Assembly (NCBI RefSeq): GCF_900103805.1
Contig: NZ_FNIB01000013.1
Span: 1-64,000 of the forward strand
DNA from: Cryobacterium flavum
Lineage (GTDB): Bacteria > Actinomycetota > Actinomycetes > Actinomycetales > Microbacteriaceae
Direction: 5' to 3'
Length of the DNA: 64,000 nucleotides
The first letter of the stretch is position 1. Each line of letters begins with the position of its first letter. The notes under the pieces were generated by a model, which saw nothing but the letters and a program-made list of their open reading frames with translations, made no database searches and had not been told where the DNA came from. Shown one piece after another: positions 1-64,000 of this stretch. A program made the position numbers and the translations under genes.

Positions 1-19
1 CATTGGGAATCTCAATGTC

Positions 20-33
20 TTTGTCAAGCGGTT
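20..33. repeat. 14-bp sequence shared by both IS110 3' ends (copy 1)
   Basis: TTTGTCAAGCGGTT overlaps the stop codon of the IS110 gene at 24. The same 14 bases occur at 4857-4870 over the stop of the second, only distantly related IS110 gene. Read outward on the minus strand it contains CTTGACA, a consensus -35 hexamer. Confidence 0.7.
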
Positions 34-1229
34 TTGAGCATCGGGATCTCGGCTGGTTCCTGGTAGAGGGTGTGGTCGCGGAGCATTGCCCAGAGGACGT
101 TGATGCGTCGCCGGGCGAGAGCGAGCAGCGCCTGTTTGTGGTTTTTCCCTTCGCGGCGCTTTCGGTCGTAGTAAGCCCTGGAGGCGGGGCTGTTCTTCAA
201 GCTTGATAGTGCTGCGAGATAGCAAGTTCGTAACAGCCGTCGGTTGAATCGGCGGGGTCGGTGGTGGTTGCCGCTGATGCGGCCGGAGTCTCTGGGAGCT
301 GGTGCGACGCCGGCAACGCTTGCAAGCCGGTCCGGGCTTTCGAAGCTGCGCAGGTCGCCTCCAGTGCTGGCAAGGAACGTGGCGGCGAGGATAGGCCCGA
401 ATCCTGGCATGCTTTCCAAGATCTCAGCGTTCTCGTGCTCGTTGAATCGGGCGGTGATGGTTTTGTCGAGGTCGACGAGGTCTGCGTCGATTGCGGTGAT
501 TACGGCGGCCAGGCGCGACACGAGGGTGGCGGCGACAATCTCGGTGCGCAACGTCGTTTCTTGCTCACGCGCGGCGTCGATTGCTTTCTGGGCGACGGTG
601 GCGCTGTTGCGGCAGCCGCGGGCTTTCAACCATGCCGCCAGACGCGTTACTCCCATCCGGCGAAGCGCTCCGGGCGTCTGGTAGGTCGATAAGAGGGTGA
701 GAGCGGCTTTGCTTTTGGAGTAGTCGAACGCGCGCTCCAGCGCGGGGAAGTACTCCAGCATGGTCGCGCGGAGCCGATTGATTGCGCGCACCCTGTCGTG
801 GATGATGTCCAGGCGTCGAGCGGTCAGGAGTTTCAGGTCGACGCTGATCTGATCACTATCGCGAACGGGTTGGAGGTCGGTGCGCATCCGTGCCTGATCG
901 GCGATGATTCGGGCATCTTTCGCGTCAGTCTTGCCCTCACCGCGGTAGGTCGCAGCCGCATGGTGAATGATTCTGCCCGGGATATAGAGCAGCTGCTGGC
1001 CGTGATCGACCAGCAGGGAAATCAGGAGAGCTGCGCCGCCTGAGTTCAGATCCGTCGCCCATACGACCTCGTGCCCATCGGCAATCTCGGTGACCGTGGC
1101 GATGATTTCGAGCAGCACGGTCTCGTCGTTATCTATCCGTTGGGAGAGAAGCATCTCCCCGGCCTGGTCGATCACGACGCAGTGATGCGCCCGCTTTCCT
1201 GAATCGATTCCCGCCCATACTGCTGGCAT
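24..1229 (-). CDS. IS110-family transposase (DEDD recombinase)
   Basis: This 401-residue transposase has the IS110 layout: an N-terminal RuvC-like domain and a C-terminal transposase_20 domain. Visible acidic residues are D9 in AGIDSGK, D in WATDLNSGG and the pair in KTDAKDARI. The C-terminal part has MPGFGPILAA and the serine motif PRDSGRISG. The frame is open further upstream, but I place the start at the ATG at 1229 because AGGAA lies about 10 nt ahead and the family homology begins there (MPAVWAGIDSG). The length fits the family and no disruption is seen. Family members insert site-specifically, guided by an element-encoded RNA. The last codons and stop sit in a 14-mer shared with the other IS110 gene of this window. 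Confidence 0.93.
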   Translation of the reverse strand: MPAVWAGIDSGKRAHHCVVIDQAGEMLLSQRIDNDETVLLEIIATVTEIADGHEVVWATDLNSGGAALLISLLVDHGQQLLYIPGRIIHHAAATYRGEGKTDAKDARIIADQARMRTDLQPVRDSDQISVDLKLLTARRLDIIHDRVRAINRLRATMLEYFPALERAFDYSKSKAALTLLSTYQTPGALRRMGVTRLAAWLKARGCRNSATVAQKAIDAAREQETTLRTEIVAATLVSRLAAVITAIDADLVDLDKTITARFNEHENAEILESMPGFGPILAATFLASTGGDLRSFESPDRLASVAGVAPAPRDSGRISGNHHRPRRFNRRLLRTCYLAALSSLKNSPASRAYYDRKRREGKNHKQALLALARRRINVLWAMLRDHTLYQEPAEIPMLKTA

Positions 1230-1462
1230 CTGAATGTTCCTTCCGTCTCGTTGATAGCAGTTTCCCTGTCGATAACCACGCCGGCACGTCCTTACCCAGC
1301 GATCAATGTCGCAATTCTCAATCAGCGGTCGAGTCATCTGCGGGCAGCGGGCGGCCATTCCCAGTGAGCCGTTTATGCGGCAAGGCGATCTCAGCCATAC
1401 CCGCCACCCGAGGGTGATCGACACACTACGACAGTCCCGAAATCACCCACCACAACAACGTA

Positions 1463-1944
1463 AGGAAGGCGATCTGATCGTCGGATCCGCATCAGGATCG
1501 GCGATCGCGACTCTCGTTGAACGCACGACTCGGTTCGTCGTCCTGGTGCATCTGCCCAATGGCCACAGCTCAGCTGCACTCCATGACGGACTCATCGGCG
1601 CCCTGGACGCTTTGCCCGTGCTGCTACGGCGCTCATTGACGTGGGATCAGGGAACCGAGCTGGCCCGGCACGTGGACATCACCAAGGCCACCGGCGTTCC
1701 GATCTTCTTCTGTGATCCTGCCTCGCCCTGGCAGCGCGGCTCGAACGAGAACACCAACGGCCTCCTGCGCCAGTACTTCCCGAAAGGAACCGATCTGAAC
1801 GCCCACAGCGCTCAGCGCCTCCTCGAAGTCGCTACTGAACTCAACGATCGGCCCCGCAGAATCCTCAAACGCAGCACCCCAGCCGACCTGCTCAGCGAGC
1901 TAGTCTCGAAGAAGGAATTAGCCCCTGTTGCTTCCACCGTTTGA
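1463..1944 (+). pseudogene. IS30-family transposase, C-terminal fragment
   Basis: About 160 residues match the DDE integrase core and tail of the intact IS30 transposase at 2387-3796: EGDLIVGSASGSAIATLVER, SLTWDQGTELARH, SPWQRGSNENTNGLLRQYF and the end NDRPRRILKRSTPADLL. The frame opens at 1306, but sequence before about 1463 has no IS30 similarity. The helix-turn-helix half and the first catalytic region are missing, so it cannot transpose. The neighbouring IS110 insertion or an associated deletion probably removed the 5' half. It is a different IS30 member from the intact one, with clearly diverged residues. Confidence 0.85.
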
Positions 1945-2078
1945 AACCGCCCGTGGGCTGCGGGACATCGCGGCGAGACAGATCGATGATGCGCGATTGT
2001 GCAGCGCGACAAGAGCTGCATCCCTTATGTGGACGGGGATGAGGTCATAGTTACTTGAAGGCAGCAGACGAGGCAGCG

Positions 2079-2142
2079 TGTCTCGCGACGTGTGTTTTTA
2101 CTCGTGGATAGGATTCACGTAGGTAAGGACGGTTGCGAGACA
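2079..2142. promoter_or_regulatory. Candidate resolvase (res-like) dyad
   Basis: TGTCTCGC (2079-2086) and GCGAGACA (2135-2142) form an 8-bp inverted repeat. A second inner pair, ACGTG and CACGT, lies between them. The pair sits directly ahead of the resolvase ribosome binding site. Serine resolvases usually bind TGTC/GACA-type dyads upstream of their own gene, so this may be its recombination site and operator. This is inference from position and symmetry. Confidence 0.35.
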
Positions 2143-2155
2143 TTAGGAGGCGTCA

Positions 2156-2380
2156 TTGGCAAAGCTAATTGGGTACGCGAGGGTCTCCACCAAGAGCCCG
2201 GCAACGGATCGGCAACTCAGCGACTTACTCGCTGCGGGTGTTCGCCGCGATGACGTCTACCTTGACCACGGTGTCAGTGGCGGGCGGGCACAGCGACCGA
2301 GATTCGATGCAGCGCTGGATGCTCTGGAAGCGGGGGACACACTGGTCGTCACGACGCTTGACCGGTTGGGCCGGTCGACG
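2156..2380 (+). pseudogene. Serine recombinase (resolvase/invertase), truncated by IS30
   Basis: The N-terminal catalytic domain of a Tn3-type resolvase or invertase is present for about 75 residues: LIGYARVSTKS with the nucleophilic serine, DHGVSGGRAQRPRFD, and VVTTLDRLGRS. After that the reading frame runs into the IS30 left inverted repeat at 2380 and stops a few codons later at 2425. The DNA-binding helix-turn-helix half is absent. The TTG start at 2156 is supported by AGGAGG a few bases upstream. The C-terminal half does not reappear on the far side of the IS30, so a deletion as well as an insertion is implied. Confidence 0.9.
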
Positions 2381-3843
2381 GCGCATTCAACTGGTCGTCG
2401 CAACACCGGCCTGTTCGGTCAATAGTAGGTGCTCTGCCCACATCTCGGCGGGGGTTCTCCAGCCAAGGATTTTGCGTGGTCGGTTGTTGAGCGTTAGAGC
2501 AACGGCGTCGAGTTCATTAGCGCCCCATCGTGCGAGGTCGGTGCCTTTGGGGAAATACTGGCGCAGCAGTCCGTTCGTGTTTTCATTCAATGGTCGTTGC
2601 CACGGGCTGTGGGCGTCAGCGAAATAGACGGCAATCCCGGTCGCGTTGGTGAATTCCACGTGCTGGGCCAGTTCCTTGCCTCGATCCCAGGTCAATGATT
2701 TGCGCATCGCCGACGGCAGAGCACCCATCTGGATCACCAGAGCCTTCCTCGTGGCCTCGGCCCCATGCCCAGCCAACGCTGGGCCATTCTTGATCCGCGG
2801 CTGCACCCCGTAACCTTCCATCGCTGGCAGGTGGATGAGCATTGTGACTTTGGTCGTGCGTTCCACGAGAGTGCCGATCGCCGACCCATCCGTTCCGATA
2901 ATGAGGTCACCCTCCCAATGCCCAGGGACCTCTCGTGCAGCGACTTCCTCCGGCCGTTTGTCGATCATCACGTCGGTGGTGACGTGGCCGCCCGGCCGGT
3001 GCCGCGCCCGGGAGCGCGGGACCCGCAACGACCGCCCTGTTCGCAGATTGGTGACGAGATCGCGGGTGAGTGCGCCCCGGGATTGGACATACAGTGCCTG
3101 GTAGATCGCCTCGTGGGAGATCCGCATCGACAGATCGTGGGGATAGTCGATGCGGAGGCGACCAGCGATCTGTTCCGGGCTCCACACCGTCGCCCAGCGT
3201 CGGTCTTGGCGGTGGGGCTTGTTGTGCCCCTTCCACATTTGTGTCGTCGGTCCGGAGATGGGGACACCGTTGGCGTCTTTGACTGCCCCCGAGAGGCGGT
3301 CCTGGACGTAATCGCGCAGCCGGTCATTGGCCAGAAGCTTCACCGTTTTCGGGCGTTGTGCCACAAGGTCCGACTTCCACTGCGCAACAGAAGCCCGATA
3401 TTCTAGCTTTCCCCCGCGGGTGGCAGCGTTGCGGCGCAACTCGCGCGATATCGTCGACGCCGACCGGCCCATCGACTGGCCCATCGACCGGGCAACGCCA
3501 CGCACACTCGTGCCCTGAACCCGCAACAACGCGATTTCCTCACGCTCAGCAAACCAAAGATAGCGACCAGCCAGAGGGGCGAGCGTGAAGGGAGACATAC
3601 CACCACGATGTCGGAACCAGCGGGCACCGACTGCCTGCGACACGCCAACAGCCGTTGCCGCATTCTCGCTCGAGAGCCCGCGCGCGATCTCGACCCAGAA
3701 CGCTCGCTCAATCTCCCGCCGATGCGACGGCGCCCCCGGCGACTTCATCGGGGACCTACCCGTTAACTCCTTCATCCAACCTGCGGGACGTCCCATCGAA
3801 TACCTCCATGATCGGAGTGTTGCGACGACCAGTTGAATGCGCC
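2380..3843 (-). mobile_element. Complete IS30-family insertion sequence
   Basis: Perfect 27-bp inverted repeats lie at 2380-2406 and 3817-3843; the outer part reads GGCGCATTCAACTGG and the inner part TCGTCGCAACAC. They enclose one intact transposase gene. The left flank is a resolvase fragment and the right flank an IS3 orfB fragment. No target-site duplication is evident, so the element marks a rearrangement junction. Confidence 0.88.
2387..3796 (-). CDS. IS30-family transposase
   Basis: This 469-residue protein has the IS30 plan. The N-terminal helix-turn-helix region includes VRGVARSMGQ and SASTISRELRRNA, followed by WSPEQIAGRLRIDYP. The DDE integrase core includes WEGDLIIGTDGSAIGTLVER, SLTWDRGKELAQH and HSPWQRPLNENTNGLLRQYF. 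The start is the ATG at 3796, preceded by GGAGG at about 6 nt; the longer open frame would run out through the inverted repeat. The TGA stop lies inside the left inverted repeat, a compact arrangement seen in IS elements. It appears full length and potentially active. An insert-like stretch (EGYGVQPRIKNGPALAGHGA) is absent from the second IS30 fragment in the window. Confidence 0.92.
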   Translation of the reverse strand: MGRPAGWMKELTGRSPMKSPGAPSHRREIERAFWVEIARGLSSENAATAVGVSQAVGARWFRHRGGMSPFTLAPLAGRYLWFAEREEIALLRVQGTSVRGVARSMGQSMGRSASTISRELRRNAATRGGKLEYRASVAQWKSDLVAQRPKTVKLLANDRLRDYVQDRLSGAVKDANGVPISGPTTQMWKGHNKPHRQDRRWATVWSPEQIAGRLRIDYPHDLSMRISHEAIYQALYVQSRGALTRDLVTNLRTGRSLRVPRSRARHRPGGHVTTDVMIDKRPEEVAAREVPGHWEGDLIIGTDGSAIGTLVERTTKVTMLIHLPAMEGYGVQPRIKNGPALAGHGAEATRKALVIQMGALPSAMRKSLTWDRGKELAQHVEFTNATGIAVYFADAHSPWQRPLNENTNGLLRQYFPKGTDLARWGANELDAVALTLNNRPRKILGWRTPAEMWAEHLLLTEQAGVATTS

Positions 3844-4563
3844 TTGCGAGCCGGCATCGGAATGGTGGATGAGGCCGGGCTGGACGGTGTGTCCGGCGTT
3901 GTCTCGGCGCCAGAGCGCCATGTTCAAACACACCTCAACGAACAGGGTGTCCTTGACCGTGGATGCATGCCAGCCGACGATCGCTCGAGAATACAAGTCG
4001 ATCGCGAAGGCTACATAGACGAACCCGCCCCACGTCGGCACATACGTGAAGTCCGTCACCCAGCTGTGGTTCGGGTGGGGCGCGCTGAAATTGCGTTTGA
4101 GTAGGTCAGGTGCGCGCGCCGAATCCTTCCCGGTCGAGACGGAGCTGCGTGGCTTACGGCCGCGAACGAGGCCGTTCATGCCTTCCAGCCGCATCAACCG
4201 GTCCACGGTGTGCTTGGACACACCGGCGAACTCGCCCCGGCTCAGCCAGGCCGTCATCTTCCGGCGGCCGTAGAGAATCTCCGGCTGCTGCCGGCCCTGC
4301 ACGTCCCGCGCCTTCAACGCTTTGAGCCGATCCAAGAGGACAGCGTCGCTCCGGGTCCGAACGGCGGCAGCGCGAATCTTCCATGCACGATACGACCGTG
4401 AAGTGACCGCGACGCCCTGCTCACGCAGGACGCCACACGTCAGCTCGACTCCATGGCCGTTCGCCTTCATCCGAGCGATGAATGCGATTATGGACGGTTG
4501 CGAGGGTCGAGCTCCCTCGCGAAGAAAGATGCTGCAGCTTTCAGGATCTCGTTGGTCTCCCAC
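3843..4563 (-). pseudogene. IS3-family transposase OrfB, 3'-truncated
   Basis: The catalytic half of an IS3 transposase: HTH_21-like N-terminus (RMKANGHGVELTCGVLREQG), YGRRKMTAWL, then the integrase core with HSWVTDFTYVPTW (first Asp) and HHSDAGSQ (second Asp). Just after HSDAGSQ the frame enters the IS30 right inverted repeat and becomes unrelated sequence. The third catalytic residue (Glu) and the C-terminus are therefore gone. It overlaps orfA (4488-4802) in another frame, the usual arrangement for programmed frameshifting in this family. The element cannot make a full OrfAB product. Confidence 0.87.
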
Positions 4564-4802
4564 AAGTCACGATTCTCACGCTTGAGGCGCTTGATCTCCT
4601 TTAGCTCCTCGCTGGTCGGGCCGGTCCGTTCTCCGGCGTCAGATTGCGCCTGCCTGATCCACTTACGCAACGCCTCCGGGCCGACGTTGAGCTTGGGTGC
4701 CAGTTCGCGGCACGCGGCCCACATCGACGGGTAATCCTTCACACGATCAAGCGTCATACGAACCGCTCGCTCACGAACCTCATCTGGGTATTTCTTGGGC
4801 AT
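4488..4802 (-). CDS. IS3-family transposase OrfA
   Basis: This 104-residue protein is a typical transposase_8 helix-turn-helix subunit: MPKKYPDEVRERAVRM at the start, ALRKWIRQAQ as second helix pair, then a leucine-zipper-like tail (EIKRLKRENRDLWETNEILK). It is intact but orphaned because its orfB partner has lost its 3' end to the IS30 junction at 3843. The overlap with orfB is about 76 nt, consistent with a frameshift fusion in the original element. It might still act as a DNA-binding inhibitor, which is speculative. Confidence 0.9.
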   Translation of the reverse strand: MPKKYPDEVRERAVRMTLDRVKDYPSMWAACRELAPKLNVGPEALRKWIRQAQSDAGERTGPTSEELKEIKRLKRENRDLWETNEILKAAASFFARELDPRNRP

Positions 4803-4856
4803 AACCGAATCCTTTCACCAGAAAGAAAGCGGCAGGAAATCAGGGATGCTTCTATG

Positions 4857-4870
4857 TTTGTCAAGCGGTT
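4857..4870. repeat. 14-bp sequence shared by both IS110 3' ends (copy 2)
   Basis: TTTGTCAAGCGGTT overlaps the stop codon of the second IS110 gene (4861), identical to 20-33. Both transposases end with codons reading ACC GCT TGA followed by CAAA on the minus strand, giving a Thr-Ala C-terminus (KTA and PTA). Confidence 0.7.
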
Positions 4871-5925
4871 GGCGATGAGGCTGCTGCAGCCAGGGTGCGG
4901 TAAATCTGTCTCGTGATGTAGCGCTTGAGGCAGCGCATGATCTCTCTTTTCGTGCGTCCCTCCGCGAGGCGTTTCAGGACGTATTCGCGGGTGGCGGCGT
5001 CGGTGCGCATGCGGGTGAGTGCGATGGTGTTAATCGCTCTGTTGAGCTGGCGGTCGCCGCCGCGGTTGAGGCGGTGCCGGATCGTTTTCCCTGAGGACGC
5101 GGGGATCGGGCAGGTGCCCGCGATTTGCGCCAGAGCACCCTCGGATCTGATCCGGACGGGGTGGGACCACACTGTCATGATCATCGCTGCGGTGACGGCT
5201 CCGATACCTGGCATCGCGATGAGGGCTGGGGAATGTTCGTCGACGAGGTTGGTGAGTTGCAGCCTGTTGGTTTTGAGGTCGGTGTCGAGGGTGAGGATCC
5301 GTTTGGCCGAGCGGACGGCTTCGCTTCGGGCGATGGTCAAGCCGAGGGGTTCGTCCCGGTGCCGCCAGGAGGAGATCGTGACGATCTGTCCCGGCGTGAG
5401 GGCATGGCGAGCGTCGATGCCAAGGTCGTGGGCCCGAATCAGTGCGGTCAATGCGTTGAGGGTCCGGAGCCGGTCTGCGTTCATCTGCTCTCGGCCTACT
5501 GTCAGGAGCTTCAGTGCTGTCTGGACTTCGCCGGCGCGACGATCTCGGAGCCGTTCGATGTCCATGATCAGAGTTGAACGGGCAGCGGTGATGGCATCGA
5601 GGCTGTCGGTTTTACCCTTGCCGCGGAGACGTTTGGCGGAGGGCGTCGGGGCCTCGACGACCCGATAGCCCGCCTCGGTGAGGCGTCGTGCCATGACAGC
5701 TCCGTAGGAGCCCGTGCCCTCGGCTGAGATCAAGACTGTCTCTGCGTTGCCGTCTGCTCGGCGTCTGATCCACACGGTTGCCCGCGACAACCCGGCTGGC
5801 GTCGTCGGGAAAGTCTTTTGGTCGAGCAGCTTCCCCGAGGGTGACTCAACGACGGCGTAGGTATGGGTGGCTGCGTGGGTGTCGACTCCCACGACGGTTC
5901 TGTAGTGATCTGCGACGATGGACAT
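4861..5925 (-). CDS. IS110-family transposase, second type
   Basis: A 354-residue DEDD transposase: D in VVGVDTHAATH, E in LISAEGTGSYG, and the pair in KGKTDSLDAITA, followed by a helical linker. The transposase_20 domain has AMPGIGAVTAAMI, IAGTCPIPASSGKTIRHRLN and NRGGDRQLNRAI. It belongs to a different IS110 subgroup from the gene at 24-1229: shorter, with a different N-terminus (MSIVADHYRTVVG). The ATG at 5925 has GAGGCACC-type purines upstream. The gene looks intact. It was probably inserted beside the IS3 copy whose orfA starts 55 bp away. Confidence 0.92.
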   Translation of the reverse strand: MSIVADHYRTVVGVDTHAATHTYAVVESPSGKLLDQKTFPTTPAGLSRATVWIRRRADGNAETVLISAEGTGSYGAVMARRLTEAGYRVVEAPTPSAKRLRGKGKTDSLDAITAARSTLIMDIERLRDRRAGEVQTALKLLTVGREQMNADRLRTLNALTALIRAHDLGIDARHALTPGQIVTISSWRHRDEPLGLTIARSEAVRSAKRILTLDTDLKTNRLQLTNLVDEHSPALIAMPGIGAVTAAMIMTVWSHPVRIRSEGALAQIAGTCPIPASSGKTIRHRLNRGGDRQLNRAINTIALTRMRTDAATREYVLKRLAEGRTKREIMRCLKRYITRQIYRTLAAAASSPTA

Positions 5926-6429
5926 GCGGTGCCTCCTGATGGTGGGTGGACGTCGTTGCCGGCGTCAGCCCGGGAGAAGATCACTGCGAGACATGCCTGT
6001 AAGGGGCCACGACGTGAACGTCGGGCAAGCTTCTAATCAAGTCATCGTAGTGGGCCAGAAAGACACCGGCCCTCCTAACCGAGTGGACAGATCCCTGGCA
6101 AGACACCCCGCGGGGGTCAGACGGTTCACGAGTCACGCCCGGTCAGTAGAACCAGCACCAATCTAGCCAGCCAGCCCCAGGCCAGCCACAAGAAAGACTT
6201 ACAGACGGTTCAGTCGACATTTTCGCCTGCGGTTATCGGGGCGCTGTGGAGGTGGACCACCCGATGAGCAAACAGACAAGGCTCACGCCAAACTGACGGG
6301 TGCGGCCACGCGTGCAACCTCGCATTCCTCAGTGCCCGGGTAGGTAAGTAGTCAACCGGAAGAACCGGAGGAACGAAGGCCGCGATTCCTCATGCGACTT
6401 CTTCGTCAACGAACTACCGGCGTGGGTCA
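5926..6429. other. Non-coding stretch between IS110 and the gentisate genes
   Basis: No credible gene is seen in these 504 bp. The part next to the transposase start must contain the left end of the IS110 element, where the guide (bridge) RNA of this family is normally encoded. I could not fix the element end because no direct repeat is obvious. The last 100 bp should hold the 3' end of the nagI-nagK-nagL transcript; no strong terminator hairpin with a T-run was found. Confidence 0.5.
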
Positions 6430-7173
6430 CTAGATCCAGCGGGGGGCGGTCGGGACTGTGCCGTTGTTTGAGCTGATCCGCGTAGTGCCGCGGCCGGTCG
6501 CCCATTCGGCGATTCCGGCTAGGGTGCCGGAGACGATGGTGGGCGTGGTCGACTCGAGATCTCCCAGCTGCGACACGTGCTGCGCCTGGGTGATCTGGAG
6601 CACAAGATCTCTGTCGTCGCCGCGGGTTTTCCACGCCCCGGTCACGTCTCCGAGCAGACGCTCCAGGATCTCCGTGGGGATGTCCCGGAAAGAGGCCCCA
6701 TTGTCCAGATCAACGGCGTGAAGCCAGATCTCCCGGCTGCGCATCCACACGGTTTCTGACGCCGGCACCTCCCGACCCTGAATTGTGCGGACCTGGCGCG
6801 ACCAGGCTTCGTGTGGCAGGTCGCGCCATTCCACGCTCAGGTGCACGGCCGAGTGGTCGAAGAGATTGCGCAGCGCGATCGGGCTCAGGGTGGCGCCGTA
6901 GGAAATTTCGTGGGTACGAGCATCCATGGATTCATACATGGGTGTCTCAACCTCGGTATGTGCCCACTCCACCAAGCGGGCAATGGCCCGGGCGTTGTAC
7001 CCAACGTGGGCGAGGATATGGCGGCGATTCCACCCTGGCAGCAACGAGGCGTCGTCGAGGGCGGCGTCGGAAAGCTCGTTGAGTTTCCGGGCGAAGAACG
7101 CGGTTCCACGGCGTGCTTGGAGTAGTTGCGTTTGCAGCAACGGATTGGTGGTCAGGTCGTGGCGGGCAACCAT
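6430..7173 (-). CDS. nagL: Mycothiol-dependent maleylpyruvate isomerase
   Basis: It isomerises maleylpyruvate to fumarylpyruvate, the second step of gentisate breakdown, using mycothiol as cofactor in the actinobacterial branch. The 247-residue protein has the DinB-like four-helix MDMPI domain. The metal ligands are recognisable: H56 in HILAHVG, and E148 and H152 in SREIWLHAVDLDNG. They are offset by four from the residues I recall for the Corynebacterium enzyme. A C-terminal sterol-carrier-like part follows (PTIVSGTLAGIAEWATGRG). Its ATG overlaps the nagK stop codon (TAATG at 7173), so the two are translationally coupled. It is last in the nagI-nagK-nagL operon. Confidence 0.9.
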   Translation of the reverse strand: MVARHDLTTNPLLQTQLLQARRGTAFFARKLNELSDAALDDASLLPGWNRRHILAHVGYNARAIARLVEWAHTEVETPMYESMDARTHEISYGATLSPIALRNLFDHSAVHLSVEWRDLPHEAWSRQVRTIQGREVPASETVWMRSREIWLHAVDLDNGASFRDIPTEILERLLGDVTGAWKTRGDDRDLVLQITQAQHVSQLGDLESTTPTIVSGTLAGIAEWATGRGTTRISSNNGTVPTAPRWI

Positions 7174-8009
7174 TAGTTCTCCGTAATGGCCTCGGCGACT
7201 ACGCGGTTGTTCAGCTGGCCGAGCCCCTCTATCCGGGTAACTAGCAGTTGGCCTTCCTGGAGGTAGCGCTTCGGGTCGCGGGCGTGACCGACGCCGCCGG
7301 GCGTTCCGGTTGCGATTACGTCGCCCGGATTGAGCGTAATGATCGTCGAAATGTAGGCCACCAGGATTTCCGGCGTGAAGACGAGGTCCCCGGTGGGCGT
7401 CTGTTGCATGGTTTCGCCGTCAACGGCGGCGGTCATCAGTGGTCCGGCAGTGAATTCGTCCGCGGTCACCAGCGCGGGACCAAAGGGCGTGCTCTTTTCC
7501 CAGGTCTTGCCCTGCAACCACTGAATCGTCCGGAACTGGTAGTCGCGCATGCTGATGTCGTTGAGCACCGCGTATCCGGCGATGTGATCGGCAGCGTTCG
7601 CCTCGGTGATGCGTCGGCCGGTCTTGCCGATGATTATGGCCAATTCGGCTTCCCAGTCCACGGCGGAAGATTCCGGCGGCAGGGCGATGTCGTCGTTCGG
7701 ACCAATCAGCGATTCTTGGTACTTTGCGAAGAGTGTCGGGTACTCGGGGATGTCCCGGCCCATTTCTTTGATGTGGTTACGGTAATTGTGGCCCACGCAA
7801 ATGATTTTTCCCGGGCTCGGCACGACCGGGGCCAGATCGGCACCATCCAGTGCATGTACGGTGCCCGATGCCTTGGCCGCTAGCTCTGCCCAATCGGGGT
7901 TGTGAAGCAGGCTTCCAACATCGGTGAAGTCACCGATTTCGGTCAGGGTGTCGCCGTCCTGGCGTACCGCGCGGGTGCCGCCTTCGGTGCGAAGTGTAAG
8001 AAGTCTCAC
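7173..8009 (-). CDS. nagK: Fumarylpyruvate hydrolase (FAH family)
   Basis: It hydrolyses fumarylpyruvate to fumarate and pyruvate, the last step of the gentisate route. The 278-residue protein has an N-terminal cap (MRLLTLRTEGG) and the FAH fold: ICVGHNYRNHIKEMG, the metal-binding run DWEAELAIIIGKTGRRI, AGYAVLNDISMRDYQ, and GDVIATGTPGGVG near the C-terminus. It starts four bases before the nagI stop (ATGA overlap at 8006-8009) and runs directly into nagL. FAH-family hydrolases also act on homoprotocatechuate products, but the flanking gentisate dioxygenase and maleylpyruvate isomerase fix the assignment. Confidence 0.9.
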   Translation of the reverse strand: MRLLTLRTEGGTRAVRQDGDTLTEIGDFTDVGSLLHNPDWAELAAKASGTVHALDGADLAPVVPSPGKIICVGHNYRNHIKEMGRDIPEYPTLFAKYQESLIGPNDDIALPPESSAVDWEAELAIIIGKTGRRITEANAADHIAGYAVLNDISMRDYQFRTIQWLQGKTWEKSTPFGPALVTADEFTAGPLMTAAVDGETMQQTPTGDLVFTPEILVAYISTIITLNPGDVIATGTPGGVGHARDPKRYLQEGQLLVTRIEGLGQLNNRVVAEAITEN

Positions 8010-9085
8010 TCGTTAGGTCCTTCAATGTAGGTGCGGTTGAAATGCAGTCGTTCGAAAATGGGGGCGTCATTGAATCGGAACAGGTCAAATTCTGTTTCGG
8101 CCGCCAGGGACCAAGAGACCCATGAGGGAACAACAAAGAGATCGCCCTTCTCCACGATCTGAGTTTCGCCGTTGAGGACGACGCTGCCGCGGCCCTCAAA
8201 GACCTGCCAGACGCTGGAGCCGACTTCGCGCAGTGCCTCGGTGGTGACACCGGCACGCAGGCGGTGGAACTCGGCGCGGATGGTCGGCATGACGTCGCCG
8301 CCTGTGGTCGGGTTCGTGTAGCGTACGGCCGCGTGGCCCTGGCTGACCGTGGCCGGTTGGCCCTCGTCTTCGAGGAGAAGCTGTTCGCGGAGCGCAGCAT
8401 CCGTGTACTCCCAGCGGTAGGCGGCGATGGGGGAGTTGACGGTGTCCTGCAGTCCGGAGAGCGGGCGAAGCCCGGGGTGAGCCCAGAGCCGTTCGGAGCG
8501 CGAGATGTGCGGCGTGGCTTCATCCGTGACCCGCTCCGTGCCGTACTCAAAGAACCCCGCATCGGCGTAGTGCACAAATGGGATGTCCAGGCCGTCGATC
8601 CAGGCCATCGGCTTGTCCGTGTCGTTGTGATGGCCGTGAAAATTCCAGCCCGGCGTCAACAGAAAATCACCCCGGCGCATGGCCACCGGGTCACCATTCA
8701 CAACGGTCCACACGCCTTCACCTTCGACAACGAAGCGAAACGCGTTTTGAGAGTGGCGGTGCTCTGGTGCGGTTTCATGAGCACCCAGATACTGGATGGC
8801 CGCCCACAGGGTGGGGGTGGCATAGGGGACGTTGCCAAGGCCCGGATTGGCGAGGGCAATCGCACGGCGTTCCCCGCCGCGGCCAACCGGTACGAGATCA
8901 CCTGCGCGCGCGGCCAAGGGATACAGGGTGCTCCAACGCCAGACGTGCGGGATCGCTTTCGGGCTGGGAGCCATGGGCATAAGGTCGGCGATCTCGGTCC
9001 ACAGGGGGATCAGGTTCTCGGTATCGAAATCTCGATAGAGCTGCTCAAGTTGACTTTGTTCCGTGGTGGAATCGATATGTGTCAT
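8006..9085 (-). CDS. nagI: Gentisate 1,2-dioxygenase
   Basis: It opens the ring of gentisate (2,5-dihydroxybenzoate) with Fe(II) and oxygen to give maleylpyruvate. The 359-residue bicupin has the first-cupin iron site around HETAPEHRHSQNAFRFVVEG and the later histidine in WNFHGHHND; the second cupin (VWQVFEGRGSVVLNGE) lacks a full metal site, as usual. Length fits the family. The ATG at 9085 has GAGGAGGTCACC upstream, a strong ribosome binding site. It is first of three coupled genes on the minus strand. A TTCTG-N5-CAGAA palindrome lies 77-93 bp upstream, probably the IclR operator. Confidence 0.93.
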   Translation of the reverse strand: MTHIDSTTEQSQLEQLYRDFDTENLIPLWTEIADLMPMAPSPKAIPHVWRWSTLYPLAARAGDLVPVGRGGERRAIALANPGLGNVPYATPTLWAAIQYLGAHETAPEHRHSQNAFRFVVEGEGVWTVVNGDPVAMRRGDFLLTPGWNFHGHHNDTDKPMAWIDGLDIPFVHYADAGFFEYGTERVTDEATPHISRSERLWAHPGLRPLSGLQDTVNSPIAAYRWEYTDAALREQLLLEDEGQPATVSQGHAAVRYTNPTTGGDVMPTIRAEFHRLRAGVTTEALREVGSSVWQVFEGRGSVVLNGETQIVEKGDLFVVPSWVSWSLAAETEFDLFRFNDAPIFERLHFNRTYIEGPNE

Positions 9086-9161
9086 GGTGACCTCCTCGTC
9101 GCCCGGCTGTGAAACGGATTACTGCACAACATTATGTGCTGCTCGCTTCAGGCATACGTAA

Positions 9162-9178
9162 TTTCTGACAAGCAGAAT
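9162..9178. promoter_or_regulatory. Probable IclR operator upstream of nagI
   Basis: TTCTG-ACAAG-CAGAA is a 5-bp inverted repeat with a 5-bp spacer (one mismatch in the sixth pair). It has the same form and spacer length as the perfect sites at 9982-10000 and 30432-30448. It lies between the 3' end of the iclR gene and the nagI start, where the promoter of the gentisate operon must be. Confidence 0.65.
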
Positions 9179-9193
9179 AAACTACTGGTGGGC

Positions 9194-9991
9194 TTAAGCC
9201 TCGTCGGCGGCATTGGCCGCGATATCCTGCTCCAGCTGACGCCGGGTCTCCAGTACCAGGGGAACCAGCCCCTCATCAAAGAGGCGACGAAAACGGGCCG
9301 CCGGTGTGGCTACGCTGAGCGCCCCGACCACCTGACCCGCTCCGCTGTGAAGCGCGACACCGAGGGCGTCGACGCCTTCTTCAGTGCCCTCGAAATTGGC
9401 CGCGAAGCCATTAGCACGTACCGCGTCCAGCTCACTCAGGAAGCCGGGGTAATCGGCGTCGGGAATCCTGTCACCGCCGATATCGGCACTAGTGCTTCGG
9501 AAAAGCTGCATGAGCATGACCGGATCCAACTCGGCCAGCATAGCCTTACCGCCGGAGGCCCGGTGGGCCGGCAGAACGGTTCCCCGCCTGTCACCGACGC
9601 GCAGGATATTGGAGCCCTCGACAGTGCTGAGAAAGCGCACCTTGGTGCCGACCCGGATCATGAGGTTGACCGTTTCGTTCAACCGGATGGAGAGCAGCTC
9701 CAGGTGCGGCTGCGCCAACGAACGCAGCTGCATGGTCCAGCTCATCTCCGCGGGTCCAACGCCCATGGCGGGGCCGGGCAGGTAGCGTTTGGATTCGTCT
9801 TGGACCGCAAAGCCCCGGTAAATCAGCATGGCCAGCAGCCGATGGGCGGTAGACGGGGCCACGTTAAGCTCCGCGGCGGCCTCTTTGAGGCGGATGCCAC
9901 CTATGTCGCGCAGCAGCTGCACCAGTTGAAGCGCGTTGTCCACCGCGTTGATGGAATACGACGGTTTCTTCTGCAACGATGAATTCTGCAT
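9194..9991 (-). CDS. IclR-family regulator of the gentisate genes
   Basis: A 265-residue IclR protein. The winged helix-turn-helix (residues about 10-70) has RLKEAAAELNVAPSTAHRLL with the recognition helix in STAHRLLAMLIYRGF. The effector domain follows (LNETVNLMIRVGTKVRFL, GTVLPAHRASGGKAML). It lies between the gentisate operon and the divergent 3-hydroxybenzoate hydroxylase and probably responds to gentisate or 3-hydroxybenzoate. The palindrome at 9982-10000 spans its own start codon, so autoregulation is likely. The helix-turn-helix is nearly the same as that of the regulator at 30489-31295 (VAPSTAHRLLAMLIYRGFA versus VAASTAHRLFAMLIYHGFA). The two probably read the same operator. Confidence 0.9.
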   Translation of the reverse strand: MQNSSLQKKPSYSINAVDNALQLVQLLRDIGGIRLKEAAAELNVAPSTAHRLLAMLIYRGFAVQDESKRYLPGPAMGVGPAEMSWTMQLRSLAQPHLELLSIRLNETVNLMIRVGTKVRFLSTVEGSNILRVGDRRGTVLPAHRASGGKAMLAELDPVMLMQLFRSTSADIGGDRIPDADYPGFLSELDAVRANGFAANFEGTEEGVDALGVALHSGAGQVVGALSVATPAARFRRLFDEGLVPLVLETRRQLEQDIAANAADEA

Positions 9992-10000
9992 ATCAGAATT
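9982..10000. promoter_or_regulatory. Probable IclR operator at the iclR start
   Basis: AATTCTG-CATAT-CAGAATT is a perfect 7-bp inverted repeat with a 5-bp spacer. The CAT in the spacer is the iclR start codon read on the other strand. It could control iclR and, on the opposite side, transcription toward nagX. Confidence 0.7.
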
Positions 10001-10080
10001 ATATTGTGGTCAAACCGTGAAATCAGCGACTATCGGAGGACGGATCCCATGCAATCCGTCGTCATAGCAGACACGGCTAA

Positions 10081-10300
10081 CTACCTACGTGGTAGGCGGC
10101 GGGCTGGGCACTGGGCGGGGACGCCTCGGAGCCGTCGCCGCTCCCCCGGCTGGCGGGCCGCTCCTGGCGGCTGGCCTGGGAGTGAACTCGAACTTCCTGG
10201 CCTTTGCCGGGGCGCCGCCCTTGCGGCGCTGCTCCTCGTCGTCATCGGACCCAACTTGAAGTCAACAACCTCGAAAGCAGTAGGAGTGAGCAATGTCTGA
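10081..10300 (+). pseudogene. MFS aromatic-acid transporter, C-terminal remnant
   Basis: No complete gene is present, but a plus-strand translation reads VVGGGLGTGRGRLGAVAAPP, then GGPLLAAGLGVNSNFLAFAG. After one frame change it continues AALAALLLVVIGPNLK to a TGA at 10300. This resembles the last membrane helices of AAHS-type MFS permeases (GRxGAxxxPxxGGxLLxAG). Such permeases carry 3-hydroxybenzoate or gentisate and are usually encoded in these clusters. The fragment is frameshifted and lacks the first ten or so helices, so it is a decayed transporter directly ahead of nagX. The identification rests on a short motif. Confidence 0.55.
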
Positions 10301-11546
10301 TCGCACAACATCCACAGACGTCCTCGTCATCGGCGGCGGTATGGCCGGACTGGCTGGCGCCCTAGCCATGCGAGAGAACGGTGCCAGCGTCACACTGGTA
10401 GAGAGGGCGTCCGAGTTCGGTGAAGTCGGTGCCGGGCTCCAGATGTCGCCCAACGCCGCGCGAGTCCTCAAACGCTGGGGTCTTCTGGACCAGGCGTTGG
10501 AGATTGGCGTGCGGCCCAAACACCTGGTGTTCCGAGATGCCCTAAGCGGAGAAGAGCTCACGCGGCAGACGCTGGGAAGCGAGTTCGAAGAACGGTACGG
10601 TGCGCCCTATCTCGTGATTCACCGAAGCGACCTGCACCGGATTCTTCTCAACGCCTGCGACAAAGCCGGCGTGACCCTAATCAACGACGTGATGATTGAC
10701 CGGGTTGAAACGGTCGACGGCCGCGGCCGCGCGTATGCCCACAACGGTGATGTCTACCAGGCGGATGTCATCCTCGGTGCCGACGGATTGAAGTCGACCC
10801 TACGGTCGGCAGTTTCAGATGATGGACCTGTGCCGTCGGCTTTCGTCGCCTATCGCGGAACAGTCCCGATCACCGACGCCATTCCCCAAGACGACCTGGA
10901 GGACGTCATCGTCTATCTTGGACCGAACTGCCACCTGGTGCAGTATCCGCTGCGCAAGGGCGAACTGCTCAACACCGTGGCCGTCTTCAAATCCCCATCA
11001 TTCGAGCGCGGCGAAGAACAATACGGGGGCGTAGACGAGCTGGAAAAGGCCTACAAGGACTGCGTTCCGGAGGTTCGAAACGCGCTGAAGAACCTGGGTA
11101 CGTCCATGCGCTGGCCCATGTATGACCGTGAACCCATCGACAACTGGGTAGCGGGGCGGATGGTACTCATTGGCGACGCCGCCCACCCCATGCTTCAGTA
11201 TTTGGCCCAGGGGGCCTGTCAGGCACTGGAAGACGCTGCGGTTCTGCAAGACCTAAGTAAGGGCACCGTGTTCACTGACCTAGGTCGCACAAGTGAGGCC
11301 TGGGACGAGGTTCTACGGACGTTCAACGCGGCGCGGTTTCCGCGCACCGCCCAGGTGCAGCGCACAGCACGGATCTGGGGCGAATCCTGGCACGTTTCCG
11401 GAACCGGCCGAGTCCTGCGAAACATGTTGTTCAAGAGCCGTGGCGATGGCAACTATCAGTACAACGACTGGCTGTATGGTCAGTCGCCTGCACTGGTGTT
11501 TGCCTCTGCCGATGATGTCAGTAATGAAACTGTCTCAGCTATATAG
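10293..11546 (+). CDS. nagX: 3-Hydroxybenzoate 6-hydroxylase (FAD monooxygenase)
   Basis: This NADH-dependent flavoprotein converts 3-hydroxybenzoate to gentisate and so feeds nagI. The 417-residue chain has the Rossmann FAD motif VLVIGGGMAGLAGALAM at the N-terminus, a DG motif in ILGADGLKSTLRSA, and the second FAD motif MVLIGDAAHPMLQYLAQGA (GD motif) with QALEDAAVL behind it. Length fits single-component aromatic hydroxylases. The ATG at 10293 follows AGTAGGAGTGAGCA. Salicylate 5-hydroxylase-type alternatives are multicomponent, and a salicylate 1-hydroxylase would not yield gentisate, so the context favours 3-hydroxybenzoate. It is the only gene in the block on the plus strand. Confidence 0.85.
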   Translation: MSDRTTSTDVLVIGGGMAGLAGALAMRENGASVTLVERASEFGEVGAGLQMSPNAARVLKRWGLLDQALEIGVRPKHLVFRDALSGEELTRQTLGSEFEERYGAPYLVIHRSDLHRILLNACDKAGVTLINDVMIDRVETVDGRGRAYAHNGDVYQADVILGADGLKSTLRSAVSDDGPVPSAFVAYRGTVPITDAIPQDDLEDVIVYLGPNCHLVQYPLRKGELLNTVAVFKSPSFERGEEQYGGVDELEKAYKDCVPEVRNALKNLGTSMRWPMYDREPIDNWVAGRMVLIGDAAHPMLQYLAQGACQALEDAAVLQDLSKGTVFTDLGRTSEAWDEVLRTFNAARFPRTAQVQRTARIWGESWHVSGTGRVLRNMLFKSRGDGNYQYNDWLYGQSPALVFASADDVSNETVSAI

Positions 11547-11771
11547 TAACTTTCGGGCGGTGTCAGCGACGCTGGGCGCGTCGCAGACTAAGCCCTTAGC
11601 GGCGCCGAGGACCCGAACTATGGCCTCGTCAGTGCGGTCCTTGTGGAGAACGCGAGCCGACGACTGGTCGCCCAGCTGCGGGTTCATTCCCTGGAACCAG
11701 GTCGCCGCGACTCCATCACCTTCGCTCCGGTCGATAAGCGTTGCCACCTGAAACGAAAAACTCGCTTTCAC
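11535..11771 (-). pseudogene. Antitoxin-like (MbcA/ParS-type C-terminus) remnant
   Basis: A 78-residue frame reads AATWFQGMNPQLGDQSSARV followed by VRVLGAAKGLV. It resembles the C-terminal part of small actinobacterial DUF2384/MbcA-like antitoxins or related XRE proteins (WFxxxNPxLxxxxPxxLI, then an AARAF-like helix). The usual N-terminal DNA-binding portion is missing and no RES-type toxin gene is adjacent, so it is probably a fragment. It overlaps the last 12 bases of nagX on the opposite strand. Identification is tentative. Confidence 0.4.
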
Positions 11772-11812
11772 CTACTGCGGCGGAGCTGTTCTCAGAGCCA
11801 TCACACTTTGGC

Positions 11813-12442
11813 TCAAACGGTTAGGGGACACGGCCCAGGCCCGAGGGCAGCATTCTCTTGCGTGGCAGCGAGTTCTTCTACGAGCGTGAGGCCCTTCACT
11901 GCCCATTCAATTTCGAGGTCGGCGCGCGCAATGAGACCGTCGTAGACGTGTACCTTGTAGGCGACGATAGCGTCGTGCGCGTATTCTGGCTTCGCCGCGA
12001 GGCGCAGTCGCATCAGGTTGGTATCCCGGTTGCGCAATGCCTCGGAATGCTGCAGCCATCCGAGTCGCTTCGCCGCATAGTGATCGCGGTGTTCTCTGAA
12101 CTGACGTCGTGCCGTGTCAAATGACGCGTATTCCAGATACATCGCGTGTAGGTGAGCCACTGAGCGTTCCGCCGGTATTGCGAAGGGCTCTTCAGCCCAA
12201 CGGGCGAGCTCTTCTCGACCGCGATCGGTGATCGTGTACTCGCGCTTCGTAGCGTGTACGCCACGTTCGACGGCTGTCGCCACGATGAGGCCTTCGGTCT
12301 CCATGATGCGGAGTCCCGGATAAATCTGCGAGTGATTCGCTCGCCAGGCGTGTTCGATGGTGTCGCCGAAGATGCGCGCGAGGTCGTAGCCAGTCATCGG
12401 GCCAACGTCCAACAGGGCGAGCAGCGCGTGCCGCAGTGACAT
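11813..12442 (-). CDS. PadR-family transcriptional regulator
   Basis: A 209-residue PadR protein, subfamily with a C-terminal Vir_act_alpha_C-like dimerisation region. The winged helix covers residues 1-80: MSLRHALLALLDVGPMTGYD, then RANHSQIYPGLRIMETEGLI and a wing TKREYTITDRGREELARW. The C-terminal helices are EYASFDTARRQFREHRDHY and similar. It is divergent from the ABC/BVMO operon starting at 12584 and almost certainly represses it in response to an aromatic or related ligand. A palindrome in the shared intergenic region (12501-12526) is the probable operator. Confidence 0.9.
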   Translation of the reverse strand: MSLRHALLALLDVGPMTGYDLARIFGDTIEHAWRANHSQIYPGLRIMETEGLIVATAVERGVHATKREYTITDRGREELARWAEEPFAIPAERSVAHLHAMYLEYASFDTARRQFREHRDHYAAKRLGWLQHSEALRNRDTNLMRLRLAAKPEYAHDAIVAYKVHVYDGLIARADLEIEWAVKGLTLVEELAATQENAALGPGPCPLTV

Positions 12443-12500
12443 GGAACCCCTTCTATGTATTGAGAGAACTAACCCGAGTGTAACAGGCCATGTATGTAAT

Positions 12501-12526
12501 TATTTACCTAAATGTTGACGTAAATA
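12501..12526. promoter_or_regulatory. Probable PadR operator
   Basis: TATTTAC and GTAAATA form a perfect 7-bp inverted repeat separated by 12 bp, in an AT-rich patch between the divergent padR and ABC-permease genes. Spacing of about two helical turns centre to centre fits a dimeric winged-helix repressor. Confidence 0.6.
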
Positions 12527-12583
12527 CCAACAGGTAGTAACGTCGCTAAAAAGTTGTCCAACCAACGGTGGTGGGAGTCGTTC

Positions 12584-13414
12584 TTGAGTAACAACGTCGC
12601 AACGCGTCGGAGCTGGTTGTGGTTCCTTTGGACACCGCTCAACGCAGTTCAGAGAGCGTGGGCAGGCGTCGCGGGCGTTGTCGTTTTCCTCGTGTGTCTG
12701 CAGGTTTTGCCTCTTACGGGCGCCGTCGACCCAAAGCACACGCCGCCGCTGTCAGAGGTCATCTCAGCTCTCGTCAGCCGCCTAGCCACACCTCAATTTT
12801 GGGAAGCACTGCTTAACACGCTGACAACGTGGGGCATCGGCCTCGGCATTTCGGTAGCGATCGGTGTAGTGGCTGGATTGTTGATCGGTGGAATTCCGGT
12901 GGTGCGCGAGTTCACCGCGTCAACGATCGAGTTCCTGCGTCCGATCCCATCTGTCGCGTTCATCCCGCTTGCTGTGTTGCTCTACGGCACCGGGCGTGAT
13001 GCGACGCTGCTGCTCATCATTTACGCGGCTGTGTGGCAAATGCTTATTCAGGTCTCTTACGGGGCGCAAGACGTCGACCCTGTCGCCCGTGACACAGCCC
13101 GCAGTTACCGCTTCCCGAAGGGGTTCACGTTGATCAATGTCGTCGTGCCGACGGTGTTGCCCTACGCGGTCACAGGTTTCCGACTTTCAGCATCTGTTGC
13201 CCTCATTCTTGCCATTACCGGTGAGCTGATAATCGGCACCCCTGGGCTCGGCAAGTTGATCGTGATTGCGCAGGAGTCGGGTGCCGTCGCGAGCATGTAC
13301 GCACTTGTGCTCGTCACGGGTTTCTTGGGCCTCGCAGTGAACGTGATTGTTCGGATGATGGAGCGCCGGGTCCTGCACTGGCACGCCTCTGTGCGACGGG
13401 AGGGCATGAAATGA
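12584..13414 (+). CDS. ABC transporter permease (SsuC/TauC type), first subunit
   Basis: An integral membrane permease of the nitrate/sulfonate/taurine class. The frame begins at 12554, but I favour the TTG at 12584 (LSNNVATRRSW) because GGTGGGAG lies just upstream. One N-terminal helix (VAGVVVFLVCLQVLP) and about five core helices are visible, e.g. GIGLGISVAIGVVAGLLIGG. The EAA-type loop contains ARDTARSYRFPKGFTLINVV. Two adjacent permease genes suggest a heterodimeric channel with the ATPase at 14241 and the lipoprotein at 17778. Substrates of this class include organic anions and aromatic acids; here the BVMO context suggests a catabolic substrate. Confidence 0.85.
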   Translation: MSNNVATRRSWLWFLWTPLNAVQRAWAGVAGVVVFLVCLQVLPLTGAVDPKHTPPLSEVISALVSRLATPQFWEALLNTLTTWGIGLGISVAIGVVAGLLIGGIPVVREFTASTIEFLRPIPSVAFIPLAVLLYGTGRDATLLLIIYAAVWQMLIQVSYGAQDVDPVARDTARSYRFPKGFTLINVVVPTVLPYAVTGFRLSASVALILAITGELIIGTPGLGKLIVIAQESGAVASMYALVLVTGFLGLAVNVIVRMMERRVLHWHASVRREGMK

Positions 13415-14241
13415 GCGCCACTGAGTTGGTTCGTACGGCACGTATGAAGCGTGACTCCGGAATCGGCAAGCAGGTGCGAAAAGTGCTCGCCGTCGTCGCG
13501 TTGCCGATCGTATTGATCGTGACGTGGTGGTTTTCCTCTGCGGGTTCGCAGAACTTCTTCTTCCCCCCGCTCGAGCAGATTGTCACGGCGTTCCAGCCGA
13601 CCTGGTTCACGGGGGCCATTGAGACCGAGGTCTTGCCGTCTGTTTGGCGGCTGCTGGGGGGCTACCTCGTTGCCGGCGTGATCGGCATCGGGCTCGGAGC
13701 GCTACTCGGCAGTTCTCCGGTATTGCGGGCATTTACTGAGCCGGCGCTCGAGTTCTTGCGTGCGATTCCGCCGACGGTCATGATTCCGATCCTGATCCTG
13801 TTTCTCGGTATCGGCGCAGAGATGCGCGTCGTGGTCATCGCCATCGGTGCGCTCTGGCCGATCTTGCTGAACACTATCGAAGGTGTGCGCGCCATCGACG
13901 AGGTACTGCGGGACACCGCGCGTGTCTACCGACTAACTCCCATGATGCGCTTCAGCACACTGATCCTGCGCGGCGCGAGCCCGCAGATCGTTACGGGTGC
14001 TCGCCAGGGACTGTCGGTCGCGATCATCCTCATGGTCATCTCTGAGATGTTCGCCGCACAAGACGGCATCGGCTTCACGATCATTCGATTCCAGAAGAGT
14101 TACGCGATGCCCGAGATGTGGAGCGGCATTCTGCTACTCGGCGTTCTCGGCATCGTGCTGTCTCTCATCTTCAAGCTCTTCGAATCAATCTCACTGAAGT
14201 GGTACTTCGGACTTCGCCAGTCACAACGAGGAGGCAACTAA
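13411..14241 (+). CDS. ABC transporter permease (SsuC/TauC type), second subunit
   Basis: A 276-residue permease paralogous to its upstream neighbour: N-terminal helix VLAVVALPIVLIVTWWF, core helices such as GYLVAGVIGIGLGALLG, and the loop LRDTARVYRLTPMMRFSTLI. The FLRAIPPTVMIPILI segment matches FLRPIPSVAFIPLAV of the first subunit. Its ATG overlaps the first permease stop (ATGA, 13411-13414) and its own stop overlaps the ATPase start. The three are made together as one importer. Confidence 0.87.
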   Translation: MSATELVRTARMKRDSGIGKQVRKVLAVVALPIVLIVTWWFSSAGSQNFFFPPLEQIVTAFQPTWFTGAIETEVLPSVWRLLGGYLVAGVIGIGLGALLGSSPVLRAFTEPALEFLRAIPPTVMIPILILFLGIGAEMRVVVIAIGALWPILLNTIEGVRAIDEVLRDTARVYRLTPMMRFSTLILRGASPQIVTGARQGLSVAIILMVISEMFAAQDGIGFTIIRFQKSYAMPEMWSGILLLGVLGIVLSLIFKLFESISLKWYFGLRQSQRGGN

Positions 14242-15071
14242 TGACCATCAGCGATTCCGTAAGCGTCCAATCGCCAGACGTCCTGCTGCAAGTGAGGGGG
14301 CTCCGCAAGACCTACGAGGTCCGCAATGACCCCATCGAGGCGATCCGTAGGCTGACCTTCGACATTCACGCGGGTGACCTGGTCTGCATCGTAGGCCCGT
14401 CTGGTGCCGGGAAGACCACGCTGCTGCGTTCGTTGGCTGGCCTGCTGACACCCTCGGGCGGCAGTGCAAAGCTCGATGGTGAAGAGATCGTTGAGCCGCC
14501 GAAGGGCATGGCTGTGGTCTTTCAGGAATACGCTCGCTCGCTCTTTCCGTGGCTCACGATCGCGCAGAACGTTGCCCTGCCGCTGAAGGCTCAGGGGGTC
14601 GATCGTGCGACGCGCGCCGAGAAGACTGCAAAGGCACTTGAGGCCGTTGGCCTCGCTGACGTTGCGAAGCGCTACCCATGGCAGCTGTCTGGCGGTATGC
14701 AGCAGCGTGTGGCGCTTGCCCGTGCCGTGGCATACGAGCCGCGCATTCTGCTCATGGACGAGCCTTTCGCGGCCGTCGACGCACAGACACGCGCCGACCT
14801 CGAAGACCTGGTTCGTAACCTTTGGCACCGACTGGGCTTGACCGTGTTGTTCGTGACGCACGACATCGATGAGTCGATCTACCTGGGCCAGCGAGTGCTC
14901 GTCCTCTCGAACCGCCCCACCGAGATCCTTGACGATATCGCCATAAACCTTCCCGATGAGCGCGACCAGCTCACCACGAGAAACGAACCCGAGTTTGCCC
15001 GCCTTCGCGCTGAGGTCTATGAGCGAGTTCAGCAGGCGAAGGCCGGTCGTCGACCGGGCGACGCCGCCTAA
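14241..15071 (+). CDS. ABC transporter ATP-binding protein (SsuB/TauB type)
   Basis: A 276-residue ATPase that drives the importer. Walker A is GPSGAGKTTLLRSLAG, the Q-loop VVFQEYARSLFPW, signature LSGGMQQRVALARAVAYEP, Walker B RILLMDEPFAAVD and the H-loop VLFVTHDIDESIYL, all intact and in order. I use the ATG at 14241, preceded by GAGGAGGCAACT and overlapping the permease stop by one base; the longer frame upstream has no similarity. The QEYARSLFPW form is common in transporters for aromatic or pyrimidine-like substrates, but the ligand cannot be read from the ATPase. Confidence 0.92.
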   Translation: MTISDSVSVQSPDVLLQVRGLRKTYEVRNDPIEAIRRLTFDIHAGDLVCIVGPSGAGKTTLLRSLAGLLTPSGGSAKLDGEEIVEPPKGMAVVFQEYARSLFPWLTIAQNVALPLKAQGVDRATRAEKTAKALEAVGLADVAKRYPWQLSGGMQQRVALARAVAYEPRILLMDEPFAAVDAQTRADLEDLVRNLWHRLGLTVLFVTHDIDESIYLGQRVLVLSNRPTEILDDIAINLPDERDQLTTRNEPEFARLRAEVYERVQQAKAGRRPGDAA

Positions 15072-15103
15072 TGCCAGTACGCCTAAAGAGAAAGAAGGAC
15101 AAT

Positions 15104-16753
15104 GTGAATACATCCAGCAACGGTATTCTCGACGTTGCCATCATCGGCGCCGGACTCACCGGCATGTATGCGCTCCACAAGCTGCGCGAAGAAGGCCACG
15201 CGGTGCGCGTCTTCGACCGTGCTGATGGAGTTGGTGGCACGTGGTGGTGGAACCGGTATCCTGGCGCTCGCGTTGACTCGCCTGGCGCACCGTTCTACTG
15301 TTACACCTTTTCTGAAGACCTCGTGGCGGAGTGGGAGTGGCTCGAAACGCAGCCTGACCAGCCCGCTATCCTTTCGTATCTGAACCATGTCGCAGACCGC
15401 TTTGACCTTCGTCGCGACATTCAGTTGGCGACGAGTATTACGGATGCCGCATACGAGGAAGACTCCGGCCTGTGGGTCTTAGCCACGAGCAAAGGTGAAG
15501 AGGTTCGTGCTCGCTACCTCATCTCGGCCGTCGGCACGCTGTCTGACGCGTACAAGCCGGCCTTCGACGGGCTCGCCTCGTTCAGAGGAGAGGTCTATCA
15601 CACGGGCCATTGGCCGCAGGATCACGATGTGGACTTTACGGGCAAGCGTGTCGGTATCATCGGCACCGGCTCATCTGGGGTGCAGCTCATTCCGATCATC
15701 GCCGAGTCGGCAGCTGCTCTGACGGTCTTCCAGCGGACCCCGCAATACGTGCTTCCGGCGCGTAACCGCCCGCTGGCTGAAGAGCTGAAAACCCTTGCGA
15801 AAGAGAATTGGCCCGAGCTGCGCGAGCGAGCGGTTGCAACGGGTCGTCCACTGCCGAAGGCGCAGGAGTTGGCCGTCGAAGCATCTCAAGAAGAGCGAAA
15901 CGCGGTTTACGAACAAGCATGGCTCACCGGAGGCATGTCACTTCGCGACTGCTACGGCGACCACATGTCGGATCCCGAGGCGAACGAGCTTGTTGCCGAG
16001 TTCGTGCGCAAGAAGATTCGCGAGGCGATTACCGACCCTGATGTTGCAGAGCAGCTGCTGCCGTACTACATCTTCGGTGCGAAGCGTTTGATCCTAGGCA
16101 CGGGCTACTACGAGGCCTTCAATCGGGACAACGTCTCGATCGTTGACGTGAAGAAGGCACCGATCGTATGCATCACCGACAGTGGTGTCGAGACCTCCGA
16201 CGGGTTCTACGAGCTGGACGTATTGATTCTCGCGACTGGGTACGATGCGATCACCGGCGGGCTGACGAGCCTAAACCCTCGTGGTCGCGATGGCGTGCGA
16301 CTGCGTGACGTGTGGTCTAAGGGAGTGCAGAGCTACCTGGGGCTGGCGGTCAGCGGCTTCCCGAACATGTTCATCATGCACGGTCCGCAGACCCCGGCGG
16401 TGAAGTACCCGATGCATCTCGGTGCAGAACTCCAGGGCGACTGGATCGCGGGCATCATCAGGCATGCGAAAAACGGCGGTTTCGACACCGTCGAGGCGCA
16501 GGCTGCGATGCAACCCGCCTGGGGTAAAGAGGTCGCCGCAATCGCTGACCGTAGCCTGTACTCGAAGGCTGAGTCGTGGTACATGGGCTCAAACATTCCC
16601 GGCAAGCCGCGCCAGTTCATGGTGCATCTCGACGGTCCTGGCTACCATCGCCGCATTCATGAGGTGGCAGAAAGCGGGTATGAGGGCTTCGAGTTTTCGA
16701 AGGCCGATGTGGCTGCCGAGTCCGATGCTTACGCAGCGGCGGTGCTGTCATGA
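15104..16753 (+). CDS. Baeyer-Villiger monooxygenase (flavin-dependent)
   Basis: A class B flavoprotein of 549 residues that inserts oxygen beside a carbonyl, turning a ketone into an ester or lactone with NADPH. Two Rossmann motifs are visible: VAIIGAGLTGMYALHKLREE (FAD) and VGIIGTGSSGVQLIPII (NADPH). Between them is the type I BVMO fingerprint FRGEVYHTGHWP. An ATG opens the frame at 15071, but the GTG at 15104 with AGAAGGAC ahead fits better and begins just before the FAD fold. It resembles cyclohexanone- and cyclopentadecanone-type enzymes in length. It shares an operon with the importer, the decarboxylase-like gene and a hydrolase suited to opening its product. Confidence 0.88.
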   Translation: MNTSSNGILDVAIIGAGLTGMYALHKLREEGHAVRVFDRADGVGGTWWWNRYPGARVDSPGAPFYCYTFSEDLVAEWEWLETQPDQPAILSYLNHVADRFDLRRDIQLATSITDAAYEEDSGLWVLATSKGEEVRARYLISAVGTLSDAYKPAFDGLASFRGEVYHTGHWPQDHDVDFTGKRVGIIGTGSSGVQLIPIIAESAAALTVFQRTPQYVLPARNRPLAEELKTLAKENWPELRERAVATGRPLPKAQELAVEASQEERNAVYEQAWLTGGMSLRDCYGDHMSDPEANELVAEFVRKKIREAITDPDVAEQLLPYYIFGAKRLILGTGYYEAFNRDNVSIVDVKKAPIVCITDSGVETSDGFYELDVLILATGYDAITGGLTSLNPRGRDGVRLRDVWSKGVQSYLGLAVSGFPNMFIMHGPQTPAVKYPMHLGAELQGDWIAGIIRHAKNGGFDTVEAQAAMQPAWGKEVAAIADRSLYSKAESWYMGSNIPGKPRQFMVHLDGPGYHRRIHEVAESGYEGFEFSKADVAAESDAYAAAVLS

Positions 16754-17739
16754 GTTCTACCCTGTTGACGTTGGCCTGCGGACACTACGACCGCACCGAG
16801 GCGCTGCGCACGGGCGAGGTTTCGCCGCGCGGCATTAAACTGAACTACCTCACGAACCGTGTGGAAGAGACCTTCTATCGCATGGCACGCTACCGCGAGT
16901 TTGATGTCGCCGAAATGTCGCTGTCGACGTATGTTATGACGCTCTCTCAGGGGCGTCCTTTCGTGGCTATCCCGGTTTTTCCGTCGCGGATGTTCCGACA
17001 CAGCGGTATTTATGTGAACGTCAACTCGGGAATCAACGAACCGAAAGACCTTGCTGGCAAAATCATCGGTATCCCCGAGTGGCAGGTCACCGCAGCGGTG
17101 TGGATTCGCGGATTCCTCGAGGAAGAGTATGGCGTCAAGATCGCGGGTTCGACGTATCGCACCGGCGGTTTGCATGACGCGGGCCGCCAAGAGAAGATCG
17201 TGCCGAACATCCCTGACGGCGTTGAGACGATGCCGATTCCGAGCGATCGCACACTGTCAGAAATGCTCGTAAGCGGTGAGATCGACGCGCTCTACACGCC
17301 GCGAACTCCGATGCCATTCACTGAAGGGCACCCGAATGTCAGGCGCCTCTTCCCCGACTATCGCGCCGTCGAGGAGGACTACTACGGGCGCACCGGCATC
17401 TTCCCGATCATGCACGTCGTGGCCATCCGTCGCGAGGTGTACGAAAAGAATCGCTGGATCGCGCGCGAACTGTTCACCGCCTTCGAAGAGGCCAAGGCGG
17501 TGAGCGAGCGCTGGTACCAAGAGACTTCAGCGCTGCCCACGGTGCACCCGTGGCTCTTCGATGACATCACCAAGACCCGAGAGGTCATGGGCGACGATTA
17601 CTGGCGCTACGGATTGCACGACGATGACAAGACCCTGTCGACGTTCCTTCGTTACTCCCACGAGCAAGGCCTCGCAGACAAGCTCTGGGATGAATCCGAA
17701 CTCTTCGCTCCCGAAGCGATCGACGAAATCAAGATCTAA
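16750..17739 (+). CDS. 4,5-Dihydroxyphthalate decarboxylase-like protein (PBP fold, cytoplasmic)
   Basis: A 329-residue protein starting at an ATG that overlaps the BVMO stop (ATGA). It begins TLACGHYDRTEALRTGEVSP, has FYRMARYREFDVAEMSLSTY and GIPEWQVTAAVWIRGFL, and ends with LRYSHEQGLADKLWDESELF. This pattern is that of the 4,5-dihydroxyphthalate decarboxylase (Pht5-like) family, which shares the periplasmic-binding-protein fold. There is no signal peptide or lipobox, so it is not the transporter binding protein; that is the next gene. A ring-decarboxylase role is plausible, but many members are uncharacterised, so the substrate is unknown. Confidence 0.75.
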   Translation: MSSTLLTLACGHYDRTEALRTGEVSPRGIKLNYLTNRVEETFYRMARYREFDVAEMSLSTYVMTLSQGRPFVAIPVFPSRMFRHSGIYVNVNSGINEPKDLAGKIIGIPEWQVTAAVWIRGFLEEEYGVKIAGSTYRTGGLHDAGRQEKIVPNIPDGVETMPIPSDRTLSEMLVSGEIDALYTPRTPMPFTEGHPNVRRLFPDYRAVEEDYYGRTGIFPIMHVVAIRREVYEKNRWIARELFTAFEEAKAVSERWYQETSALPTVHPWLFDDITKTREVMGDDYWRYGLHDDDKTLSTFLRYSHEQGLADKLWDESELFAPEAIDEIKI

Positions 17740-17777
17740 CCGCCGTACACGATGGCGAACCAACCTCAAGGAGAAAA

Positions 17778-18779
17778 ATGATGAAACGTAAGCTCAGTGC
17801 AGCGCTTATCGTCGGACTTGCCAGCACCACGATGCTTGCTGGCTGCAGCGCAACCGCAACCGCGACCGGACCTTCCGCGGGTGGTGGCAGCTCCGCAAAG
17901 TGTGACGCCGAGAACGTCACTGTGGGCGTCGGGCCCTATGTCGACGTTGCGCCGCTCTATCTCGGCATCGAGAACGGCATCTTCGAACGGCACGGGCTCG
18001 CGGTTGAGGCCGAGATCATCTCTGGTGGTGGCGCCGCGCTGCTGCCTAGCGTGATTAACGGTGCTCTGACCTTCGCATACGGCAACGTCGGCTCGTTGCT
18101 GGTGGCCCGTGAGAAGACCCTTGATGTCGTGGTGGTGACGCACGGCAGTTCGTCGCCGGGCACCGGTTCTGAGCAGGGTGGTCTCTCGGTCGCTGAGGGT
18201 TCTGACATCAGGGATGCCTCGGACCTTGAAGGCAAGGTCGTTGCGGTCAACTCGGTCGAAAGCCTCACCGAGGTCATGGTACGTGACGCCGTAGCGCGGG
18301 ACGGCGGCGACCCCGATGCGGTCAAGGTCGTTGAGATGAAGCTCGGCGACATGCCGGCTGCGCTCTCGGCGGGCGAGGTCGACGCGATCGCAACCTTCGA
18401 GCCCTTCACCACGATCGGCAGGCAATCAGGTGCACGCCTGATCTCGCACTTGTTCGACGTCACTGATGACGGTGAGACGTTGATCGGTGCCTACTTCACC
18501 AGCGGTGCATACGCCGAGGAGTGTGCTGATGTAGCGGCCAAATTTGCCGCAGCTATGGGCGAATCCCTTGACTACGCAGAGGAAAACCCTGGCGAGGTGC
18601 GCACGATCACTGACACGTACCTTGAACTTGACCCGGCTGTTCGCGACGAGATGGCAATCCCGAAGTTCGGTTCGGAACTCGCCGAAGATGATGTGCAAGA
18701 CATCATCGACATGTCGCTGGAGTACGGCCTGATCAAAGACGAGGTTCCGATCGACGAACTGCTCTGGAAGGCGGAATAA
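17778..18779 (+). CDS. ABC transporter substrate-binding lipoprotein (NMT1/SsuA type)
   Basis: A 333-residue lipoprotein with signal peptide and lipobox LAGC (Cys23), then a low-complexity linker and the binding domain: VTVGVGPYVDVAPLYLGIEN, GLAVEAEIISGGGAALLP, GALTFAYGNVGSLLVARE, and GEVDAIATFEPFT. This is the nitrate/sulfonate/taurine or thiamine-precursor binding fold. AAGGAG sits just before the ATG. It supplies ligand to the permeases at 12584 and 13411. Its place after the enzymes, rather than beside the permeases, suggests the whole run 12584-19673 is one operon. Confidence 0.88.
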   Translation: MMKRKLSAALIVGLASTTMLAGCSATATATGPSAGGGSSAKCDAENVTVGVGPYVDVAPLYLGIENGIFERHGLAVEAEIISGGGAALLPSVINGALTFAYGNVGSLLVAREKTLDVVVVTHGSSSPGTGSEQGGLSVAEGSDIRDASDLEGKVVAVNSVESLTEVMVRDAVARDGGDPDAVKVVEMKLGDMPAALSAGEVDAIATFEPFTTIGRQSGARLISHLFDVTDDGETLIGAYFTSGAYAEECADVAAKFAAAMGESLDYAEENPGEVRTITDTYLELDPAVRDEMAIPKFGSELAEDDVQDIIDMSLEYGLIKDEVPIDELLWKAE

Positions 18780-18782
18780 TTC

Positions 18783-19673
18783 GTGGGCGTTGCTCGTGAG
18801 TTCGTGCAGGTAGGCGGCTTCAACACCGCCTACCTGAGCGCGGGTGATCCCTCCCTACCGCCGCTGCTGCTGCTGCACGACGGCGCGTGGGGTGGCAGCG
18901 CCGAGGTGACGTGGGGCAATGCGATCGATAAGCTCGCCACGTCGTTCCATGTCATGGCGCCCGACCTGCTCGGTTTTGGTGAATCCGACAAGGTCACCTT
19001 CTTTGACCGTTCTTCATATGACTTCCGTGGTCCGCACGTGCGAGCATTTGCCTGCGAGATGTTCGGCGATCGCCCTGTTAACGTGGTTGGCAATTCCTAC
19101 GGTGGGTCGCTGATACTTCGGATGCTAGCCGCCGGTGATACAGATTGGATTCGAACCGCAATCAGTATTGCGGGAAGCGGCGGCCCGTGGAAGTCTGAGC
19201 TGTCGTCCAGGGAGCTTTCCCATTGGGACGGCAGTCGGGACGATCTGGCGCGCGTCGTCGCGCTGCTGGTCGACAAAGAGAACGATGGCTTCGACGAGTG
19301 GATTGATGTCCGATTTGTTTCGGCATCACAACCCGGCCATTTCAGGGCTGTGGCATCGGCGGCCATGCCGATGCCACAGGTGCTGAAGCGAGCCATCAGC
19401 GACCCATGGCCGCAGCAACTGGCCAACGTCGAAACGCCCCTTATGGTTGTGGCGGGTGTGCGCGATGTGTTGCTCGAACCCGACTGGGTCGATCGTATCA
19501 AGGCCGTTGTGCCGAGCGCTCGCGTCGAGAAGCTCGACACGAGGCATGAGCCCAACATTGACCATCCTGAGGAAGTCATCGCCTTGATTCGAGACTTCTG
19601 CGGAGAAGGCCAACCTCCCAGTCCAGTTGTAGGAGACGTGTGGACTTCGGCGCTTTTTGGCGGCGTTCTGTGA
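18783..19673 (+). CDS. Alpha/beta hydrolase (probable ester or lactone hydrolase)
   Basis: A 296-residue alpha/beta hydrolase with an intact triad: nucleophile S105 in VVGNSYGGSL, Asp in VVAGVRDVLLEPDW, and His in DTRHEPNIDHPEE. The oxyanion region is LLLLHDGAWGGSA. It starts at a GTG three bases after the lipoprotein stop, so it is the last gene of the operon. The closest relative in the window is 21270-22154 (shared HDGAWGGS, TWGNAI, LGFG.DK, SGGPW and HEPNID). Each lies in a block with a BVMO, which suggests hydrolysis of the BVMO product. Carbon-carbon hydrolases of meta-cleavage pathways share this fold and are the main alternative. Confidence 0.82.
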   Translation: MGVAREFVQVGGFNTAYLSAGDPSLPPLLLLHDGAWGGSAEVTWGNAIDKLATSFHVMAPDLLGFGESDKVTFFDRSSYDFRGPHVRAFACEMFGDRPVNVVGNSYGGSLILRMLAAGDTDWIRTAISIAGSGGPWKSELSSRELSHWDGSRDDLARVVALLVDKENDGFDEWIDVRFVSASQPGHFRAVASAAMPMPQVLKRAISDPWPQQLANVETPLMVVAGVRDVLLEPDWVDRIKAVVPSARVEKLDTRHEPNIDHPEEVIALIRDFCGEGQPPSPVVGDVWTSALFGGVL

Positions 19674-19734
19674 TCGGGGTCAGAGCAGTAATGGAACGAA
19701 ACCGACCGCTGAGGGCTCGGTCGTTCAGTTCTCG

Positions 19735-20069
19735 CGCACATCGGGGAGAAACCTTCCGGCGGTGCGGTGTAGGGCAGCGGATCACCGGGTTTGTTCGTGT
19801 CTTCTGATTTCGCGAACGGTCCTTCTGTGCCCATGAGGATTGGCATGTGGTGGTCGGCGTGTTCGATCCACCAGGTGCTTGACCTGGTGGCGCCGTCGAG
19901 TCGGAGATGTTCCCAGGCGCGCCAGAGGGCATCGATGCGGGCGAGAGCTTCCGGATATTCCCACCACTTCGCCGCCCATCGGAAGCTCGCGTTTCCGGGG
20001 CCGACGCGGCGGGAGTACATGTGCCGGAGTCGGTCACGTACGAACTCGTCCGAAGAACCGTAGAAGAAA
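19735..20069 (-). pseudogene. DUF4913 protein remnant (plasmid/ICE-type gene)
   Basis: The minus strand encodes HFFYGSSDEFVRDRLRHMYS, then WAAKWWEYPEALARIDALWR and STWWIEHADHHMPILMGTEG, ending near PYTAPPEGF. This matches my memory of DUF4913, a protein common on actinobacterial conjugative plasmids and integrative elements. There is no start codon: the 5' end is cut at about 20069, where an ISL3 fragment begins on the other strand, and the 3' end dissolves into the antisense of the hydrolase. It suggests the island passed through or recombined with a conjugative element. Confidence 0.65.
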
Positions 20070-20074
20070 TGCCC

Positions 20075-20686
20075 GAACGCTATCCGCTGCGCCGATCCAT
20101 TTCACGTCGTTAAGTGGGCATCAGCCGCCCTCGACGGAGTACGCCGCACCGCATGGAACGACGCCCGGAAAGCCGCCCGCACCGACGAGCCGAAACGGCC
20201 CGCTGGTCGGCCTGCAAGGACGCCCCGGCACGCCCCACAGTGCTCGTGATGCCGGCATCAAGAACTGTCGTTACGCGCTCTGGAAGAACCCAGAAAACTT
20301 CACCGAAAAGCAGCAGCTGAAGCTCGCCTGGATCGTGCAAACCGACCCACGCCTCGGCCGTGCGTATTACCTGAAAAAAAGGACTCCGACTCGTCTTCAA
20401 GCTGCCCCTCGCAGAAGCGACCGAAGCCCACGACAAATGGGTGATCGGGGCTCGCCGCTGCCGGATCCCCGAGTTCGTGAAACTCCAAAAAAGCATCGTC
20501 AAACACCACGCCCAGATCCTCGTATCCATCGAGCACGGGCTCTCCAACGGCCGGGTCGAATCCATGAATACCAAGATCCGACTCATGACCCGCGTCGCGT
20601 TCGGCTTCACATCACCCGACGCCCTCATCGCCCTCGCGATGCTCAGCCTCGGCGGGCACAAACCGGTGCTCCCGGGCCGGCTTTAA
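20075..20686 (+). pseudogene. ISL3-family transposase, truncated and frameshifted
   Basis: Three plus-strand pieces in different frames join into an ISL3 transposase: NAIRCADPFHVVKWASAALD, then NPENFTEKQQLKLAWIVQTD with GRAYYLKK, then the tail IEHGLSNGRVESMNTKIRLM and RVAFGFTSPDALIALAML. The third frame starts after a run of seven A at about 20376, a likely slippage mutation, and an earlier break lies near 20250. The N-terminal zinc-finger and HTH half is absent. It cannot make a working enzyme. It abuts a DUF4913 remnant on the left and an IS481 fragment on the right. Confidence 0.8.
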
Positions 20687-20693
20687 CCCACGG

Positions 20694-21143
20694 TTACGTC
20701 AGGAGAGCCAGTTTCTTGACGTCGACGTGGATCAACGACCCCGGCGTGGCGTGCTCGTAGCGGCGGACGACTTCCCCGGTGCGCACGTCAACGTGATGGA
20801 GCTTATTCAGATGACACCGCGTCAACACCGCATGCACGGTGGAGGAGGTCATGCCTAGCCTTGCGCCGATCGCGACCGGTCCGAGGCGTTTCTTCCAACG
20901 CAGGTGCACAACTTTCCGGACCTGCTCCTGCGGCGTCTTGGCCGGCATACGGTGCGGGCGGGAGGACCGATCGTCCATCCCGTCCGGGCCCATCGTGGCA
21001 TAGCGGTCAGCCCACCGCTTCGCGGTCGGCCACGACACGTTGAACATGCGGGCGGCGGACACGATCGAATAGTCTTGCTCGACGATCAGACGCGCCAGCC
21101 GAAGACGGTGACGCGGAGTCAAAGCAGCATTAGCGTGGGACAC
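20694..21143 (-). pseudogene. IS481-family transposase, N-terminal fragment
   Basis: About 149 residues of an IS481 transposase remain: RHRLRLARLIVEQDYSIVSA, the helix-turn-helix FNVSWPTAKRWADRY, DRSSRPHRMPAKTP, and the start of the integrase core GSLIHVDVKKLALLT, where the frame stops. Only the first catalytic Asp region survives. The GTG start at 21143 has an AGGAGG upstream. The element therefore lost its catalytic half at the junction with the ISL3 fragment (about 20690). It is a different IS481 member from the copy at 32185-33455. Confidence 0.85.
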
Positions 21144-21269
21144 GAGGACCTCCTGGTCTGAAGTGGTTGGCCTTTGACAGCTCCACTCCACGACCGGAGG
21201 TCCTCACCTACGTCTAAGAACTACAGCGTGTCCTCACATTTACTCAACCGACCTGCCTGGGCAGTACAG

Positions 21270-22154
21270 CTAGCGGCCGGGTCCCACCGAACTATCGGGT
21301 GGTGACCCGGCGTGCTGCTCCTGTCTGCGCAGGAATGTCAGCACCACAGATACAAGTAGATCTGGGCGGTCGATGTTGGGCTCGTGCATCGAGTCGATGC
21401 GCTCGACAGCACTATTGCTCAGCACCTCCACAAGGTGATTAGTCCAATCCTTTTCTAAAAGCACGTCGCGATCTCCGCTTACCAGCAGCACGGGAATGTC
21501 GCATTCGGCCAATTGCTTCGGCCATGGATCCAACGGCCGTCGGCTTGGAATCGCGGGTGGGATCGGGATCGACAACGCCATTACGCTTCGGTAGTGCCCC
21601 GGCTCGATTGCCCACCGATACCGTTCATCGAGTTGGTCCTCAAAATAGCCACTCTCGCGATCAATAAGCACAGATACGACTCGCTCGAGGCCGTTCCGAG
21701 TGCCATCCCAATAGGATAAATTCTCGTGGGCTAGCGGAGTGCGCCAAGGCCCCCCGGTTCCGCTGATACTTACTGCTGACCGCACGCGACCCTCGAGCGG
21801 CGTACAGAGGATTCGGAGCGCGAGTGAACCCCCGAAAGAGTTGCCTACGAGGTGAACCGTTGGGATTCTGAGGGCATCCAGAAATTCAGTGATGTGCGCG
21901 ATGCGACCGTCGTAAGGCGAACGGTCAAGATGCACTAATTTGTCCGTTCCGCCGAAGCCGAGTTGGTCAGGTGCAAGCACATGATACGCGGTCGCCAGCA
22001 GCGAAATCGCATTCCCCCAAGTGGTCGAACTCGAGCCGCCCCAGGCGCCGTCGTGGAGCAACAGCACCGTGGGCCGCGCTGGGTCACCCGCCTCAAGATA
22101 TCGGGTGCGCACACCCGCTGCATTGATCCACTGTTCCCGAACCATGCCCATCAC
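21270..22154 (-). CDS. Alpha/beta hydrolase, paralogue of the 18783 gene
   Basis: A 294-residue hydrolase with nucleophile serine in HLVGNSFGGSL, Asp in VSGDRDVLLEKDW and His in SMHEPNIDRP. The oxyanion-hole segment is LLLHDGAWGGSS. It starts at a GTG overlapping the SDR stop (GTGA), with an alternative ATG one codon later. It ends the nine-gene minus-strand unit that begins with the HAPMO-like BVMO at 30348. It parallels the hydrolase of the PadR-linked operon and probably cleaves the ester or lactone that the BVMO makes. The exact substrate is unknown. Confidence 0.82.
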   Translation of the reverse strand: MMGMVREQWINAAGVRTRYLEAGDPARPTVLLLHDGAWGGSSSTTWGNAISLLATAYHVLAPDQLGFGGTDKLVHLDRSPYDGRIAHITEFLDALRIPTVHLVGNSFGGSLALRILCTPLEGRVRSAVSISGTGGPWRTPLAHENLSYWDGTRNGLERVVSVLIDRESGYFEDQLDERYRWAIEPGHYRSVMALSIPIPPAIPSRRPLDPWPKQLAECDIPVLLVSGDRDVLLEKDWTNHLVEVLSNSAVERIDSMHEPNIDRPDLLVSVVLTFLRRQEQHAGSPPDSSVGPGR

Positions 22155-22960
22155 TTCATTCCCCCATCGATTGTGAATACGCCGCCAGTAACGTAGCTCG
22201 ACGCGTCCGACGCTAAGAACAGCGCCAGCCCCTCGATCTCCGACGCATCAGCGACCCGGCCAAGAAAGCTTCGGTCAGAAAACGCCTTCGCTACCGCCGG
22301 GTCGCCTAATCTTCCACCTCCGATGCCTGTTGCAAATGCTCCCGGAGCAATCGCGTTGACCAGAATCCGCCGTTCGGCTAGTTCGATAGCCGCCTGGCGG
22401 ACCAGCCCGACGACGGCAGCTTTCGAGATGGCGTATGCGTATCCCACCATGGGCTCAGGCCGGATACCGGCCACGGAGGATACGACGATCACGCGGCCGC
22501 TGCCCTTGTCGTCGACGTGGTGCGCTGCAGCCGCAACCGTGTTCCGGACGCCCGTCAAGTTGGTGGCAACCACGCGACTCCAGAGTGCTTCGTCTATCCT
22601 TGAGAGCTTCCCTTCCGGCTGACGCGGCCCAGGACCTCCCGAGATACCGGCGTTGGCCACGACGATTGAGAGCCCGCTACGCGCACTCGCCGCCACGGCC
22701 TTTTCAACCGCACCGCTTGCAGTCACGTCAAGCACGTCATAGTCCACGTCAATACCTGCGCGGGCCAACACCTCTGCAGCCGTCGCTACCTCCTTTTCGC
22801 GTATATCTGTGATCGTGACCGTAGCGCCTGCGAGCCCGAGCGCCCGGGCAATAGCAAATCCCAACCCGCCGGCGGCACCAGTGATGAAGGCGCTCCGACC
22901 ATCGAGTGAGAACAGCCGGTCCAGCTCCGCATGCCGGGTCGACACTCCTGTCGCAGTCAT
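22151..22960 (-). CDS. Short-chain dehydrogenase/reductase (SDR)
   Basis: A 269-residue classical SDR. The nucleotide-binding motif is SAFITGAAGGLGFAIA, with an acidic residue after the second strand (TITDIRE) that favours NAD. The catalytic serine lies in VIVVSSVAGIRPE, and the Tyr and Lys in YAYAISKAAVVGL; the terminal FTIDGGMK is typical. It overlaps livF and the hydrolase by four bases each, so it is tightly coupled. A second SDR lies at 27626-28405 in the same unit. One may oxidise an alcohol to the ketone used by the BVMO; the other may handle the released alcohol. Confidence 0.85.
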   Translation of the reverse strand: MTATGVSTRHAELDRLFSLDGRSAFITGAAGGLGFAIARALGLAGATVTITDIREKEVATAAEVLARAGIDVDYDVLDVTASGAVEKAVAASARSGLSIVVANAGISGGPGPRQPEGKLSRIDEALWSRVVATNLTGVRNTVAAAAHHVDDKGSGRVIVVSSVAGIRPEPMVGYAYAISKAAVVGLVRQAAIELAERRILVNAIAPGAFATGIGGGRLGDPAVAKAFSDRSFLGRVADASEIEGLALFLASDASSYVTGGVFTIDGGMK

Positions 22961-23661
22961 ATGACGCCAAGATACCGGCGCGCGATATCAGGGCTGCGGC
23001 GAAACTCAGTGACGGTGCTCTCGTGCACGATCTTGCCCACATCCATGATCGCGACATGGTCACTCATCGTGAGCCCGAGCTTGAGATTCTGCTCCACGAT
23101 CAGAACGGTGAGTCCGTCGGCGCGCAGAGTGCGAAGCACGCCGGCGAGTTCAGCGATGATCCGGGGAGCCAAACCTTCCGACGGCTCGTCTAAGAGGAGC
23201 ACGCTGGGGTTTCGCAGCAGTGCGCGACCGATCGCCACCATCTGCTGCTCGCCACCTGAAAGCAGTCCCGCCGGTTGCGCTGTTCGCTCCGCGAGCCGTG
23301 GCAGCAATTCATAGAGAGTATCGAGGGTCCAGCCTTTCGGAGTCTGACGGATACCCAACATCAAGTTCTCCTGCACTGTCAGATCGGGAAAGAGCCGTCT
23401 GCCTTGGGGGACGATAGCGAGCCCCGCCTTAGCGATCTCATGCGCGGGCCTGCCCGCAAGCTGCTTGCCGGCGAGCAGCACTTGCCCGCTCGAAGGAGTG
23501 ACCATGCCCATGAGCGCCTGCATGAAGGTCGACTTGCCTACGCCATTTCTGCCGAAGAGCACGATTCCGGCACCCTCCTCAACGGAGAGCGATACCCCTC
23601 TCACAATGCGACTTGCACCGTATCCAGCGTGAAGATCTTTTACCTCGAGTAGTGCGCTCAT
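22957..23661 (-). CDS. livF: Branched-chain-type ABC transporter ATPase (LivF)
   Basis: A 234-residue ATPase of the HAAT importer family. Walker A is LFGRNGVGKSTFMQALMG, then GLAIVPQGRRLFPDLTVQEN, signature LSGGEQQMVAIGRALL, Walker B VLLLDEPSEGLAP and VLIVEQNLKLGL. It overlaps livG by four bases. With livG, livM, livH and the binding protein it forms a complete high-affinity importer. In catabolic islands such systems often carry aromatic acids or other carboxylates rather than leucine, and the BVMO context suggests that here. The gene symbol marks the family, not a proven leucine substrate. Confidence 0.88.
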   Translation of the reverse strand: MSALLEVKDLHAGYGASRIVRGVSLSVEEGAGIVLFGRNGVGKSTFMQALMGMVTPSSGQVLLAGKQLAGRPAHEIAKAGLAIVPQGRRLFPDLTVQENLMLGIRQTPKGWTLDTLYELLPRLAERTAQPAGLLSGGEQQMVAIGRALLRNPSVLLLDEPSEGLAPRIIAELAGVLRTLRADGLTVLIVEQNLKLGLTMSDHVAIMDVGKIVHESTVTEFRRSPDIARRYLGVI

Positions 23662-24437
23662 CTGAACAGATCTTCTCCCATCGAGCTACCCAAATAGGCG
23701 AGCTGCACCTCTTCAGACTTCGATACCGTCTCGGGGTCTCCCGATGCAATAATCCGCCCGGCGTCGAGCACGGAGATCGAGCTCGCCACCCGCATGACAA
23801 CGTCAATGTTGTGTTCGATGAGGATGAACGTAAGTTCATCCATTCCCGAAAGAAATTCCAGGAAATCTTCGATCTCACCCGGCGACATTCCCGCCGCGGG
23901 CTCGTCGAGGAGGAGAAGTTGCGGCTCAGTGGCATAGGCGAGGGCTATCTCCACCCGACGTCGCTGACCGTGCGCCAGGTCCCCCGCGAGGCGCAACGAC
24001 TCGGAATCGAGTCGGAGTCGCTCGATCACCTCGGCGACTCTTTGAGTGACATCGCGGTGCTTTCGCATGCTCGTGAACCAACTGCCGTTGTGCTCAAGCG
24101 TTCGCTGCACTGCCAAGACTAGATTGTCGTGTACTGACATGTCGTCGAGCAGACTGCTGTGCTGGAACGTCATCGCCATCCCACGGCGAACCCGCTCATG
24201 CGATGGCACCCTTGTGATGTCATTCCCGAGGAACCGGATCGTTCCCGAGGTCGGCACGAGGTGCCCATTTATGAGCTTAACGAGTGTGCTCTTGCCTGCC
24301 CCGTTCGGGCCGATGAGGGCGCGCCTCTCACCGCGACGTACGACGGTCGAAACATCGTCCGTTGCTTGCAAAGCGCCGAACGTTTTGGAGACATGGTCGA
24401 GTTCGAGTATGACCTCGGTTACGTTCGTTTCGGTCAT
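23658..24437 (-). CDS. livG: Branched-chain-type ABC transporter ATPase (LivG)
   Basis: A 259-residue ATPase. It has KTFGALQATDDVS, Walker A LIGPNGAGKSTLVKLING, the signature variant LAHGQRRRVEIALAYATEP, Walker B LLLLDEPAAGMSP and LIEHNIDVVMRVA. The signature with LAHG in place of LSGG is common in LivG proteins. Four-base overlaps with livM and livF indicate one transcript. The start at 24437 follows directly from the livM end. Confidence 0.88.
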   Translation of the reverse strand: MTETNVTEVILELDHVSKTFGALQATDDVSTVVRRGERRALIGPNGAGKSTLVKLINGHLVPTSGTIRFLGNDITRVPSHERVRRGMAMTFQHSSLLDDMSVHDNLVLAVQRTLEHNGSWFTSMRKHRDVTQRVAEVIERLRLDSESLRLAGDLAHGQRRRVEIALAYATEPQLLLLDEPAAGMSPGEIEDFLEFLSGMDELTFILIEHNIDVVMRVASSISVLDAGRIIASGDPETVSKSEEVQLAYLGSSMGEDLFR

Positions 24438-25435
24438 CGAGATACCACGCTTTCATCGGTTCCGAGTGGAGTCGCCCGCGGCTCTCGACGTTTCTTGAAC
24501 GGTGCCGCTATCCTCTCCACGATGCTTGCGACACCACCGGGGAGGAAATATATGACGAGGACCAAAATTAGGCCTAATCCGAGTTCCCAGCTATCAAAAC
24601 GTGATGACAGCTCGTCCCTTGCCACGACCAGAATTGCGGCCCCCGCAAGGGCGCCATGCAGCCGCTTTACGCCGCCGAGAATCACCATTACAAGCAGGAA
24701 CGCCGACGTCATGAATCCGAAGTTCTCGGGCGCGACAAAGCGGGCATTTTGCACGTTCAAGGCCCCCGCCACCGCCCCCACAACTCCGGCGACAGAATAC
24801 GCGACTCGCCGATAATGACTGACGTTGTAACCGAGGGCATCCATTCGCAGGGCGTTCGAATTGATGCCACTCAGCGCGTGCCCGAAGGGTGAGTCAACGA
24901 AACGTCGCACCATGATGTACACGACGACGACGACCGCGGCGATGTAATAGTACCGCGAGGGCACAGTAGAAAGTTCGATGCCGGGAAGGAGTACGGGGTT
25001 CCTGATGCCGGCAAGCCCGTCGGACCCTCCCGTAAGCCACCGGAGTGACTGGCTCAGGCTGAAGAGAAGCTCGGCAAACGCCAGGCTGAGCATGAGGAAC
25101 ACAATTCCAGTCGTGCGAACTGAAAGCCAACCGGCCGGAATTGCGAAGATTATGCCGACGACCGCGGCCACAAGGAGACCGAGAATCGCCGAATCTGTCG
25201 CATGGACCGAGAGGAGCCCCGCTGCGTAGCCTCCCAGTCCGTAGAACGCGGCGTGGCCGAGGGACGGCAAGCCAGTTACCCCGACGAGTACGCTGAGGCT
25301 AACTGCAGCGAGCCCGAGGATGAGAATCTCGGACAATAGGCTCAGCCGAAACGTGTTCAGCAGGAAGGGGGCGAGAGCCAACGCCACGATGATGACGATG
25401 CGGATGGCCCACCGTACATACATGTTGGGATTCAT
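24434..25435 (-). CDS. livM: Branched-chain-type ABC permease (LivM)
   Basis: A 333-residue permease with about nine to ten membrane helices. Characteristic segments are GVTGLPSLGHAAFYGLGGYA, the loop SPFGHALSGINSNALRMDAL and SVAGVVGAVAGAL, then FGFMTSAFLLVMVILGGVKR. These are standard for LivM. The C-terminal tail is cytoplasmic and basic (FKKRREPRATPL). It overlaps livH and livG by four bases each. Confidence 0.87.
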   Translation of the reverse strand: MNPNMYVRWAIRIVIIVALALAPFLLNTFRLSLLSEILILGLAAVSLSVLVGVTGLPSLGHAAFYGLGGYAAGLLSVHATDSAILGLLVAAVVGIIFAIPAGWLSVRTTGIVFLMLSLAFAELLFSLSQSLRWLTGGSDGLAGIRNPVLLPGIELSTVPSRYYYIAAVVVVVYIMVRRFVDSPFGHALSGINSNALRMDALGYNVSHYRRVAYSVAGVVGAVAGALNVQNARFVAPENFGFMTSAFLLVMVILGGVKRLHGALAGAAILVVARDELSSRFDSWELGLGLILVLVIYFLPGGVASIVERIAAPFKKRREPRATPLGTDESVVSR

Positions 25436-26289
25436 CGATTGACCTTTCCAAATAGGCCCGTTGGCTTCACAAGCAGAACCAGTGCCATGACGCCGAAGAC
25501 AAGGAATGAGGACAGCTCCGGCAGAAGAGCCACTCCGAGTGTCTGGATTTGCCCAATCAAAAGCGCGCCCACCAGAGCCCCTCGTAGCGAGCCGAGTCCT
25601 CCAACAACGACTACCACGAGAGCCAAGATGAGCATCTCGGTGTCCAGACCGGGGCGAACCCCGATTACCGGTGCACCGATTACTCCACCGATCGCCGCGA
25701 GTGCGGCCGCACCGGCAAAAACGCCGCCCATGATGAAAGAAATCCTGTAGCCGAGTGCAGCAACCATTTGCTTGTCTGCGACCGCGGCGCGCACGATAGC
25801 ACCGAGGCGAGTTCGCTCGACGACAACGAATATTACGAGCGCAATTGCCGCCGCAGCAACGATGACAAAGAGTCGATAGACGGGATACTGCATACCTAGA
25901 ACCCCGACGGAGCCTCGCAGAATCTCAGGCGGCGCGGGAAGATAGACGTCGTTCCCCCAAAAGTGCTTGGCAACGTCTGCAAAGATGAACGCGATGCCCA
26001 GCGTGAGTAGTCCCTGGTCCAGGTGTCCTCTGTTCATAACTGGTTTGACAGCGAAGTACAATACCGCGCCGAAGGCAGCCCCCGCGATTAGTGCGACCGG
26101 TAGAGCAGCGGCCAGACCCGCTCCGCTGGCCAGCATCACTGCAATGTAGCCACCGAGCAGTAAGAGCGAACCATGGGCAAGGTTAAGCACACTCATGAGG
26201 CCGAACACAAGGGAGAGTCCCGCCGCCATAGTGAATAGCAACAGTCCTCGTCCCAGCCCATTTAGGAACGTGAAGAGGATCTCGATCAT
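25432..26289 (-). CDS. livH: Branched-chain-type ABC permease (LivH)
   Basis: A 285-residue permease. It starts ILFTFLNGLGRGLLLFTMAA and has SLVFGLMSVLNLAHGSLLLL, the loop TRLGAIVRAAVADKQMVAAL and GGLGSLRGALVGALLIGQIQ, all typical of LivH. The frame is open to 26349, but the ATG at 26289 with AAAGG ahead is the natural start and matches the family N-terminus. A 60-bp gap separates it from the binding-protein gene upstream. Confidence 0.87.
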   Translation of the reverse strand: MIEILFTFLNGLGRGLLLFTMAAGLSLVFGLMSVLNLAHGSLLLLGGYIAVMLASGAGLAAALPVALIAGAAFGAVLYFAVKPVMNRGHLDQGLLTLGIAFIFADVAKHFWGNDVYLPAPPEILRGSVGVLGMQYPVYRLFVIVAAAAIALVIFVVVERTRLGAIVRAAVADKQMVAALGYRISFIMGGVFAGAAALAAIGGVIGAPVIGVRPGLDTEMLILALVVVVVGGLGSLRGALVGALLIGQIQTLGVALLPELSSFLVFGVMALVLLVKPTGLFGKVNR

Positions 26290-26349
26290 TGTTAGCCTTT
26301 CAAGGCAGGTCCTGAGGTGGAGCGCACGTCGCCCCACCCGAGATTTCAA

Positions 26350-27564
26350 CTACGGCTGCTCGCCAAACTCACCGAGGTCGCCGACGATGACTGGCGCAAG
26401 CTCTCCGTCCAGGTTCTCGATCCGGGCAAGGTACATCGTTTGCACCGTGCCGTGAGTCTCCTTGTCAATCAGAAGGCGACCACGGGGGCTGTCGATCTCA
26501 GTGCCCTCCATCGCGGCTGCAAGCGCAGCTCCGTCGCTGGTGTCGCCCGCGAGCTCCTGAACCGCTTGCGCGATCAGTTGTGCCGCGTCGTAGGAGAAGA
26601 GCGAAAAGTATGACGGTGCGCGATCGGTCTTCTGCCTGTAGTCCGTGACGAAGGCGGCATTGATCTCATTGTCGAGCGTCCATGCGTAAGGAAGCACACT
26701 GTAGGCGCCCTCGGCCGACTCTCCCTGAGCGGAGAGCACGTCAGGCGTCGTGAGCGAACCTGGTCCGATTAGGGGGATCTGGTTTTTGTACCCGAACTCG
26801 TCGTACTGCTTCACGAAGTTGACTGCCTCGCCTCCCGCGAAGAAAGCATAGGTGGCTTCGGCACCCGACGAGCCGATCTGGCTGATGTAGGGCTGGTAGT
26901 CTTGGGTCTTCTGAAACGGTGGAAATGCCTCACCAGCGATGCTTCCGCCCGCGTCGATATATCCCTCTCTTACACCGTCGACGAGTTCATGTCCGGCGGC
27001 ATAGTCCGATGCAGTGAGAAAGAGCGGGACCCCGTTAAGTTCTTCATGGATCCATTCGCCGACCGGGTAGCTCAGCTGATGACTCGACTGCGCCGTGCGA
27101 AACACGAAGTCTGAGCGCGCATCGCCTGTCACCGCGTTGGCCACAGCGTTCGAGACGACGAGAGGGACTTCCGCCGCCTCAAAGGCACCAGCAACTTGAA
27201 GCGCGACAGCGGAGCTCACGATGCCCGAGCCGAAATCAACCTCATCCTCTTGAAGGAGCTTGTTCGCCTTGCGAAGCCCGGTCTCCGGCGTCGCCTCAGT
27301 GTCCTCGATGATGAGAACGACCTCTCGGCCGCCCATCTTGTTGTCGTTCTGCTCCAAATAAAGCTCAAATCCAGCGATCATGTCGTCTGAGATCGGAGCA
27401 TAGACACCGGACGTGGGCAGGAGCAGACCGATCTTGATAGGGCCTTCGCTATCGCTGGTCGCGCCACCTCCGAGAGCACCACCTGAACATGCGGCTGTCA
27501 GCAGAACGGTCGCTGCCGCTGCGGAAGCGAACACTGCTCTAGACATCTTTGTCTTGATTTTCAT
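26350..27564 (-). CDS. ABC transporter substrate-binding lipoprotein (LivK-like)
   Basis: A 404-residue lipoprotein with a signal peptide and lipobox TAAC (Cys26). The type I periplasmic-binding fold follows: IKIGLLLPTSGVYAPISDDM, GGREVVLIIEDTEATPETGL, then VPLVVSNAVANAV. It delivers the ligand to LivH/LivM. The ligand pocket cannot be read by eye; members of this family in aromatic-degradation clusters bind benzoate-like acids. GAGGAAAAT lies just ahead of the ATG. The 61-bp gap upstream to the SDR gene has a TGCAGC-TGG-GCTGCA dyad at 27577-27591 that could be a processing or attenuation stem. Confidence 0.88.
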   Translation of the reverse strand: MKIKTKMSRAVFASAAAATVLLTAACSGGALGGGATSDSEGPIKIGLLLPTSGVYAPISDDMIAGFELYLEQNDNKMGGREVVLIIEDTEATPETGLRKANKLLQEDEVDFGSGIVSSAVALQVAGAFEAAEVPLVVSNAVANAVTGDARSDFVFRTAQSSHQLSYPVGEWIHEELNGVPLFLTASDYAAGHELVDGVREGYIDAGGSIAGEAFPPFQKTQDYQPYISQIGSSGAEATYAFFAGGEAVNFVKQYDEFGYKNQIPLIGPGSLTTPDVLSAQGESAEGAYSVLPYAWTLDNEINAAFVTDYRQKTDRAPSYFSLFSYDAAQLIAQAVQELAGDTSDGAALAAAMEGTEIDSPRGRLLIDKETHGTVQTMYLARIENLDGELAPVIVGDLGEFGEQP

Positions 27565-27625
27565 ATTTTCCTCTCGTGCAGCTGGGCTGCATCACCTTGA
27601 ACTAAATAGTGCGTGCCTGGCTCGA

Positions 27626-28405
27626 TCAGGCGAAAACCTGCCCCCCGTCAACGACGAGTACCTGGCCCGTGACAAAACTCGAGGCGGATGAGGCAAGCCA
27701 CTGCACAGCACCCACCAGGTCTTCGGGAATGAGCTCACCCGGGATCGACCGCGCCGAGACTGCGCGGGCTATGTAGCTTTCGTCGTTGTGAAACCGAGTC
27801 GCCTCGTCGCTTATGAGCCCAGGCGACACCGCGTTCACTCGGATGCGATCTACTCCGAACTCACGAGCTGCCGCGCGTGTCAATGCTTCGACGGCACCCT
27901 TCGAAGCGACATAATGCGGAAATCCCGTGATGCCCAAGCGTGCCGTGGTCGACGCGAAGTTGATGATTGATCCACCCCCACGCACCACCATGGCCCGTGT
28001 TACGGCGGCTGTTGCTTGCCAGACACCGCGCACGTTTACCTTCATCACCCGATCGAATTCATCGGGATCGACATCCGCCCAAGCGCTTCGCCCGGAGAGC
28101 GTTCGGTAAATCGCTGCATTGTTGACGAGAATGTCGACACCACCAAAGTCTCGCTCGGCCATCGCGACAGCTGCCGTCATGCTCACGGAATCCGTCACGT
28201 CGCCCGCGAAGAAGCGGATGTGCCCTTTTGCGGAGTTGTTCACCTTCTCTGCGAGGCTCTGTCCCTGCCCCTCGAGTGCCGGAAGATCGATCGCAACGAC
28301 GTCGGCACCGAGGTCCGCGAAGGAGCGGGCCAGGACCGCGCCGATTCCTGCAGCGGCACCGGTGACCACGACGACGCTGTCACTCAGTTCTCTTTCTGCG
28401 CTCAT
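27626..28405 (-). CDS. Short-chain dehydrogenase/reductase (SDR)
   Basis: A 259-residue classical SDR: VVVVTGAAAGIGAVLARSFA, acidic AIDLPALE after the second strand (NAD-type), LVNNAAIYRT, the catalytic serine in IINFASTTARLG, YVASKGAVEALTRAAA with Tyr and Lys, and VVDGGQVFA at the end. It starts two bases after the BVMO stop, so it is co-translated with it. The pairing suggests that it makes the ketone which the BVMO oxidises, as in cyclohexanol and 1-phenylethanol pathways; that role is inferred from position. Confidence 0.87.
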   Translation of the reverse strand: MSAERELSDSVVVVTGAAAGIGAVLARSFADLGADVVAIDLPALEGQGQSLAEKVNNSAKGHIRFFAGDVTDSVSMTAAVAMAERDFGGVDILVNNAAIYRTLSGRSAWADVDPDEFDRVMKVNVRGVWQATAAVTRAMVVRGGGSIINFASTTARLGITGFPHYVASKGAVEALTRAAAREFGVDRIRVNAVSPGLISDEATRFHNDESYIARAVSARSIPGELIPEDLVGAVQWLASSASSFVTGQVLVVDGGQVFA

Positions 28406-28407
28406 GC

Positions 28408-30348
28408 TTATGCCTCTCGCTCAACTCGAAGGGGAACGCTGTCGTACGCTTCACGATCGACGGAGCTCGTTGCGCTCCAGTAATCGATGAGAGGGAACGG
28501 CCAGTTCTGCGAGACGCGACCGAATTTGTTCTTATACCAGCTGCTAACTTCTGACGCGCCCCATGCCATGAGTCCGTTGCCCTCGTCAATCTGCCGGTTG
28601 TATGCGTCGTAGATATCCTGTCTGCAGTCGATAGCGGCCTCATCGCGACGCAGAAGCCCGCTGATGGCGTCGAGGACGTAATTCACCGCCAGTTCCGAGA
28701 AGAGCACGATGCTGCCATTGACGACGAGGTTTGTGTTGGGACCATAAAGGCAGAACAGATTAGGAAATCCTGGGATTGATATGCCGAGATACGCCCGAGC
28801 GTCATCCGCCCAGTACTCATGGAGATCACGCCCTGCAACCCCGGTCACCGACACAGAAGACAAGAAGTCCGACGCGGTGAATCCTGTGCCATAGATGATG
28901 ACATCCACTTCGTGCTCGACGCCATCAGCGGTACGAATACCGTGCTCGTAGAATTCGGCAATCGCCTCAGTTTCAAGGGCTACGTTCGGACGCTTCAACG
29001 TGCGTGCCCAAGTACCGTCATCACGTAGCAGCCTCTTGGCTCCCGGCGGGTAGGTCGGGATCACCTTGGTGAGTAGATCTGGGCGTTCCGCGAACTGCTC
29101 CTCGAGGTATGAGGTCAGGTTCTTACGCATGTGCTCGTTCTGCGCTGAGACTGATCCCGCCTTACTCCACTCGGGATCGACAGTGACGAATCGACGGCGA
29201 CCCTCCACCGCCGTCCAGAACTGGAAGAACCGGAACCACCGTGCATAGAACGGAATCACGTCGAATAGCCATGACAACTCGAGGGGAATGGCCTCCAGGT
29301 AGTTCGGCGTCGGATACATCCACGGCGCATTTCTCTGAAAGACCGTGAGGTGATCGACTTCGGATGCGATCGCCGGTATCACTTGAAATGCACTCGCGCC
29401 AGCACCGATGACAGCGACGCGCTTACCTTTCAGGTCGACGTCATGACGCCATGCCGCAGTATGCCATGCCTCCCCTGTGAACTTGTTCGCCCCAACAAAG
29501 TCTGGAATCATGGGGTTATTGAGCTGTCCGACGGCACTTATGACCGCATTAAAGTACTCCAGTACCTCTCCATCAGCGGTCCGGTAGCGAAGAGCCCAGA
29601 GGGAGTCAGTCGCCCGGTATGCGGCCGAAAGGACCGTCGTCTCAAAGCGAATTGAATCGAGCAGCCCCTTCTTTTCAGCGACGCTACTGAAGTATCCGAA
29701 GATATCGTCGCGCTGCGAGTAGTGGTAAGGCCAATCGCGCTTCTGGGCGAAAGAGTAGCTGTAGGCGAAGTTATGCGTGTCAAGTCGGCAGCCAGGGTAG
29801 CTGTTTTCGTACCACGTGCCCCCCACTGAGGGGTTCTTCTCGAACACGACAAAGTCCACGCCGGCCTGTTTCAGTCGGAAAGCGGCGGCGACGCCGGACA
29901 TGCCCGCGCCGATTACTGCAACCCTAAATTGTCGACCCGGTGCGAGCTCAGCAAGGTTCCAATCGGGATCGCTCACACCCTCAGGGATGTTCAGTTCATG
30001 AGACAGGAGCGGTAAGTATGTGTCGTCTGCTTCTGCAGCGATGAAACTCATCAGACGCTGCAGCAATTCTTGGTCCGGCTCGGCTGCGACTGAAAACCCA
30101 TTGTCGCGGTAGCGTCGAAGCGCACAGAATGAGATCTCACGCGCTTTCAGCTGCTGCTCAGCTGTCATTCCGCCTTGAGGAGGGATCGCACCAGCTGATG
30201 GAACTATGTCCGGACGAAGCGCCGGGTCAATGAGGCTGGTATCTCCTGTGAGCTGACAAAGAGCTACTAGCAGAGAAGGGAGTTCGGCCTGTTCGAGGGC
30301 ACGAAGCAGCGCGTCGTCGGACCACGGATTTGTACTCTGAGGTGTCAC
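28408..30348 (-). CDS. Baeyer-Villiger monooxygenase, HAPMO-like with N-terminal extension
   Basis: A 646-residue class B flavoprotein. A helical N-terminal extension of about 140 residues precedes the FAD motif VAVIGAGMSGVAAAFRLKQA; the NADPH motif is VAVIGAGASAFQVIPAI. This architecture and length match 4-hydroxyacetophenone monooxygenase, which makes 4-hydroxyphenyl acetate. The fingerprint reads FTGEAWHTAAWRHD: the position after Trp, normally Pro or Asp, is Arg. I start at the GTG at 30348, with GAGGG about 9 nt ahead; the longer frame to 30549 would run across the operator and into the divergent iclR. First gene of the nine-gene unit. An aryl ketone is a plausible substrate. Confidence 0.87.
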   Translation of the reverse strand: MTPQSTNPWSDDALLRALEQAELPSLLVALCQLTGDTSLIDPALRPDIVPSAGAIPPQGGMTAEQQLKAREISFCALRRYRDNGFSVAAEPDQELLQRLMSFIAAEADDTYLPLLSHELNIPEGVSDPDWNLAELAPGRQFRVAVIGAGMSGVAAAFRLKQAGVDFVVFEKNPSVGGTWYENSYPGCRLDTHNFAYSYSFAQKRDWPYHYSQRDDIFGYFSSVAEKKGLLDSIRFETTVLSAAYRATDSLWALRYRTADGEVLEYFNAVISAVGQLNNPMIPDFVGANKFTGEAWHTAAWRHDVDLKGKRVAVIGAGASAFQVIPAIASEVDHLTVFQRNAPWMYPTPNYLEAIPLELSWLFDVIPFYARWFRFFQFWTAVEGRRRFVTVDPEWSKAGSVSAQNEHMRKNLTSYLEEQFAERPDLLTKVIPTYPPGAKRLLRDDGTWARTLKRPNVALETEAIAEFYEHGIRTADGVEHEVDVIIYGTGFTASDFLSSVSVTGVAGRDLHEYWADDARAYLGISIPGFPNLFCLYGPNTNLVVNGSIVLFSELAVNYVLDAISGLLRRDEAAIDCRQDIYDAYNRQIDEGNGLMAWGASEVSSWYKNKFGRVSQNWPFPLIDYWSATSSVDREAYDSVPLRVEREA

Positions 30349-30431
30349 TTCTTTAGATCCCTCTTTCGTCTTCGGGCCTCGTTGCCTTCGATGTCTCGAC
30401 GATAGATGCGGTGGACTGAGGTGCCTAATGG

Positions 30432-30448
30432 ATTCTGTCGACCAGAAT
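30432..30448. promoter_or_regulatory. Probable IclR operator between BVMO and iclR
   Basis: ATTCTG-TCGAC-CAGAAT is a perfect 6-bp inverted repeat with a 5-bp spacer. It sits in the 140-bp gap between the divergent BVMO and iclR genes. It matches the sites at 9162-9178 and 9982-10000 in sequence and geometry. Confidence 0.75.
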
Positions 30449-30488
30449 TGCTGAGAATTACCTAGATATTGGAGATTAGGATTCGGAT

Positions 30489-31295
30489 ATGTATGCGGAT
30501 CCAGACCGACAGCCACCAACTTATGCAGTGGCCTCTGTTGACACTTCACTCCGTCTCCTAGAGATGCTCCGCGATGGGGGAAGCCTCCGGCTTAAAGATG
30601 CAGCGGCTGAAGTTGGAGTCGCTGCTTCGACAGCGCACCGTCTATTTGCGATGCTCATTTACCATGGGTTTGCGATGCAAGACGAGAACCGTTTGTATTG
30701 GCCGGGGCCTTCGCTCGGTGCCGTTGCCGCAGGTATAACGTGGACAAATCAAGTGCGCGATGCTGTCGAACCCCACCTAGAAACGCTCGTTAGGCGCACC
30801 GGTGAGACTGCCAACCTCATGATCCGCGTTGGCGCAAACGTCCGTATTATCATGACTGTCGAGAGTTCAAACGTTCTTCGAGTCACCGATAGGCGTGGCG
30901 TGGTCTTGCCCGCGCGCCATGCCTCAGGGGGGAAAGCGCTTTTCGCCGAGCTTTCACTTGTTGCGCTCAAGCGTCTGTATCTCAGTAGTATGGCCGAAGT
31001 CTCCGGCGACGCGCTTGACCCTATCGAATTCGGCGAGTTTTTGCGTGAACTTGACCAGTGCAGGCTCAAAGGTTATGCATCGAATACTGGTGCGACCGAA
31101 GAGGGGGTCGGAGCTATTGGTGTAACACTTCACGATGCCGAGGGCAACGCTTTCTCGGCGATTTCCCTAGCCACCCCACTGCGAAAATTACGAGGACTCA
31201 TCCAGCAGGGAACCGTAAGAGAGATAATGTCAGCGCGCTCTGCGATCGAGGCTGACCTGACAAGTGCCGGTTTCACGCATCCTAGTTCCACATAA
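30489..31295 (+). CDS. IclR-family regulator of the BVMO/Liv unit
   Basis: A 268-residue IclR protein. The helix-turn-helix is RLKDAAAEVGVAASTAHRLF and the effector domain has TGETANLMIRVGANVRIIM and LPARHASGGKALFAELSL. It is a clear paralogue of the regulator at 9194-9991 with a matching recognition helix. It faces the nine-gene catabolic unit across an ATTCTG-N5-CAGAAT palindrome. I infer autoregulation and control of that unit, with possible crosstalk to the gentisate genes. The ligand is not known. Confidence 0.9.
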   Translation: MYADPDRQPPTYAVASVDTSLRLLEMLRDGGSLRLKDAAAEVGVAASTAHRLFAMLIYHGFAMQDENRLYWPGPSLGAVAAGITWTNQVRDAVEPHLETLVRRTGETANLMIRVGANVRIIMTVESSNVLRVTDRRGVVLPARHASGGKALFAELSLVALKRLYLSSMAEVSGDALDPIEFGEFLRELDQCRLKGYASNTGATEEGVGAIGVTLHDAEGNAFSAISLATPLRKLRGLIQQGTVREIMSARSAIEADLTSAGFTHPSST

Positions 31296-32184
31296 ATGGG
31301 ACGTGGAAAACTTCGTCGATTCCTCCGCTAAGACTTGACGGTCCGCGGTCTGGATGCGGCCATGTTGCAATGCCTCAACGAGGTGCTGTTGGCGCGGTGC
31401 ATGGCGGTGGCCGCGGCCATGAATATTGCAAGTGCCTGCCCGACAGTAAGCTCTTCGCCCACAACGGCGCCGTGTCTATGGCATGGTCCGGAGTTTGATT
31501 CGTCACGTTACCATCCCCACATCGCTGACGAGGCCGGGCAGGTACTCGATGATCGGACTGCCAAGGAAGTCACGGTCACCAATCGAAGACGCACTCGGCG
31601 CCGGCGGCGTGCTGATAGAGCGCGGCGGCGCCCTGAACATTGCCGCGTTGGGCATGCTCGTCCTAAGGAACGGCAACGGGACCAGTCCGGCGGCGGAGAA
31701 CGCGGACCTGAGCGTCTAAGGCATCTTCACCGCTAACACCTTCACAACCGTCGACACTCTGACCGAAGAGGTCGCATGACCCGTCTCCCAATCGATACTG
31801 AGGGTGCCCGGCCCAAGTCAGACAGCAACGAAGAAAAAACTTGATCATCATCACAAACCAGGACTTCTGCAAGCCGCATATGTTCAAGTTGCCGTATGCG
31901 AGTCGATACCTAATCTTCATTGGTTGAAGCGAAGACTTCTTCCTCGCGGTCGATCGTATCGAAGACGTAATGCAATGCGCCGTCGGCTTGATGCCTAATG
32001 CGGCGGCGACCAGTCGTGGGTCGTGGGAATGAGCGAGGTCGGCGAGACGGGTTTGACGCGGTAAGGCCGGCGTGACGCTGGCCGGATCGACAATATGTGT
32101 CATGAAGTACGGCGCGGCTGTGTTAACGCCGACCGAAAATAGGGCCACCAGCCGCTATGGAGGGTGTGGGGCCCGGGGCTTCCC
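31296..32184. other. Degenerate stretch with no intact gene; possible recombinase remnant
   Basis: No full gene is convincing in these 889 bp. On the minus strand at about 31970-32115 a short translation reads RQTRLADLAHSHDPRLVAAA followed by LGIKP. It resembles the tail of actinobacterial site-specific integrases or transposases, but the frame is not bounded by a gene. Plus-strand frames at 31335-31736 are Arg-rich and look non-coding. The stretch is probably decayed mobile DNA between the catabolic block and the IS481 copy. Confidence 0.45.
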
Positions 32185-33455
32185 TGACACGTCGTGGTCA
32201 GGACATGCCTGACAGTTTACCTTCCGGTGTTCCAGCCCGTGCCTGCGGGACCTTCCGCGGCCGGCCGCGCTTGTTGCCCTTGCCGTGATAGGTGCCGACG
32301 GGGCCGAGGTCGACGATCTCCCGGAGTAGTCGTCCGTCTTCGACGAGGTGCACGGTGACGAAGTCTTTCGCTTCGGTGACGCGGACTTTCTGACCCGACA
32401 GTGGCATCCCGACGTTGATCCGCCGCCTGCGGTACTTGATCGAACCGCTTGCGGAAACAATCAGCACGCGCGGTCCGGTGTTTCCTCCGCGGCGCACGTC
32501 GTCGGGGGTCATCTTCCGCGATGTGTCGGAGACGACTGCGGGCGTCTGTTGGTTGAGGGCGCGGTGCGGCCGTTCGTGGTTGTAGTACCAGCGGCATCGG
32601 TCACACAGTGCTTGCAAGTCCTCGATCGTGGCGGCGGGGCCGTTGTCGGCATAGAACTCTTTGAAGGTGCGGTGATACCGCTCGAGCTTTCCGCAGGTCT
32701 GCGTGTGCCGGGGCCGGGAGTTGAGTTGGTGAATGTTCAGCGCGGCCAGGCGCTCCTGGAAGAACACGGGCTTCTGTCCTTTGCGGGATTTGAATTGCAG
32801 CCCGTCGTCACTGATCAGCTGCCGCGGCACGCCGTGCTCGGTGATTGCGGTGTCCATCGCCTTCCACGCTGCGTGCACCGTGAAGCGCCGGATGGCGGTT
32901 GCGCCGATCGCGTAGCGGGCATGGTCATCGAGCAGGTCGACGATCCATGCTTTCGACCCGTCGGCCAAGGCAACTATGGTGCCATCGATCTGCCACAGAG
33001 CGTTCGGTGCGTGACGTTCGAATCGCTTCCACTCCTTCGGCGCCCGGTGTTCCTGCGCCACGACGAGGCCGTGCCGTTGCAACACCCGGTGCATCGTGGA
33101 CACGACCGGCGGGCGGGCCAGACCCGCCTGCACCAGTTTCGTGTGCAGGGTTCGCGCGCCCCACCGCGGATTATCGACACGCAGCTTCACGATGAACGAT
33201 TCAACCTCCGACGCCGTACGCGACGGTGAGGTTGTCGGCCGCGTTGACCGCGGCTGCAGTGCAGGGACTCCTTCGGACCAGAGTCATCGCCGGTATTCGT
33301 AAAACGACTGCCGGGATATGCCGTACCGGCGACAAGCAGCAGCGACGCTGATTCCATCGCGTTGCGGGGTCAACAGGATTTCAAGCCAACGCTCGTTCAC
33401 ACTCATCACTCTCATTCGGAAAGAGTGTCAGGGATGTCCCGCGTACAACCTGTCA
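32185..33455 (-). mobile_element. IS481-family insertion sequence
   Basis: Imperfect inverted repeats of about 30 bp lie at 32185-32214 and 33426-33455. Each has TGACA at its outer end and CTGACA at its inner end, with GACAT shared between. They enclose the disrupted transposase at 32198-33406, which places the element at about 1,271 bp. Confidence 0.75.
32198..33406 (-). pseudogene. IS481-family transposase with an in-frame stop
   Basis: The N-terminal part starts at ATG 33406 (MSVNERWLEILLTPQRDGIS, then ACRRYGISRQSFYEYRR) and hits TGA at 33284-33286. The same frame continues without shift as LWSEGVPALQPR and then the full core: NPRWGARTLHTKLVQAGLAR, ALWQIDGTIVALADG (first Asp), HGVPRQLISDDGLQFKS (second Asp) and TCGKLERYHRTFKEFY (Glu). 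The long frame 32198-33190 therefore lacks the helix-turn-helix start. A single substitution to TGA explains the break. Readthrough or internal start is possible but not supported by sequence. Confidence 0.85.
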
Positions 33456-33594
33456 GCGATGTGTCCGGGCCCTACACCTGCTGCACGGGGCGAGTGGACA
33501 AAGTTTCGACACGAATCAAACTCCGCAAGCATCGAAATCTAGGAAAGAATAATGGCAGTAAACGGAATGTTATTCTTCGACGTGGAGGATCGCG

Positions 33595-34770
33595 ATGGCG
33601 ACAATCGAGTCGTATTCAACCGCAAGCGGCAAACTGTACCGCGTACGCTATCGCATGCCCGATCGTCGCCAGACGAGTAAACGCGGATTCAGCACGAAGC
33701 GAGACGCAGAAAGATTTCTTGCTGGTGTCGAAGTGTCGAAGGATCGCGGCGAATGGGTCGATCCCACCAAGTCACGAATCACAGTATTGGAATGGGCAGA
33801 GAAGTGGTTCAGCGCCCAGGTGCAGCTGAAGCCAACGACTCGTTCTGGATACCGGCATAGCCTCGACAAGCACGTACTTCCGCGATGGGGGAAAACTCGT
33901 TTGGGCGATGTCAGTCACGGAGATGTGCAGGAATGGGTGAACAGCCTCTCAGTGAATCTCGCGCCGTCAACGGTCCGGCAGATTCATCTCGTGCTGTCTA
34001 GCATTATGAAGTTCGCAATTGCGGACAGGCGAATCTCTACGAATCCATCGGATGACATTCGTCTGCCTCGAATCGGCAAGAAGTCCCGTGGGTACTTGAG
34101 CCACAACCAGGTGGACCGTCTTGCGGGCGAGTGCGGGAAAGACGCTGATGTCGTGCTGCTTCTCGCTTACACAGGGCTGCGGTGGGGCGAGCTCGCGGGC
34201 CTTAAGGTTGGGCGAGTCGACCGTCATCGGCGCCGCATTGAAGTTGCCGAAGCCGTGTCGGACCCGCGGGGTCAAGTCATTTGGGGCACGCCAAAGTCAC
34301 ACGAACGGCGCTCGGTTCCTTTCCCCGAGTTCCTGGATGAATCGCTGAAGTCGCGGTGCCAGGATCGCCGAGAAGATGATCTTGTCTTCACTGCACCGGA
34401 CGGAGGAGTCCTTCGCAATGGAAACTTCCGCACTCGAACGTTCAACCCAGCCCTAGCGAGAGTTCAAGTTGATGATCCGGACTTTCCCAAGGTGACCCCG
34501 CACGACCTGCGACACACGGCCGCGAGCCTTGCGGTCTCCGTGGGTGCGAATGTCAAAGCCGTTCAGCGCATGCTCGGCCACGCATCAGCCGCGATGACGT
34601 TAGACGTCTACGCGGACCTCTTCGATGACGACTTGGATGCCGTTGCAACAGCCCTCAATCAGAACAAAATGATTTCAATTGTGTCCAAAATGTGGCCACA
34701 GGGAGAAAATGAGGCTGATGTGGAGCCCGAAAATGGGCATAAAAAAAGGCCACTCCCCAGTGTTTCCTAG
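33595..34770 (+). CDS. Tyrosine-type site-specific integrase
   Basis: A 391-residue phage-type integrase. The N-terminal AP2-like arm-binding part has YRVRYRMPDRRQTSKRGFST, the SAM-like core-binding domain spans about 60-150, and the catalytic domain carries R196 (TGLRWGEL), H303 and R306 (HDLRHTA), H329 (LGHASAA) and the nucleophile Y339 (LDVYADLF). All catalytic residues are present. GGAGG precedes the ATG. It ends 10 bp from the encoded CCA end of tRNA-Phe, and its last ten codons and stop lie within the tRNA terminator hairpin. This position indicates it inserted the island at that tRNA. No excisionase gene is recognisable beside it. Confidence 0.94.
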   Translation: MATIESYSTASGKLYRVRYRMPDRRQTSKRGFSTKRDAERFLAGVEVSKDRGEWVDPTKSRITVLEWAEKWFSAQVQLKPTTRSGYRHSLDKHVLPRWGKTRLGDVSHGDVQEWVNSLSVNLAPSTVRQIHLVLSSIMKFAIADRRISTNPSDDIRLPRIGKKSRGYLSHNQVDRLAGECGKDADVVLLLAYTGLRWGELAGLKVGRVDRHRRRIEVAEAVSDPRGQVIWGTPKSHERRSVPFPEFLDESLKSRCQDRREDDLVFTAPDGGVLRNGNFRTRTFNPALARVQVDDPDFPKVTPHDLRHTAASLAVSVGANVKAVQRMLGHASAAMTLDVYADLFDDDLDAVATALNQNKMISIVSKMWPQGENEADVEPENGHKKRPLPSVS

Positions 34771-34778
34771 GGAGTGGC
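34741..34778 (-). terminator. Terminator of tRNA-Phe, overlapping the integrase 3' end
   Basis: GCCACTCCC (34749-34757) pairs perfectly with GGGAGTGGC (34770-34778). Read on the minus strand the hairpin is followed by seven T (34747-34741), a classic intrinsic terminator just after the tRNA. The TAG stop of the integrase lies at its loop edge. Confidence 0.85.
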
Positions 34779-34780
34779 GG

Positions 34781-34856
34781 TGGTGGCCCCGACCGGCGTC
34801 GATCCGGTGACCTTTCGATTTTCAGTCGAACGCTCTACCAACTGAGCTACAGGGCC
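34781..34856 (-). tRNA. tRNA-Phe (GAA)
   Basis: A 76-nt gene including an encoded CCA end (34781-34783). The acceptor GGCCCTG pairs with CGGGGCC (one G-T pair). The D-arm starts GCTC, the anticodon loop is CTGAAAA (anticodon GAA), and the T-stem is ACCGG/CCGGT. Its 3' end faces the integrase, so it is the probable integration target of the island. Confidence 0.95.
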
Positions 34857-34887
34857 CCAAAGCTGCGTTGAAAAACGCCTCTTCTAA

Positions 34888-34916
34888 GGAAAAAAGCCCT
34901 TCCTTTCGAAAGGGCT
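34888..34916 (-). terminator. Intrinsic terminator after tRNA-Asp
   Basis: On the minus strand AGCCCTT and AAGGGCT form a 7-bp stem (34910-34916 with 34895-34901), followed by a T-run. It lies between tRNA-Asp and tRNA-Phe, so these two tRNAs are probably separate transcripts. Confidence 0.8.
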
Positions 34917-34926
34917 ATTACCTTTG

Positions 34927-35000
34927 CGACCCTGACCGGACTTGAACCGGCGACCTCCGCCGTGACAGGGCGGCGCGCTAACCAACTGCGCTACAGGGCC
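34927..35000 (-). tRNA. tRNA-Asp (GTC)
   Basis: The acceptor is GGCCCTG with CAGGGTC, the discriminator is G, and the anticodon loop CTGTCAC gives anticodon GTC. The T-arm has GCCGG and GTTCAAGT. The CCA end is not encoded, unlike in the neighbouring tRNA-Phe. Confidence 0.95.
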
Positions 35001-35085
35001 TCGATGTAAAAATGTGAATCTGTGTGCGAGGCACTTGGTAAGACTATTCTATTTCGAGTAATGCTTCGTGCACGTGCAGTTTGCG

Positions 35086-35158
35086 TAGCCCCAACGGGAT
35101 TCGAACCCGTGTTAACGCCGTGAAAGGGCGCCGTCCTAGGCCGCTAAACGATGGGGCC
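35086..35158 (-). tRNA. tRNA-Glu (TTC)
   Basis: The acceptor GGCCCCA pairs with TGGGGCT and the discriminator is A. The anticodon loop CTTTCAC gives anticodon TTC, and the T-arm includes GGGTTCGAATCCC. CCA is not encoded. It lies upstream of tRNA-Asp on the same strand, and no terminator was seen between them, so the two may be co-transcribed. Confidence 0.95.
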
Positions 35159-35415
35159 GTGAGCCACAAAGTTCATGGCTGCCGAAGAGTAAGCATACGG
35201 TCTTGTGGAGAGAAGGCCAAATCGGCGCGCGCAGCATCCGCTCGATTGGTTAATTGTTTTCGACGCCGGTTCGCACCGCGCCAGCAAATGAGCGGGCCAG
35301 CGGGCATTTCGCGGGTTAGATTCACCGGTAAGACTGGGTGAATCGTGCCCAGCTTGTTACTCTGAAGAGTCTGCTTCGGCGCACGTGGCGACTGCTATAA
35401 GCCTGTTGGGAAACA

Positions 35416-36765
35416 ATGATTCGTACCAGAACCGTGACCGGCCTTAGGACTGACCCGCCCGCCCGCCGCTTGCGTGTAACCAATCGCTGGCCCAGGCACA
35501 CCCTGGCGCTGACCAGCATCATGGCTGCCATGACTCTACTGATCACCCTGGTGAGCCCCGTCGCGCCCGCCCGCGCCGTCGATTACCCCTCCTGGCAGGA
35601 CCTGCAAAACGCCAAGGCGAACACCGCCTCGGCGGCCGCGCAGGTCACCGCTATCGAGAATCTCATTGCCGGCCTACAGGTGCAGGTACAAGAGACGCAG
35701 GCTGCAGCCGAAAAGAGTGCCAATGAACTCGAGGTGGCTCAGCAGGAATTCGACGACGCCACCCGACGTGCCGAAGATATCCAGACCCAGGCCGACGCGA
35801 GCAAGGCCACAGCGGATGCCGCGACCAAGCAAGCCGGCCAGCTCGCCGCCCAGCTCTACCGCACCGGTGGCACCGATCTCAGCGTGAACCTGTTCTTGGA
35901 GGGCCAGGGAGACGGTGCCGACGCCGACCTGCTGTTGGCCAAACTCGGCAACATGAGCAAGCTCGTTGAGCGCAGCTCCGACGTCTACGAATCGGCGCAG
36001 TCGGCCACGAACAACGCCCAGTCGCTCGGAGACCAGGCCAAAGTCGCGCAGTCCGAACGCGAGACTCTGCGCGTCGCCGCCGAGGCCGCGCTCGCCGCAG
36101 CCCAGGCTGCCGCCGAAGCAGCAGCGAACGCGCTGGCCGAGTCCGAGGCCAAGAGCGTGGAACTGGAGCAGCAGCTGCAGTTCATGCGCGACGCCCAAGC
36201 CACTACGACAGCCGGGTATGAAGCCGGAGTTGCCGAACGCGCCCGGCTTGAAGCCATCCGGGTTGCGGCTGAAGCGGCGGCAAAGGCCGCCGCTGCCGCA
36301 GCGGCGCGTGCCAACAGCGGAGGCTCCGGTGGTTCCGTGAGCATGACCGGCTGGGCCGTTCCGGCCAGCGGTCGCATCACCGGCGGCTTCGGCCCTCGGT
36401 CGGTCATCTGTAACGGTGGCCAGTGCAGCGGCAGCTTCCACTACGCCACCGACCTCGGCACCGGCTGCGGTTCGCCCATCTACGCCGCCCACGCCGGCGT
36501 CGTCACCTGGGCTGGCGTTCTCGGCACGTACGGCAACTTCGTGAAGATCAGCCACGGCGACAACGTCTCAACCGGCTACGCCCACATTCAAAACGGCGGC
36601 TATAACGTTCGTTCCGGCCAGTCAGTGTCCGCCGGGCAGATCATCGCCTATTCCGGGGATACCGGCGCCGCCAACGGCTGCCACCTGCACTTCGAAGTGT
36701 GGATTGGTGGAAACCGCATCAATCCCGTTCCATTCATGGCCGACCGGGGAGCATCACTTGGCTAA
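35416..36765 (+). CDS. Secreted M23 peptidoglycan endopeptidase with coiled coil
   Basis: A 449-residue exported protein. A long basic N-terminus precedes a hydrophobic signal segment (MAAMTLLITLVSPVAPARA). An Ala/Glu-rich coiled coil (about residues 60-300, interrupted by DLSVNLFLEGQGD) comes next. The C-terminal peptidase_M23 domain follows, with zinc-site motifs FHYATDLG (HxxxD) and CHLHFEVW (HxH). It should cut peptide cross-links of the wall during division or growth. The coiled-coil half matches that of the next gene (DYPSWQDLQNAK versus DYPSWNDVEKAK), but the catalytic domain is different. Such coiled coils often regulate or localise the hydrolase. Confidence 0.88.
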   Translation: MIRTRTVTGLRTDPPARRLRVTNRWPRHTLALTSIMAAMTLLITLVSPVAPARAVDYPSWQDLQNAKANTASAAAQVTAIENLIAGLQVQVQETQAAAEKSANELEVAQQEFDDATRRAEDIQTQADASKATADAATKQAGQLAAQLYRTGGTDLSVNLFLEGQGDGADADLLLAKLGNMSKLVERSSDVYESAQSATNNAQSLGDQAKVAQSERETLRVAAEAALAAAQAAAEAAANALAESEAKSVELEQQLQFMRDAQATTTAGYEAGVAERARLEAIRVAAEAAAKAAAAAAARANSGGSGGSVSMTGWAVPASGRITGGFGPRSVICNGGQCSGSFHYATDLGTGCGSPIYAAHAGVVTWAGVLGTYGNFVKISHGDNVSTGYAHIQNGGYNVRSGQSVSAGQIIAYSGDTGAANGCHLHFEVWIGGNRINPVPFMADRGASLG

Positions 36766-38134
36766 GAGCACTACAACCGCACCGAGCACCACCGCACGCG
36801 CACGGGTTCGCACCAAGTCGAAGCGGCTGCTGTCGGCGGTGGCGATGGGCGCGGTCTCGGCGGTCACAGCATCCGTTGCCGCTGCCGGCGGGGCAGCCTT
36901 CGCTGCCCCCGACTATCCGAGCTGGAATGACGTCGAAAAGGCCAAGCAGAACGAATCGACCAAGCAGGCCGAGATCGCGACTCTCGGCGAGCTGCTGAAC
37001 GGGCTGGCCAGCCAGGCCGCGAGGGCCGTCACGACCGCGCAGATTGCGGCCGAGGCCTACCGAGTGACGCAGGATGCCCTGGACGCCGCTACCCTGCGCG
37101 AAACCAGCCTCAGTGAGCAGGCTGCAACGGCCGAAGCCACCGCGGCAACATCGAAGATGCGGGCCGGCCTCATCGCCGCGCACCTCGCCAAGTCTGGTGC
37201 CAGCGGTCTGTCACTCAACCTGTTCCTGAACGGCAACAGCGCGGATGACCTGCTCAGCCAGCTCGGAACGGCCAGCAAGCTGAGTGAGCAGTCGGAGCAG
37301 ATCTACACCGAGGCCGTGCAGGACAAGAACGCGGCCGAGTCCCTCGGCGAGCAGGCCGCATCGGCGACAGAGGAACGCGAACGTCTCACCGAAGAGTCCA
37401 AGACCACCTTTGATGCCGCCACGGCGAGCTCGACCGCAGCCGAGGCCGCTTACAACACTCAGCAACGCAAGTCGAGCGAACTGTTCGAACAACTCGCCTT
37501 GCTCAAAGACACCACGGCCGAGGCCGAACGCAGCTTCCATGCCGGCGAAGACGCGGCCGCTGCGGCCAGCGCGCTCGCGCAGGCGCAGGCTTCCGCTGCT
37601 GCCATAGCGGATGCCGCGGCCGCGCAGGCCGTGCGGGATACCGCAGCAGCCGCCGGCTCTGGTTCAGGTGCCGGTTCTGGATCAGGTTCGGGTTCTGGGT
37701 CGGTTGCGCCGTCCGTGCCGGCAACGCCGTCCCCACCCGTCGCCCTGCCCAATGCGAGCATCGTCGACACCGCGCTGGCGTTCGCCAACGCCCAGCTCGG
37801 CGACCGCTACGTCTTCGGCGGCTCCGGTCCAGACGCCTGGGACTGCTCCGGCCTGACAAAGGCCGCCTACGCAGCGGCTGGTGTCTACATCGGAACCCAC
37901 TCAGCCACGAACCAGTACAACACCATGGCCAGCCAAGGCAAGCTGGTCTCCTTCGCCCAGGTGCAGGTGGGCGACCTGGTGTTCTGGGGCAGCCCCGGCA
38001 ACTATTACCACGTGGCGATTTACGCGGGGAACGGCCAGGTTCTCGAAGCGCCAAACCCCTCGTCGCGGGTGCGCGTGCACAGCATCTGGTCGTCTTGGGC
38101 TGTGGCGCCCTACGTGGGTCGCCCGGCCGCCTAA
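36758..38134 (+). CDS. Secreted NlpC/P60 endopeptidase with coiled coil
   Basis: A 458-residue wall hydrolase. I place the start at the TTG at 36758: it follows GGGGAG at 7 nt and gives LAKSTTTAPS and a proper signal peptide (VSAVTASVAAAGGAAFA). The frame extends to 36704 inside the M23 gene without similarity. After the signal come a coiled coil (about 45-280), a Gly/Ser linker (SGSGAGSGSGSGSGS) and a C-terminal NlpC/P60 domain with the catalytic Cys in WDCSGLTKAAY, His in YYHVAIYAG and a polar third residue in LEAPNPSS. It overlaps the M23 gene by 8 bp, so both are made together. It resembles RipA-type hydrolases. Confidence 0.88.
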   Translation: MAKSTTTAPSTTARARVRTKSKRLLSAVAMGAVSAVTASVAAAGGAAFAAPDYPSWNDVEKAKQNESTKQAEIATLGELLNGLASQAARAVTTAQIAAEAYRVTQDALDAATLRETSLSEQAATAEATAATSKMRAGLIAAHLAKSGASGLSLNLFLNGNSADDLLSQLGTASKLSEQSEQIYTEAVQDKNAAESLGEQAASATEERERLTEESKTTFDAATASSTAAEAAYNTQQRKSSELFEQLALLKDTTAEAERSFHAGEDAAAAASALAQAQASAAAIADAAAAQAVRDTAAAAGSGSGAGSGSGSGSGSVAPSVPATPSPPVALPNASIVDTALAFANAQLGDRYVFGGSGPDAWDCSGLTKAAYAAAGVYIGTHSATNQYNTMASQGKLVSFAQVQVGDLVFWGSPGNYYHVAIYAGNGQVLEAPNPSSRVRVHSIWSSWAVAPYVGRPAA

Positions 38135-38159
38135 CACCGCGCCGGATAGGCCGCCCGTT

Positions 38160-38251
38160 GGCTAATTCAGGAGATCCTCGCGGCATCGCACGATGGCTGG
38201 CGGACCAGTGCGCGCGCTGCGGCCCTTCCCGGCCGATTTCCTGAATTAGCC
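38160..38251. repeat. Intergenic palindromic repeat of about 92 bp, copy 1
   Basis: GGCTAATTCAGGA at 38160-38172 is exactly inverted at 38239-38251. The opening GGCTAATTCAGGNGATCC and the closing TGAATTAGCC-like end recur at 61625-61717 with a different interior. It lies between the NlpC/P60 gene and the ppa terminator and contains no gene. Confidence 0.7.
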
Positions 38252-38276
38252 CCCGCGAGCAGGCCCACAGACAAAA

Positions 38277-38308
38277 CGAAGGCCCCCTGGTCAGTCAGGG
38301 GGCCTTCG
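38277..38308 (-). terminator. Terminator of ppa, possibly bidirectional
   Basis: CGAAGGCCCCCTG pairs with CAGGGGGCCTTCG across a short loop, a 13-bp GC-rich stem. On the minus strand it is followed by TTTTG. It lies 12 bp after the ppa stop and may also end transcription from the NlpC/P60 side. Confidence 0.8.
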
Positions 38309-38319
38309 TCGGTACCGGG

Positions 38320-38811
38320 CTAGTGGCCCTCTGCGGCCAGCTTCGCAATGCCGTCGACCACGATCTGGTTGGCCTCTTCGGCGTCGCCCCAGCCCTCCGT
38401 CTTGACCCACTTATTCGGCTCGAGGTCCTTGTAGTGCTCGAAGAAGTGCTCGATTTCCTTGCGGGTGTACTCCGGAATGTCGAGGACATCCTGGATGTGA
38501 TTCCAGCGCGGGTCGCCGGCCGGAACGGCGATGACCTTGGCGTCGCTTCCGCCGTCATCGGTCATGTTGAACACGCCGACCGGGCGCACTGAGACGCCAA
38601 CGCCCGGGAACAGCGGGTAATCGAGCAGCACGAGAACGTCGACGGGGTCGCCGTCGAGGCCGAGCGTGTTCTCGAAGTAGCCGTAGTCGGTGGGGTACAT
38701 GAAGCTCGTGTAGAGCACGCGGTCGAGGTACACGCGACCGGTTTCGTGGTCCACCTCATACTTGTTGCGGCTCCCGCGAGGGATTTCGATGACTGCGTCG
38801 TATTCGGCCAT
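38320..38811 (-). CDS. ppa: Inorganic pyrophosphatase
   Basis: A 163-residue family I soluble pyrophosphatase that splits PPi to phosphate in the cytoplasm and pulls biosynthetic reactions forward. Visible signatures are EIPRGSRNKYEVDHETGRVY, YPTDYGYFENTLGLDGDPVD with the metal-binding aspartates (consensus D-[SGDN]-D-[PE]), and KVIAVPAGDPRWNHI. The length is standard. It is monocistronic and divergent from tilS, with only 44 bp between the start codons, so their promoters overlap. Confidence 0.96.
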   Translation of the reverse strand: MAEYDAVIEIPRGSRNKYEVDHETGRVYLDRVLYTSFMYPTDYGYFENTLGLDGDPVDVLVLLDYPLFPGVGVSVRPVGVFNMTDDGGSDAKVIAVPAGDPRWNHIQDVLDIPEYTRKEIEHFFEHYKDLEPNKWVKTEGWGDAEEANQIVVDGIAKLAAEGH

Positions 38812-38855
38812 GGCTGGTTTCTCCCTTGATCAAAGTCTGCCGCTAACGTTACTGG

Positions 38856-39827
38856 ATGGAATCTCCCCGCCGCCCGCGCTTGACCCCGGCCGTCGCCGAC
38901 ATTCGCCGGGCCGTGCGCGAGCTGCTGCCGCCGGAGGGCCTCGTCCTGGTCGGCCTGAGCGGCGGCGCCGATTCGCTCGCGCTCGCCGCCGCGACCGCTT
39001 TCGAAGCCGGGCGGTTGGGCATCCGTGCCGGCGCGGTCATCGTCGATCACAACCTGCAAACCGGGTCAGCGGATGTCGCGGCGCGGGCCGCCGAGGCCGC
39101 CAGCCGGCTGGGCCTCGACCCTGTACTGGTGCTGAGCGTGACTGTCGAGCGTGACGGGACCGGCCCGGAGGCCGCGGCACGCGTTCAACGGTACGCGGCG
39201 TTCGATACTGCCCTGGCCAAGACCGGCGCGAGCGGCGTACTGCTCGGCCACACCCTCGACGACCAGGCCGAAACCGTGCTCCTCGGCCTCGCCCGCGGCT
39301 CCGGATCGACCAGCCTGCGAGGCATGGCGGCGCGAACCGGGCCGATTCTCAGGCCGTTGCTGGGCATTCGTCGTGCCCAAACCTGGCAATTCTGCACCGA
39401 TGCCGGCCTCGAGCCGTGGAGCGACCCGCAGAACTTCGACCCGCGCTACGCCCGGGTGCGGGTGCGAGAAACGGTGCTGCCGCTGCTGGAAACCGAACTC
39501 GGCCCCGGGGTCGCCGGGGCGCTCGCCCGCACCGCCGAGACCCTGCGGGAAGACTCGGACGCCCTCGACGAGCTGGCGCGCACGATGCTGCGGGAAAACT
39601 GGGCCAATGGGAAGATCGCCACGGACCTGCTGGACGCGCAGTCGGCCGCCGTGCGGCAGCGCGTGATTCGGTTCGGAGTCGAGGCGATGTGCGGCGTGTG
39701 GCTGACTCGAGTGCAGACCCTGGCCGTGGCGGCGCTGGTGACCGACTGGCACGGACAGGGAGCGCTCAGCCTGCCAGGTATTAGAGTTGTACGGCAGGAC
39801 GGAATGTTGATTTTTTCCGTTCTTTGA
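38856..39827 (+). CDS. tilS: tRNA(Ile)-lysidine synthetase
   Basis: It attaches lysine to C34 of the CAU-anticodon tRNA-Ile with ATP, converting its reading from AUG to AUA. The 323-residue protein has the PP-loop motif [42 protein letters not shown] and LLGIRR, all typical. It is shorter than the E. coli enzyme and lacks the extra C-terminal domain, as usual in actinobacteria. It is the first of the chromosomal run tilS-hpt-ftsH-fol. The hpt gene begins 31 bp later. Confidence 0.95.
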
Positions 39828-39858
39828 CACATCTAAAGAAAAGGACTGCACCTTTCAC

Positions 39859-40431
39859 ATGGAACCTCGCGACATTGACGGCGACCTCACCGAGATCCTG
39901 ATCAGCGAGGAGCAGATTCGGGCTCGCCTGGCCGAAATGTCACGCCAGATCGAAGTCGACTACGCCGGCACCGACCTGCTGCTGGTCGGCGTGCTGAAGG
40001 GCGCGGTCATGGTCATGGCCGATCTGGCCCGCGAACTGCATCACCCGGTGACCATGGACTGGATGGCGGTCAGTTCCTACGGCTCCGGAACGCAGTCCAG
40101 CGGCGTCGTACGCATTTTGAAGGACCTCGATACCGACCTCTCCGGTCGCAACGTGCTCATCGTTGAGGACATCATCGACTCCGGCCTGACCCTCTCGTGG
40201 CTGTTGGCGAACCTGAAAACGCGCGGTCCGGCATCCATTGAGATCTGCGCTTTGCTGCGGAAGCCTGATGCCGCGCGCGTCGACATCGACGTGAAATACG
40301 TGGGTTTCAACATTCCGAACAAGTTCGTGGTGGGCTACGGCCTCGACTACGACGAGAAGTACCGCAACCTGCGCTCCGTCGGCATTCTCGCCCCGCACGT
40401 CTACTCCACCGCCGCCGCAGCCGCGCTCTAG
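39859..40431 (+). CDS. hpt: Hypoxanthine(-guanine) phosphoribosyltransferase
   Basis: It salvages hypoxanthine and guanine with PRPP. The 190-residue protein has the PRPP loop in [18 protein letters not shown] and the first loop [34 protein letters not shown] near the C-terminus is conserved. The order tilS-hpt-ftsH is widely conserved in Gram-positive genomes. A small CCCAA/TTTGGG hairpin lies after its stop in the 83-bp gap to ftsH. Confidence 0.95.
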
Positions 40432-40514
40432 CCACAGCCTGCACCAAGCCCCAAGTTTTCCTTTGGGCGAACACACGGCATTCCCTTGCAATCGAGCGCT
40501 AGCCTGAGGTCACC

Positions 40515-42524
40515 ATGAACGTCAAGAAGCTACTCCGCGGCCCGATTCTCTACATTGTGCTCGCCGTCATCGCCGTCTGGGTGGGGTCAAGCCTCATCAC
40601 CATGAGCGGATTCCGCGAGGTCAGCACGCAAGAGGGCCTCGGCTACCTCAAGTCGGGCAACGTCGCCGAAGCCACCATCGTCGACGGTGAACAGCGCGTC
40701 GACCTCACGCTGACCAAGGCCAGCGGTGACCTCGGCACCCAGGTGCAGTTCTACTACGTCGCCCCGCGTGGCGAAGAGATCATCACCGCGGTCACCGCCG
40801 CGAACCCCAAGGACGGCTTCACCGACGAGGTACCCCAGCCCAACTGGGTGCTCTCGGTTCTGAGCTTCCTGCTCCCCGTGCTGCTGATCGGTGCCTTCTT
40901 CTGGCTCATGATCTCGATGCAGGGCGGTGGCAGCAAGGTCATGAAGTTTGGCAAGTCCAAGGCCAAGCTCGTCTCGAAGGAAAGCCCGCAGGTCACCTTC
41001 GCCGACGTCGCCGGCGCAGACGAAGCCATCGAAGAACTCGAAGAGATCAAAGACTTTCTCAAGGAACCGGCCAAATTCCAGGCGGTCGGCGCCCGCATCC
41101 CGAAGGGCGTGCTGCTCTACGGCCCTCCCGGAACCGGTAAAACGCTGCTCGCCCGCGCGGTCGCCGGCGAGGCCAACGTGCCGTTCTACGCCATCAGCGG
41201 CTCGGACTTCGTCGAAATGTTCGTCGGTGTCGGCGCCAGCCGGGTGCGCGACCTGTTCAGCCAAGCCAAAGAGAACGCTCCCGCCATTATCTTCATCGAC
41301 GAGATCGACGCTGTCGGCCGTCACCGCGGCGCCGGCATGGGCGGCGGCCACGACGAACGCGAGCAGACCCTCAACCAGCTGCTGGTCGAGATGGACGGCT
41401 TCGACGTGAAGGCGAACGTCATCCTCATCGCCGCCACCAACCGCCCCGACATCCTCGACCCCGCGCTGCTGCGCCCGGGCCGGTTCGACCGGCAGATCGG
41501 CGTCGACGCACCCGACATGCTCGGCCGCAAGCGCATCCTCGAGGTGCACTCCAAGGGCAAGCCGATGGCCGAAGGCGTCGACCTTGAAGTGCTCGCCCGC
41601 AAGACACCCGGCTTTACCGGAGCCGACCTGGCCAACGTGCTCAACGAAGCCGCGCTGCTCACCGCCCGGTCCAACGCCCAGCTCATCGACAACCGTGCGC
41701 TCGACGAAGCCGTCGACCGGGTCATGGCCGGACCGCAGCGCCGCACCCGCGTCATGCGCGACAAAGAGAAGCTCATCACCGCGTACCACGAGGGCGGCCA
41801 CGCCCTCGTCGCCACCGCGATGAACTTCACCGACCCGGTGACCAAGATCACCATTTTGCCGCGCGGCCGGGCCCTCGGCTACACGATGGTGATGCCGCTC
41901 GAAGACCGCTACTCGGTCACCCGAAACGAACTGCTCGACCAGCTGGCCTACGCCATGGGCGGCCGCGTCGCCGAAGAGATCATCTTTCACGACCCGACCA
42001 GCGGCGCCTCCAATGACATCGAGAAGGCCACGGCGACCGCACGCAAGATGGTCACCGAATTCGGCATGAGCAGTGTCGTCGGCCCGCTCAAGCTCGGCCA
42101 GGGCTCCGGTGAGGTCTTCCTCGGCCGCGACATGGGCCACCAGCGCGACTACTCGGAGCGCGTCGCCGAGAGCGTCGACCGCGAGGTGCGCCAGCTGCTC
42201 GAAGACGCCCACGACGAGGCCTACGAAGTTCTGATCAAGAACCGTGTCATTCTCGACAACCTCGCCGCGCACCTGCTCGAACATGAGACTCTCGACCAGA
42301 CCGCCCTGGCCGAGATCTTCGCCAACGTCGAGAAGCTGCCGCCGCGCCCGCAGTGGCTCTCCAGCGACAAGCGTCCCGTTTCCGACGTGCCGCCCATCGC
42401 CATGCCGGCCCCGAAGGCTCCCATCGACGGCGCTGCCGTTGACGGAGGCATCTCCAGCGGCGACGCCGTTCCCGCCAAACCAAAGCGCGCGCCGGCCCGC
42501 AACCCCCGCCCCGCAACCGCCTAG
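40515..42524 (+). CDS. ftsH: ATP-dependent zinc metalloprotease FtsH
   Basis: A 669-residue membrane-anchored AAA+ protease that degrades damaged membrane proteins and unstable regulators. The N-terminus has two membrane helices ([18 protein letters not shown] and [19 protein letters not shown]) flanking an external domain. The AAA domain has Walker [21 protein letters not shown], Walker [13 protein letters not shown] and the second region of homology [20 protein letters not shown]. The M41 site is HEGGHALVA. The pore motif is [15 protein letters not shown]. The Pro/Ala-rich C-terminal tail is typical of actinobacteria. folE starts 6 bp after its stop. Confidence 0.97.
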
Positions 42525-42530
42525 GCGCCC

Positions 42531-43100
42531 GTGGCAGTGGATAGGGCGCGCATCCAGGCGGCCGTCTCGGAGATCCTCGCTGCAATCGGCGAGGATCCGG
42601 AGCGAGTGGGCCTGGAAAGCACCCCGCGACGGGTAGCGGATGCCTACGCCGAGTTCTTCGCCGGCCTCGACCAGAACCCGCAGGACCTGCTTGCGGACTC
42701 CGTTCCGGTCGGGGAAAGCACGGGCGAACTCGTGCTGCTGCGCGACATCGCCTTTCGTTCGATCTGCGAACACCACTTGCTGCCCTTCCTCGGCATCGCG
42801 CACGTGGCCTACCTGCCAGGGGACCGCGTCGTTGGGCTCGGCCGACTACCAGCCGTGGTCGAAACCATCGCAGCCAGGCCCCAGCTGCAGGAGCGGCTCA
42901 CCGAAGAGATCGCCGATGCGCTGCAGACCGGCCTTGACCCGCTCGGCGTTCTCGTCGTGCTCGACGCCGTGCACGGCTGCGTCGGCACCCGCGGCCCGCG
43001 GCAGAGCGCGAGCTCGACCGTGACCATGGCCTCCCGCGGCGCCCTGACCGATCCGACGGCTCGCGCCGAGATCATCGCGCTGATTGCGGCCGGCGGATGA
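42531..43100 (+). CDS. folE: GTP cyclohydrolase I
   Basis: First step of tetrahydrofolate synthesis: GTP to dihydroneopterin triphosphate. The 189-residue protein starts at GTG and has LESTPRRVADAYAEFFAG, the zinc-binding region RSICEHHLLPFLGIAHVAYL with Cys and His, VGLGRLPAVVETIAARPQLQ, and the second zinc Cys in AVHGCVGTRGPRQ. It overlaps folP by four bases. With folP, folB and folK it forms a compact folate operon after ftsH. Confidence 0.96.
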   Translation: MAVDRARIQAAVSEILAAIGEDPERVGLESTPRRVADAYAEFFAGLDQNPQDLLADSVPVGESTGELVLLRDIAFRSICEHHLLPFLGIAHVAYLPGDRVVGLGRLPAVVETIAARPQLQERLTEEIADALQTGLDPLGVLVVLDAVHGCVGTRGPRQSASSTVTMASRGALTDPTARAEIIALIAAGG

Positions 43101-43954
43101 CGCTCATCATGGGCGTGCTCAACGTCACCCCCGATTCGTTCAGCGATGGCGGCCAGTGGGCGTCAACGGATGCCGCCATCGAGCACGGCCTGCTACTGCA
43201 CGCCCAGGGCGCTGACCTGATCGACGTGGGCGGCGAGTCCACCCGGCCCGGCGCCACCCGGGTGTCGCCCGAGCAGGAACAGCGCCGGGTCATTCCCGTC
43301 GTCGCAGAGCTCGCCCGGCAGGGCCTCAAACTCAGCATCGACACGCTCAACGCCTCGACCGCCCGCGCAGCAGCGCAAGCCGGTGCGAGCGTCATCAACG
43401 ACGTTTCCGGCGGACTCGCCGACCCCGGCATGGCCGCCGTCGCCGCCGACACCGGCCTCACCTATATCGCCATGCACTGGCGTGCCCACGCTCAGCAGAT
43501 GGACACCCTCGCCGACTACGGCGACGTCGTCACCGACGTTGTCGCGGAACTGAGCGCCCGCGTCGACGCGCTCACCGCCGCCGGAGTGGCCCGGGATCGA
43601 ATCGTGCTCGACCCGGGCCTCGGATTCTCCAAGAAGACCGAACACAACTGGCAGCTCCTCCACCGGCTCGACGCCTTCGCCGCACTCGACCTCCCGGTCA
43701 TGGTCGGGGCGTCCCGCAAACGCTTTCTCGCCAGCGTGCTGCCGGTCGGTGCCCCCGTCATCGAGCGAGACCTGGCCACCGCGGTGGTCAGCGTGTTGGC
43801 CGCCCAGGCCGGCGCCTGGGCGGTGCGGGTGCACGACGTCGCGGCGACCCGCACGGCCCTGAACGTACTGGCCAGTGTTCGGCGGTCGACGCCCTGCGTC
43901 ACGGAGGAATTGCCGGGACCCGCGTCGAGTCCGTCACAATGGACCCATGACTGA
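43097..43954 (+). CDS. folP: Dihydropteroate synthase
   Basis: It joins 6-hydroxymethyl-dihydropterin pyrophosphate to p-aminobenzoate and is the sulfonamide target. The 285-residue TIM barrel has MGVLNVTPDSFSDGG, DVGGESTRPGATRVS, LSIDTLNASTARAA, the HW-containing strand AMHWRAHAQQM, LDPGLGFSKKTEHNWQLL and GASRKRF. All family landmarks are present. It overlaps folE by 4 bp and folB by 8 bp. Confidence 0.97.
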   Translation: MTLIMGVLNVTPDSFSDGGQWASTDAAIEHGLLLHAQGADLIDVGGESTRPGATRVSPEQEQRRVIPVVAELARQGLKLSIDTLNASTARAAAQAGASVINDVSGGLADPGMAAVAADTGLTYIAMHWRAHAQQMDTLADYGDVVTDVVAELSARVDALTAAGVARDRIVLDPGLGFSKKTEHNWQLLHRLDAFAALDLPVMVGASRKRFLASVLPVGAPVIERDLATAVVSVLAAQAGAWAVRVHDVAATRTALNVLASVRRSTPCVTEELPGPASSPSQWTHD

Positions 43955-44309
43955 TTCGATCACCCTCACCGGCCTGCGGGTGAACGCCCACCACGGCGTC
44001 TACGACTTCGAGAAGGAAAACGGCCAGGACTTCGTCATCGACGTCACCGTCTGGCTCGATCTGGTGCGCGCAGCGGCGAGCGACGACGTGACCCAGACCA
44101 TCCACTATGGCGAACTCGCCGAGGAGGTCACGGCCGCGGCCGCGCACAACCCGGTCGACCTCATCGAAACCGTCGCCGAGCGCATCGCGGGCATCGTGCT
44201 GGCCCACCCGCCAGCCTTGCGCGTGCAGGTCACGGTGCACAAGCCGCAGGCCCCGATCTCCGTGCCGTTCACCGATGTGGCCGTGCAAATCACCCGGTCG
44301 CGGTCATGA
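43947..44309 (+). CDS. folB: Dihydroneopterin aldolase
   Basis: It converts 7,8-dihydroneopterin to 6-hydroxymethyl-dihydropterin. The 120-residue protein begins MTDSITLTGLRVNAHHGVYD, with the substrate-binding segment ENGQDFVIDVTVWLDL, then TIHYGELAEEV, VDLIETVAERIAG and VTVHKPQAPI. The frame is open to 43875, but the ATG at 43947, overlapping folP by 8 bp, matches the family start. The family usually forms an octamer. Confidence 0.95.
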   Translation: MTDSITLTGLRVNAHHGVYDFEKENGQDFVIDVTVWLDLVRAAASDDVTQTIHYGELAEEVTAAAAHNPVDLIETVAERIAGIVLAHPPALRVQVTVHKPQAPISVPFTDVAVQITRSRS

Positions 44310-44839
44310 CCGGGTCAACGGAACGCGTCGTGCTCGCCCTCGGCAGTAATCTGGGCGACCGCGCGGCCACTCTGTCCGAGGCCGTGCGCGATCTGGCCGC
44401 CCTGCCCGGTGCCGCGCTCATGGCCGTCTCGCCCGTCTACGAATCGGCCGCGGTGAAACCGGGCGGCGTCGACGAGAGCGCGCCGCGCTACCTCAACGCG
44501 GTGCTGACCATCGACTACGCGGGCGACCCACATGGCCTGCTCGACGCCGTCAACGCCATCGAGGCGGAGCACGGCCGGGTACGCGCCGAACGCTGGGGCG
44601 ACCGCACACTGGACATCGACCTCATCGTGTTCGGCGATCTGAGCGTCGAAGACGACCGCCTGACCCTTCCGCATCCGCGTGCAGCGGAACGAGACTTCGT
44701 CCTCGCTCCCTGGCTCGACGTCGACTCCGCAGCCGTTATCCCGGGCCGCGGTCTGGTGCGCGACCTCCTGGCCGCGACCGGCAATACGGTGCACCGGGCA
44801 GCGGATGCCGCAGACCTCGCGCTGGGTGCCGGGCAATGA
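44306..44839 (+). CDS. folK: 6-Hydroxymethyl-7,8-dihydropterin pyrophosphokinase
   Basis: It transfers pyrophosphate from ATP to hydroxymethyl-dihydropterin, making the folP substrate. The 177-residue protein has VVLALGSNLGDRAATLSEAV, SPVYESAAVKPGG, YLNAVLTIDY, ERWGDRTLDIDLIVFG with the magnesium aspartates, and LPHPRAAERDFVLAPWLDVD. It starts within the folB stop (ATGA) and its own stop overlaps the next gene. Confidence 0.96.
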   Translation: MTGSTERVVLALGSNLGDRAATLSEAVRDLAALPGAALMAVSPVYESAAVKPGGVDESAPRYLNAVLTIDYAGDPHGLLDAVNAIEAEHGRVRAERWGDRTLDIDLIVFGDLSVEDDRLTLPHPRAAERDFVLAPWLDVDSAAVIPGRGLVRDLLAATGNTVHRAADAADLALGAGQ

Positions 44840-45318
44840 AGCGCTCCCACGCGACCGGGCTGCTCGTCGTTCTGCTGATCGGCCTCGTGATCGGCTTTCT
44901 GCTCGAGATCGCCTTCGCGGCCTCCGGTGCCCCGATCGTCGTTCCGCCGGTCACCCTGCCGCTGACTCTGATCCTGCTGGGTGCGGTGGTCGTCAGCCTG
45001 GCCTGGCAGGTGCGCCAGGGCAGCCATCGCAAGGCGCTGCGCCGCATCGACCCGTTCTGGGCGATGCGCGTGGCCGTGCTGTCGAAGGCGACCTCGCTGT
45101 CGGCGTCGCTGCTGCTCGGTGCCGCCCTCGGCATCGTGCTGTACATTCTCACCCGATCGGTCGTTCCGGCGGTCACGTCCTTGTGGCTCGCGATCGGTAC
45201 GGCCATCGGGGCGGCCCTCATGCTCACGGCCGGCCTGGTGGCCGAACACTTCTGCACCCTGCCGCCCGACAATGACAGGAACGGCGACACCGACGAGTCT
45301 GGAGGTACCCGTGCCTGA
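44836..45318 (+). CDS. DUF3180 membrane protein
   Basis: A 160-residue membrane protein with four predicted helices, including GLLVVLLIGLVIGFLLEIAF, VTLPLTLILLGAVVVSLAW and SLLLGAALGIVLYILTRSV. It fits DUF3180, regularly found after folK in actinobacteria. A basic loop (RQGSHRKALRRIDPFWAMRV) separates the second and third helices. The C-terminus is short and polar. It is translationally coupled to folK (ATGA). Its function is unknown; the position suggests a role in envelope biology rather than folate chemistry. Confidence 0.75.
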   Translation: MKRSHATGLLVVLLIGLVIGFLLEIAFAASGAPIVVPPVTLPLTLILLGAVVVSLAWQVRQGSHRKALRRIDPFWAMRVAVLSKATSLSASLLLGAALGIVLYILTRSVVPAVTSLWLAIGTAIGAALMLTAGLVAEHFCTLPPDNDRNGDTDESGGTRA

Positions 45319-45868
45319 TCCTGACCTGACCGACGTGAACCTGCCGGCAGCGCTGCCTCCGACGGCTGACCTGCCCGAGCCGTCGAAACGCCTCGAACTG
45401 GCCGACGTGGGGGAGTGGAAGCGCGTCTCCCCGAAGTACGTGCTGGTCGAGATCGTCGGCACCATCGTGAACGCCGTCGTCGTCTGCGGCGGAGCGAGCC
45501 TGCTCTGGCTGCTGCTCGATGCGACCTGGGCAATGTGGGTCGGTATCGTGGTGCTCGTCCTGTCGATCATCAACCTCATCTTCGAACCCCGGCGCGTGCG
45601 CTCCATCGGCTACCTGCTGCGTGCGGATGACCTGCTCTTTCGCCGCGGCATCCTCTTTCAACGCTTCGTCGCGGTGCCCTACGGGCGTATGCAGCTCATT
45701 GACATCACCCGCGGCCCGGTCGCCCGCTGGCTCGGCCTGGCCGATCTCAAGTTCGTGACCGCCGCGGCGACCGCCGGGGTATCTATTCCCGGCCTGGCCG
45801 AGGCCGACGCTGAAAGCCTGCGCGACCGGCTGGTGGAACTCGCGGAGAGCCGCCGGGCGGGACTGTGA
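45311..45868 (+). CDS. PH-domain (bPH2/YdbS-like) membrane protein
   Basis: A 185-residue protein starting at GTG 45311 with GGAGG just upstream (45301-45305). A helical hairpin (VEIVGTIVNAVVVCGGASLLWLLL and MWVGIVVLVLSIINLIF in outline) precedes a bacterial PH domain: SIGYLLRADDLLFRRGILFQ, VAVPYGRMQLIDITRGPVAR and FVTAAATAGVSIPGLA. It resembles YdbS of Bacillus. It is coupled to the larger PH protein downstream, a YdbS/YdbT-like pair. The length upstream of the GTG in this frame is antisense-like and not used. Confidence 0.82.
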   Translation: MPDPDLTDVNLPAALPPTADLPEPSKRLELADVGEWKRVSPKYVLVEIVGTIVNAVVVCGGASLLWLLLDATWAMWVGIVVLVLSIINLIFEPRRVRSIGYLLRADDLLFRRGILFQRFVAVPYGRMQLIDITRGPVARWLGLADLKFVTAAATAGVSIPGLAEADAESLRDRLVELAESRRAGL

Positions 45869-47538
45869 CCGAGCCCGCCGCTGCGGTTCCGGCGCCCCTC
45901 GCAGCACCGCGCACCGACCTCACCGACGGTGAATGGCACCGCCTGCACCCGGCGACCCCGCTGCTGCGCGGCGGAATCTTCATGGTGGCCATCATCGGCT
46001 TCATCGTGGCCAACCTGCGCGAACGCCTCATCGATCTGTTCATCGGCGAAGAGAATTACGGCGGCGATCCGATCGACGAGATCTACCAGCGCGGGGCCAC
46101 CGGCTGGGCGTTGCTCATCATCGCCGGCATTCTGCTGGTCATCCTCGTAGCCTTTTATTTGTCCTGGCGCATGCACACCTTTCGTGTGAACGGCGAAGTC
46201 GTCGAAGTGCGCAGCGGCCTCGTTTTTCGCAGTCACCGCAAGGCCCGCCTCGACCGGGTGCAGGGCGTCAACCTCGCCCGGCCGTTGATTCCCCGCCTGT
46301 TCGGTGCCGCCCGACTCGAAATCACCGTCGCCGGGCAAGATGGCAACGTGCAGCTCGCCTACCTCGGCTCGAAACTAGCGGATGACCTGCGCCGCGACAT
46401 CCTGCACCTCGCCTCGGGCCTGCGCCAGGCCAGGCAGCCCGGCACGGCACCCGACGCACCCGGCGCCCTCGCGGCCGCCGCACAGCCCCTGCCCGGTGAC
46501 AGCGCCGCGCCACCGCTGATCGGCCCGCCCACCGCCCACTCCGCCCTCGGCGACTTCGCAACCGCGCGCTTCAACGAGTTTCGGGCGCCGGAACTGGACC
46601 CGGATGCCGCCCCACCGGAGTCGATCGTGCGCATTCCGCCGGGGCGGCTGATCGGGTCGGTCGTGCTGAGCGGCTTCACCGTCTTTCTCCTGCTGGCCGG
46701 TGTCGGCCTCATCATCAGCGTGATCGCCGGCAGCAGCGGCTGGGTGCTCGTAGCCGTGCTGCCCGGCCTCATCGGCAGCGCTGGATACTACTTCTCCCGC
46801 ATCACCAAGACGTTGCGATTCAGCATCGCGGGCACCACCGACGGAGTGCGCGTCGGCTACGGGCTGCTCTCGACCAGCAGCCAGACCCTGCCGCCCGGGC
46901 GCATCCACGCCATCAAGGTGTCACAGCCCATTCTCTGGCGCCGTTTCGGATGGTGGCAGATCAGCATCAACACCGCCGGGCAGACGTCCGGCCGCAGCAG
47001 TGGCGCGGTGACGAGCACCACCCTGCTGCCGGTCGGCACCCTCGCCGACGTCGAAAAAGTACTGCAACTGGCGCTTCCCGGGTTCGACACCGACGCCCAC
47101 CGTGCCCTGGTCGAAAACGGCATGCTCGGCGGCCGCAAACGTGACGCCGGCCTCGCCGATTTTTACAGCAACGCCCCAGCGCGGGCCGTCTGGCTGCGCC
47201 CGTTCTCGTGGTGGCGCACCGGCTGGGCCGTCTCTGGCCCGGTGGCCCTGATACGTCGCGGCGTGCTGTCGCGCGACCTCATTCTGGTGCCCCTCGCACG
47301 CATGCAGGGAGTGCGCATCAGCCAGGGCGCCGTTCGGCGCCGACTGCGCCTCGCTTCGGCCGACCTGCACACGGTCGCCGGACCGGTCAGTGCGTCGCTC
47401 AGCGTCATCGACGTTGAAGAAGCCCTCGTCTTGTTCGAGTGGATGTCGACGGGCGCGGTGCGATCGGCCCTCGCCGATACCAGTCACCACTGGAGTCGGA
47501 CTGCGACTCCAGTGCCAGCCACGGAGGCCACCGAATGA
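45865..47538 (+). CDS. PH-domain (bPH2/YdbT-like) membrane protein
   Basis: A 557-residue protein starting at a GTG within the previous stop (GTGA). It has membrane helices near the N-terminus (GGIFMVAIIGFIVANL and WALLIIAGILLVILVAFYL) and in the middle (VVLSGFTVFLLLAGVGLII). There are three PH-like repeats: VEVRSGLVFRSHRKARLDRV, RVGYGLLSTSSQTLPPGRIH and RRGVLSRDLILVPLARMQGV. This architecture matches YdbT, whose Bacillus homologue is linked to resistance against membrane-active antimicrobials. That link is from the family, not from this sequence. Confidence 0.82.
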   Translation: MTEPAAAVPAPLAAPRTDLTDGEWHRLHPATPLLRGGIFMVAIIGFIVANLRERLIDLFIGEENYGGDPIDEIYQRGATGWALLIIAGILLVILVAFYLSWRMHTFRVNGEVVEVRSGLVFRSHRKARLDRVQGVNLARPLIPRLFGAARLEITVAGQDGNVQLAYLGSKLADDLRRDILHLASGLRQARQPGTAPDAPGALAAAAQPLPGDSAAPPLIGPPTAHSALGDFATARFNEFRAPELDPDAAPPESIVRIPPGRLIGSVVLSGFTVFLLLAGVGLIISVIAGSSGWVLVAVLPGLIGSAGYYFSRITKTLRFSIAGTTDGVRVGYGLLSTSSQTLPPGRIHAIKVSQPILWRRFGWWQISINTAGQTSGRSSGAVTSTTLLPVGTLADVEKVLQLALPGFDTDAHRALVENGMLGGRKRDAGLADFYSNAPARAVWLRPFSWWRTGWAVSGPVALIRRGVLSRDLILVPLARMQGVRISQGAVRRRLRLASADLHTVAGPVSASLSVIDVEEALVLFEWMSTGAVRSALADTSHHWSRTATPVPATEATE

Positions 47539-48296
47539 ACGCCAAACCGGGACGCCTCGGCGTCGGAATCATCGGCGCCGGCCACGTCGGCCCCATTCTC
47601 GGAGCAGCCCTCGCTGGCGCCGGCCACGCCATCGTCGGCATCTCCGCGATCTCGCAGGCCAGTCGAGACCGCGCCGAAGCCATTCTGCCGCTCGTGCCGA
47701 TTCTGCCCGTGCCCGAGGTCGTCGAACGCAGCGAACTGGTCATCATCGCCGTGCCCGACGCCCAGCTGGAAAGCCTCGTGCAGGGCCTCGCCGCGACCAA
47801 CACCTGGCAGCCCGGCCAACTCGTGCTCCACACCTCCGCCCGCTACGGCACCGCGGTGCTCGCGCCCGCGCAGGCCGCCGGCGCGATTCCGCTCGCCATC
47901 CACCCAGCCATGGCCTTCACCGGAACGAGTCTCGACCTGGCCCGCCTCGCCGACAGCTACTTCGCCGTGACCGCGCCAGGCCCGGTGCTGCCGATCGGGC
48001 AGGCGCTCGTCGTGGAGATGGGCGGCGAACCGCTCATCGTCGCCGAGGCGGACCGCACCAGCTACGCCGAAGCCATCCAGATCGCCACCGCCTTCTCTAG
48101 CTCGATCGTCGAGCAGGCCACCCGGCTGCTCGACGGAATCGGCCTCGAGCATCCGGGGGCTATTCTTGGTCCGCTGTTGCGCTCCGCGATGGAAAACGCC
48201 CTCGGGCGCACGAGCCCCGAACGACTGGACCTGGCCGGGTTCGACCAGATCGAGCAGCGACAGCATCCGTTTGATGACGACCGGGAGGTCGAATGA
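47535..48296 (+). CDS. Rossmann-like DUF2520 oxidoreductase-type protein
   Basis: A 253-residue protein. I use the ATG at 47535, overlapping the previous stop, because the Rossmann fold starts right after it: LGVGIIGAGHVGPILGAALA. ELVIIAVPDAQLESLVQGL and HPAMAFTGTSLDLARLAD follow, then the C-terminal helical DUF2520 domain (YAEAIQIATAFSSSIVEQAT and LLRSAMENALGRTSPERLD). The fold is that of ketopantoate-reductase-like dehydrogenases. Its constant place before panC suggests a link to pantothenate synthesis, but the reaction is not established. Confidence 0.78.
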   Translation: MNAKPGRLGVGIIGAGHVGPILGAALAGAGHAIVGISAISQASRDRAEAILPLVPILPVPEVVERSELVIIAVPDAQLESLVQGLAATNTWQPGQLVLHTSARYGTAVLAPAQAAGAIPLAIHPAMAFTGTSLDLARLADSYFAVTAPGPVLPIGQALVVEMGGEPLIVAEADRTSYAEAIQIATAFSSSIVEQATRLLDGIGLEHPGAILGPLLRSAMENALGRTSPERLDLAGFDQIEQRQHPFDDDREVE

Positions 48297-49165
48297 GTAC
48301 CATCGAAGTTCTCAGTACCATTGCCGAACTGCACGACCGTCTGGGGCAGGCCCGCGACCGTGCGGCGCTGACCGGCGGAGACACGCGCATCGTGCTGGTG
48401 CCGACCATGGGGGCGCTGCACGCCGGACACCTCGCGCTGGTGCGGCGGGCACGCGCGCTCGCCGACATCGTGGTGGTGTCGATCTTCGTGAACCCGCTGC
48501 AGTTCGGCGCTGGCGAAGACCTCGACAGCTACCCGCGCACCCTCGACGCCGACCTCGCTGCGCTGGCGGCCGAGAACGTCTCGTTCGTGTTCGCGCCGAG
48601 CGCCCGCGAGATGTATCCGGGCGGTGCCAGCGACACCCGGGTGACCACCGGCCCGGTCGGCTCGCTCTACGAGGGTGCCGCGCGCCCCGGCCACTTCGAC
48701 GGCATGCTCACCGTCGTGGCAAAACTACTGAACATCGTCACACCGGATGCCGCGGTGTTCGGCCAAAAAGACGGCCAGCAGGCGTTTTTGGTGCAGCGGA
48801 TGGTTGCCGATCTCAACGTGCGCACGGTCATCGAGGTCGTCGAGACCGTACGCGAACCGAGTGGTCTGGCCCTGTCGAGCCGCAACCGCTATCTCGACGA
48901 CGCCGGGCACACGGCGGCGCAGGCCCTGTTCGCTGGGCTCAGCGCGGCGGTGGAGGCGGCGCCGGCCGGCCCGACTGCTGCCCTCGCGGCTGCGAATGCG
49001 CGCATTGGCTCCCAGTCGCTTGTTAAACTGGACTATCTCGTGATCGTGCACCCACTGACGCTGTTGACGGTGCCGGGCGACTATCGCGGGCCGGCCCGGA
49101 TGCTCGTGGCCGCGCGGGTGGGCGCGACCCGGCTGATCGACAACGTGTCGCTCACCCTGGGGTGA
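48293..49165 (+). CDS. panC: Pantothenate synthetase
   Basis: It condenses pantoate and beta-alanine with ATP to pantothenate. The 290-residue protein has LVPTMGALHAGHLALVRRAR with the HIGH-like GHL motif, VVVSIFVNPLQFGAGEDLDS, YPRTLDADLAALAAENV, GPVGSLYEGAARPGHFDGML, VFGQKDGQQAFLVQRMV and PSGLALSSRNRYLDD (KMSKS-equivalent). It overlaps the DUF2520 gene by four bases. No panB or panD is in the window. Confidence 0.96.
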   Translation: MSTIEVLSTIAELHDRLGQARDRAALTGGDTRIVLVPTMGALHAGHLALVRRARALADIVVVSIFVNPLQFGAGEDLDSYPRTLDADLAALAAENVSFVFAPSAREMYPGGASDTRVTTGPVGSLYEGAARPGHFDGMLTVVAKLLNIVTPDAAVFGQKDGQQAFLVQRMVADLNVRTVIEVVETVREPSGLALSSRNRYLDDAGHTAAQALFAGLSAAVEAAPAGPTAALAAANARIGSQSLVKLDYLVIVHPLTLLTVPGDYRGPARMLVAARVGATRLIDNVSLTLG

Positions 49166-49215
49166 GGGGCAGCATCCGCTTTATTGTGAACAGACAGCAC
49201 CAACGAAAGAAGTAT

Positions 49216-50742
49216 ATGAGCCAGAATCCCACGCCCGCCGCGACCGACGACGAGGGCTTCTCCGACGCGGAGATGAACGAGCAGAAGGCCGTGCGCCTCG
49301 GCAAACGCGACCGCCTGAACGCTGCCGCCGCGAGCCCGGCCGGCGGCGCGTACCCGGTTTCGGTTCCGGTTACCCACACAATTCCGGCCGTGCGCGCCGA
49401 ATTCGGCGACCTCGAAGCGGATGCCGTCACCGGCGTCACCGTGGGACTGGCCGGCCGCATCGTGCACCTGCGCAACACCGGCAAGCTATGCTTCGCGAGC
49501 CTGCAGTCGGGTGACGGCACCCGGATCCAGGCCATGGTCTCCCTCGCCGCCGTCGGCGACGAGTCCCTCGCTGCCTGGAAGGAGCTGGTCGACCTCGGCG
49601 ACCACCTGTTCGTTACCGGAGAGGTCATCTCGAGCCGCCGCGGCGAGCTGTCGATCATGGTGACCGACTGGCGGGTCGCTTCGAAGGCGCTGCTGCCGCT
49701 GCCCAACCTGCACAGTGAGCTCAGCGAAGAGACCCGGGTGCGCAGTCGCTACCTCGACCTGATCAGCCGCGAGCAGGCCCGTACCAACGTGCTCTCGCGC
49801 TCCAAAGCTGTCGCAAGCCTGCGTCGCACCTTCACCGACCGAGGCTTCATCGAGATCGAAACCCCGATGCTGCAGACGATGCATGGCGGGGCATCCGCTC
49901 GCCCGTTCCAAACCCACAGCAACGCCTTCGACACCGAGCTGTTCCTGCGTATCGCACCCGAGCTGTTCCTGAAGCGGGCTGTGGTTGGCGGCATCGACCG
50001 CGTCTACGAGATCAACCGCAACTTTCGCAACGAGGGCGCGGACTCGACCCACTCACCCGAGTTCGCGATGCTCGAGGCCTATGAGGCCTACGGCGACTAC
50101 AACTCCATCGCCGACCTCACCCAGAAGCTTATTCAGGATGCCGCGTTTGCTATCGCCGGATCATACGTGGTGACCTGGGCCGACGGTACCCTGTTCGACC
50201 TCGGCGGCGACTGGGACCGCATCGGCATGTACGACAGCCTGTCGGTGGCCGCAGGAATCACTATCACGCCAGCGACACCGCTCGCCGACCTCGTTGCGCT
50301 CGCCGCGCGCGAGGGCATCGAGATCGACCACCCCATCCACGGCAAGTACGTCGAGGAACTGTGGGAGCACTTCGTCAAGGGTTCACTCGTGCGCCCCACC
50401 TTCGTTATGGACTTTCCGATCGACACCAGCCCCCTTGTGCGTGGACATCGTTCGGTGGCCGGCGTCGTCGAGAAGTGGGACCTCTACGTGCGCGGCTTCG
50501 AACTGGCCACCGGCTACTCCGAGCTCGTCGACCCGGTCGTGCAGCGCGAACGCTTCATCGAACAGGCCAGCCTCGCCGCCGGCGGCGACCCGGAGGCTAT
50601 GCGCCTTGACGAAGAATTTCTGCGCGCACTCGAATACGGCATGCCGCCGACCGGTGGCATGGGCATGGGCATCGACCGTATGCTGATGGCCCTGACCGGG
50701 CTCGGCATTCGCGAAACAATTCTCTTTCCACTGGTGAAGTAA
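49216..50742 (+). CDS. lysS: Lysyl-tRNA synthetase, class II
   Basis: It charges tRNA-Lys. The 508-residue class II enzyme has an N-terminal OB-fold domain (VTVGLAGRIVHLRNTGKLCF) and the catalytic core with motif 1 (TFTDRGFIEIETPMLQTMHG), motif 2 (INRNFRNEGADSTHSPEFAM) and motif 3 (GGMGMGIDRMLMALTG). The ATG at 49216 is chosen: the N-terminal residues before it (in frame from 49162) are not conserved, and GAAAGAAG sits ahead. Its stop overlaps the start of a 47-residue membrane protein. Confidence 0.96.
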   Translation: MSQNPTPAATDDEGFSDAEMNEQKAVRLGKRDRLNAAAASPAGGAYPVSVPVTHTIPAVRAEFGDLEADAVTGVTVGLAGRIVHLRNTGKLCFASLQSGDGTRIQAMVSLAAVGDESLAAWKELVDLGDHLFVTGEVISSRRGELSIMVTDWRVASKALLPLPNLHSELSEETRVRSRYLDLISREQARTNVLSRSKAVASLRRTFTDRGFIEIETPMLQTMHGGASARPFQTHSNAFDTELFLRIAPELFLKRAVVGGIDRVYEINRNFRNEGADSTHSPEFAMLEAYEAYGDYNSIADLTQKLIQDAAFAIAGSYVVTWADGTLFDLGGDWDRIGMYDSLSVAAGITITPATPLADLVALAAREGIEIDHPIHGKYVEELWEHFVKGSLVRPTFVMDFPIDTSPLVRGHRSVAGVVEKWDLYVRGFELATGYSELVDPVVQRERFIEQASLAAGGDPEAMRLDEEFLRALEYGMPPTGGMGMGIDRMLMALTGLGIRETILFPLVK

Positions 50743-50885
50743 TGAACTATCTGCCCGACGACGAGTTGAAGCCGGACAAGGGTGGGCGCAAGCTGTCGAT
50801 GAACCGCATCGCGCTCTGGGTGATCGTCGGCGGTGTCGGGGTGTATTACCTGGGCACCGGCATGTTCGGCCTGCTCAGCAAGTAG
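50742..50885 (+). CDS. Small single-span membrane protein (47 aa)
   Basis: This gene starts at the ATG in the TAATG overlap with lysS (50740-50744). The 47-residue product has a charged N-terminus (MNYLPDDELKPDKGGRKLS) and one membrane helix (IALWVIVGGVGVYYLGTGMF), ending LLSK. The overlap and the clean charge-helix pattern make it a likely real gene. I do not recognise a family. Confidence 0.65.
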   Translation: MNYLPDDELKPDKGGRKLSMNRIALWVIVGGVGVYYLGTGMFGLLSK

Positions 50886-50911
50886 GGCGCCTTTGCGCGT
50901 AGTCTGGGGGT

Positions 50912-51091
50912 GTGATTGAGAACTTCTGGGGTAACGCGCTCTTTTCGGTCGTACCCACCATTGCGCTCGGCCTGGTCTTCTGGATGCTGATGCGCTCGAT
51001 CCTGCGCGCCGACCGTACCGAACGCAAGGTGTACGCCCAAATCGAAGCCGAAGAACGCGCCAGGCTCGGTCTCGACAAACCGGCCACCTAA
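50912..51091 (+). CDS. Small single-span membrane protein (59 aa)
   Basis: It starts at GTG 50912 after a GGGGG run. The 59-residue product has an N-terminal helix (FSVVPTIALGLVFWMLMRSI) and a charged amphipathic tail (RADRTERKVYAQIEAEERAR). It ends 6 bp before the cls ATG, and with the 47-residue protein it fills the lysS-cls gap exactly. I do not know a named family. It may be an accessory of the cardiolipin synthase or simply a conserved lysS neighbour. Confidence 0.65.
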   Translation: MIENFWGNALFSVVPTIALGLVFWMLMRSILRADRTERKVYAQIEAEERARLGLDKPAT

Positions 51092-51097
51092 GTACCA

Positions 51098-52561
51098 ATG
51101 TTCGGCATCGACGGCCTGACCATCACCGTTCTGCTGGCCCTGATCGCCGACTTCTCCGTTCGCGTGGTGGCCATCATCGTGGTCCCGCGCAATCGCCGCC
51201 CGATGTCGGGCATGGCCTGGCTGCTGACCATCTTCTTCATTCCGTACCTCGGTGTGCTGCTCTTTCTGATGATCGGCTACCGCACCCTGCCGAAGAAGCG
51301 CCGCCTGATGCAGGATGAAATCAACAAGTTCATCCTCGACAGCACCGAGGGTATGGAACTGGTGAGCCGCGAGCATCCGTGGCCGAGCTGGCTCGAATCG
51401 GTCGTCGAACTCAACCGCAACCTCGGGGCGATGCCGCTCGTCGGCGACAACACGGCCAGCCTGATCAACGAATACCAGGTGGCCTTCGACACCATGATCG
51501 CCGACATCAACCTGGCCAAGAAATATGTGCACGTCGAGTTTTATATCCTCTCGCTCGATCACACCACCGCGCCCTTCTTCGACGCCCTCGAAAACGCGCA
51601 CAAACGCGGCGTCAGCGTGCGGGTGCTCCTGGACCACATTCAGTCGATGCGTAAGCCCGGCTTTCGCCAGACCAAGAAACGGCTGACGGATGCCGGTATT
51701 CCGTGGCAGTTGATGCTGCCGGTGCAGCCGTTCAAGGGCAAATGGCAGCGGCCCGACCTGCGCAACCATCGCAAGCTGCTCATCGTCGACGGCCTGGTCG
51801 GATTCATGGGGTCGCAGAACATCATCGACCGCACCTACAACATGCGCAAAAACATTCGTCGCGGATTGATGTGGAAAGACTTCATGACGCGGCTGGAGGG
51901 CCCGATCGTGTCGGGACTCAACGCCATCTTCATCACCGACTGGTACAGCGAAACCAACGAACTGCTCACCCGCGACATCGAGCCGGTGCATCCGAGACCG
52001 GTAACGGATGCTCTCGACTGCCAGGTCGTGCCGAGCGGCCCCGGGTTCAAGGGCGAAAACAATCTGCGCCTGTTCCTCGCGCTGCTCTATTACGCGCAGG
52101 ATCGCATCATCATCACGAGCCCGTATTTCGTGCCAGACGAATCCATCATGTATGCCATCACGACCGCCGTGCAGCGGGGGCTGCACGTGGAACTGTTCGT
52201 GTCGGAGATCGGCGACCAGGCCGTGGTGTATCACGCACAGCGCTCCTACTACGAGGAGCTATTGACCGCTGGCGTGCACATCTACATGTACAAGGCGCCG
52301 TATATTCTGCACGCGAAGCACTTCACGATCGATGACGAGGTGGCGGTCGTCGGCTCCAGCAACATGGACCAGCGCTCGTTCAGCCTCAACATGGAGGTGT
52401 CGCTCATGGTGCGCGGCCGGTCGTTCGTGCGCAACCTGCGAGCCATGGAAGACGAGAACCGGCGCAACAGCCGCGAGCTCACCCTCGAGGAATGGCTCAA
52501 GCAGCCGCTGCGCTCCACCATCCTCGACAACCTCGCCCGCCTCACGTCCGCGGTGCAATAG
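51098..52561 (+). CDS. cls: Cardiolipin synthase (phospholipase D type)
   Basis: A 487-residue membrane enzyme that makes cardiolipin from phosphatidylglycerol. Two N-terminal helices (ITVLLALIADFSVRVVAIIV and MAWLLTIFFIPYLGVLLFLM) are followed by two HKD catalytic motifs: LRNHRKLLIVDGLVGFMGSQ and LHAKHFTIDDEVAVVGSSNM, both with His, Lys and Asp intact. EFYILSLDHTTAPFFDAL is the conserved strand before the first motif. The length fits ClsA-type enzymes. Confidence 0.95.
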   Translation: MFGIDGLTITVLLALIADFSVRVVAIIVVPRNRRPMSGMAWLLTIFFIPYLGVLLFLMIGYRTLPKKRRLMQDEINKFILDSTEGMELVSREHPWPSWLESVVELNRNLGAMPLVGDNTASLINEYQVAFDTMIADINLAKKYVHVEFYILSLDHTTAPFFDALENAHKRGVSVRVLLDHIQSMRKPGFRQTKKRLTDAGIPWQLMLPVQPFKGKWQRPDLRNHRKLLIVDGLVGFMGSQNIIDRTYNMRKNIRRGLMWKDFMTRLEGPIVSGLNAIFITDWYSETNELLTRDIEPVHPRPVTDALDCQVVPSGPGFKGENNLRLFLALLYYAQDRIIITSPYFVPDESIMYAITTAVQRGLHVELFVSEIGDQAVVYHAQRSYYEELLTAGVHIYMYKAPYILHAKHFTIDDEVAVVGSSNMDQRSFSLNMEVSLMVRGRSFVRNLRAMEDENRRNSRELTLEEWLKQPLRSTILDNLARLTSAVQ

Positions 52562-52603
52562 GCGGCCGCGCCCAGCATCCGTCACGCTGTTCCTATAAAA
52601 ACA

Positions 52604-52642
52604 AGGCGTGACTAATGATGCTCCGCAGCATTAGTCACGCCT
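52604..52642. terminator. Strong hairpin between cls and clpC
   Basis: AGGCGTGACTAATG pairs with CATTAGTCACGCCT around a GC-rich loop. On the minus strand the stem is followed by TTGTTTTTATA, but no minus-strand gene ends here. It lies 43 bp after cls and 87 bp before clpC. It could terminate cls or be a control element of clpC. Confidence 0.6.
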
Positions 52643-52728
52643 ACGGCGAACAAACGCCCGCGAGGCGCGCAGGCTGGTTACTCTCGATGTAACGGCACCA
52701 ACTGCCCTGGCGCCAAGGGAGCGATCAT

Positions 52729-55254
<2,526 letters not shown>

Positions 55255-55265
55255 TTCTACCTGCT

Positions 55266-55325
55266 CGCGAGAGCGCAAAAAGTGCCCCAATGGACGTCCA
55301 TTAGGGCACTTTTTGCGCTCTCGCG
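55266..55325. terminator. 60-bp near-perfect palindrome (clpC terminator)
   Basis: The sequence is symmetric about 55295/55296 with 29 of 30 pairs complementary; the only mismatch is C55288 with A55303. The arms contain GTGCCC/GGGCAC followed by five T, so the inner part is a bidirectional intrinsic terminator. The outer arms CGCGAGAGCGC/GCGCTCTCGCG lengthen it. It begins 12 bp after the clpC stop. Confidence 0.85.
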
Positions 55326-55365
55326 GGAGAAACGGGGGTGGTGGGGCGGTCAATAGACTAGGGGA

Positions 55366-55881
55366 GTGAAATTGGAAACGAGATACACGGTGCGCCGTGC
55401 TCGCACCAGCGACGTGCCCGGCATCGAAGCGCTTGTCGAACCGCTCGTGCAGCAGCGCATTCTGCTCGGCAAGGACCGAGTCGTGTTCTATGAGGCCGTG
55501 CAGGAATTTCGGGTGGCCGTTGACTCGTCCGGCACACTGATCGGCTGCGGCGCACTGCACGTCATGTGGGAGGACCTCGGCGAAGTGCGCACTCTCGCCG
55601 TCGACGCCGAGTGGCTCGGAGCCGGGGTCGGCTACACCATGATGCAGCGCCTCGAAGCGGATGCCCGCGACCTCGGCCTCAGCCGCCTGTTCTGCCTCAC
55701 CTTCGAGGTGGGTTTCTTTACCCGCAACGGGTTCAGTGACATGGGCACCGAGACCGTCGATCCGGCCGTCTATGCCGAGCTCGTGCGCTCGCCCGATGAG
55801 GGCGTCGCGGAGTTTCTCGACCTGGCCCGAGTGAAGCCGAACACGCTCGGCAACACCCGCATGGTGAAGCGCTTGAACTAG
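55366..55881 (+). CDS. argA: Amino-acid N-acetyltransferase (L-glutamate N-acetyltransferase, short actinobacterial type)
   Basis: A 171-residue GNAT enzyme that probably acetylates L-glutamate at the first step of arginine synthesis. It is highly similar in pattern to the single-domain mycobacterial ArgA: VRRARTSDVPGIEALVEPLV, YEAVQEFRVAV, LIGCGALHVMWEDLGEVRTL, acetyl-CoA loop EWLGAGVGYTMMQRLEADAR, FEVGFFTRNGF, and AEFLDLARVKPNTLGNTRM. It begins at GTG 55366. It is separated from clpC by the palindromic terminator and lies alone. Confidence 0.88.
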   Translation: MKLETRYTVRRARTSDVPGIEALVEPLVQQRILLGKDRVVFYEAVQEFRVAVDSSGTLIGCGALHVMWEDLGEVRTLAVDAEWLGAGVGYTMMQRLEADARDLGLSRLFCLTFEVGFFTRNGFSDMGTETVDPAVYAELVRSPDEGVAEFLDLARVKPNTLGNTRMVKRLN

Positions 55882-55946
55882 CGAATGTCGGCGCGATCGG
55901 CCCGATCACGGCTTAAAGCGCTGCTCATAGGAGCAAAATACGCGGA

Positions 55947-55964
55947 GTTCACCCCCCGGACACG
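55947..55964 (+). promoter_or_regulatory. Candidate PHO-box-like direct repeat
   Basis: GTTCACC at 55947-55953 is followed exactly 11 bp later by GGACACG (4 of 7 matching). Actinobacterial PhoP boxes are 11-bp direct repeats beginning GTTCACC. The site lies about 130 bp ahead of a secreted nuclease/5'-nucleotidase gene, a typical phosphate-starvation target. The second unit is weak, so this is tentative. Confidence 0.35.
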
Positions 55965-56078
55965 GGCCGTCGCTAGGCTGCGAACTATTGCACCTGCCAA
56001 CCGTGGGCTGGGGGAACTTCCGATAAGCACGACCCCGGGCGCAATGACACACGCATCATTCTATGAATGAGGAGATCC

Positions 56079-59000
56079 ATGTCATCCGCCGATCATCGCC
56101 GTACCAGGCTGGTTTTCGCCACACTACTTGGGGTGAGCCTTGCGGCCGCTCCGCTCATCGCTATGCCGGCCAGCGCCAACACCGCCGGCACCGGAGTCGT
56201 CATCAACGAGGCGTACCTGAACGGCGGCAGCTCGGGCGCGACCTACCTGAATAAGTTCGTCGAGCTCTACAACCCCAGCGACGCCGACGTGTCGCTCGAC
56301 GGCACCTCCATTCAGTACCGCTCGGCCAGCGGCACGTCGAACCCCACCGGGGTCGTCGCCCTGACCGGCACTATTGCTGCCGGTGGCTATTACCTCGTGC
56401 AGGGCAGCTCGAATGCGGCAAACGGCGCAACCCTGCCCACAGCGGATGCCGCCTTCGGCACCTCCTTTGCCGCCGGCTCTGGCACGATCTTCTTCGCCAA
56501 CCAGTCGACGGCACTGACGGCTCCGGCCACCGGCTCACTGACCGGCCAGACCGAGATCCTCGACCTGATCGGCTACGGCAGCTCGAACACTTTTGAAGGA
56601 ACGACCGCCACCGCGGCATCCGTCACCACATCGGTGAACCGCACTGGATCTGTCGATACGGACGTCAATGCCGCCGACTTCACCGCGTCGGCCCCGACGC
56701 CCACGAACGCCGCCGGCGACACTGGCACACCGGTCGAACCCGAGCCGGACCCCGACCCGACCCCGGCGCCCGACGAACTGACCGCGATCGACGCGATCCA
56801 GGGAACTACCGACACGAGCCCGCTCGCCGGAACCGTCGTCAAGACCTCGGGTGTCGTCACGGCCGCCTACCCGACCGGCGGCTTCGACGGGTTCTACCTG
56901 CAAACCGCAGCGACCGGCGGCGAACTGGACTTCGCCAGCCACACTGCCTCGCACGGCGTGTTCGCCTACTCCAGCACGGCGACCGCCGACGTGAAGATCG
57001 GCGACCACGTTCAGGTCGTCGGCACCGTCGTGGAATTCTTCGGCATGACCGAGGTCACCTTCGGCACCGTCGACGACGTCACTCAGCTCTCCACCACAAA
57101 CGTGGTCGCCCCGACCCCGGTCACTGTGGCGCTGCCGACCGGCGCAGAAGGGCGCGAAACCCTCGAGGGTATGCTGCTCGCCCCGCAGGGCGACTTCACC
57201 GTCACCAACAACTACACGACCAACCAATACGCCGAAATTGGCCTCGCCGCTGGAACGACCCCACTAGTTAACCCGAGCGTCACGGCCCTGCCCGGCTCCG
57301 CCGAGTATCAGTCGGCCCTCGCCGAGAATGCCGGCCGAGCAGTCACCCTCGACGACGGCGCCACGACGAACTACCTGGCCGCAGCGAACCAGGGCAGCCC
57401 GGTTCCGTACCTGTCGACCAGTGCACCGGTGCGCATCGGCGCCGCGGTCTCCTTCCTCTCGCCGGTCATCTTCGACTTTCGCAACGACGCTTGGAAGTTC
57501 CAGCCGGTGACAGCCCTCGTATCGTCCAATGCAGCTACCGTACAGCCGGTGACCTTCGCCGACACCCGCACGAGCGCGCCGGAGAACGTGGGCGGCGACA
57601 TCCGCTTGGCGAGTTTCAACGTGCTGAACTACTTCTCGACCACGGGGGACTCGCTCGACGGTTGCCGATTCTACAACGACCGGGCCGGCGTTCCGACCAC
57701 GGTGAGCAGCGGATGTGACGCCCGCGGCGCCGCCACCCAGCTCAGTTTCGAACGCCAGCAGGCCAAGATCGTCTCGGCGATCAATGCCCTCGATGCCGAC
57801 GTGGTCTCGCTCGAGGAGATCGAGAACTCGGCCGCGTTCGGCAAGGACCGCGACGACGCCCTCGCCAACCTGACCGCAGCGCTCAACGCGGCTTCCGGCA
57901 GTGACGTCTGGGCGTTCGTGGCCTCGCCGGCCGCGCTTCCGGCCAGCGAGGACGTGATTCGCACCGCCTTCATCTACAAGCCCGCCGCTGTTGAAACGGT
58001 GGGGGAGTCGGTCATCCTCACCGAATCCGTCGCCTTCAATGGCCGCGCACGTGAACCACTCGCCCAGGCATTCCAGCTGGTCGGGGACGACGAGTCGAGC
58101 TTTCTCGCCATCGTGAACCACTTCAAGTCGAAGGGATCAGGCACCGGTGACGACGCCGATCAGGGTGACGGTCAGGGAGCATCCAACCCGACCCGCATCG
58201 AGCAGGCCAACGCGCTCGTAGCCTTCGCTGACCAGGTCAAGGCCGATTCCGGCATCGATCGGGTCTTTCTCACCGGCGATTTCAACGCCTACGACCTCGA
58301 AGACCCGATTCGGGTGCTACTTGACGCCGGTTACATCAACCAGGGCGACAAGAGCGGCGAGTATACGTACGCCTTCGGCGGCACTGTCGGCTCACTCGAC
58401 CACGTCTTCGCCTCGCCCGAAGCGGCTGTCACGGTCGACGCCGTCGACGTCTGGAACATCAACTCGGTGGAATCGGTCGCGCTGGAGTACAGCAGGTACA
58501 ACAACAACGTCACCGACTTCTACGTCGCCGACGCGTTCCGCTCGTCGGATCACGACCCGGTCGTGCTCGGACTAAACCTCGCCACGCCCACCGCTGTTGA
58601 GCTCAACCTGCTCAACGTCAATGACTTCCACGGACGCATCGACGCCAATACCGTCAAGTTTGCCGGAACCATTGAGCAGCTCCGGGCGGAATATGGCGAC
58701 GCCAACTCGCTGTTCCTCTCGGACGGCGACAACATCGGCGCCTCGCTGTTCGCCTCGGCCTCGCAGAACGACCAGCCCACGATCGATGTGCTGAACGCAC
58801 TCAACCTCGCGGCCTCTGGTGTGGGAAACCACGAGTTCGACCAGGGGTTTAGCGACCTCAGCGGTCGAGTGGCCGACACGGCGAACTTCGACTACCTCGG
58901 TGCCAACGTCTACAACGCGGGCACTGAAACTCCAGCCATGCGGGAGTACACCATCATCGACGTGGCCGGCGTGCAGGTCGGCGTTATCGGTGCCGTGACG

Positions 59001-60818
59001 GAAGAGACCCCGGCGCTTGTCTCGCCCAACGGCATCGCCAGCCTCAGCTTCGGTGACCCGGTCGCCGCGGTCAACCGCGTGGCCGCCCAGCTCACCGACG
59101 GCGACCCGTCGAACGGTGAAGCGGATGTTCTCATCGCCGAGTACCACGAGGGTGCCGGCGCGGGGATTCCCGATGGTGCCACGCCCGAGCAGGAGCTCAC
59201 CGAAGGCGGCGCCTTCGCCGCAATCGTGAATGACACCTCGGCAGAGGTCGACGCGATCTTCACCGGGCACACGCACAAGCAGTACGCGTGGGACGCACAG
59301 GTTCCCGGGGCAGCTGACGGCGTGACGCGCCCGGTGCTGCAGACTGGCAGTTACGGAGAGAACATCGGCCAGGTCGTGCTCAGCTACGACATCGCCACCG
59401 GGGATACGACCACGGTCAAGAACCGGAACGTGGCCCGCTCCACCACACCCGACGCCGACCTCGTGGCCGCGTACCCGCGCGCTGCCGAGGTTCAGACGAT
59501 CACGAACGCCGCGCTGGCCGAGGCCGCGGTCCAGGGCAACGTGCCCGTCGGTTCGGTCACCGCTGACATCACTCGGGCCTGCACGGGCGGAGTTGCGCCG
59601 TGCGCCGAAGACCGCATGGCTCCCTCTACCATGGGCACGCTCGTGGCAAACTCGCTGCGCGCCTCCCTGGCCGACTCCACCATCGGCGGCGCCGAGATTG
59701 GCATCGTTAACCCCGGGGGGATGCGTGCTGACCTGTCTCTTGATCCCGACGGTGTCGTGACCTACGCCGAGGCAAATGCAGTACTGCCGTTCCTAAACAA
59801 TCTCTGGACCACGAGCCTCACGGGCGCGCAGTTCAAAACCGTTCTCGAGCAGCAGTGGCAGACCAACGCCGACGGCACGATTCCGAGTCGTCCGTTCCTG
59901 CAGCTCGGCCTGAGCGACAACGTAAACTACACGTTCGACGCCGACCGTGGCGCTGGCGACCGCGTGACAGGCGTCTGGATCGATGGCACCCCGATCGACC
60001 CTGCGCAGTCATATCGCATCGGTTCGTTCAACTTTCTGCTCACCGGCGGCGACAACTTCCGCGAGTTCCTGAACGGCACCGATACCCGGGACTCCGGTCT
60101 CGTCGACCGGGACGCCTGGATCTCCTACATCCAGACGAACAGCCCACTGTCGCCGTCGTTCAAGGCAAACCAGGCCTCGATCACCGGTGCCCCCACGGCG
60201 GCAGTCGACCCGGGTGACTCGGTCACTTTCACGGTCGGCCGCCTCAACCTCACCTCGCTTGGCGCTCCGAAGAACACGCAGCTCGCGCTGCGCTGGTCGG
60301 GCACCGACGTGGGGACGGCATCCGTTGATTCGACGGGTACGGCCACCGTCAGCGTCACGGTGCCGGCGGATGCGGTGGAGAACAGCATGCTCGAGATGAC
60401 CGCAGCGGAGTCGGGCACGATCGTGCGGCTCGCCGTGGCGGTTTCCGTGACCGCCGAACCGGGCGATGCGCCTACCGCGGCTGGTGAGAAGGAGCTCACC
60501 AAGAAGCTCAAGAACGTGATCGACACTGACAAGAAGGCCTATCGGGCTGGTGACACGGTAGTTATTGAGGTTGGTGTCAAACACGCGGGTGAGTACGTGT
60601 CGGTGTGGGCCTACTCCAAGAAGAAAACCGACGACCTGGGCGGCTGGCTGCTCGTGAGCGCCGAGGGTACCGTGAGCGTCACGCTCGCAGACAACCTCAA
60701 GAACGGCAAATACACAGTGTCCGCACAGAACGCGGACGGTGAGGTGATCGGCTGGACCGATGTGAAGGTCGACAAGGCCAAGAAAGCACCGAAACCGCCC
60801 AAACACGGGCACCACTAA
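56079..60818 (+). CDS. Secreted nuclease/5'-nucleotidase fusion with lamin-tail domain
   Basis: A 1,579-residue exported protein. GAGGAG precedes the ATG at 56079. Order: signal peptide (cleaved near PASANTAG), lamin-tail domain (GVVINEAYLNGGSSGATYLN), a Pro/Asp linker (PVEPEPDPDPTPAPDE), an OB-like domain, an ExeM/NucH-type endonuclease domain (DIRLASFNVLNYFSTTGDSL, LDADVVSLEEIENS, HFKSKGSGTGDD, LTGDFNAYDLEDP, RSSDHDPVVLGLN), a metallophosphatase (NVNDFHGRID, LSDGDNIGAS, GNHEFDQGFSD, TGHTHKQYAW), the 5'-nucleotidase C-domain (NPGGMRADLS, LTGGDNFREFLNG) and an Ig-like end (KAPKPPKHGHH). It probably degrades external DNA and frees phosphate and nucleosides. No LPXTG anchor is seen. Confidence 0.9.
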   Translation: MSSADHRRTRLVFATLLGVSLAAAPLIAMPASANTAGTGVVINEAYLNGGSSGATYLNKFVELYNPSDADVSLDGTSIQYRSASGTSNPTGVVALTGTIAAGGYYLVQGSSNAANGATLPTADAAFGTSFAAGSGTIFFANQSTALTAPATGSLTGQTEILDLIGYGSSNTFEGTTATAASVTTSVNRTGSVDTDVNAADFTASAPTPTNAAGDTGTPVEPEPDPDPTPAPDELTAIDAIQGTTDTSPLAGTVVKTSGVVTAAYPTGGFDGFYLQTAATGGELDFASHTASHGVFAYSSTATADVKIGDHVQVVGTVVEFFGMTEVTFGTVDDVTQLSTTNVVAPTPVTVALPTGAEGRETLEGMLLAPQGDFTVTNNYTTNQYAEIGLAAGTTPLVNPSVTALPGSAEYQSALAENAGRAVTLDDGATTNYLAAANQGSPVPYLSTSAPVRIGAAVSFLSPVIFDFRNDAWKFQPVTALVSSNAATVQPVTFADTRTSAPENVGGDIRLASFNVLNYFSTTGDSLDGCRFYNDRAGVPTTVSSGCDARGAATQLSFERQQAKIVSAINALDADVVSLEEIENSAAFGKDRDDALANLTAALNAASGSDVWAFVASPAALPASEDVIRTAFIYKPAAVETVGESVILTESVAFNGRAREPLAQAFQLVGDDESSFLAIVNHFKSKGSGTGDDADQGDGQGASNPTRIEQANALVAFADQVKADSGIDRVFLTGDFNAYDLEDPIRVLLDAGYINQGDKSGEYTYAFGGTVGSLDHVFASPEAAVTVDAVDVWNINSVESVALEYSRYNNNVTDFYVADAFRSSDHDPVVLGLNLATPTAVELNLLNVNDFHGRIDANTVKFAGTIEQLRAEYGDANSLFLSDGDNIGASLFASASQNDQPTIDVLNALNLAASGVGNHEFDQGFSDLSGRVADTANFDYLGANVYNAGTETPAMREYTIIDVAGVQVGVIGAVTEETPALVSPNGIASLSFGDPVAAVNRVAAQLTDGDPSNGEADVLIAEYHEGAGAGIPDGATPEQELTEGGAFAAIVNDTSAEVDAIFTGHTHKQYAWDAQVPGAADGVTRPVLQTGSYGENIGQVVLSYDIATGDTTTVKNRNVARSTTPDADLVAAYPRAAEVQTITNAALAEAAVQGNVPVGSVTADITRACTGGVAPCAEDRMAPSTMGTLVANSLRASLADSTIGGAEIGIVNPGGMRADLSLDPDGVVTYAEANAVLPFLNNLWTTSLTGAQFKTVLEQQWQTNADGTIPSRPFLQLGLSDNVNYTFDADRGAGDRVTGVWIDGTPIDPAQSYRIGSFNFLLTGGDNFREFLNGTDTRDSGLVDRDAWISYIQTNSPLSPSFKANQASITGAPTAAVDPGDSVTFTVGRLNLTSLGAPKNTQLALRWSGTDVGTASVDSTGTATVSVTVPADAVENSMLEMTAAESGTIVRLAVAVSVTAEPGDAPTAAGEKELTKKLKNVIDTDKKAYRAGDTVVIEVGVKHAGEYVSVWAYSKKKTDDLGGWLLVSAEGTVSVTLADNLKNGKYTVSAQNADGEVIGWTDVKVDKAKKAPKPPKHGHH

Positions 60819-60823
60819 ACAGA

Positions 60824-60839
60824 GGGCACCGGAGTGCCC
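60824..60839 (+). terminator. Short hairpin after the nuclease gene
   Basis: GGGCAC-CGGA-GTGCCC forms a 6-bp GC-rich stem starting 6 bp after the stop codon. The following sequence (GTTCGCAGTCTTTCG) has only a weak T content, so the terminator is of moderate quality. Confidence 0.5.
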
Positions 60840-60941
60840 GTTCGCAGTCTTTCGATTGCGAGCGGGTCTTTCCGGCAGCAATTACCGCCGACACGCACAC
60901 CATTACCGAGTTCTGCCGCTGAACTTCAATAACCTTGGGGC

Positions 60942-61589
60942 ATGTCGACGATCAAGCAACCGGTCGGCCGCCAGTCCAGCAAGGTGTACCGGCGCCGGCG
61001 TTTCGTAGTGGGGCTCGGCCTGCTCGCCGTGCTCGTCATTCTGTTTCTCATCATCGTGCAACCGGGCGTGAGCAAGGGCGACGGGGACTCCCCGAAAACG
61101 CCCGCGGCCGACACGACCGAGTCGGCGGCGCCGACGGATGCCGCCACCACCATCCCCGAGGTAGCCACCGCCGTCGACGGCGCGGCCTGCGACCCGTCCG
61201 CGGTGCAGGTTGCGGCCGTCACGGACGCGACCAACTATGCAGTTGGAGTCCTGCCGCAGCTGTCGCTGAGCCTGACCAACATTGGAACCACCGACTGTGT
61301 GATCAACGCCGGCAACGCCAAGCAGGTGTTCACCGTGATGAGCGGGCAGGACGTCTACTGGACCTCCACCGACTGCCAGACCAACCCGATCGACGCCCAG
61401 GTCACCCTCAAGCCCGGTGTGGTCATGCCGCTGGCAACACCGATCACCTGGGATCGCACCCGCTCGGCCGTCGATACCTGTCAAGCCGAAACCCGCACCG
61501 CGGTTCCGGCCGGCGGAGCCTCGTATTACCTGCACGTGACCGTGGACGGCATCGAGGCGGCCGACCCGGCCTTGATGATCCTAAACTAG
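60942..61589 (+). CDS. Membrane-anchored extracytoplasmic protein, unknown function
   Basis: A 215-residue protein. A basic cytoplasmic N-terminus (KQPVGRQSSKVYRRRRF) is followed by one helix (VVGLGLLAVLVILFLIIVQ), a Thr/Ala/Pro-rich linker (SPKTPAADTTESAAPTDA) and an external beta-rich domain with four cysteines (AACDPSA, TDCVINAG, TDCQTNP, VDTCQAE), likely two disulfides. The domain pattern (LSLSLTNIGTTDCVINAG, then ITWDRTRS) is reminiscent of DUF4232-like proteins. I do not recognise a function. It stands alone on the plus strand. Confidence 0.7.
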   Translation: MSTIKQPVGRQSSKVYRRRRFVVGLGLLAVLVILFLIIVQPGVSKGDGDSPKTPAADTTESAAPTDAATTIPEVATAVDGAACDPSAVQVAAVTDATNYAVGVLPQLSLSLTNIGTTDCVINAGNAKQVFTVMSGQDVYWTSTDCQTNPIDAQVTLKPGVVMPLATPITWDRTRSAVDTCQAETRTAVPAGGASYYLHVTVDGIEAADPALMILN

Positions 61590-61624
61590 GGCCTGTCGGT
61601 CGACCGGCTGGCACACGGCTCGGT

Positions 61625-61717
61625 GGCTAATTCAGGGGATCCGGTCGCGGGAGCAATCAGGACCGCCGTACCTGTGGGACGGCTGCTTCGGCACCCGGAT
61701 GATTTTTTGATTTAGCC
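61625..61717. repeat. Intergenic palindromic repeat of about 93 bp, copy 2
   Basis: It opens with GGCTAATTCAGGGGATCC, 17 of 18 bases as in the copy at 38160, and closes with TTTGATTTAGCC, a degraded inverse of the start. The interior is different. Like copy 1 it follows the 3' end of a plus-strand gene for an exported protein. Confidence 0.6.
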
Positions 61718-61844
61718 CGCGCGCACGGTTTAGCTCCCGCACACGGGGTCCGGTTTGCGCGCCGCGGGGGCGAGCGGGCATCCGTTCGCTCGTGGCGTGC
61801 GCTGCCAGCTGGGCGTCTGGAGCTTCGCCTGATTGAATGAATGT

Positions 61845-62252
61845 GTGACCGATACGACTGCCAACACCCGTTCCGAGGCGCTCGCCGCCGCACTGGCAGC
61901 GCAGGACGTCGTCGCCGTCGCCTATGCGTTGCGCAACGACTACATGATCGTGCCGCAACTCGTGGTCAACGGCGAGGCGGCCCAGGTGCGCGTGTTCGGC
62001 CGCGAAGGCTCAGACAAGCGGATGCTGCTGCTCTTCTCCGCCGCGGAGAACTACCTGCGAGTGGTTCCCGACGACGTGGACCCGCAGGTCATGGTGTGCG
62101 ACGGCCAGTGGTTGCGGGAGTTTCTCACCGTGCACGCCGCGACGCTGGAGATGGTCTTCTTCGACATTGCCGGACCCAACGTGATGCAGGCCGCCCCGGC
62201 CGACCTGCTGAACGCCCTGAGCCCTGAGCTCGGCCACAGCGACGCCGACTAA
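61845..62252 (+). CDS. Hypothetical cytoplasmic protein
   Basis: A 135-residue protein from the GTG at 61845; a TTG at 61833 in the same frame is the alternative start. No signal peptide or membrane helix is seen. Features are AAQDVVAVAYALRNDYMIVP, QVRVFGREGSDKRMLLLFSA, VMVCDGQWLREFLTVHAA and NVMQAAPADLLNALSPELG. The layout is faintly like SseB-type domains, but I cannot assign it. It ends convergent with radA, 56 bp away. Confidence 0.65.
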   Translation: MTDTTANTRSEALAAALAAQDVVAVAYALRNDYMIVPQLVVNGEAAQVRVFGREGSDKRMLLLFSAAENYLRVVPDDVDPQVMVCDGQWLREFLTVHAATLEMVFFDIAGPNVMQAAPADLLNALSPELGHSDAD

Positions 62253-62308
62253 CTGAATCGCGCACCGGGTGCGCCCGACGGAACAATCGAGCCCGGGGGC
62301 GGCCGGGG

Positions 62309-63670
62309 CTAGAACGCCCGATCGAGTTCGGCGTCGCGCGGTTTGCGGGTGGTGCCGAGTGCCAGGGCGACCGCCGCGTGGATCGACCCACAGGCGGCGT
62401 CGATCTGGGTGGTGAACCCGAGGCGAACGGCCTCGTTAACTCGCTGCTTCGACATGAGTGCTCCGCGTACCTCGCCGGCCAGGCTGATCTCGCCGAAGGC
62501 GACCACATTGTGTGCCACGGCCAGCCCGGTGAACGCGGACGCGATAGCCAGCGCGATGGCCAGGTCGGCGGCCGGCTCACTCAGACGGATGCCACCGACC
62601 GTCGACACGTATACATCTTTGGTGGAGAGGTTCATTCCCGCGCGCTCCTGCAAAACCGCGAGCAGCATAGCCACGCGGGCGGAGTCCACGCCGCTCGTGA
62701 CCCGGCGGGGATTCGGTGCCTGGGTGTCGGTGACGAGCGCCTGCACCTCGACCGGCATCGCCCGACGGCCTTCCAACGCGACGGTTACACACGTGCCGTC
62801 GACCGGTTCGGTGGCCCGGCTCAGGAACAGCCCGCTCGGGTCGGGCACTTCGGCGATGCCGTCGCCGGTCATCTCGAAGCAGCCGACCTCGTCGGTAGGC
62901 CCGAACCGGTTCTTCAGAGCGCGAATGAACCGCAGCGAGGTCTGCCGGTCGCCCTCGAACTGACACACCACGTCGACCAGGTGCTCGAGCACCCGCGGAC
63001 CGGCGATCGAGCCGTCTTTGGTGACGTGACCGACGAGCAGCACCGGCAGGCCGCGATCCTTGGCGACCCGAATCAGAGTGGATGCCACCTCCCGCACCTG
63101 GCTGGGCATACCCGGCGACCCGTCGGAGAGCGCACTCGACACGGTCTGCACGGAGTCAATGATGATGAGGTCGGGCTTGACAGCATCGATCTGCCCGAGG
63201 ATGACTCCGAGATCGGTTTCGGCGGCGATATAGAGTTCGGGTTCGAGTGCGTTGGTGCGTTCGGCGCGCAGCCGAACCTGGCTCACCGACTCTTCGGCGC
63301 TGACGTAGAGCACGCGGCTCTTCGCTGCGGCCGCCTTAGACGCGACCTCGAGCAGCAGCGTGGACTTGCCGACGCCAGGCTCCCCACTGAGCAGAATCAC
63401 CGAGCCGGGCACGATGCCGCCGCCGAGCACACGGTCGAATTCATTAATGCCGGTCGGCCAGTGAGCGGCGGCATCCGTTTCGACGTGGGTGATCGGGCGG
63501 GCGATGCCATCGCCGACGAGCGTGATGGCCTTGAGCTTGCGGGTGATGCCGGCTGTCTGGCCGGCATCGACGACGGTGCCCCACTGCTGGCATTCGCCGC
63601 AACGGCCCGCCCATTTCAGGGTCGTCCAGCCGCACTCGGAGCAGCGGAAAGAAGAGACGGATTTTGCCAT
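62309..63670 (-). CDS. radA: DNA repair protein RadA
   Basis: A 453-residue RecA-like helicase that promotes branch migration in recombination. It has an N-terminal C4 zinc finger (FRCSECGWTTLKWAGRCGEC), Walker A LLSGEPGVGKSTLLLEVASK, Walker B DLIIIDSVQTVSSALSDGSP, the RadA motif KNRFGPTDEVGCFEMT, and a C-terminal Lon-like domain (VGGIRLSEPAADLAIALAIA, VVAFGEISLAGEVR). It is complete, on the minus strand, and divergent from the last gene with 139 bp between starts. Confidence 0.96.
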   Translation of the reverse strand: MAKSVSSFRCSECGWTTLKWAGRCGECQQWGTVVDAGQTAGITRKLKAITLVGDGIARPITHVETDAAAHWPTGINEFDRVLGGGIVPGSVILLSGEPGVGKSTLLLEVASKAAAAKSRVLYVSAEESVSQVRLRAERTNALEPELYIAAETDLGVILGQIDAVKPDLIIIDSVQTVSSALSDGSPGMPSQVREVASTLIRVAKDRGLPVLLVGHVTKDGSIAGPRVLEHLVDVVCQFEGDRQTSLRFIRALKNRFGPTDEVGCFEMTGDGIAEVPDPSGLFLSRATEPVDGTCVTVALEGRRAMPVEVQALVTDTQAPNPRRVTSGVDSARVAMLLAVLQERAGMNLSTKDVYVSTVGGIRLSEPAADLAIALAIASAFTGLAVAHNVVAFGEISLAGEVRGALMSKQRVNEAVRLGFTTQIDAACGSIHAAVALALGTTRKPRDAELDRAF

Positions 63671-63809
63671 GTTTCGAGCCTAGCCGGGGCCACCGACAGT
63701 CGGCTCTGCGGCGGCAATCGGCTGCCTGAACCGGCCGTTGCGGTCGCAGAACGTCAGACCCGGTCGTATCCTGAACAGAACGAACCAGCAGTGGGGAGAA
63801 AGAGGAACA

Positions 63810-64000
63810 ATGGCCGACCTATGTGTCAGCACACAGTCTTTGAGGGGACTGAGTGACGAATTGACCATTGTCGCGCAGGAATTCAACAATGCGAACACGC
63901 GAAGTGACACGATTGCGGCGGCCGTTGGGCATTCCGGGCTGGCCGAGGCTGTGACGGATTTTGCTCACGGATGGGACGACCGTCGCTCCGAGATGGTCGA
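63810..64000 (+). CDS. Small helical protein, possibly WXG100/ESX-like (partial)
   Basis: This gene starts at ATG 63810 with AGAGGAAC ahead and runs off the window end. The 63 visible residues (MADLCVSTQSLRGLSDELTI, then DTIAAAVGHSGLAEAVTDFA, HGWDDRRSEMV) predict an amphipathic helical hairpin. Such a protein beginning with an N-terminal helix, a short turn and a W-containing segment resembles type VII secretion substrates or their chaperones. The motif is not the canonical WXG, so this is tentative. Confidence 0.5.
   Translation, partial: MADLCVSTQSLRGLSDELTIVAQEFNNANTRSDTIAAAVGHSGLAEAVTDFAHGWDDRRSEMV

Follow-up and report, generated by a model that had tools for sequence, protein, structure and literature searches.

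Do the two Baeyer-Villiger monooxygenase (BVMO) operons carried by an integrase/tRNA-Phe island of Cryobacterium flavum, and the complete 3-hydroxybenzoate/gentisate gene set adjoining them there, form one catabolic system? We addressed this question in a 64,000-nt stretch of contig NZ_FNIB01000013.1, hereafter the window, and by comparison with loci of other genomes.

Two BVMO operons and a gentisate gene set

The original prediction of two operons, each pairing a BVMO with a related hydrolase and a full ABC importer, with importer classes that differ between the two, was borne out by gene calls and domain matches. Module 1 (12554-19673, + strand) lies beside a divergent regulator gene:

11813..12442, −, PadR-type regulator of module 1, divergent from the operon (Pfam PadR 7.9e-16)
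12554..13414, +, importer permease 1, Ssu/Tau/Nit class (BPD_transp_1)
13411..14241, +, importer permease 2 (BPD_transp_1; Ssu/nitrate/taurine-type models match below cut-off)
14241..15071, +, importer ATPase (ABC_tran; TAATG overlap at start)
15071..16753, +, BVMO1, phenylacetone/steroid monooxygenase-like (PDB 4ap3 1.7e-159, 1w4x 1.3e-155)
16750..17739, +, 4,5-dihydroxyphthalate decarboxylase-like (Pht5-like) protein (PDB 9jp7 1.1e-73, residues 4-325)
17778..18779, +, binding protein, NMT1/SsuA-type (Pfam NMT1 2.5e-23; N-terminus lipoprotein-like by eye)
18783..19673, +, hyd1, alpha/beta hydrolase (nucleophile motif GNSYGG)

BVMO1 carries both BVMO fingerprints, with the type I fingerprint FxGxxxHxxxW[P/D] (PMC4498894) present as FRGEVYHTGHWP. 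The gene earlier described only as decarboxylase-like could be placed in the 4,5-dihydroxyphthalate decarboxylase family by its full-length homology to PDB 9jp7 (1.1e-73), a family whose name we take to be Pht5; the protein has no match in Pfam or NCBIfam. It suggests a phthalate-type substrate for module 1, which also has its own PadR gene. A start of the ATPase gene at 14118 was set aside for the ATG at 14241, which is probably the correct one given the TAATG overlap.

Module 2 (30348-21270, − strand) is transcribed away from its own regulator gene and contains the two short-chain dehydrogenases (SDRs) that had been noted in one of the operons:

21270..22154, −, hyd2, alpha/beta hydrolase (nucleophile motif GNSFGG)
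22151..22960, −, SDR1 (Pfam adh_short_C2 2.8e-48; YxxxK motif)
22957..23661, −, LivF-type ATPase (ABC_tran)
23658..24437, −, LivG-type ATPase (ABC_tran and BCA_ABC_TP_C)
24434..25435, −, LivM-type permease (BPD_transp_2)
25432..26349, −, LivH-type permease (BPD_transp_2)
26350..27564, −, LivJ-type binding protein (Peripla_BP_6 1.4e-79; PDB 4zpj, 4ey3, 4evq)
27626..28405, −, SDR2 (Pfam adh_short_C2 9.5e-56)
28408..30348, −, BVMO2, a long BVMO of 646 aa (overall BVMO homology)
30489..31295, +, IclR2 regulator, divergent from module 2 (Pfam IclR_C 9.4e-21)

The N-terminus of LivJ is lipoprotein-like by eye. BVMO2 has ~140 residues before the first Rossmann motif, an extension common to the four relatives aligned, which we take to be a HAPMO-like layout; no HAPMO reference sequence was found among the PDB matches to BVMO2. 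Its sequence FTGEAWHTAAWR departs from the type I fingerprint by R in the final position, which in 84 BVMO2 relatives is D (36), P (15), R (15), N (12) or another residue (4), with no motif in 2. BVMO2 is called BVMO-like by overall homology. The GTG at 30348, near where the relatives begin, is probably its start, and a start at 30549 was set aside.

Gaps within both modules range from −4 to +61 bp, so that each module is likely one co-transcribed unit. The predicted kinship of the two hydrolases was confirmed by 45.7% identity between hyd1 and hyd2, compared with 32.8% for BVMO1/BVMO2 and 50.2% for IclR1/IclR2. The residues G104-x-S106-x-G108, D230 and H257 are unchanged in all eight aligned hydrolases, and S106/D230/H257 would be the Ser-Asp-His triad of hyd1 and hyd2; because hyd1 and the L107 homologue sit on long branches of the hydrolase tree, the branching order within their four-member clade is unsure. 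The combination of BVMO, hydrolase and importer on which the original prediction had built its pathway logic was supported for both operons.

The gentisate genes precede module 1 in the window:

6430..7173, −, mycothiol-dependent maleylpyruvate isomerase, MPI (Pfam MDMPI_N 1.5e-25)
7173..8009, −, fumarylpyruvate hydrolase, FAH family (Pfam FAA_hydrolase 3e-64; presumed substrate taken from the cluster)
8006..9085, −, gentisate 1,2-dioxygenase, GDO, a cupin (PDB 3nst, gentisate 1,2-dioxygenase, 6.5e-183)
9194..9991, −, IclR1 regulator (Pfam IclR_C 6.5e-26)
10293..11546, +, 3-hydroxybenzoate 6-hydroxylase-like FAD monooxygenase (PDB 4bjy 6.5e-131)

PDB 4bjy is deposited under "probable salicylate monooxygenase", and we take it to be the R. 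jostii 3-hydroxybenzoate 6-hydroxylase. By homology, the hydroxylase, GDO, isomerase and hydrolase genes together make up a 3-hydroxybenzoate/gentisate pathway. GDO is present in three of 57 genomes of the genus, including this one.

The probable end of the island is marked by the following features:

33595..34770, +, tyrosine integrase, abutting tRNA-Phe (Phage_integrase 9.3e-22)
34781-34856, tRNA-Phe

Several transposase genes are present on the island, and one transposase gene and a DUF4913 fragment lie between the modules. No attachment-site repeat of at least 40 bases was found within the first 36 kb of the window; since the contig begins at window base 1, the far end of the island is out of view. 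The IS elements of the window match plasmids from several actinobacterial genera, which, like the mycothiol-type isomerase and the nearest relatives, points to an actinobacterial host.

A palindrome common to module 2 and the gentisate genes

A common location would also result if the island had gathered independent operons, with BVMO modules for unrelated ketones (e.g. alicyclic or aliphatic) and gentisate genes for 3-hydroxybenzoate alone. The integrase, tRNA-Phe and transposase genes, the transposase and DUF4913 fragment separating the modules, and the PadR gene belonging to module 1 would all fit such a history, which we nevertheless consider unlikely, since sister IclR genes and a rare palindrome, TTCTG-N5-CAGAA, are common to module 2 and the gentisate genes:

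9163..9177, palindrome before the GDO operon, a putative IclR operator
9984..9998, palindrome overlapping the annotated IclR1 start
30433..30447, palindrome in the BVMO2/IclR2 divergent region

The three copies in the window compare with 0.01 expected, and three were reached in none of 100 shuffles. In the whole 4,040,838-base genome the palindrome occurs at only four places, the fourth being inside a reading frame read as an FAD oxidoreductase. Because the palindrome was discovered by comparison of intergenic regions, two of the three sites define the motif and the third alone is independent. Allowing one mismatch added no site in the window versus 1.26 expected by chance.

Two of the sites read ATTCT-N7-AGAAT. 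The GenR site published for 3-hydroxybenzoate/gentisate, ATTCC-N7(5)-GGAAT (PMC8222616), has the same 5-N7-5 layout, its outer bases differing at one position per arm. As in the GenR-controlled genes of Corynebacterium glutamicum, an IclR gene accompanies GDO, fumarylpyruvate hydrolase and maleylpyruvate isomerase genes (PMC8222616 Table 1; PMC13118786), and candidate palindromic 5-N7-5 sites were found at the gen promoters, the arrangement of a GenR-type regulon. In contrast to the C. glutamicum system, as the available text of these sources presents it, the same palindrome here also lies at a second, sister IclR gene and a BVMO-SDR-importer-hydrolase operon. A comparison of eight IclR proteins makes IclR1 and IclR2 sisters (96/93), places Rhodococcus antarcticus IclRa next to them (99/99), and shows their HTH segments to be very similar. 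The rare palindrome being common to the gentisate genes and BVMO2/IclR2, module 2 probably belongs to the gentisate regulon through this putative operator.

The proposed gentisate link was supported for module 2, where the shared palindrome is joined by a few other genomes pairing BVMO2 relatives with gentisate-type genes. In module 1, TTCTG-N5-CAGAA is absent and the promoter holds a different palindrome. A 14-base non-palindromic match, TTACCTANATNTTG, is common to the promoter regions of both modules and occurs nowhere else in the genome. In the same intergenic comparison it scored as well as the palindrome (3/16 mismatched); both of its sites define the pattern and a third, independent one is lacking, which makes the match no more than a lead.

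A looser form, TTCT-N7-AGAA, was found in three other settings. R. antarcticus has it where GDO and IclR diverge and also ahead of its importer-BVMO2 operon; one of two Blastococcus loci has two copies, around IclR and the importer-GDO-FAH-BVMO2 operon; and a genome of the same genus has it ahead of GDO. The second Blastococcus locus (L114) has a one-mismatch form only, and the stretches tested in L100 and L160 gave no exact match. Overall, the looser form gave 14 matches in 1.63 Mb versus 6.6 expected, five of the 14 having no visible link to the system.

Pieces of the block in other genomes

In Rhodoglobus (L100), the order BVMO2-LivJHMGF-hyd2 is kept without the SDRs, at 62% identity for BVMO2 and 53-65% for the others. 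The BVMO2 relatives of Blastococcus and R. antarcticus are accompanied by an importer of the module 1 type, a GDO-type cupin and genes of FAH type, which argues further against a chance gathering of unrelated operons. R. antarcticus combines MPI-FPH-GDO-IclR with an Ssu-type importer and BVMO2, and its FAD monooxygenase is only 29% identical to the 3-hydroxybenzoate hydroxylase-like enzyme of the window. The Blastococcus loci L112 and L114 read importer-GDO-FAH-BVMO2, with a hydrolase-like gene preceding BVMO2 in L112, and at L160 a module-1-like importer (56/59/64%) adjoins a BVMO2 relative, a 31% hydrolase and an FAH gene. Gene starts at the compared loci come from our own gene calling and are rough.

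Across 84 BVMO2 loci, hyd-family hydrolases on the same strand were found less than 5 kb from BVMO2 in 12 loci and beyond 5 kb in none, and Liv permeases less than 5 kb away in 10 versus farther in one. Importer permeases were absent within 5 kb in 70 of the 84, a count that covers many incomplete loci and takes in L112 and L114, with importers more than 5 kb off. Ssu-type ATPases (10 near, 7 far), SDRs (23 and 17) and IclR genes (4 and 3) were hardly enriched per base, and GDO relatives were rare (2 and 1).

To look for the whole block, we queried 396 genomes sampled from the phylum with the Pht5-like protein, BVMO2 and BVMO1; 11, 27 and 24 genomes, respectively, this one counted, gave a match at the set E-values. 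Neither module was found in any of 12 phylum regions around the top matches (four per query, some short at contig ends), which held partial traces, namely a 28% hydrolase match ~8 kb from a Pht5 homologue and a 34% SDR adjoining a BVMO1 relative. Occurrence of the modules across the genus was unsupported, the best BVMO2 match outside this genome in 59 relatives being 39% identical. The double arrangement, originally proposed for comparison as a conserved block, did not hold up as such: the whole block appears in none of the 12 regions or other loci examined, where only its pieces recur, recombined. This lack of conservation would suit the independent gathering of operons described above. Module 1, having no copy of the shared palindrome and a PadR gene of its own, may be a separate acquisition.

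Relatives of module 1 point to phthalate-like clusters. In a tree of rows picked by family motif (two rows left out), the Pht5-like protein groups with the L043 homologue from a Rieske-dioxygenase cluster (99/96) and with the L044 and L193 homologues at 80/60, and is, by this placement, a decarboxylase family member alongside homologues in phthalate-like clusters. Among the plasmid matches listed for the module 1 ATPase, the best two (63%) are importer ATPases adjoining ring-hydroxylating dioxygenase alpha/beta, PdxA and reductase genes. One genome of the same order combines Ssu-type importer genes with a 48% Pht5 homologue, and its further neighbours read as ring dioxygenase and lig-type genes. 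The Comamonas testosteroni decarboxylase acts also on 4-hydroxyphthalate, according to the available text of a review (PMC13040137). As in the 4,5-dihydroxyphthalate decarboxylase pathways for phthalate outlined there, module 1 combines a member of this family and an ABC importer in one operon; unlike in those pathways, the block's scanned genes include no ring dioxygenase and supply a BVMO and a hydrolase instead (PMC13040137).

A candidate route to gentisate and its alternatives

Gene content, operon packing, gene families, the rare shared palindrome and the parts recurring in other genomes were observed; the co-regulation, every substrate, each reaction and the reaction order given below are predicted from them. 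The best explanation overall, which we place just on the likely side, is that two sister IclR regulators of the GenR kind control module 2 and the 3-hydroxybenzoate/gentisate genes as a single regulon, with module 1 as a parallel feeder. In module 2, the Liv-type importer would take up an aromatic substrate, an SDR would form the ketone, BVMO2 would insert oxygen to give an ester, and hyd2 would split the ester to a hydroxyaromatic acid (3-hydroxybenzoate or a close relative). The 3-hydroxybenzoate-type acid would then be hydroxylated to gentisate, followed by GDO cleavage, and maleylpyruvate would pass through fumarylpyruvate to fumarate and pyruvate. In module 1, with its own PadR, the Ssu-type importer would take up a phthalate-type keto acid, BVMO1 and hyd1 would convert the acyl group to a hydroxyl, and the decarboxylase-like protein would drop one carboxylate, from 4-hydroxyphthalate to 3-hydroxybenzoate, joining the same lower pathway.

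Co-regulation of module 2 and its feeding of the gentisate pathway are the firmer part of this scheme, and we judge them likely; the exact acyl-benzoate/acyl-phthalate chemistry is the weaker part, and doubtful. Our best reading is of two aryl-ketone feeder modules that would deliver 3-hydroxybenzoate, with putative substrates and regiochemistry. Put most specifically, and only tentatively, carboxylated aryl ketones, 3-acylbenzoates for module 2 and 4-acylphthalates for module 1, might enter through dedicated ABC systems, be turned into 3-hydroxybenzoate by BVMO and hydrolase (in module 1 via 4-hydroxyphthalate and the decarboxylase) and be drained by a GenR-type gentisate regulon that had absorbed a BVMO operon, an undescribed funnel whose kit would have been reshuffled among actinobacteria, Bradyrhizobium relatives and Comamonadaceae.

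Oxygen insertion on the alkyl side would change this chemistry. Hydroxyphenyl ketones would give 3-hydroxybenzoate (or gentisate) esters, from which the hydrolase would free the hydroxybenzoate and an alcohol for oxidation by the second SDR, while the decarboxylase-like gene served another step. Such a route would account for the two SDRs in one operon and would release 3-hydroxybenzoate or gentisate straight into the pathway bearing the shared palindrome. However, the oxygen is aryl-side in phenyl acetate, the proposed product of AcpA from acetophenone (PMC9618137). The decarboxylase-like gene of module 1 would also be left unexplained, and nothing in the sequence decides the regiochemistry; we hold alkyl-side insertion to be decidedly unlikely.

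The 4-hydroxyacetophenone pathway of Pseudomonas fluorescens ACB has the same layout as here, a long BVMO with an N-terminal extension plus an esterase, and ends in hydroquinone cleavage, not gentisate. That pathway is cited in the work on AcpA/AcpB (PMC9618137). Modules of this 4-hydroxyacetophenone or acetophenone type would release hydroquinone or phenol for cleavage by enzymes encoded elsewhere in the genome, as BVMO1, being phenylacetone-monooxygenase-like, and the known BVMO-esterase pairs AcpA/AcpB (PMC9618137) and SAPMO/esterase (PMC3746432) might suggest; we regard this as very unlikely here, as the scan of window proteins between 6.4 and 31.3 kb named neither a hydroquinone dioxygenase nor a phenol hydroxylase. 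AcpA/AcpB of Rhodococcus rhodochrous GD02 resemble the present modules in combining a PAMO-like BVMO with an esterase that take a ketone through an ester to phenol and acid. There, entry is via phenol, catechol and beta-ketoadipate genes, and the available text names no importer with acpAB (PMC9618137), whereas here the operons encode ABC importers, and the lower pathway nearby is that of gentisate. The SAPMO/4-sulfophenyl acetate hydrolase system of C. testosteroni KF-1 likewise sets a BVMO beside a hydrolase in an insertion-sequence-framed block acting on a charged aryl ketone, but its route yields 4-sulfophenol and, in the available text, no gentisate link is described (PMC3746432).

No published BVMO-gentisate link was found in the literature searched, subscription papers lying mostly outside its scope. 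The system is a variant on known BVMO-esterase pathways, and the strongest new evidence is the putative control site common to a BVMO operon and the gentisate genes. What BVMOs act on physiologically is widely unknown (PMC4498894, in its available text). A control site held in common with an established lower pathway offers a concrete handle on the natural role of one BVMO group, and from it follow predictions of inducers, intermediates and an end product, all testable in one strain.

Gene content and predicted enzymes

All the genes named in the original prediction were present in the window, and its observation of two operons, each pairing a Baeyer–Villiger monooxygenase (BVMO) with an alpha/beta hydrolase and an importer, was confirmed.

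6430-9085, −, gentisate genes: maleylpyruvate isomerase, FAH-family hydrolase, gentisate dioxygenase (GDO)
9194-9991, −, regulator IclR1
10293-11546, +, 3-hydroxybenzoate 6-hydroxylase-like gene
12554-19673, +, module 1: permease, permease, ATPase, BVMO1, decarboxylase-like protein, binding protein, hydrolase hyd1
30348-21270, −, module 2: BVMO2, SDR2, LivJ, LivH, LivM, LivG, LivF, SDR1, hydrolase hyd2

The tight gene packing, with intergenic gaps of −4 to +38 bases in module 1 and −4 to +61 bases in module 2, argues for a single transcript per module. A PadR gene is divergent from module 1 and the IclR2 gene from module 2. Judged by homology, the genes left of the modules would form a complete 3-hydroxybenzoate set. 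The top PDB match of the 6-hydroxylase-like FAD monooxygenase was 4bjy (6.5e-131), deposited as a probable salicylate monooxygenase, which we take to be a 3-hydroxybenzoate 6-hydroxylase; GDO (8006-9085) best matched structure 3nst (6.5e-183; PDB name gentisate 1,2-dioxygenase), presumably a broad salicylate/gentisate dioxygenase. The FAH-family hydrolase, a mycothiol-type maleylpyruvate isomerase and IclR1 make up the rest of the set.

BVMO1, whose nearest known structures are steroid and phenylacetone monooxygenases, has both BVMO fingerprints as described in PMC4498894. BVMO2 is a long form with ~140 residues ahead of the FAD motif, as in four aligned relatives; its first fingerprint is intact, and its second ends in R, not P or D, as it also does in 15 of 84 relatives. 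The two hydrolases are 46% identical and form a clade of four (96/97) with hydrolases adjoining BVMO2 relatives in Rhodoglobus and Streptomyces, hyd1 being a long branch in this tree. In all eight aligned family members the D and H of the likely triad are invariant, as is the nucleophile motif. The family is rare in the phylum, since hyd2 had matches at 1e-30 in only 5 of 296 sampled genomes, its own included, the other four being 33–36% identical. The Pht5-like (4,5-dihydroxyphthalate decarboxylase-like) protein of module 1 gave no match in Pfam and NCBIfam searches; across residues 4-325 it matched a solved 4,5-dihydroxyphthalate decarboxylase (1.1e-73). In a tree it grouped at 99/96 with a homologue that lies in a Rieske-dioxygenase cluster in Microbacterium sediminis. 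Support was weak (80/60) for its grouping with a homologue from Sphingobium that adjoins a Gfo/Idh/MocA oxidoreductase and a Rieske gene.

A palindrome shared by the gentisate and module 2 promoters

Comparison of intergenic regions revealed a palindrome that the promoters of GDO and BVMO2/IclR2 have in common, with 3 mismatches in 16 positions; the best among 20 shuffles had 4. Its exact form, TTCTG-N5-CAGAA, has three copies in the window (9163, 9984 and 30433), against 0.01 expected, and none of 100 window shuffles reached three. Because the pattern was derived from two of these sites, independent evidence comes only from the third, which lies at the IclR1 start. The rarity of the palindrome genome-wide is a stronger control than the window count: in 4,040,838 bases it occurs at four places, the fourth inside a reading frame read as an FAD oxidoreductase, and the reversed control pattern at none. 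Five of 200 other loci also had it: four are copies of the window, and the fifth, from a Microbacterium plasmid, has it within a permease gene.

With flanking bases included, the sequence is ATTCT-N7-AGAAT at two of the window sites and TTTCT-N7-AGAAT at the third. The site listed for GenR, the regulator of 3-hydroxybenzoate and gentisate genes in C. glutamicum, is ATTCC-N7(5)-GGAAT (PMC8222616, Table 1). In a comparison of eight IclR proteins, IclR1 and IclR2 came out as sisters (96/93) with closely similar helix-turn-helix segments, and IclRa of R. antarcticus was next (99/99). The relaxed motif TTCT-N7-AGAA had 14 matches in the window plus 90 loci (1,633,706 bases) against 6.6 expected in mononucleotide shuffles. 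Nine fell in the window (three) or in related catabolic loci: two in R. antarcticus, two in Blastococcus L112, one in the same-genus locus L191 and one in L105, between two importer genes. The remaining five lay elsewhere (L108, L111, L127, L140, L177). In L114, the other Blastococcus locus, the motif is present solely with one mismatch, and no exact copy of it lay in the stretches tested from L100 and L160.

The suspected link to the gentisate genes is supported for module 2, through the rare shared palindrome and the sister regulators. The module 1 promoter lacks the TTCTG palindrome. A 14-base non-palindromic stretch, TTACCTANATNTTG, lies in both module promoter regions (12504-12517 and 30458-30471) and nowhere else in the genome; as both its sites define the pattern, it proves nothing yet about shared control.

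BVMO2 neighbourhoods in other genomes

An alignment of five BVMO2-type proteins, used to scan species genomes, gave 189 relatives; the best 80, together with four plasmid loci, made up the 84 loci examined. Rhodoglobus L100 keeps the order BVMO2-LivJ-LivH-LivM-LivG-LivF-hyd2 without the SDRs (BVMO2 62% identical to the window, the remainder 53–65%). Four alphaproteobacterial loci from Bradyrhizobium relatives (L115, L116, L122, L166) have SDR1-SDR2-hydrolase-BVMO2, and nine from Burkholderiales, mostly Comamonadaceae, combine BVMO2 with Liv-type importer genes, six with an SDR1 match. A BVMO2 relative accompanies module-1-class importer and FAH-family genes in L112, L114, L105, L160 and the R. 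antarcticus plasmid, the first two and the last with a GDO-type cupin as well; this pairing of the module 1 importer class with the module 2 BVMO class in 5 of 84 loci ties the two modules in kind.

Hyd-family hydrolases occurred within 5 kb of BVMO2 in 12 of the 84 loci, always on the same strand, and beyond 5 kb in none. Liv permeases occurred in 10 loci within that distance versus 1 beyond it, and FAH genes in 7 versus 2. There was little or no per-base enrichment of Ssu permeases (4 versus 2), Ssu-type ATPases (10 versus 7), SDRs (23 versus 17) or IclR genes (4 versus 3). Of the 84 loci, 70 had no importer permease within 5 kb; many of these are truncated contigs, and the L112 and L114 importers sit beyond that distance.

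In Microbispora L101, a BVMO2 relative (60%) is close to an FAH-family gene and to two FAD-monooxygenase-like genes and one extradiol-dioxygenase-like gene, these three identified by reading the sequence, which suggests another ring-cleavage partner. R. rhodochrous GD02, the strain of an acetovanillone study, has a plasmid-borne relative (50%; L040, NZ_CP083975.1) close to an alpha/beta hydrolase, a 3-(3-hydroxyphenyl)propionate hydroxylase and CoA-pathway genes. Of the best 80 loci, at least 17 are titled Chloroflexi, Dehalococcoidia or Tepidiforma, and these had no hyd-family or importer-permease match. In the same-genus genome G416, a gentisate cluster has an Ssu-type importer nearby (L194 6222-9551, L191 5321-10658), with no BVMO match in those stretches, and L191 carries a perfect ATTCC-N7-GGAAT palindrome at ~6688.

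Proposed route and probable island setting

Among the plasmid matches listed, the two best relatives of the module 1 importer ATPase (63%) are those of A. crystallopoietes and P. aurescens, which adjoin genes for ring-hydroxylating dioxygenase subunits, a PdxA-type protein and a reductase. A same-order genome carries Ssu-type importer genes and a 48% Pht5 homologue together with putative genes for a ring dioxygenase, a class II aldolase and protocatechuate 4,5-cleavage, identified by reading their sequences. Decarboxylation of 4-hydroxyphthalate gives 3-hydroxybenzoate. The C. testosteroni 4,5-dihydroxyphthalate decarboxylase also takes 4-hydroxyphthalate as a substrate, according to a review (PMC13040137). 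Such an activity, with the adjoining 3-hydroxybenzoate hydroxylase-like gene, would give a gap-free scheme, in which we infer all substrates: an acylphthalate would be converted to an acyloxyphthalate, then to 4-hydroxyphthalate, 3-hydroxybenzoate and gentisate, and finally to fumarate and pyruvate.

The region looks like a genomic island with gathered parts. A tyrosine integrase (33595-34770) abuts tRNA-Phe (34781-34856), and G+C in 4-kb windows is 0.57–0.62 up to 36 kb and 0.64–0.69 rightward; this junction is probably the island's right end, the left lying outside the contig. Transposase genes cluster at the contig start (24-5925; IS110 twice, rve/HTH types). Between the modules, 19769-21191 holds a DUF4913 fragment (−), a weak ISL3-type transposase match and an IS481-type helix-turn-helix gene, likely a seam where parts were joined. 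The content is accessory, because the top BVMO2 match among 59 relatives is 39% identical and, of 57 genomes from the genus, 3 have GDO.

The design works like the BVMO-esterase ketone routes of AcpA/AcpB (PMC9618137) and SAPMO (PMC3746432), but for its proposed wiring to a GenR-type gentisate regulon, with importers in the operons, we found no description in the literature passages that our search covered.
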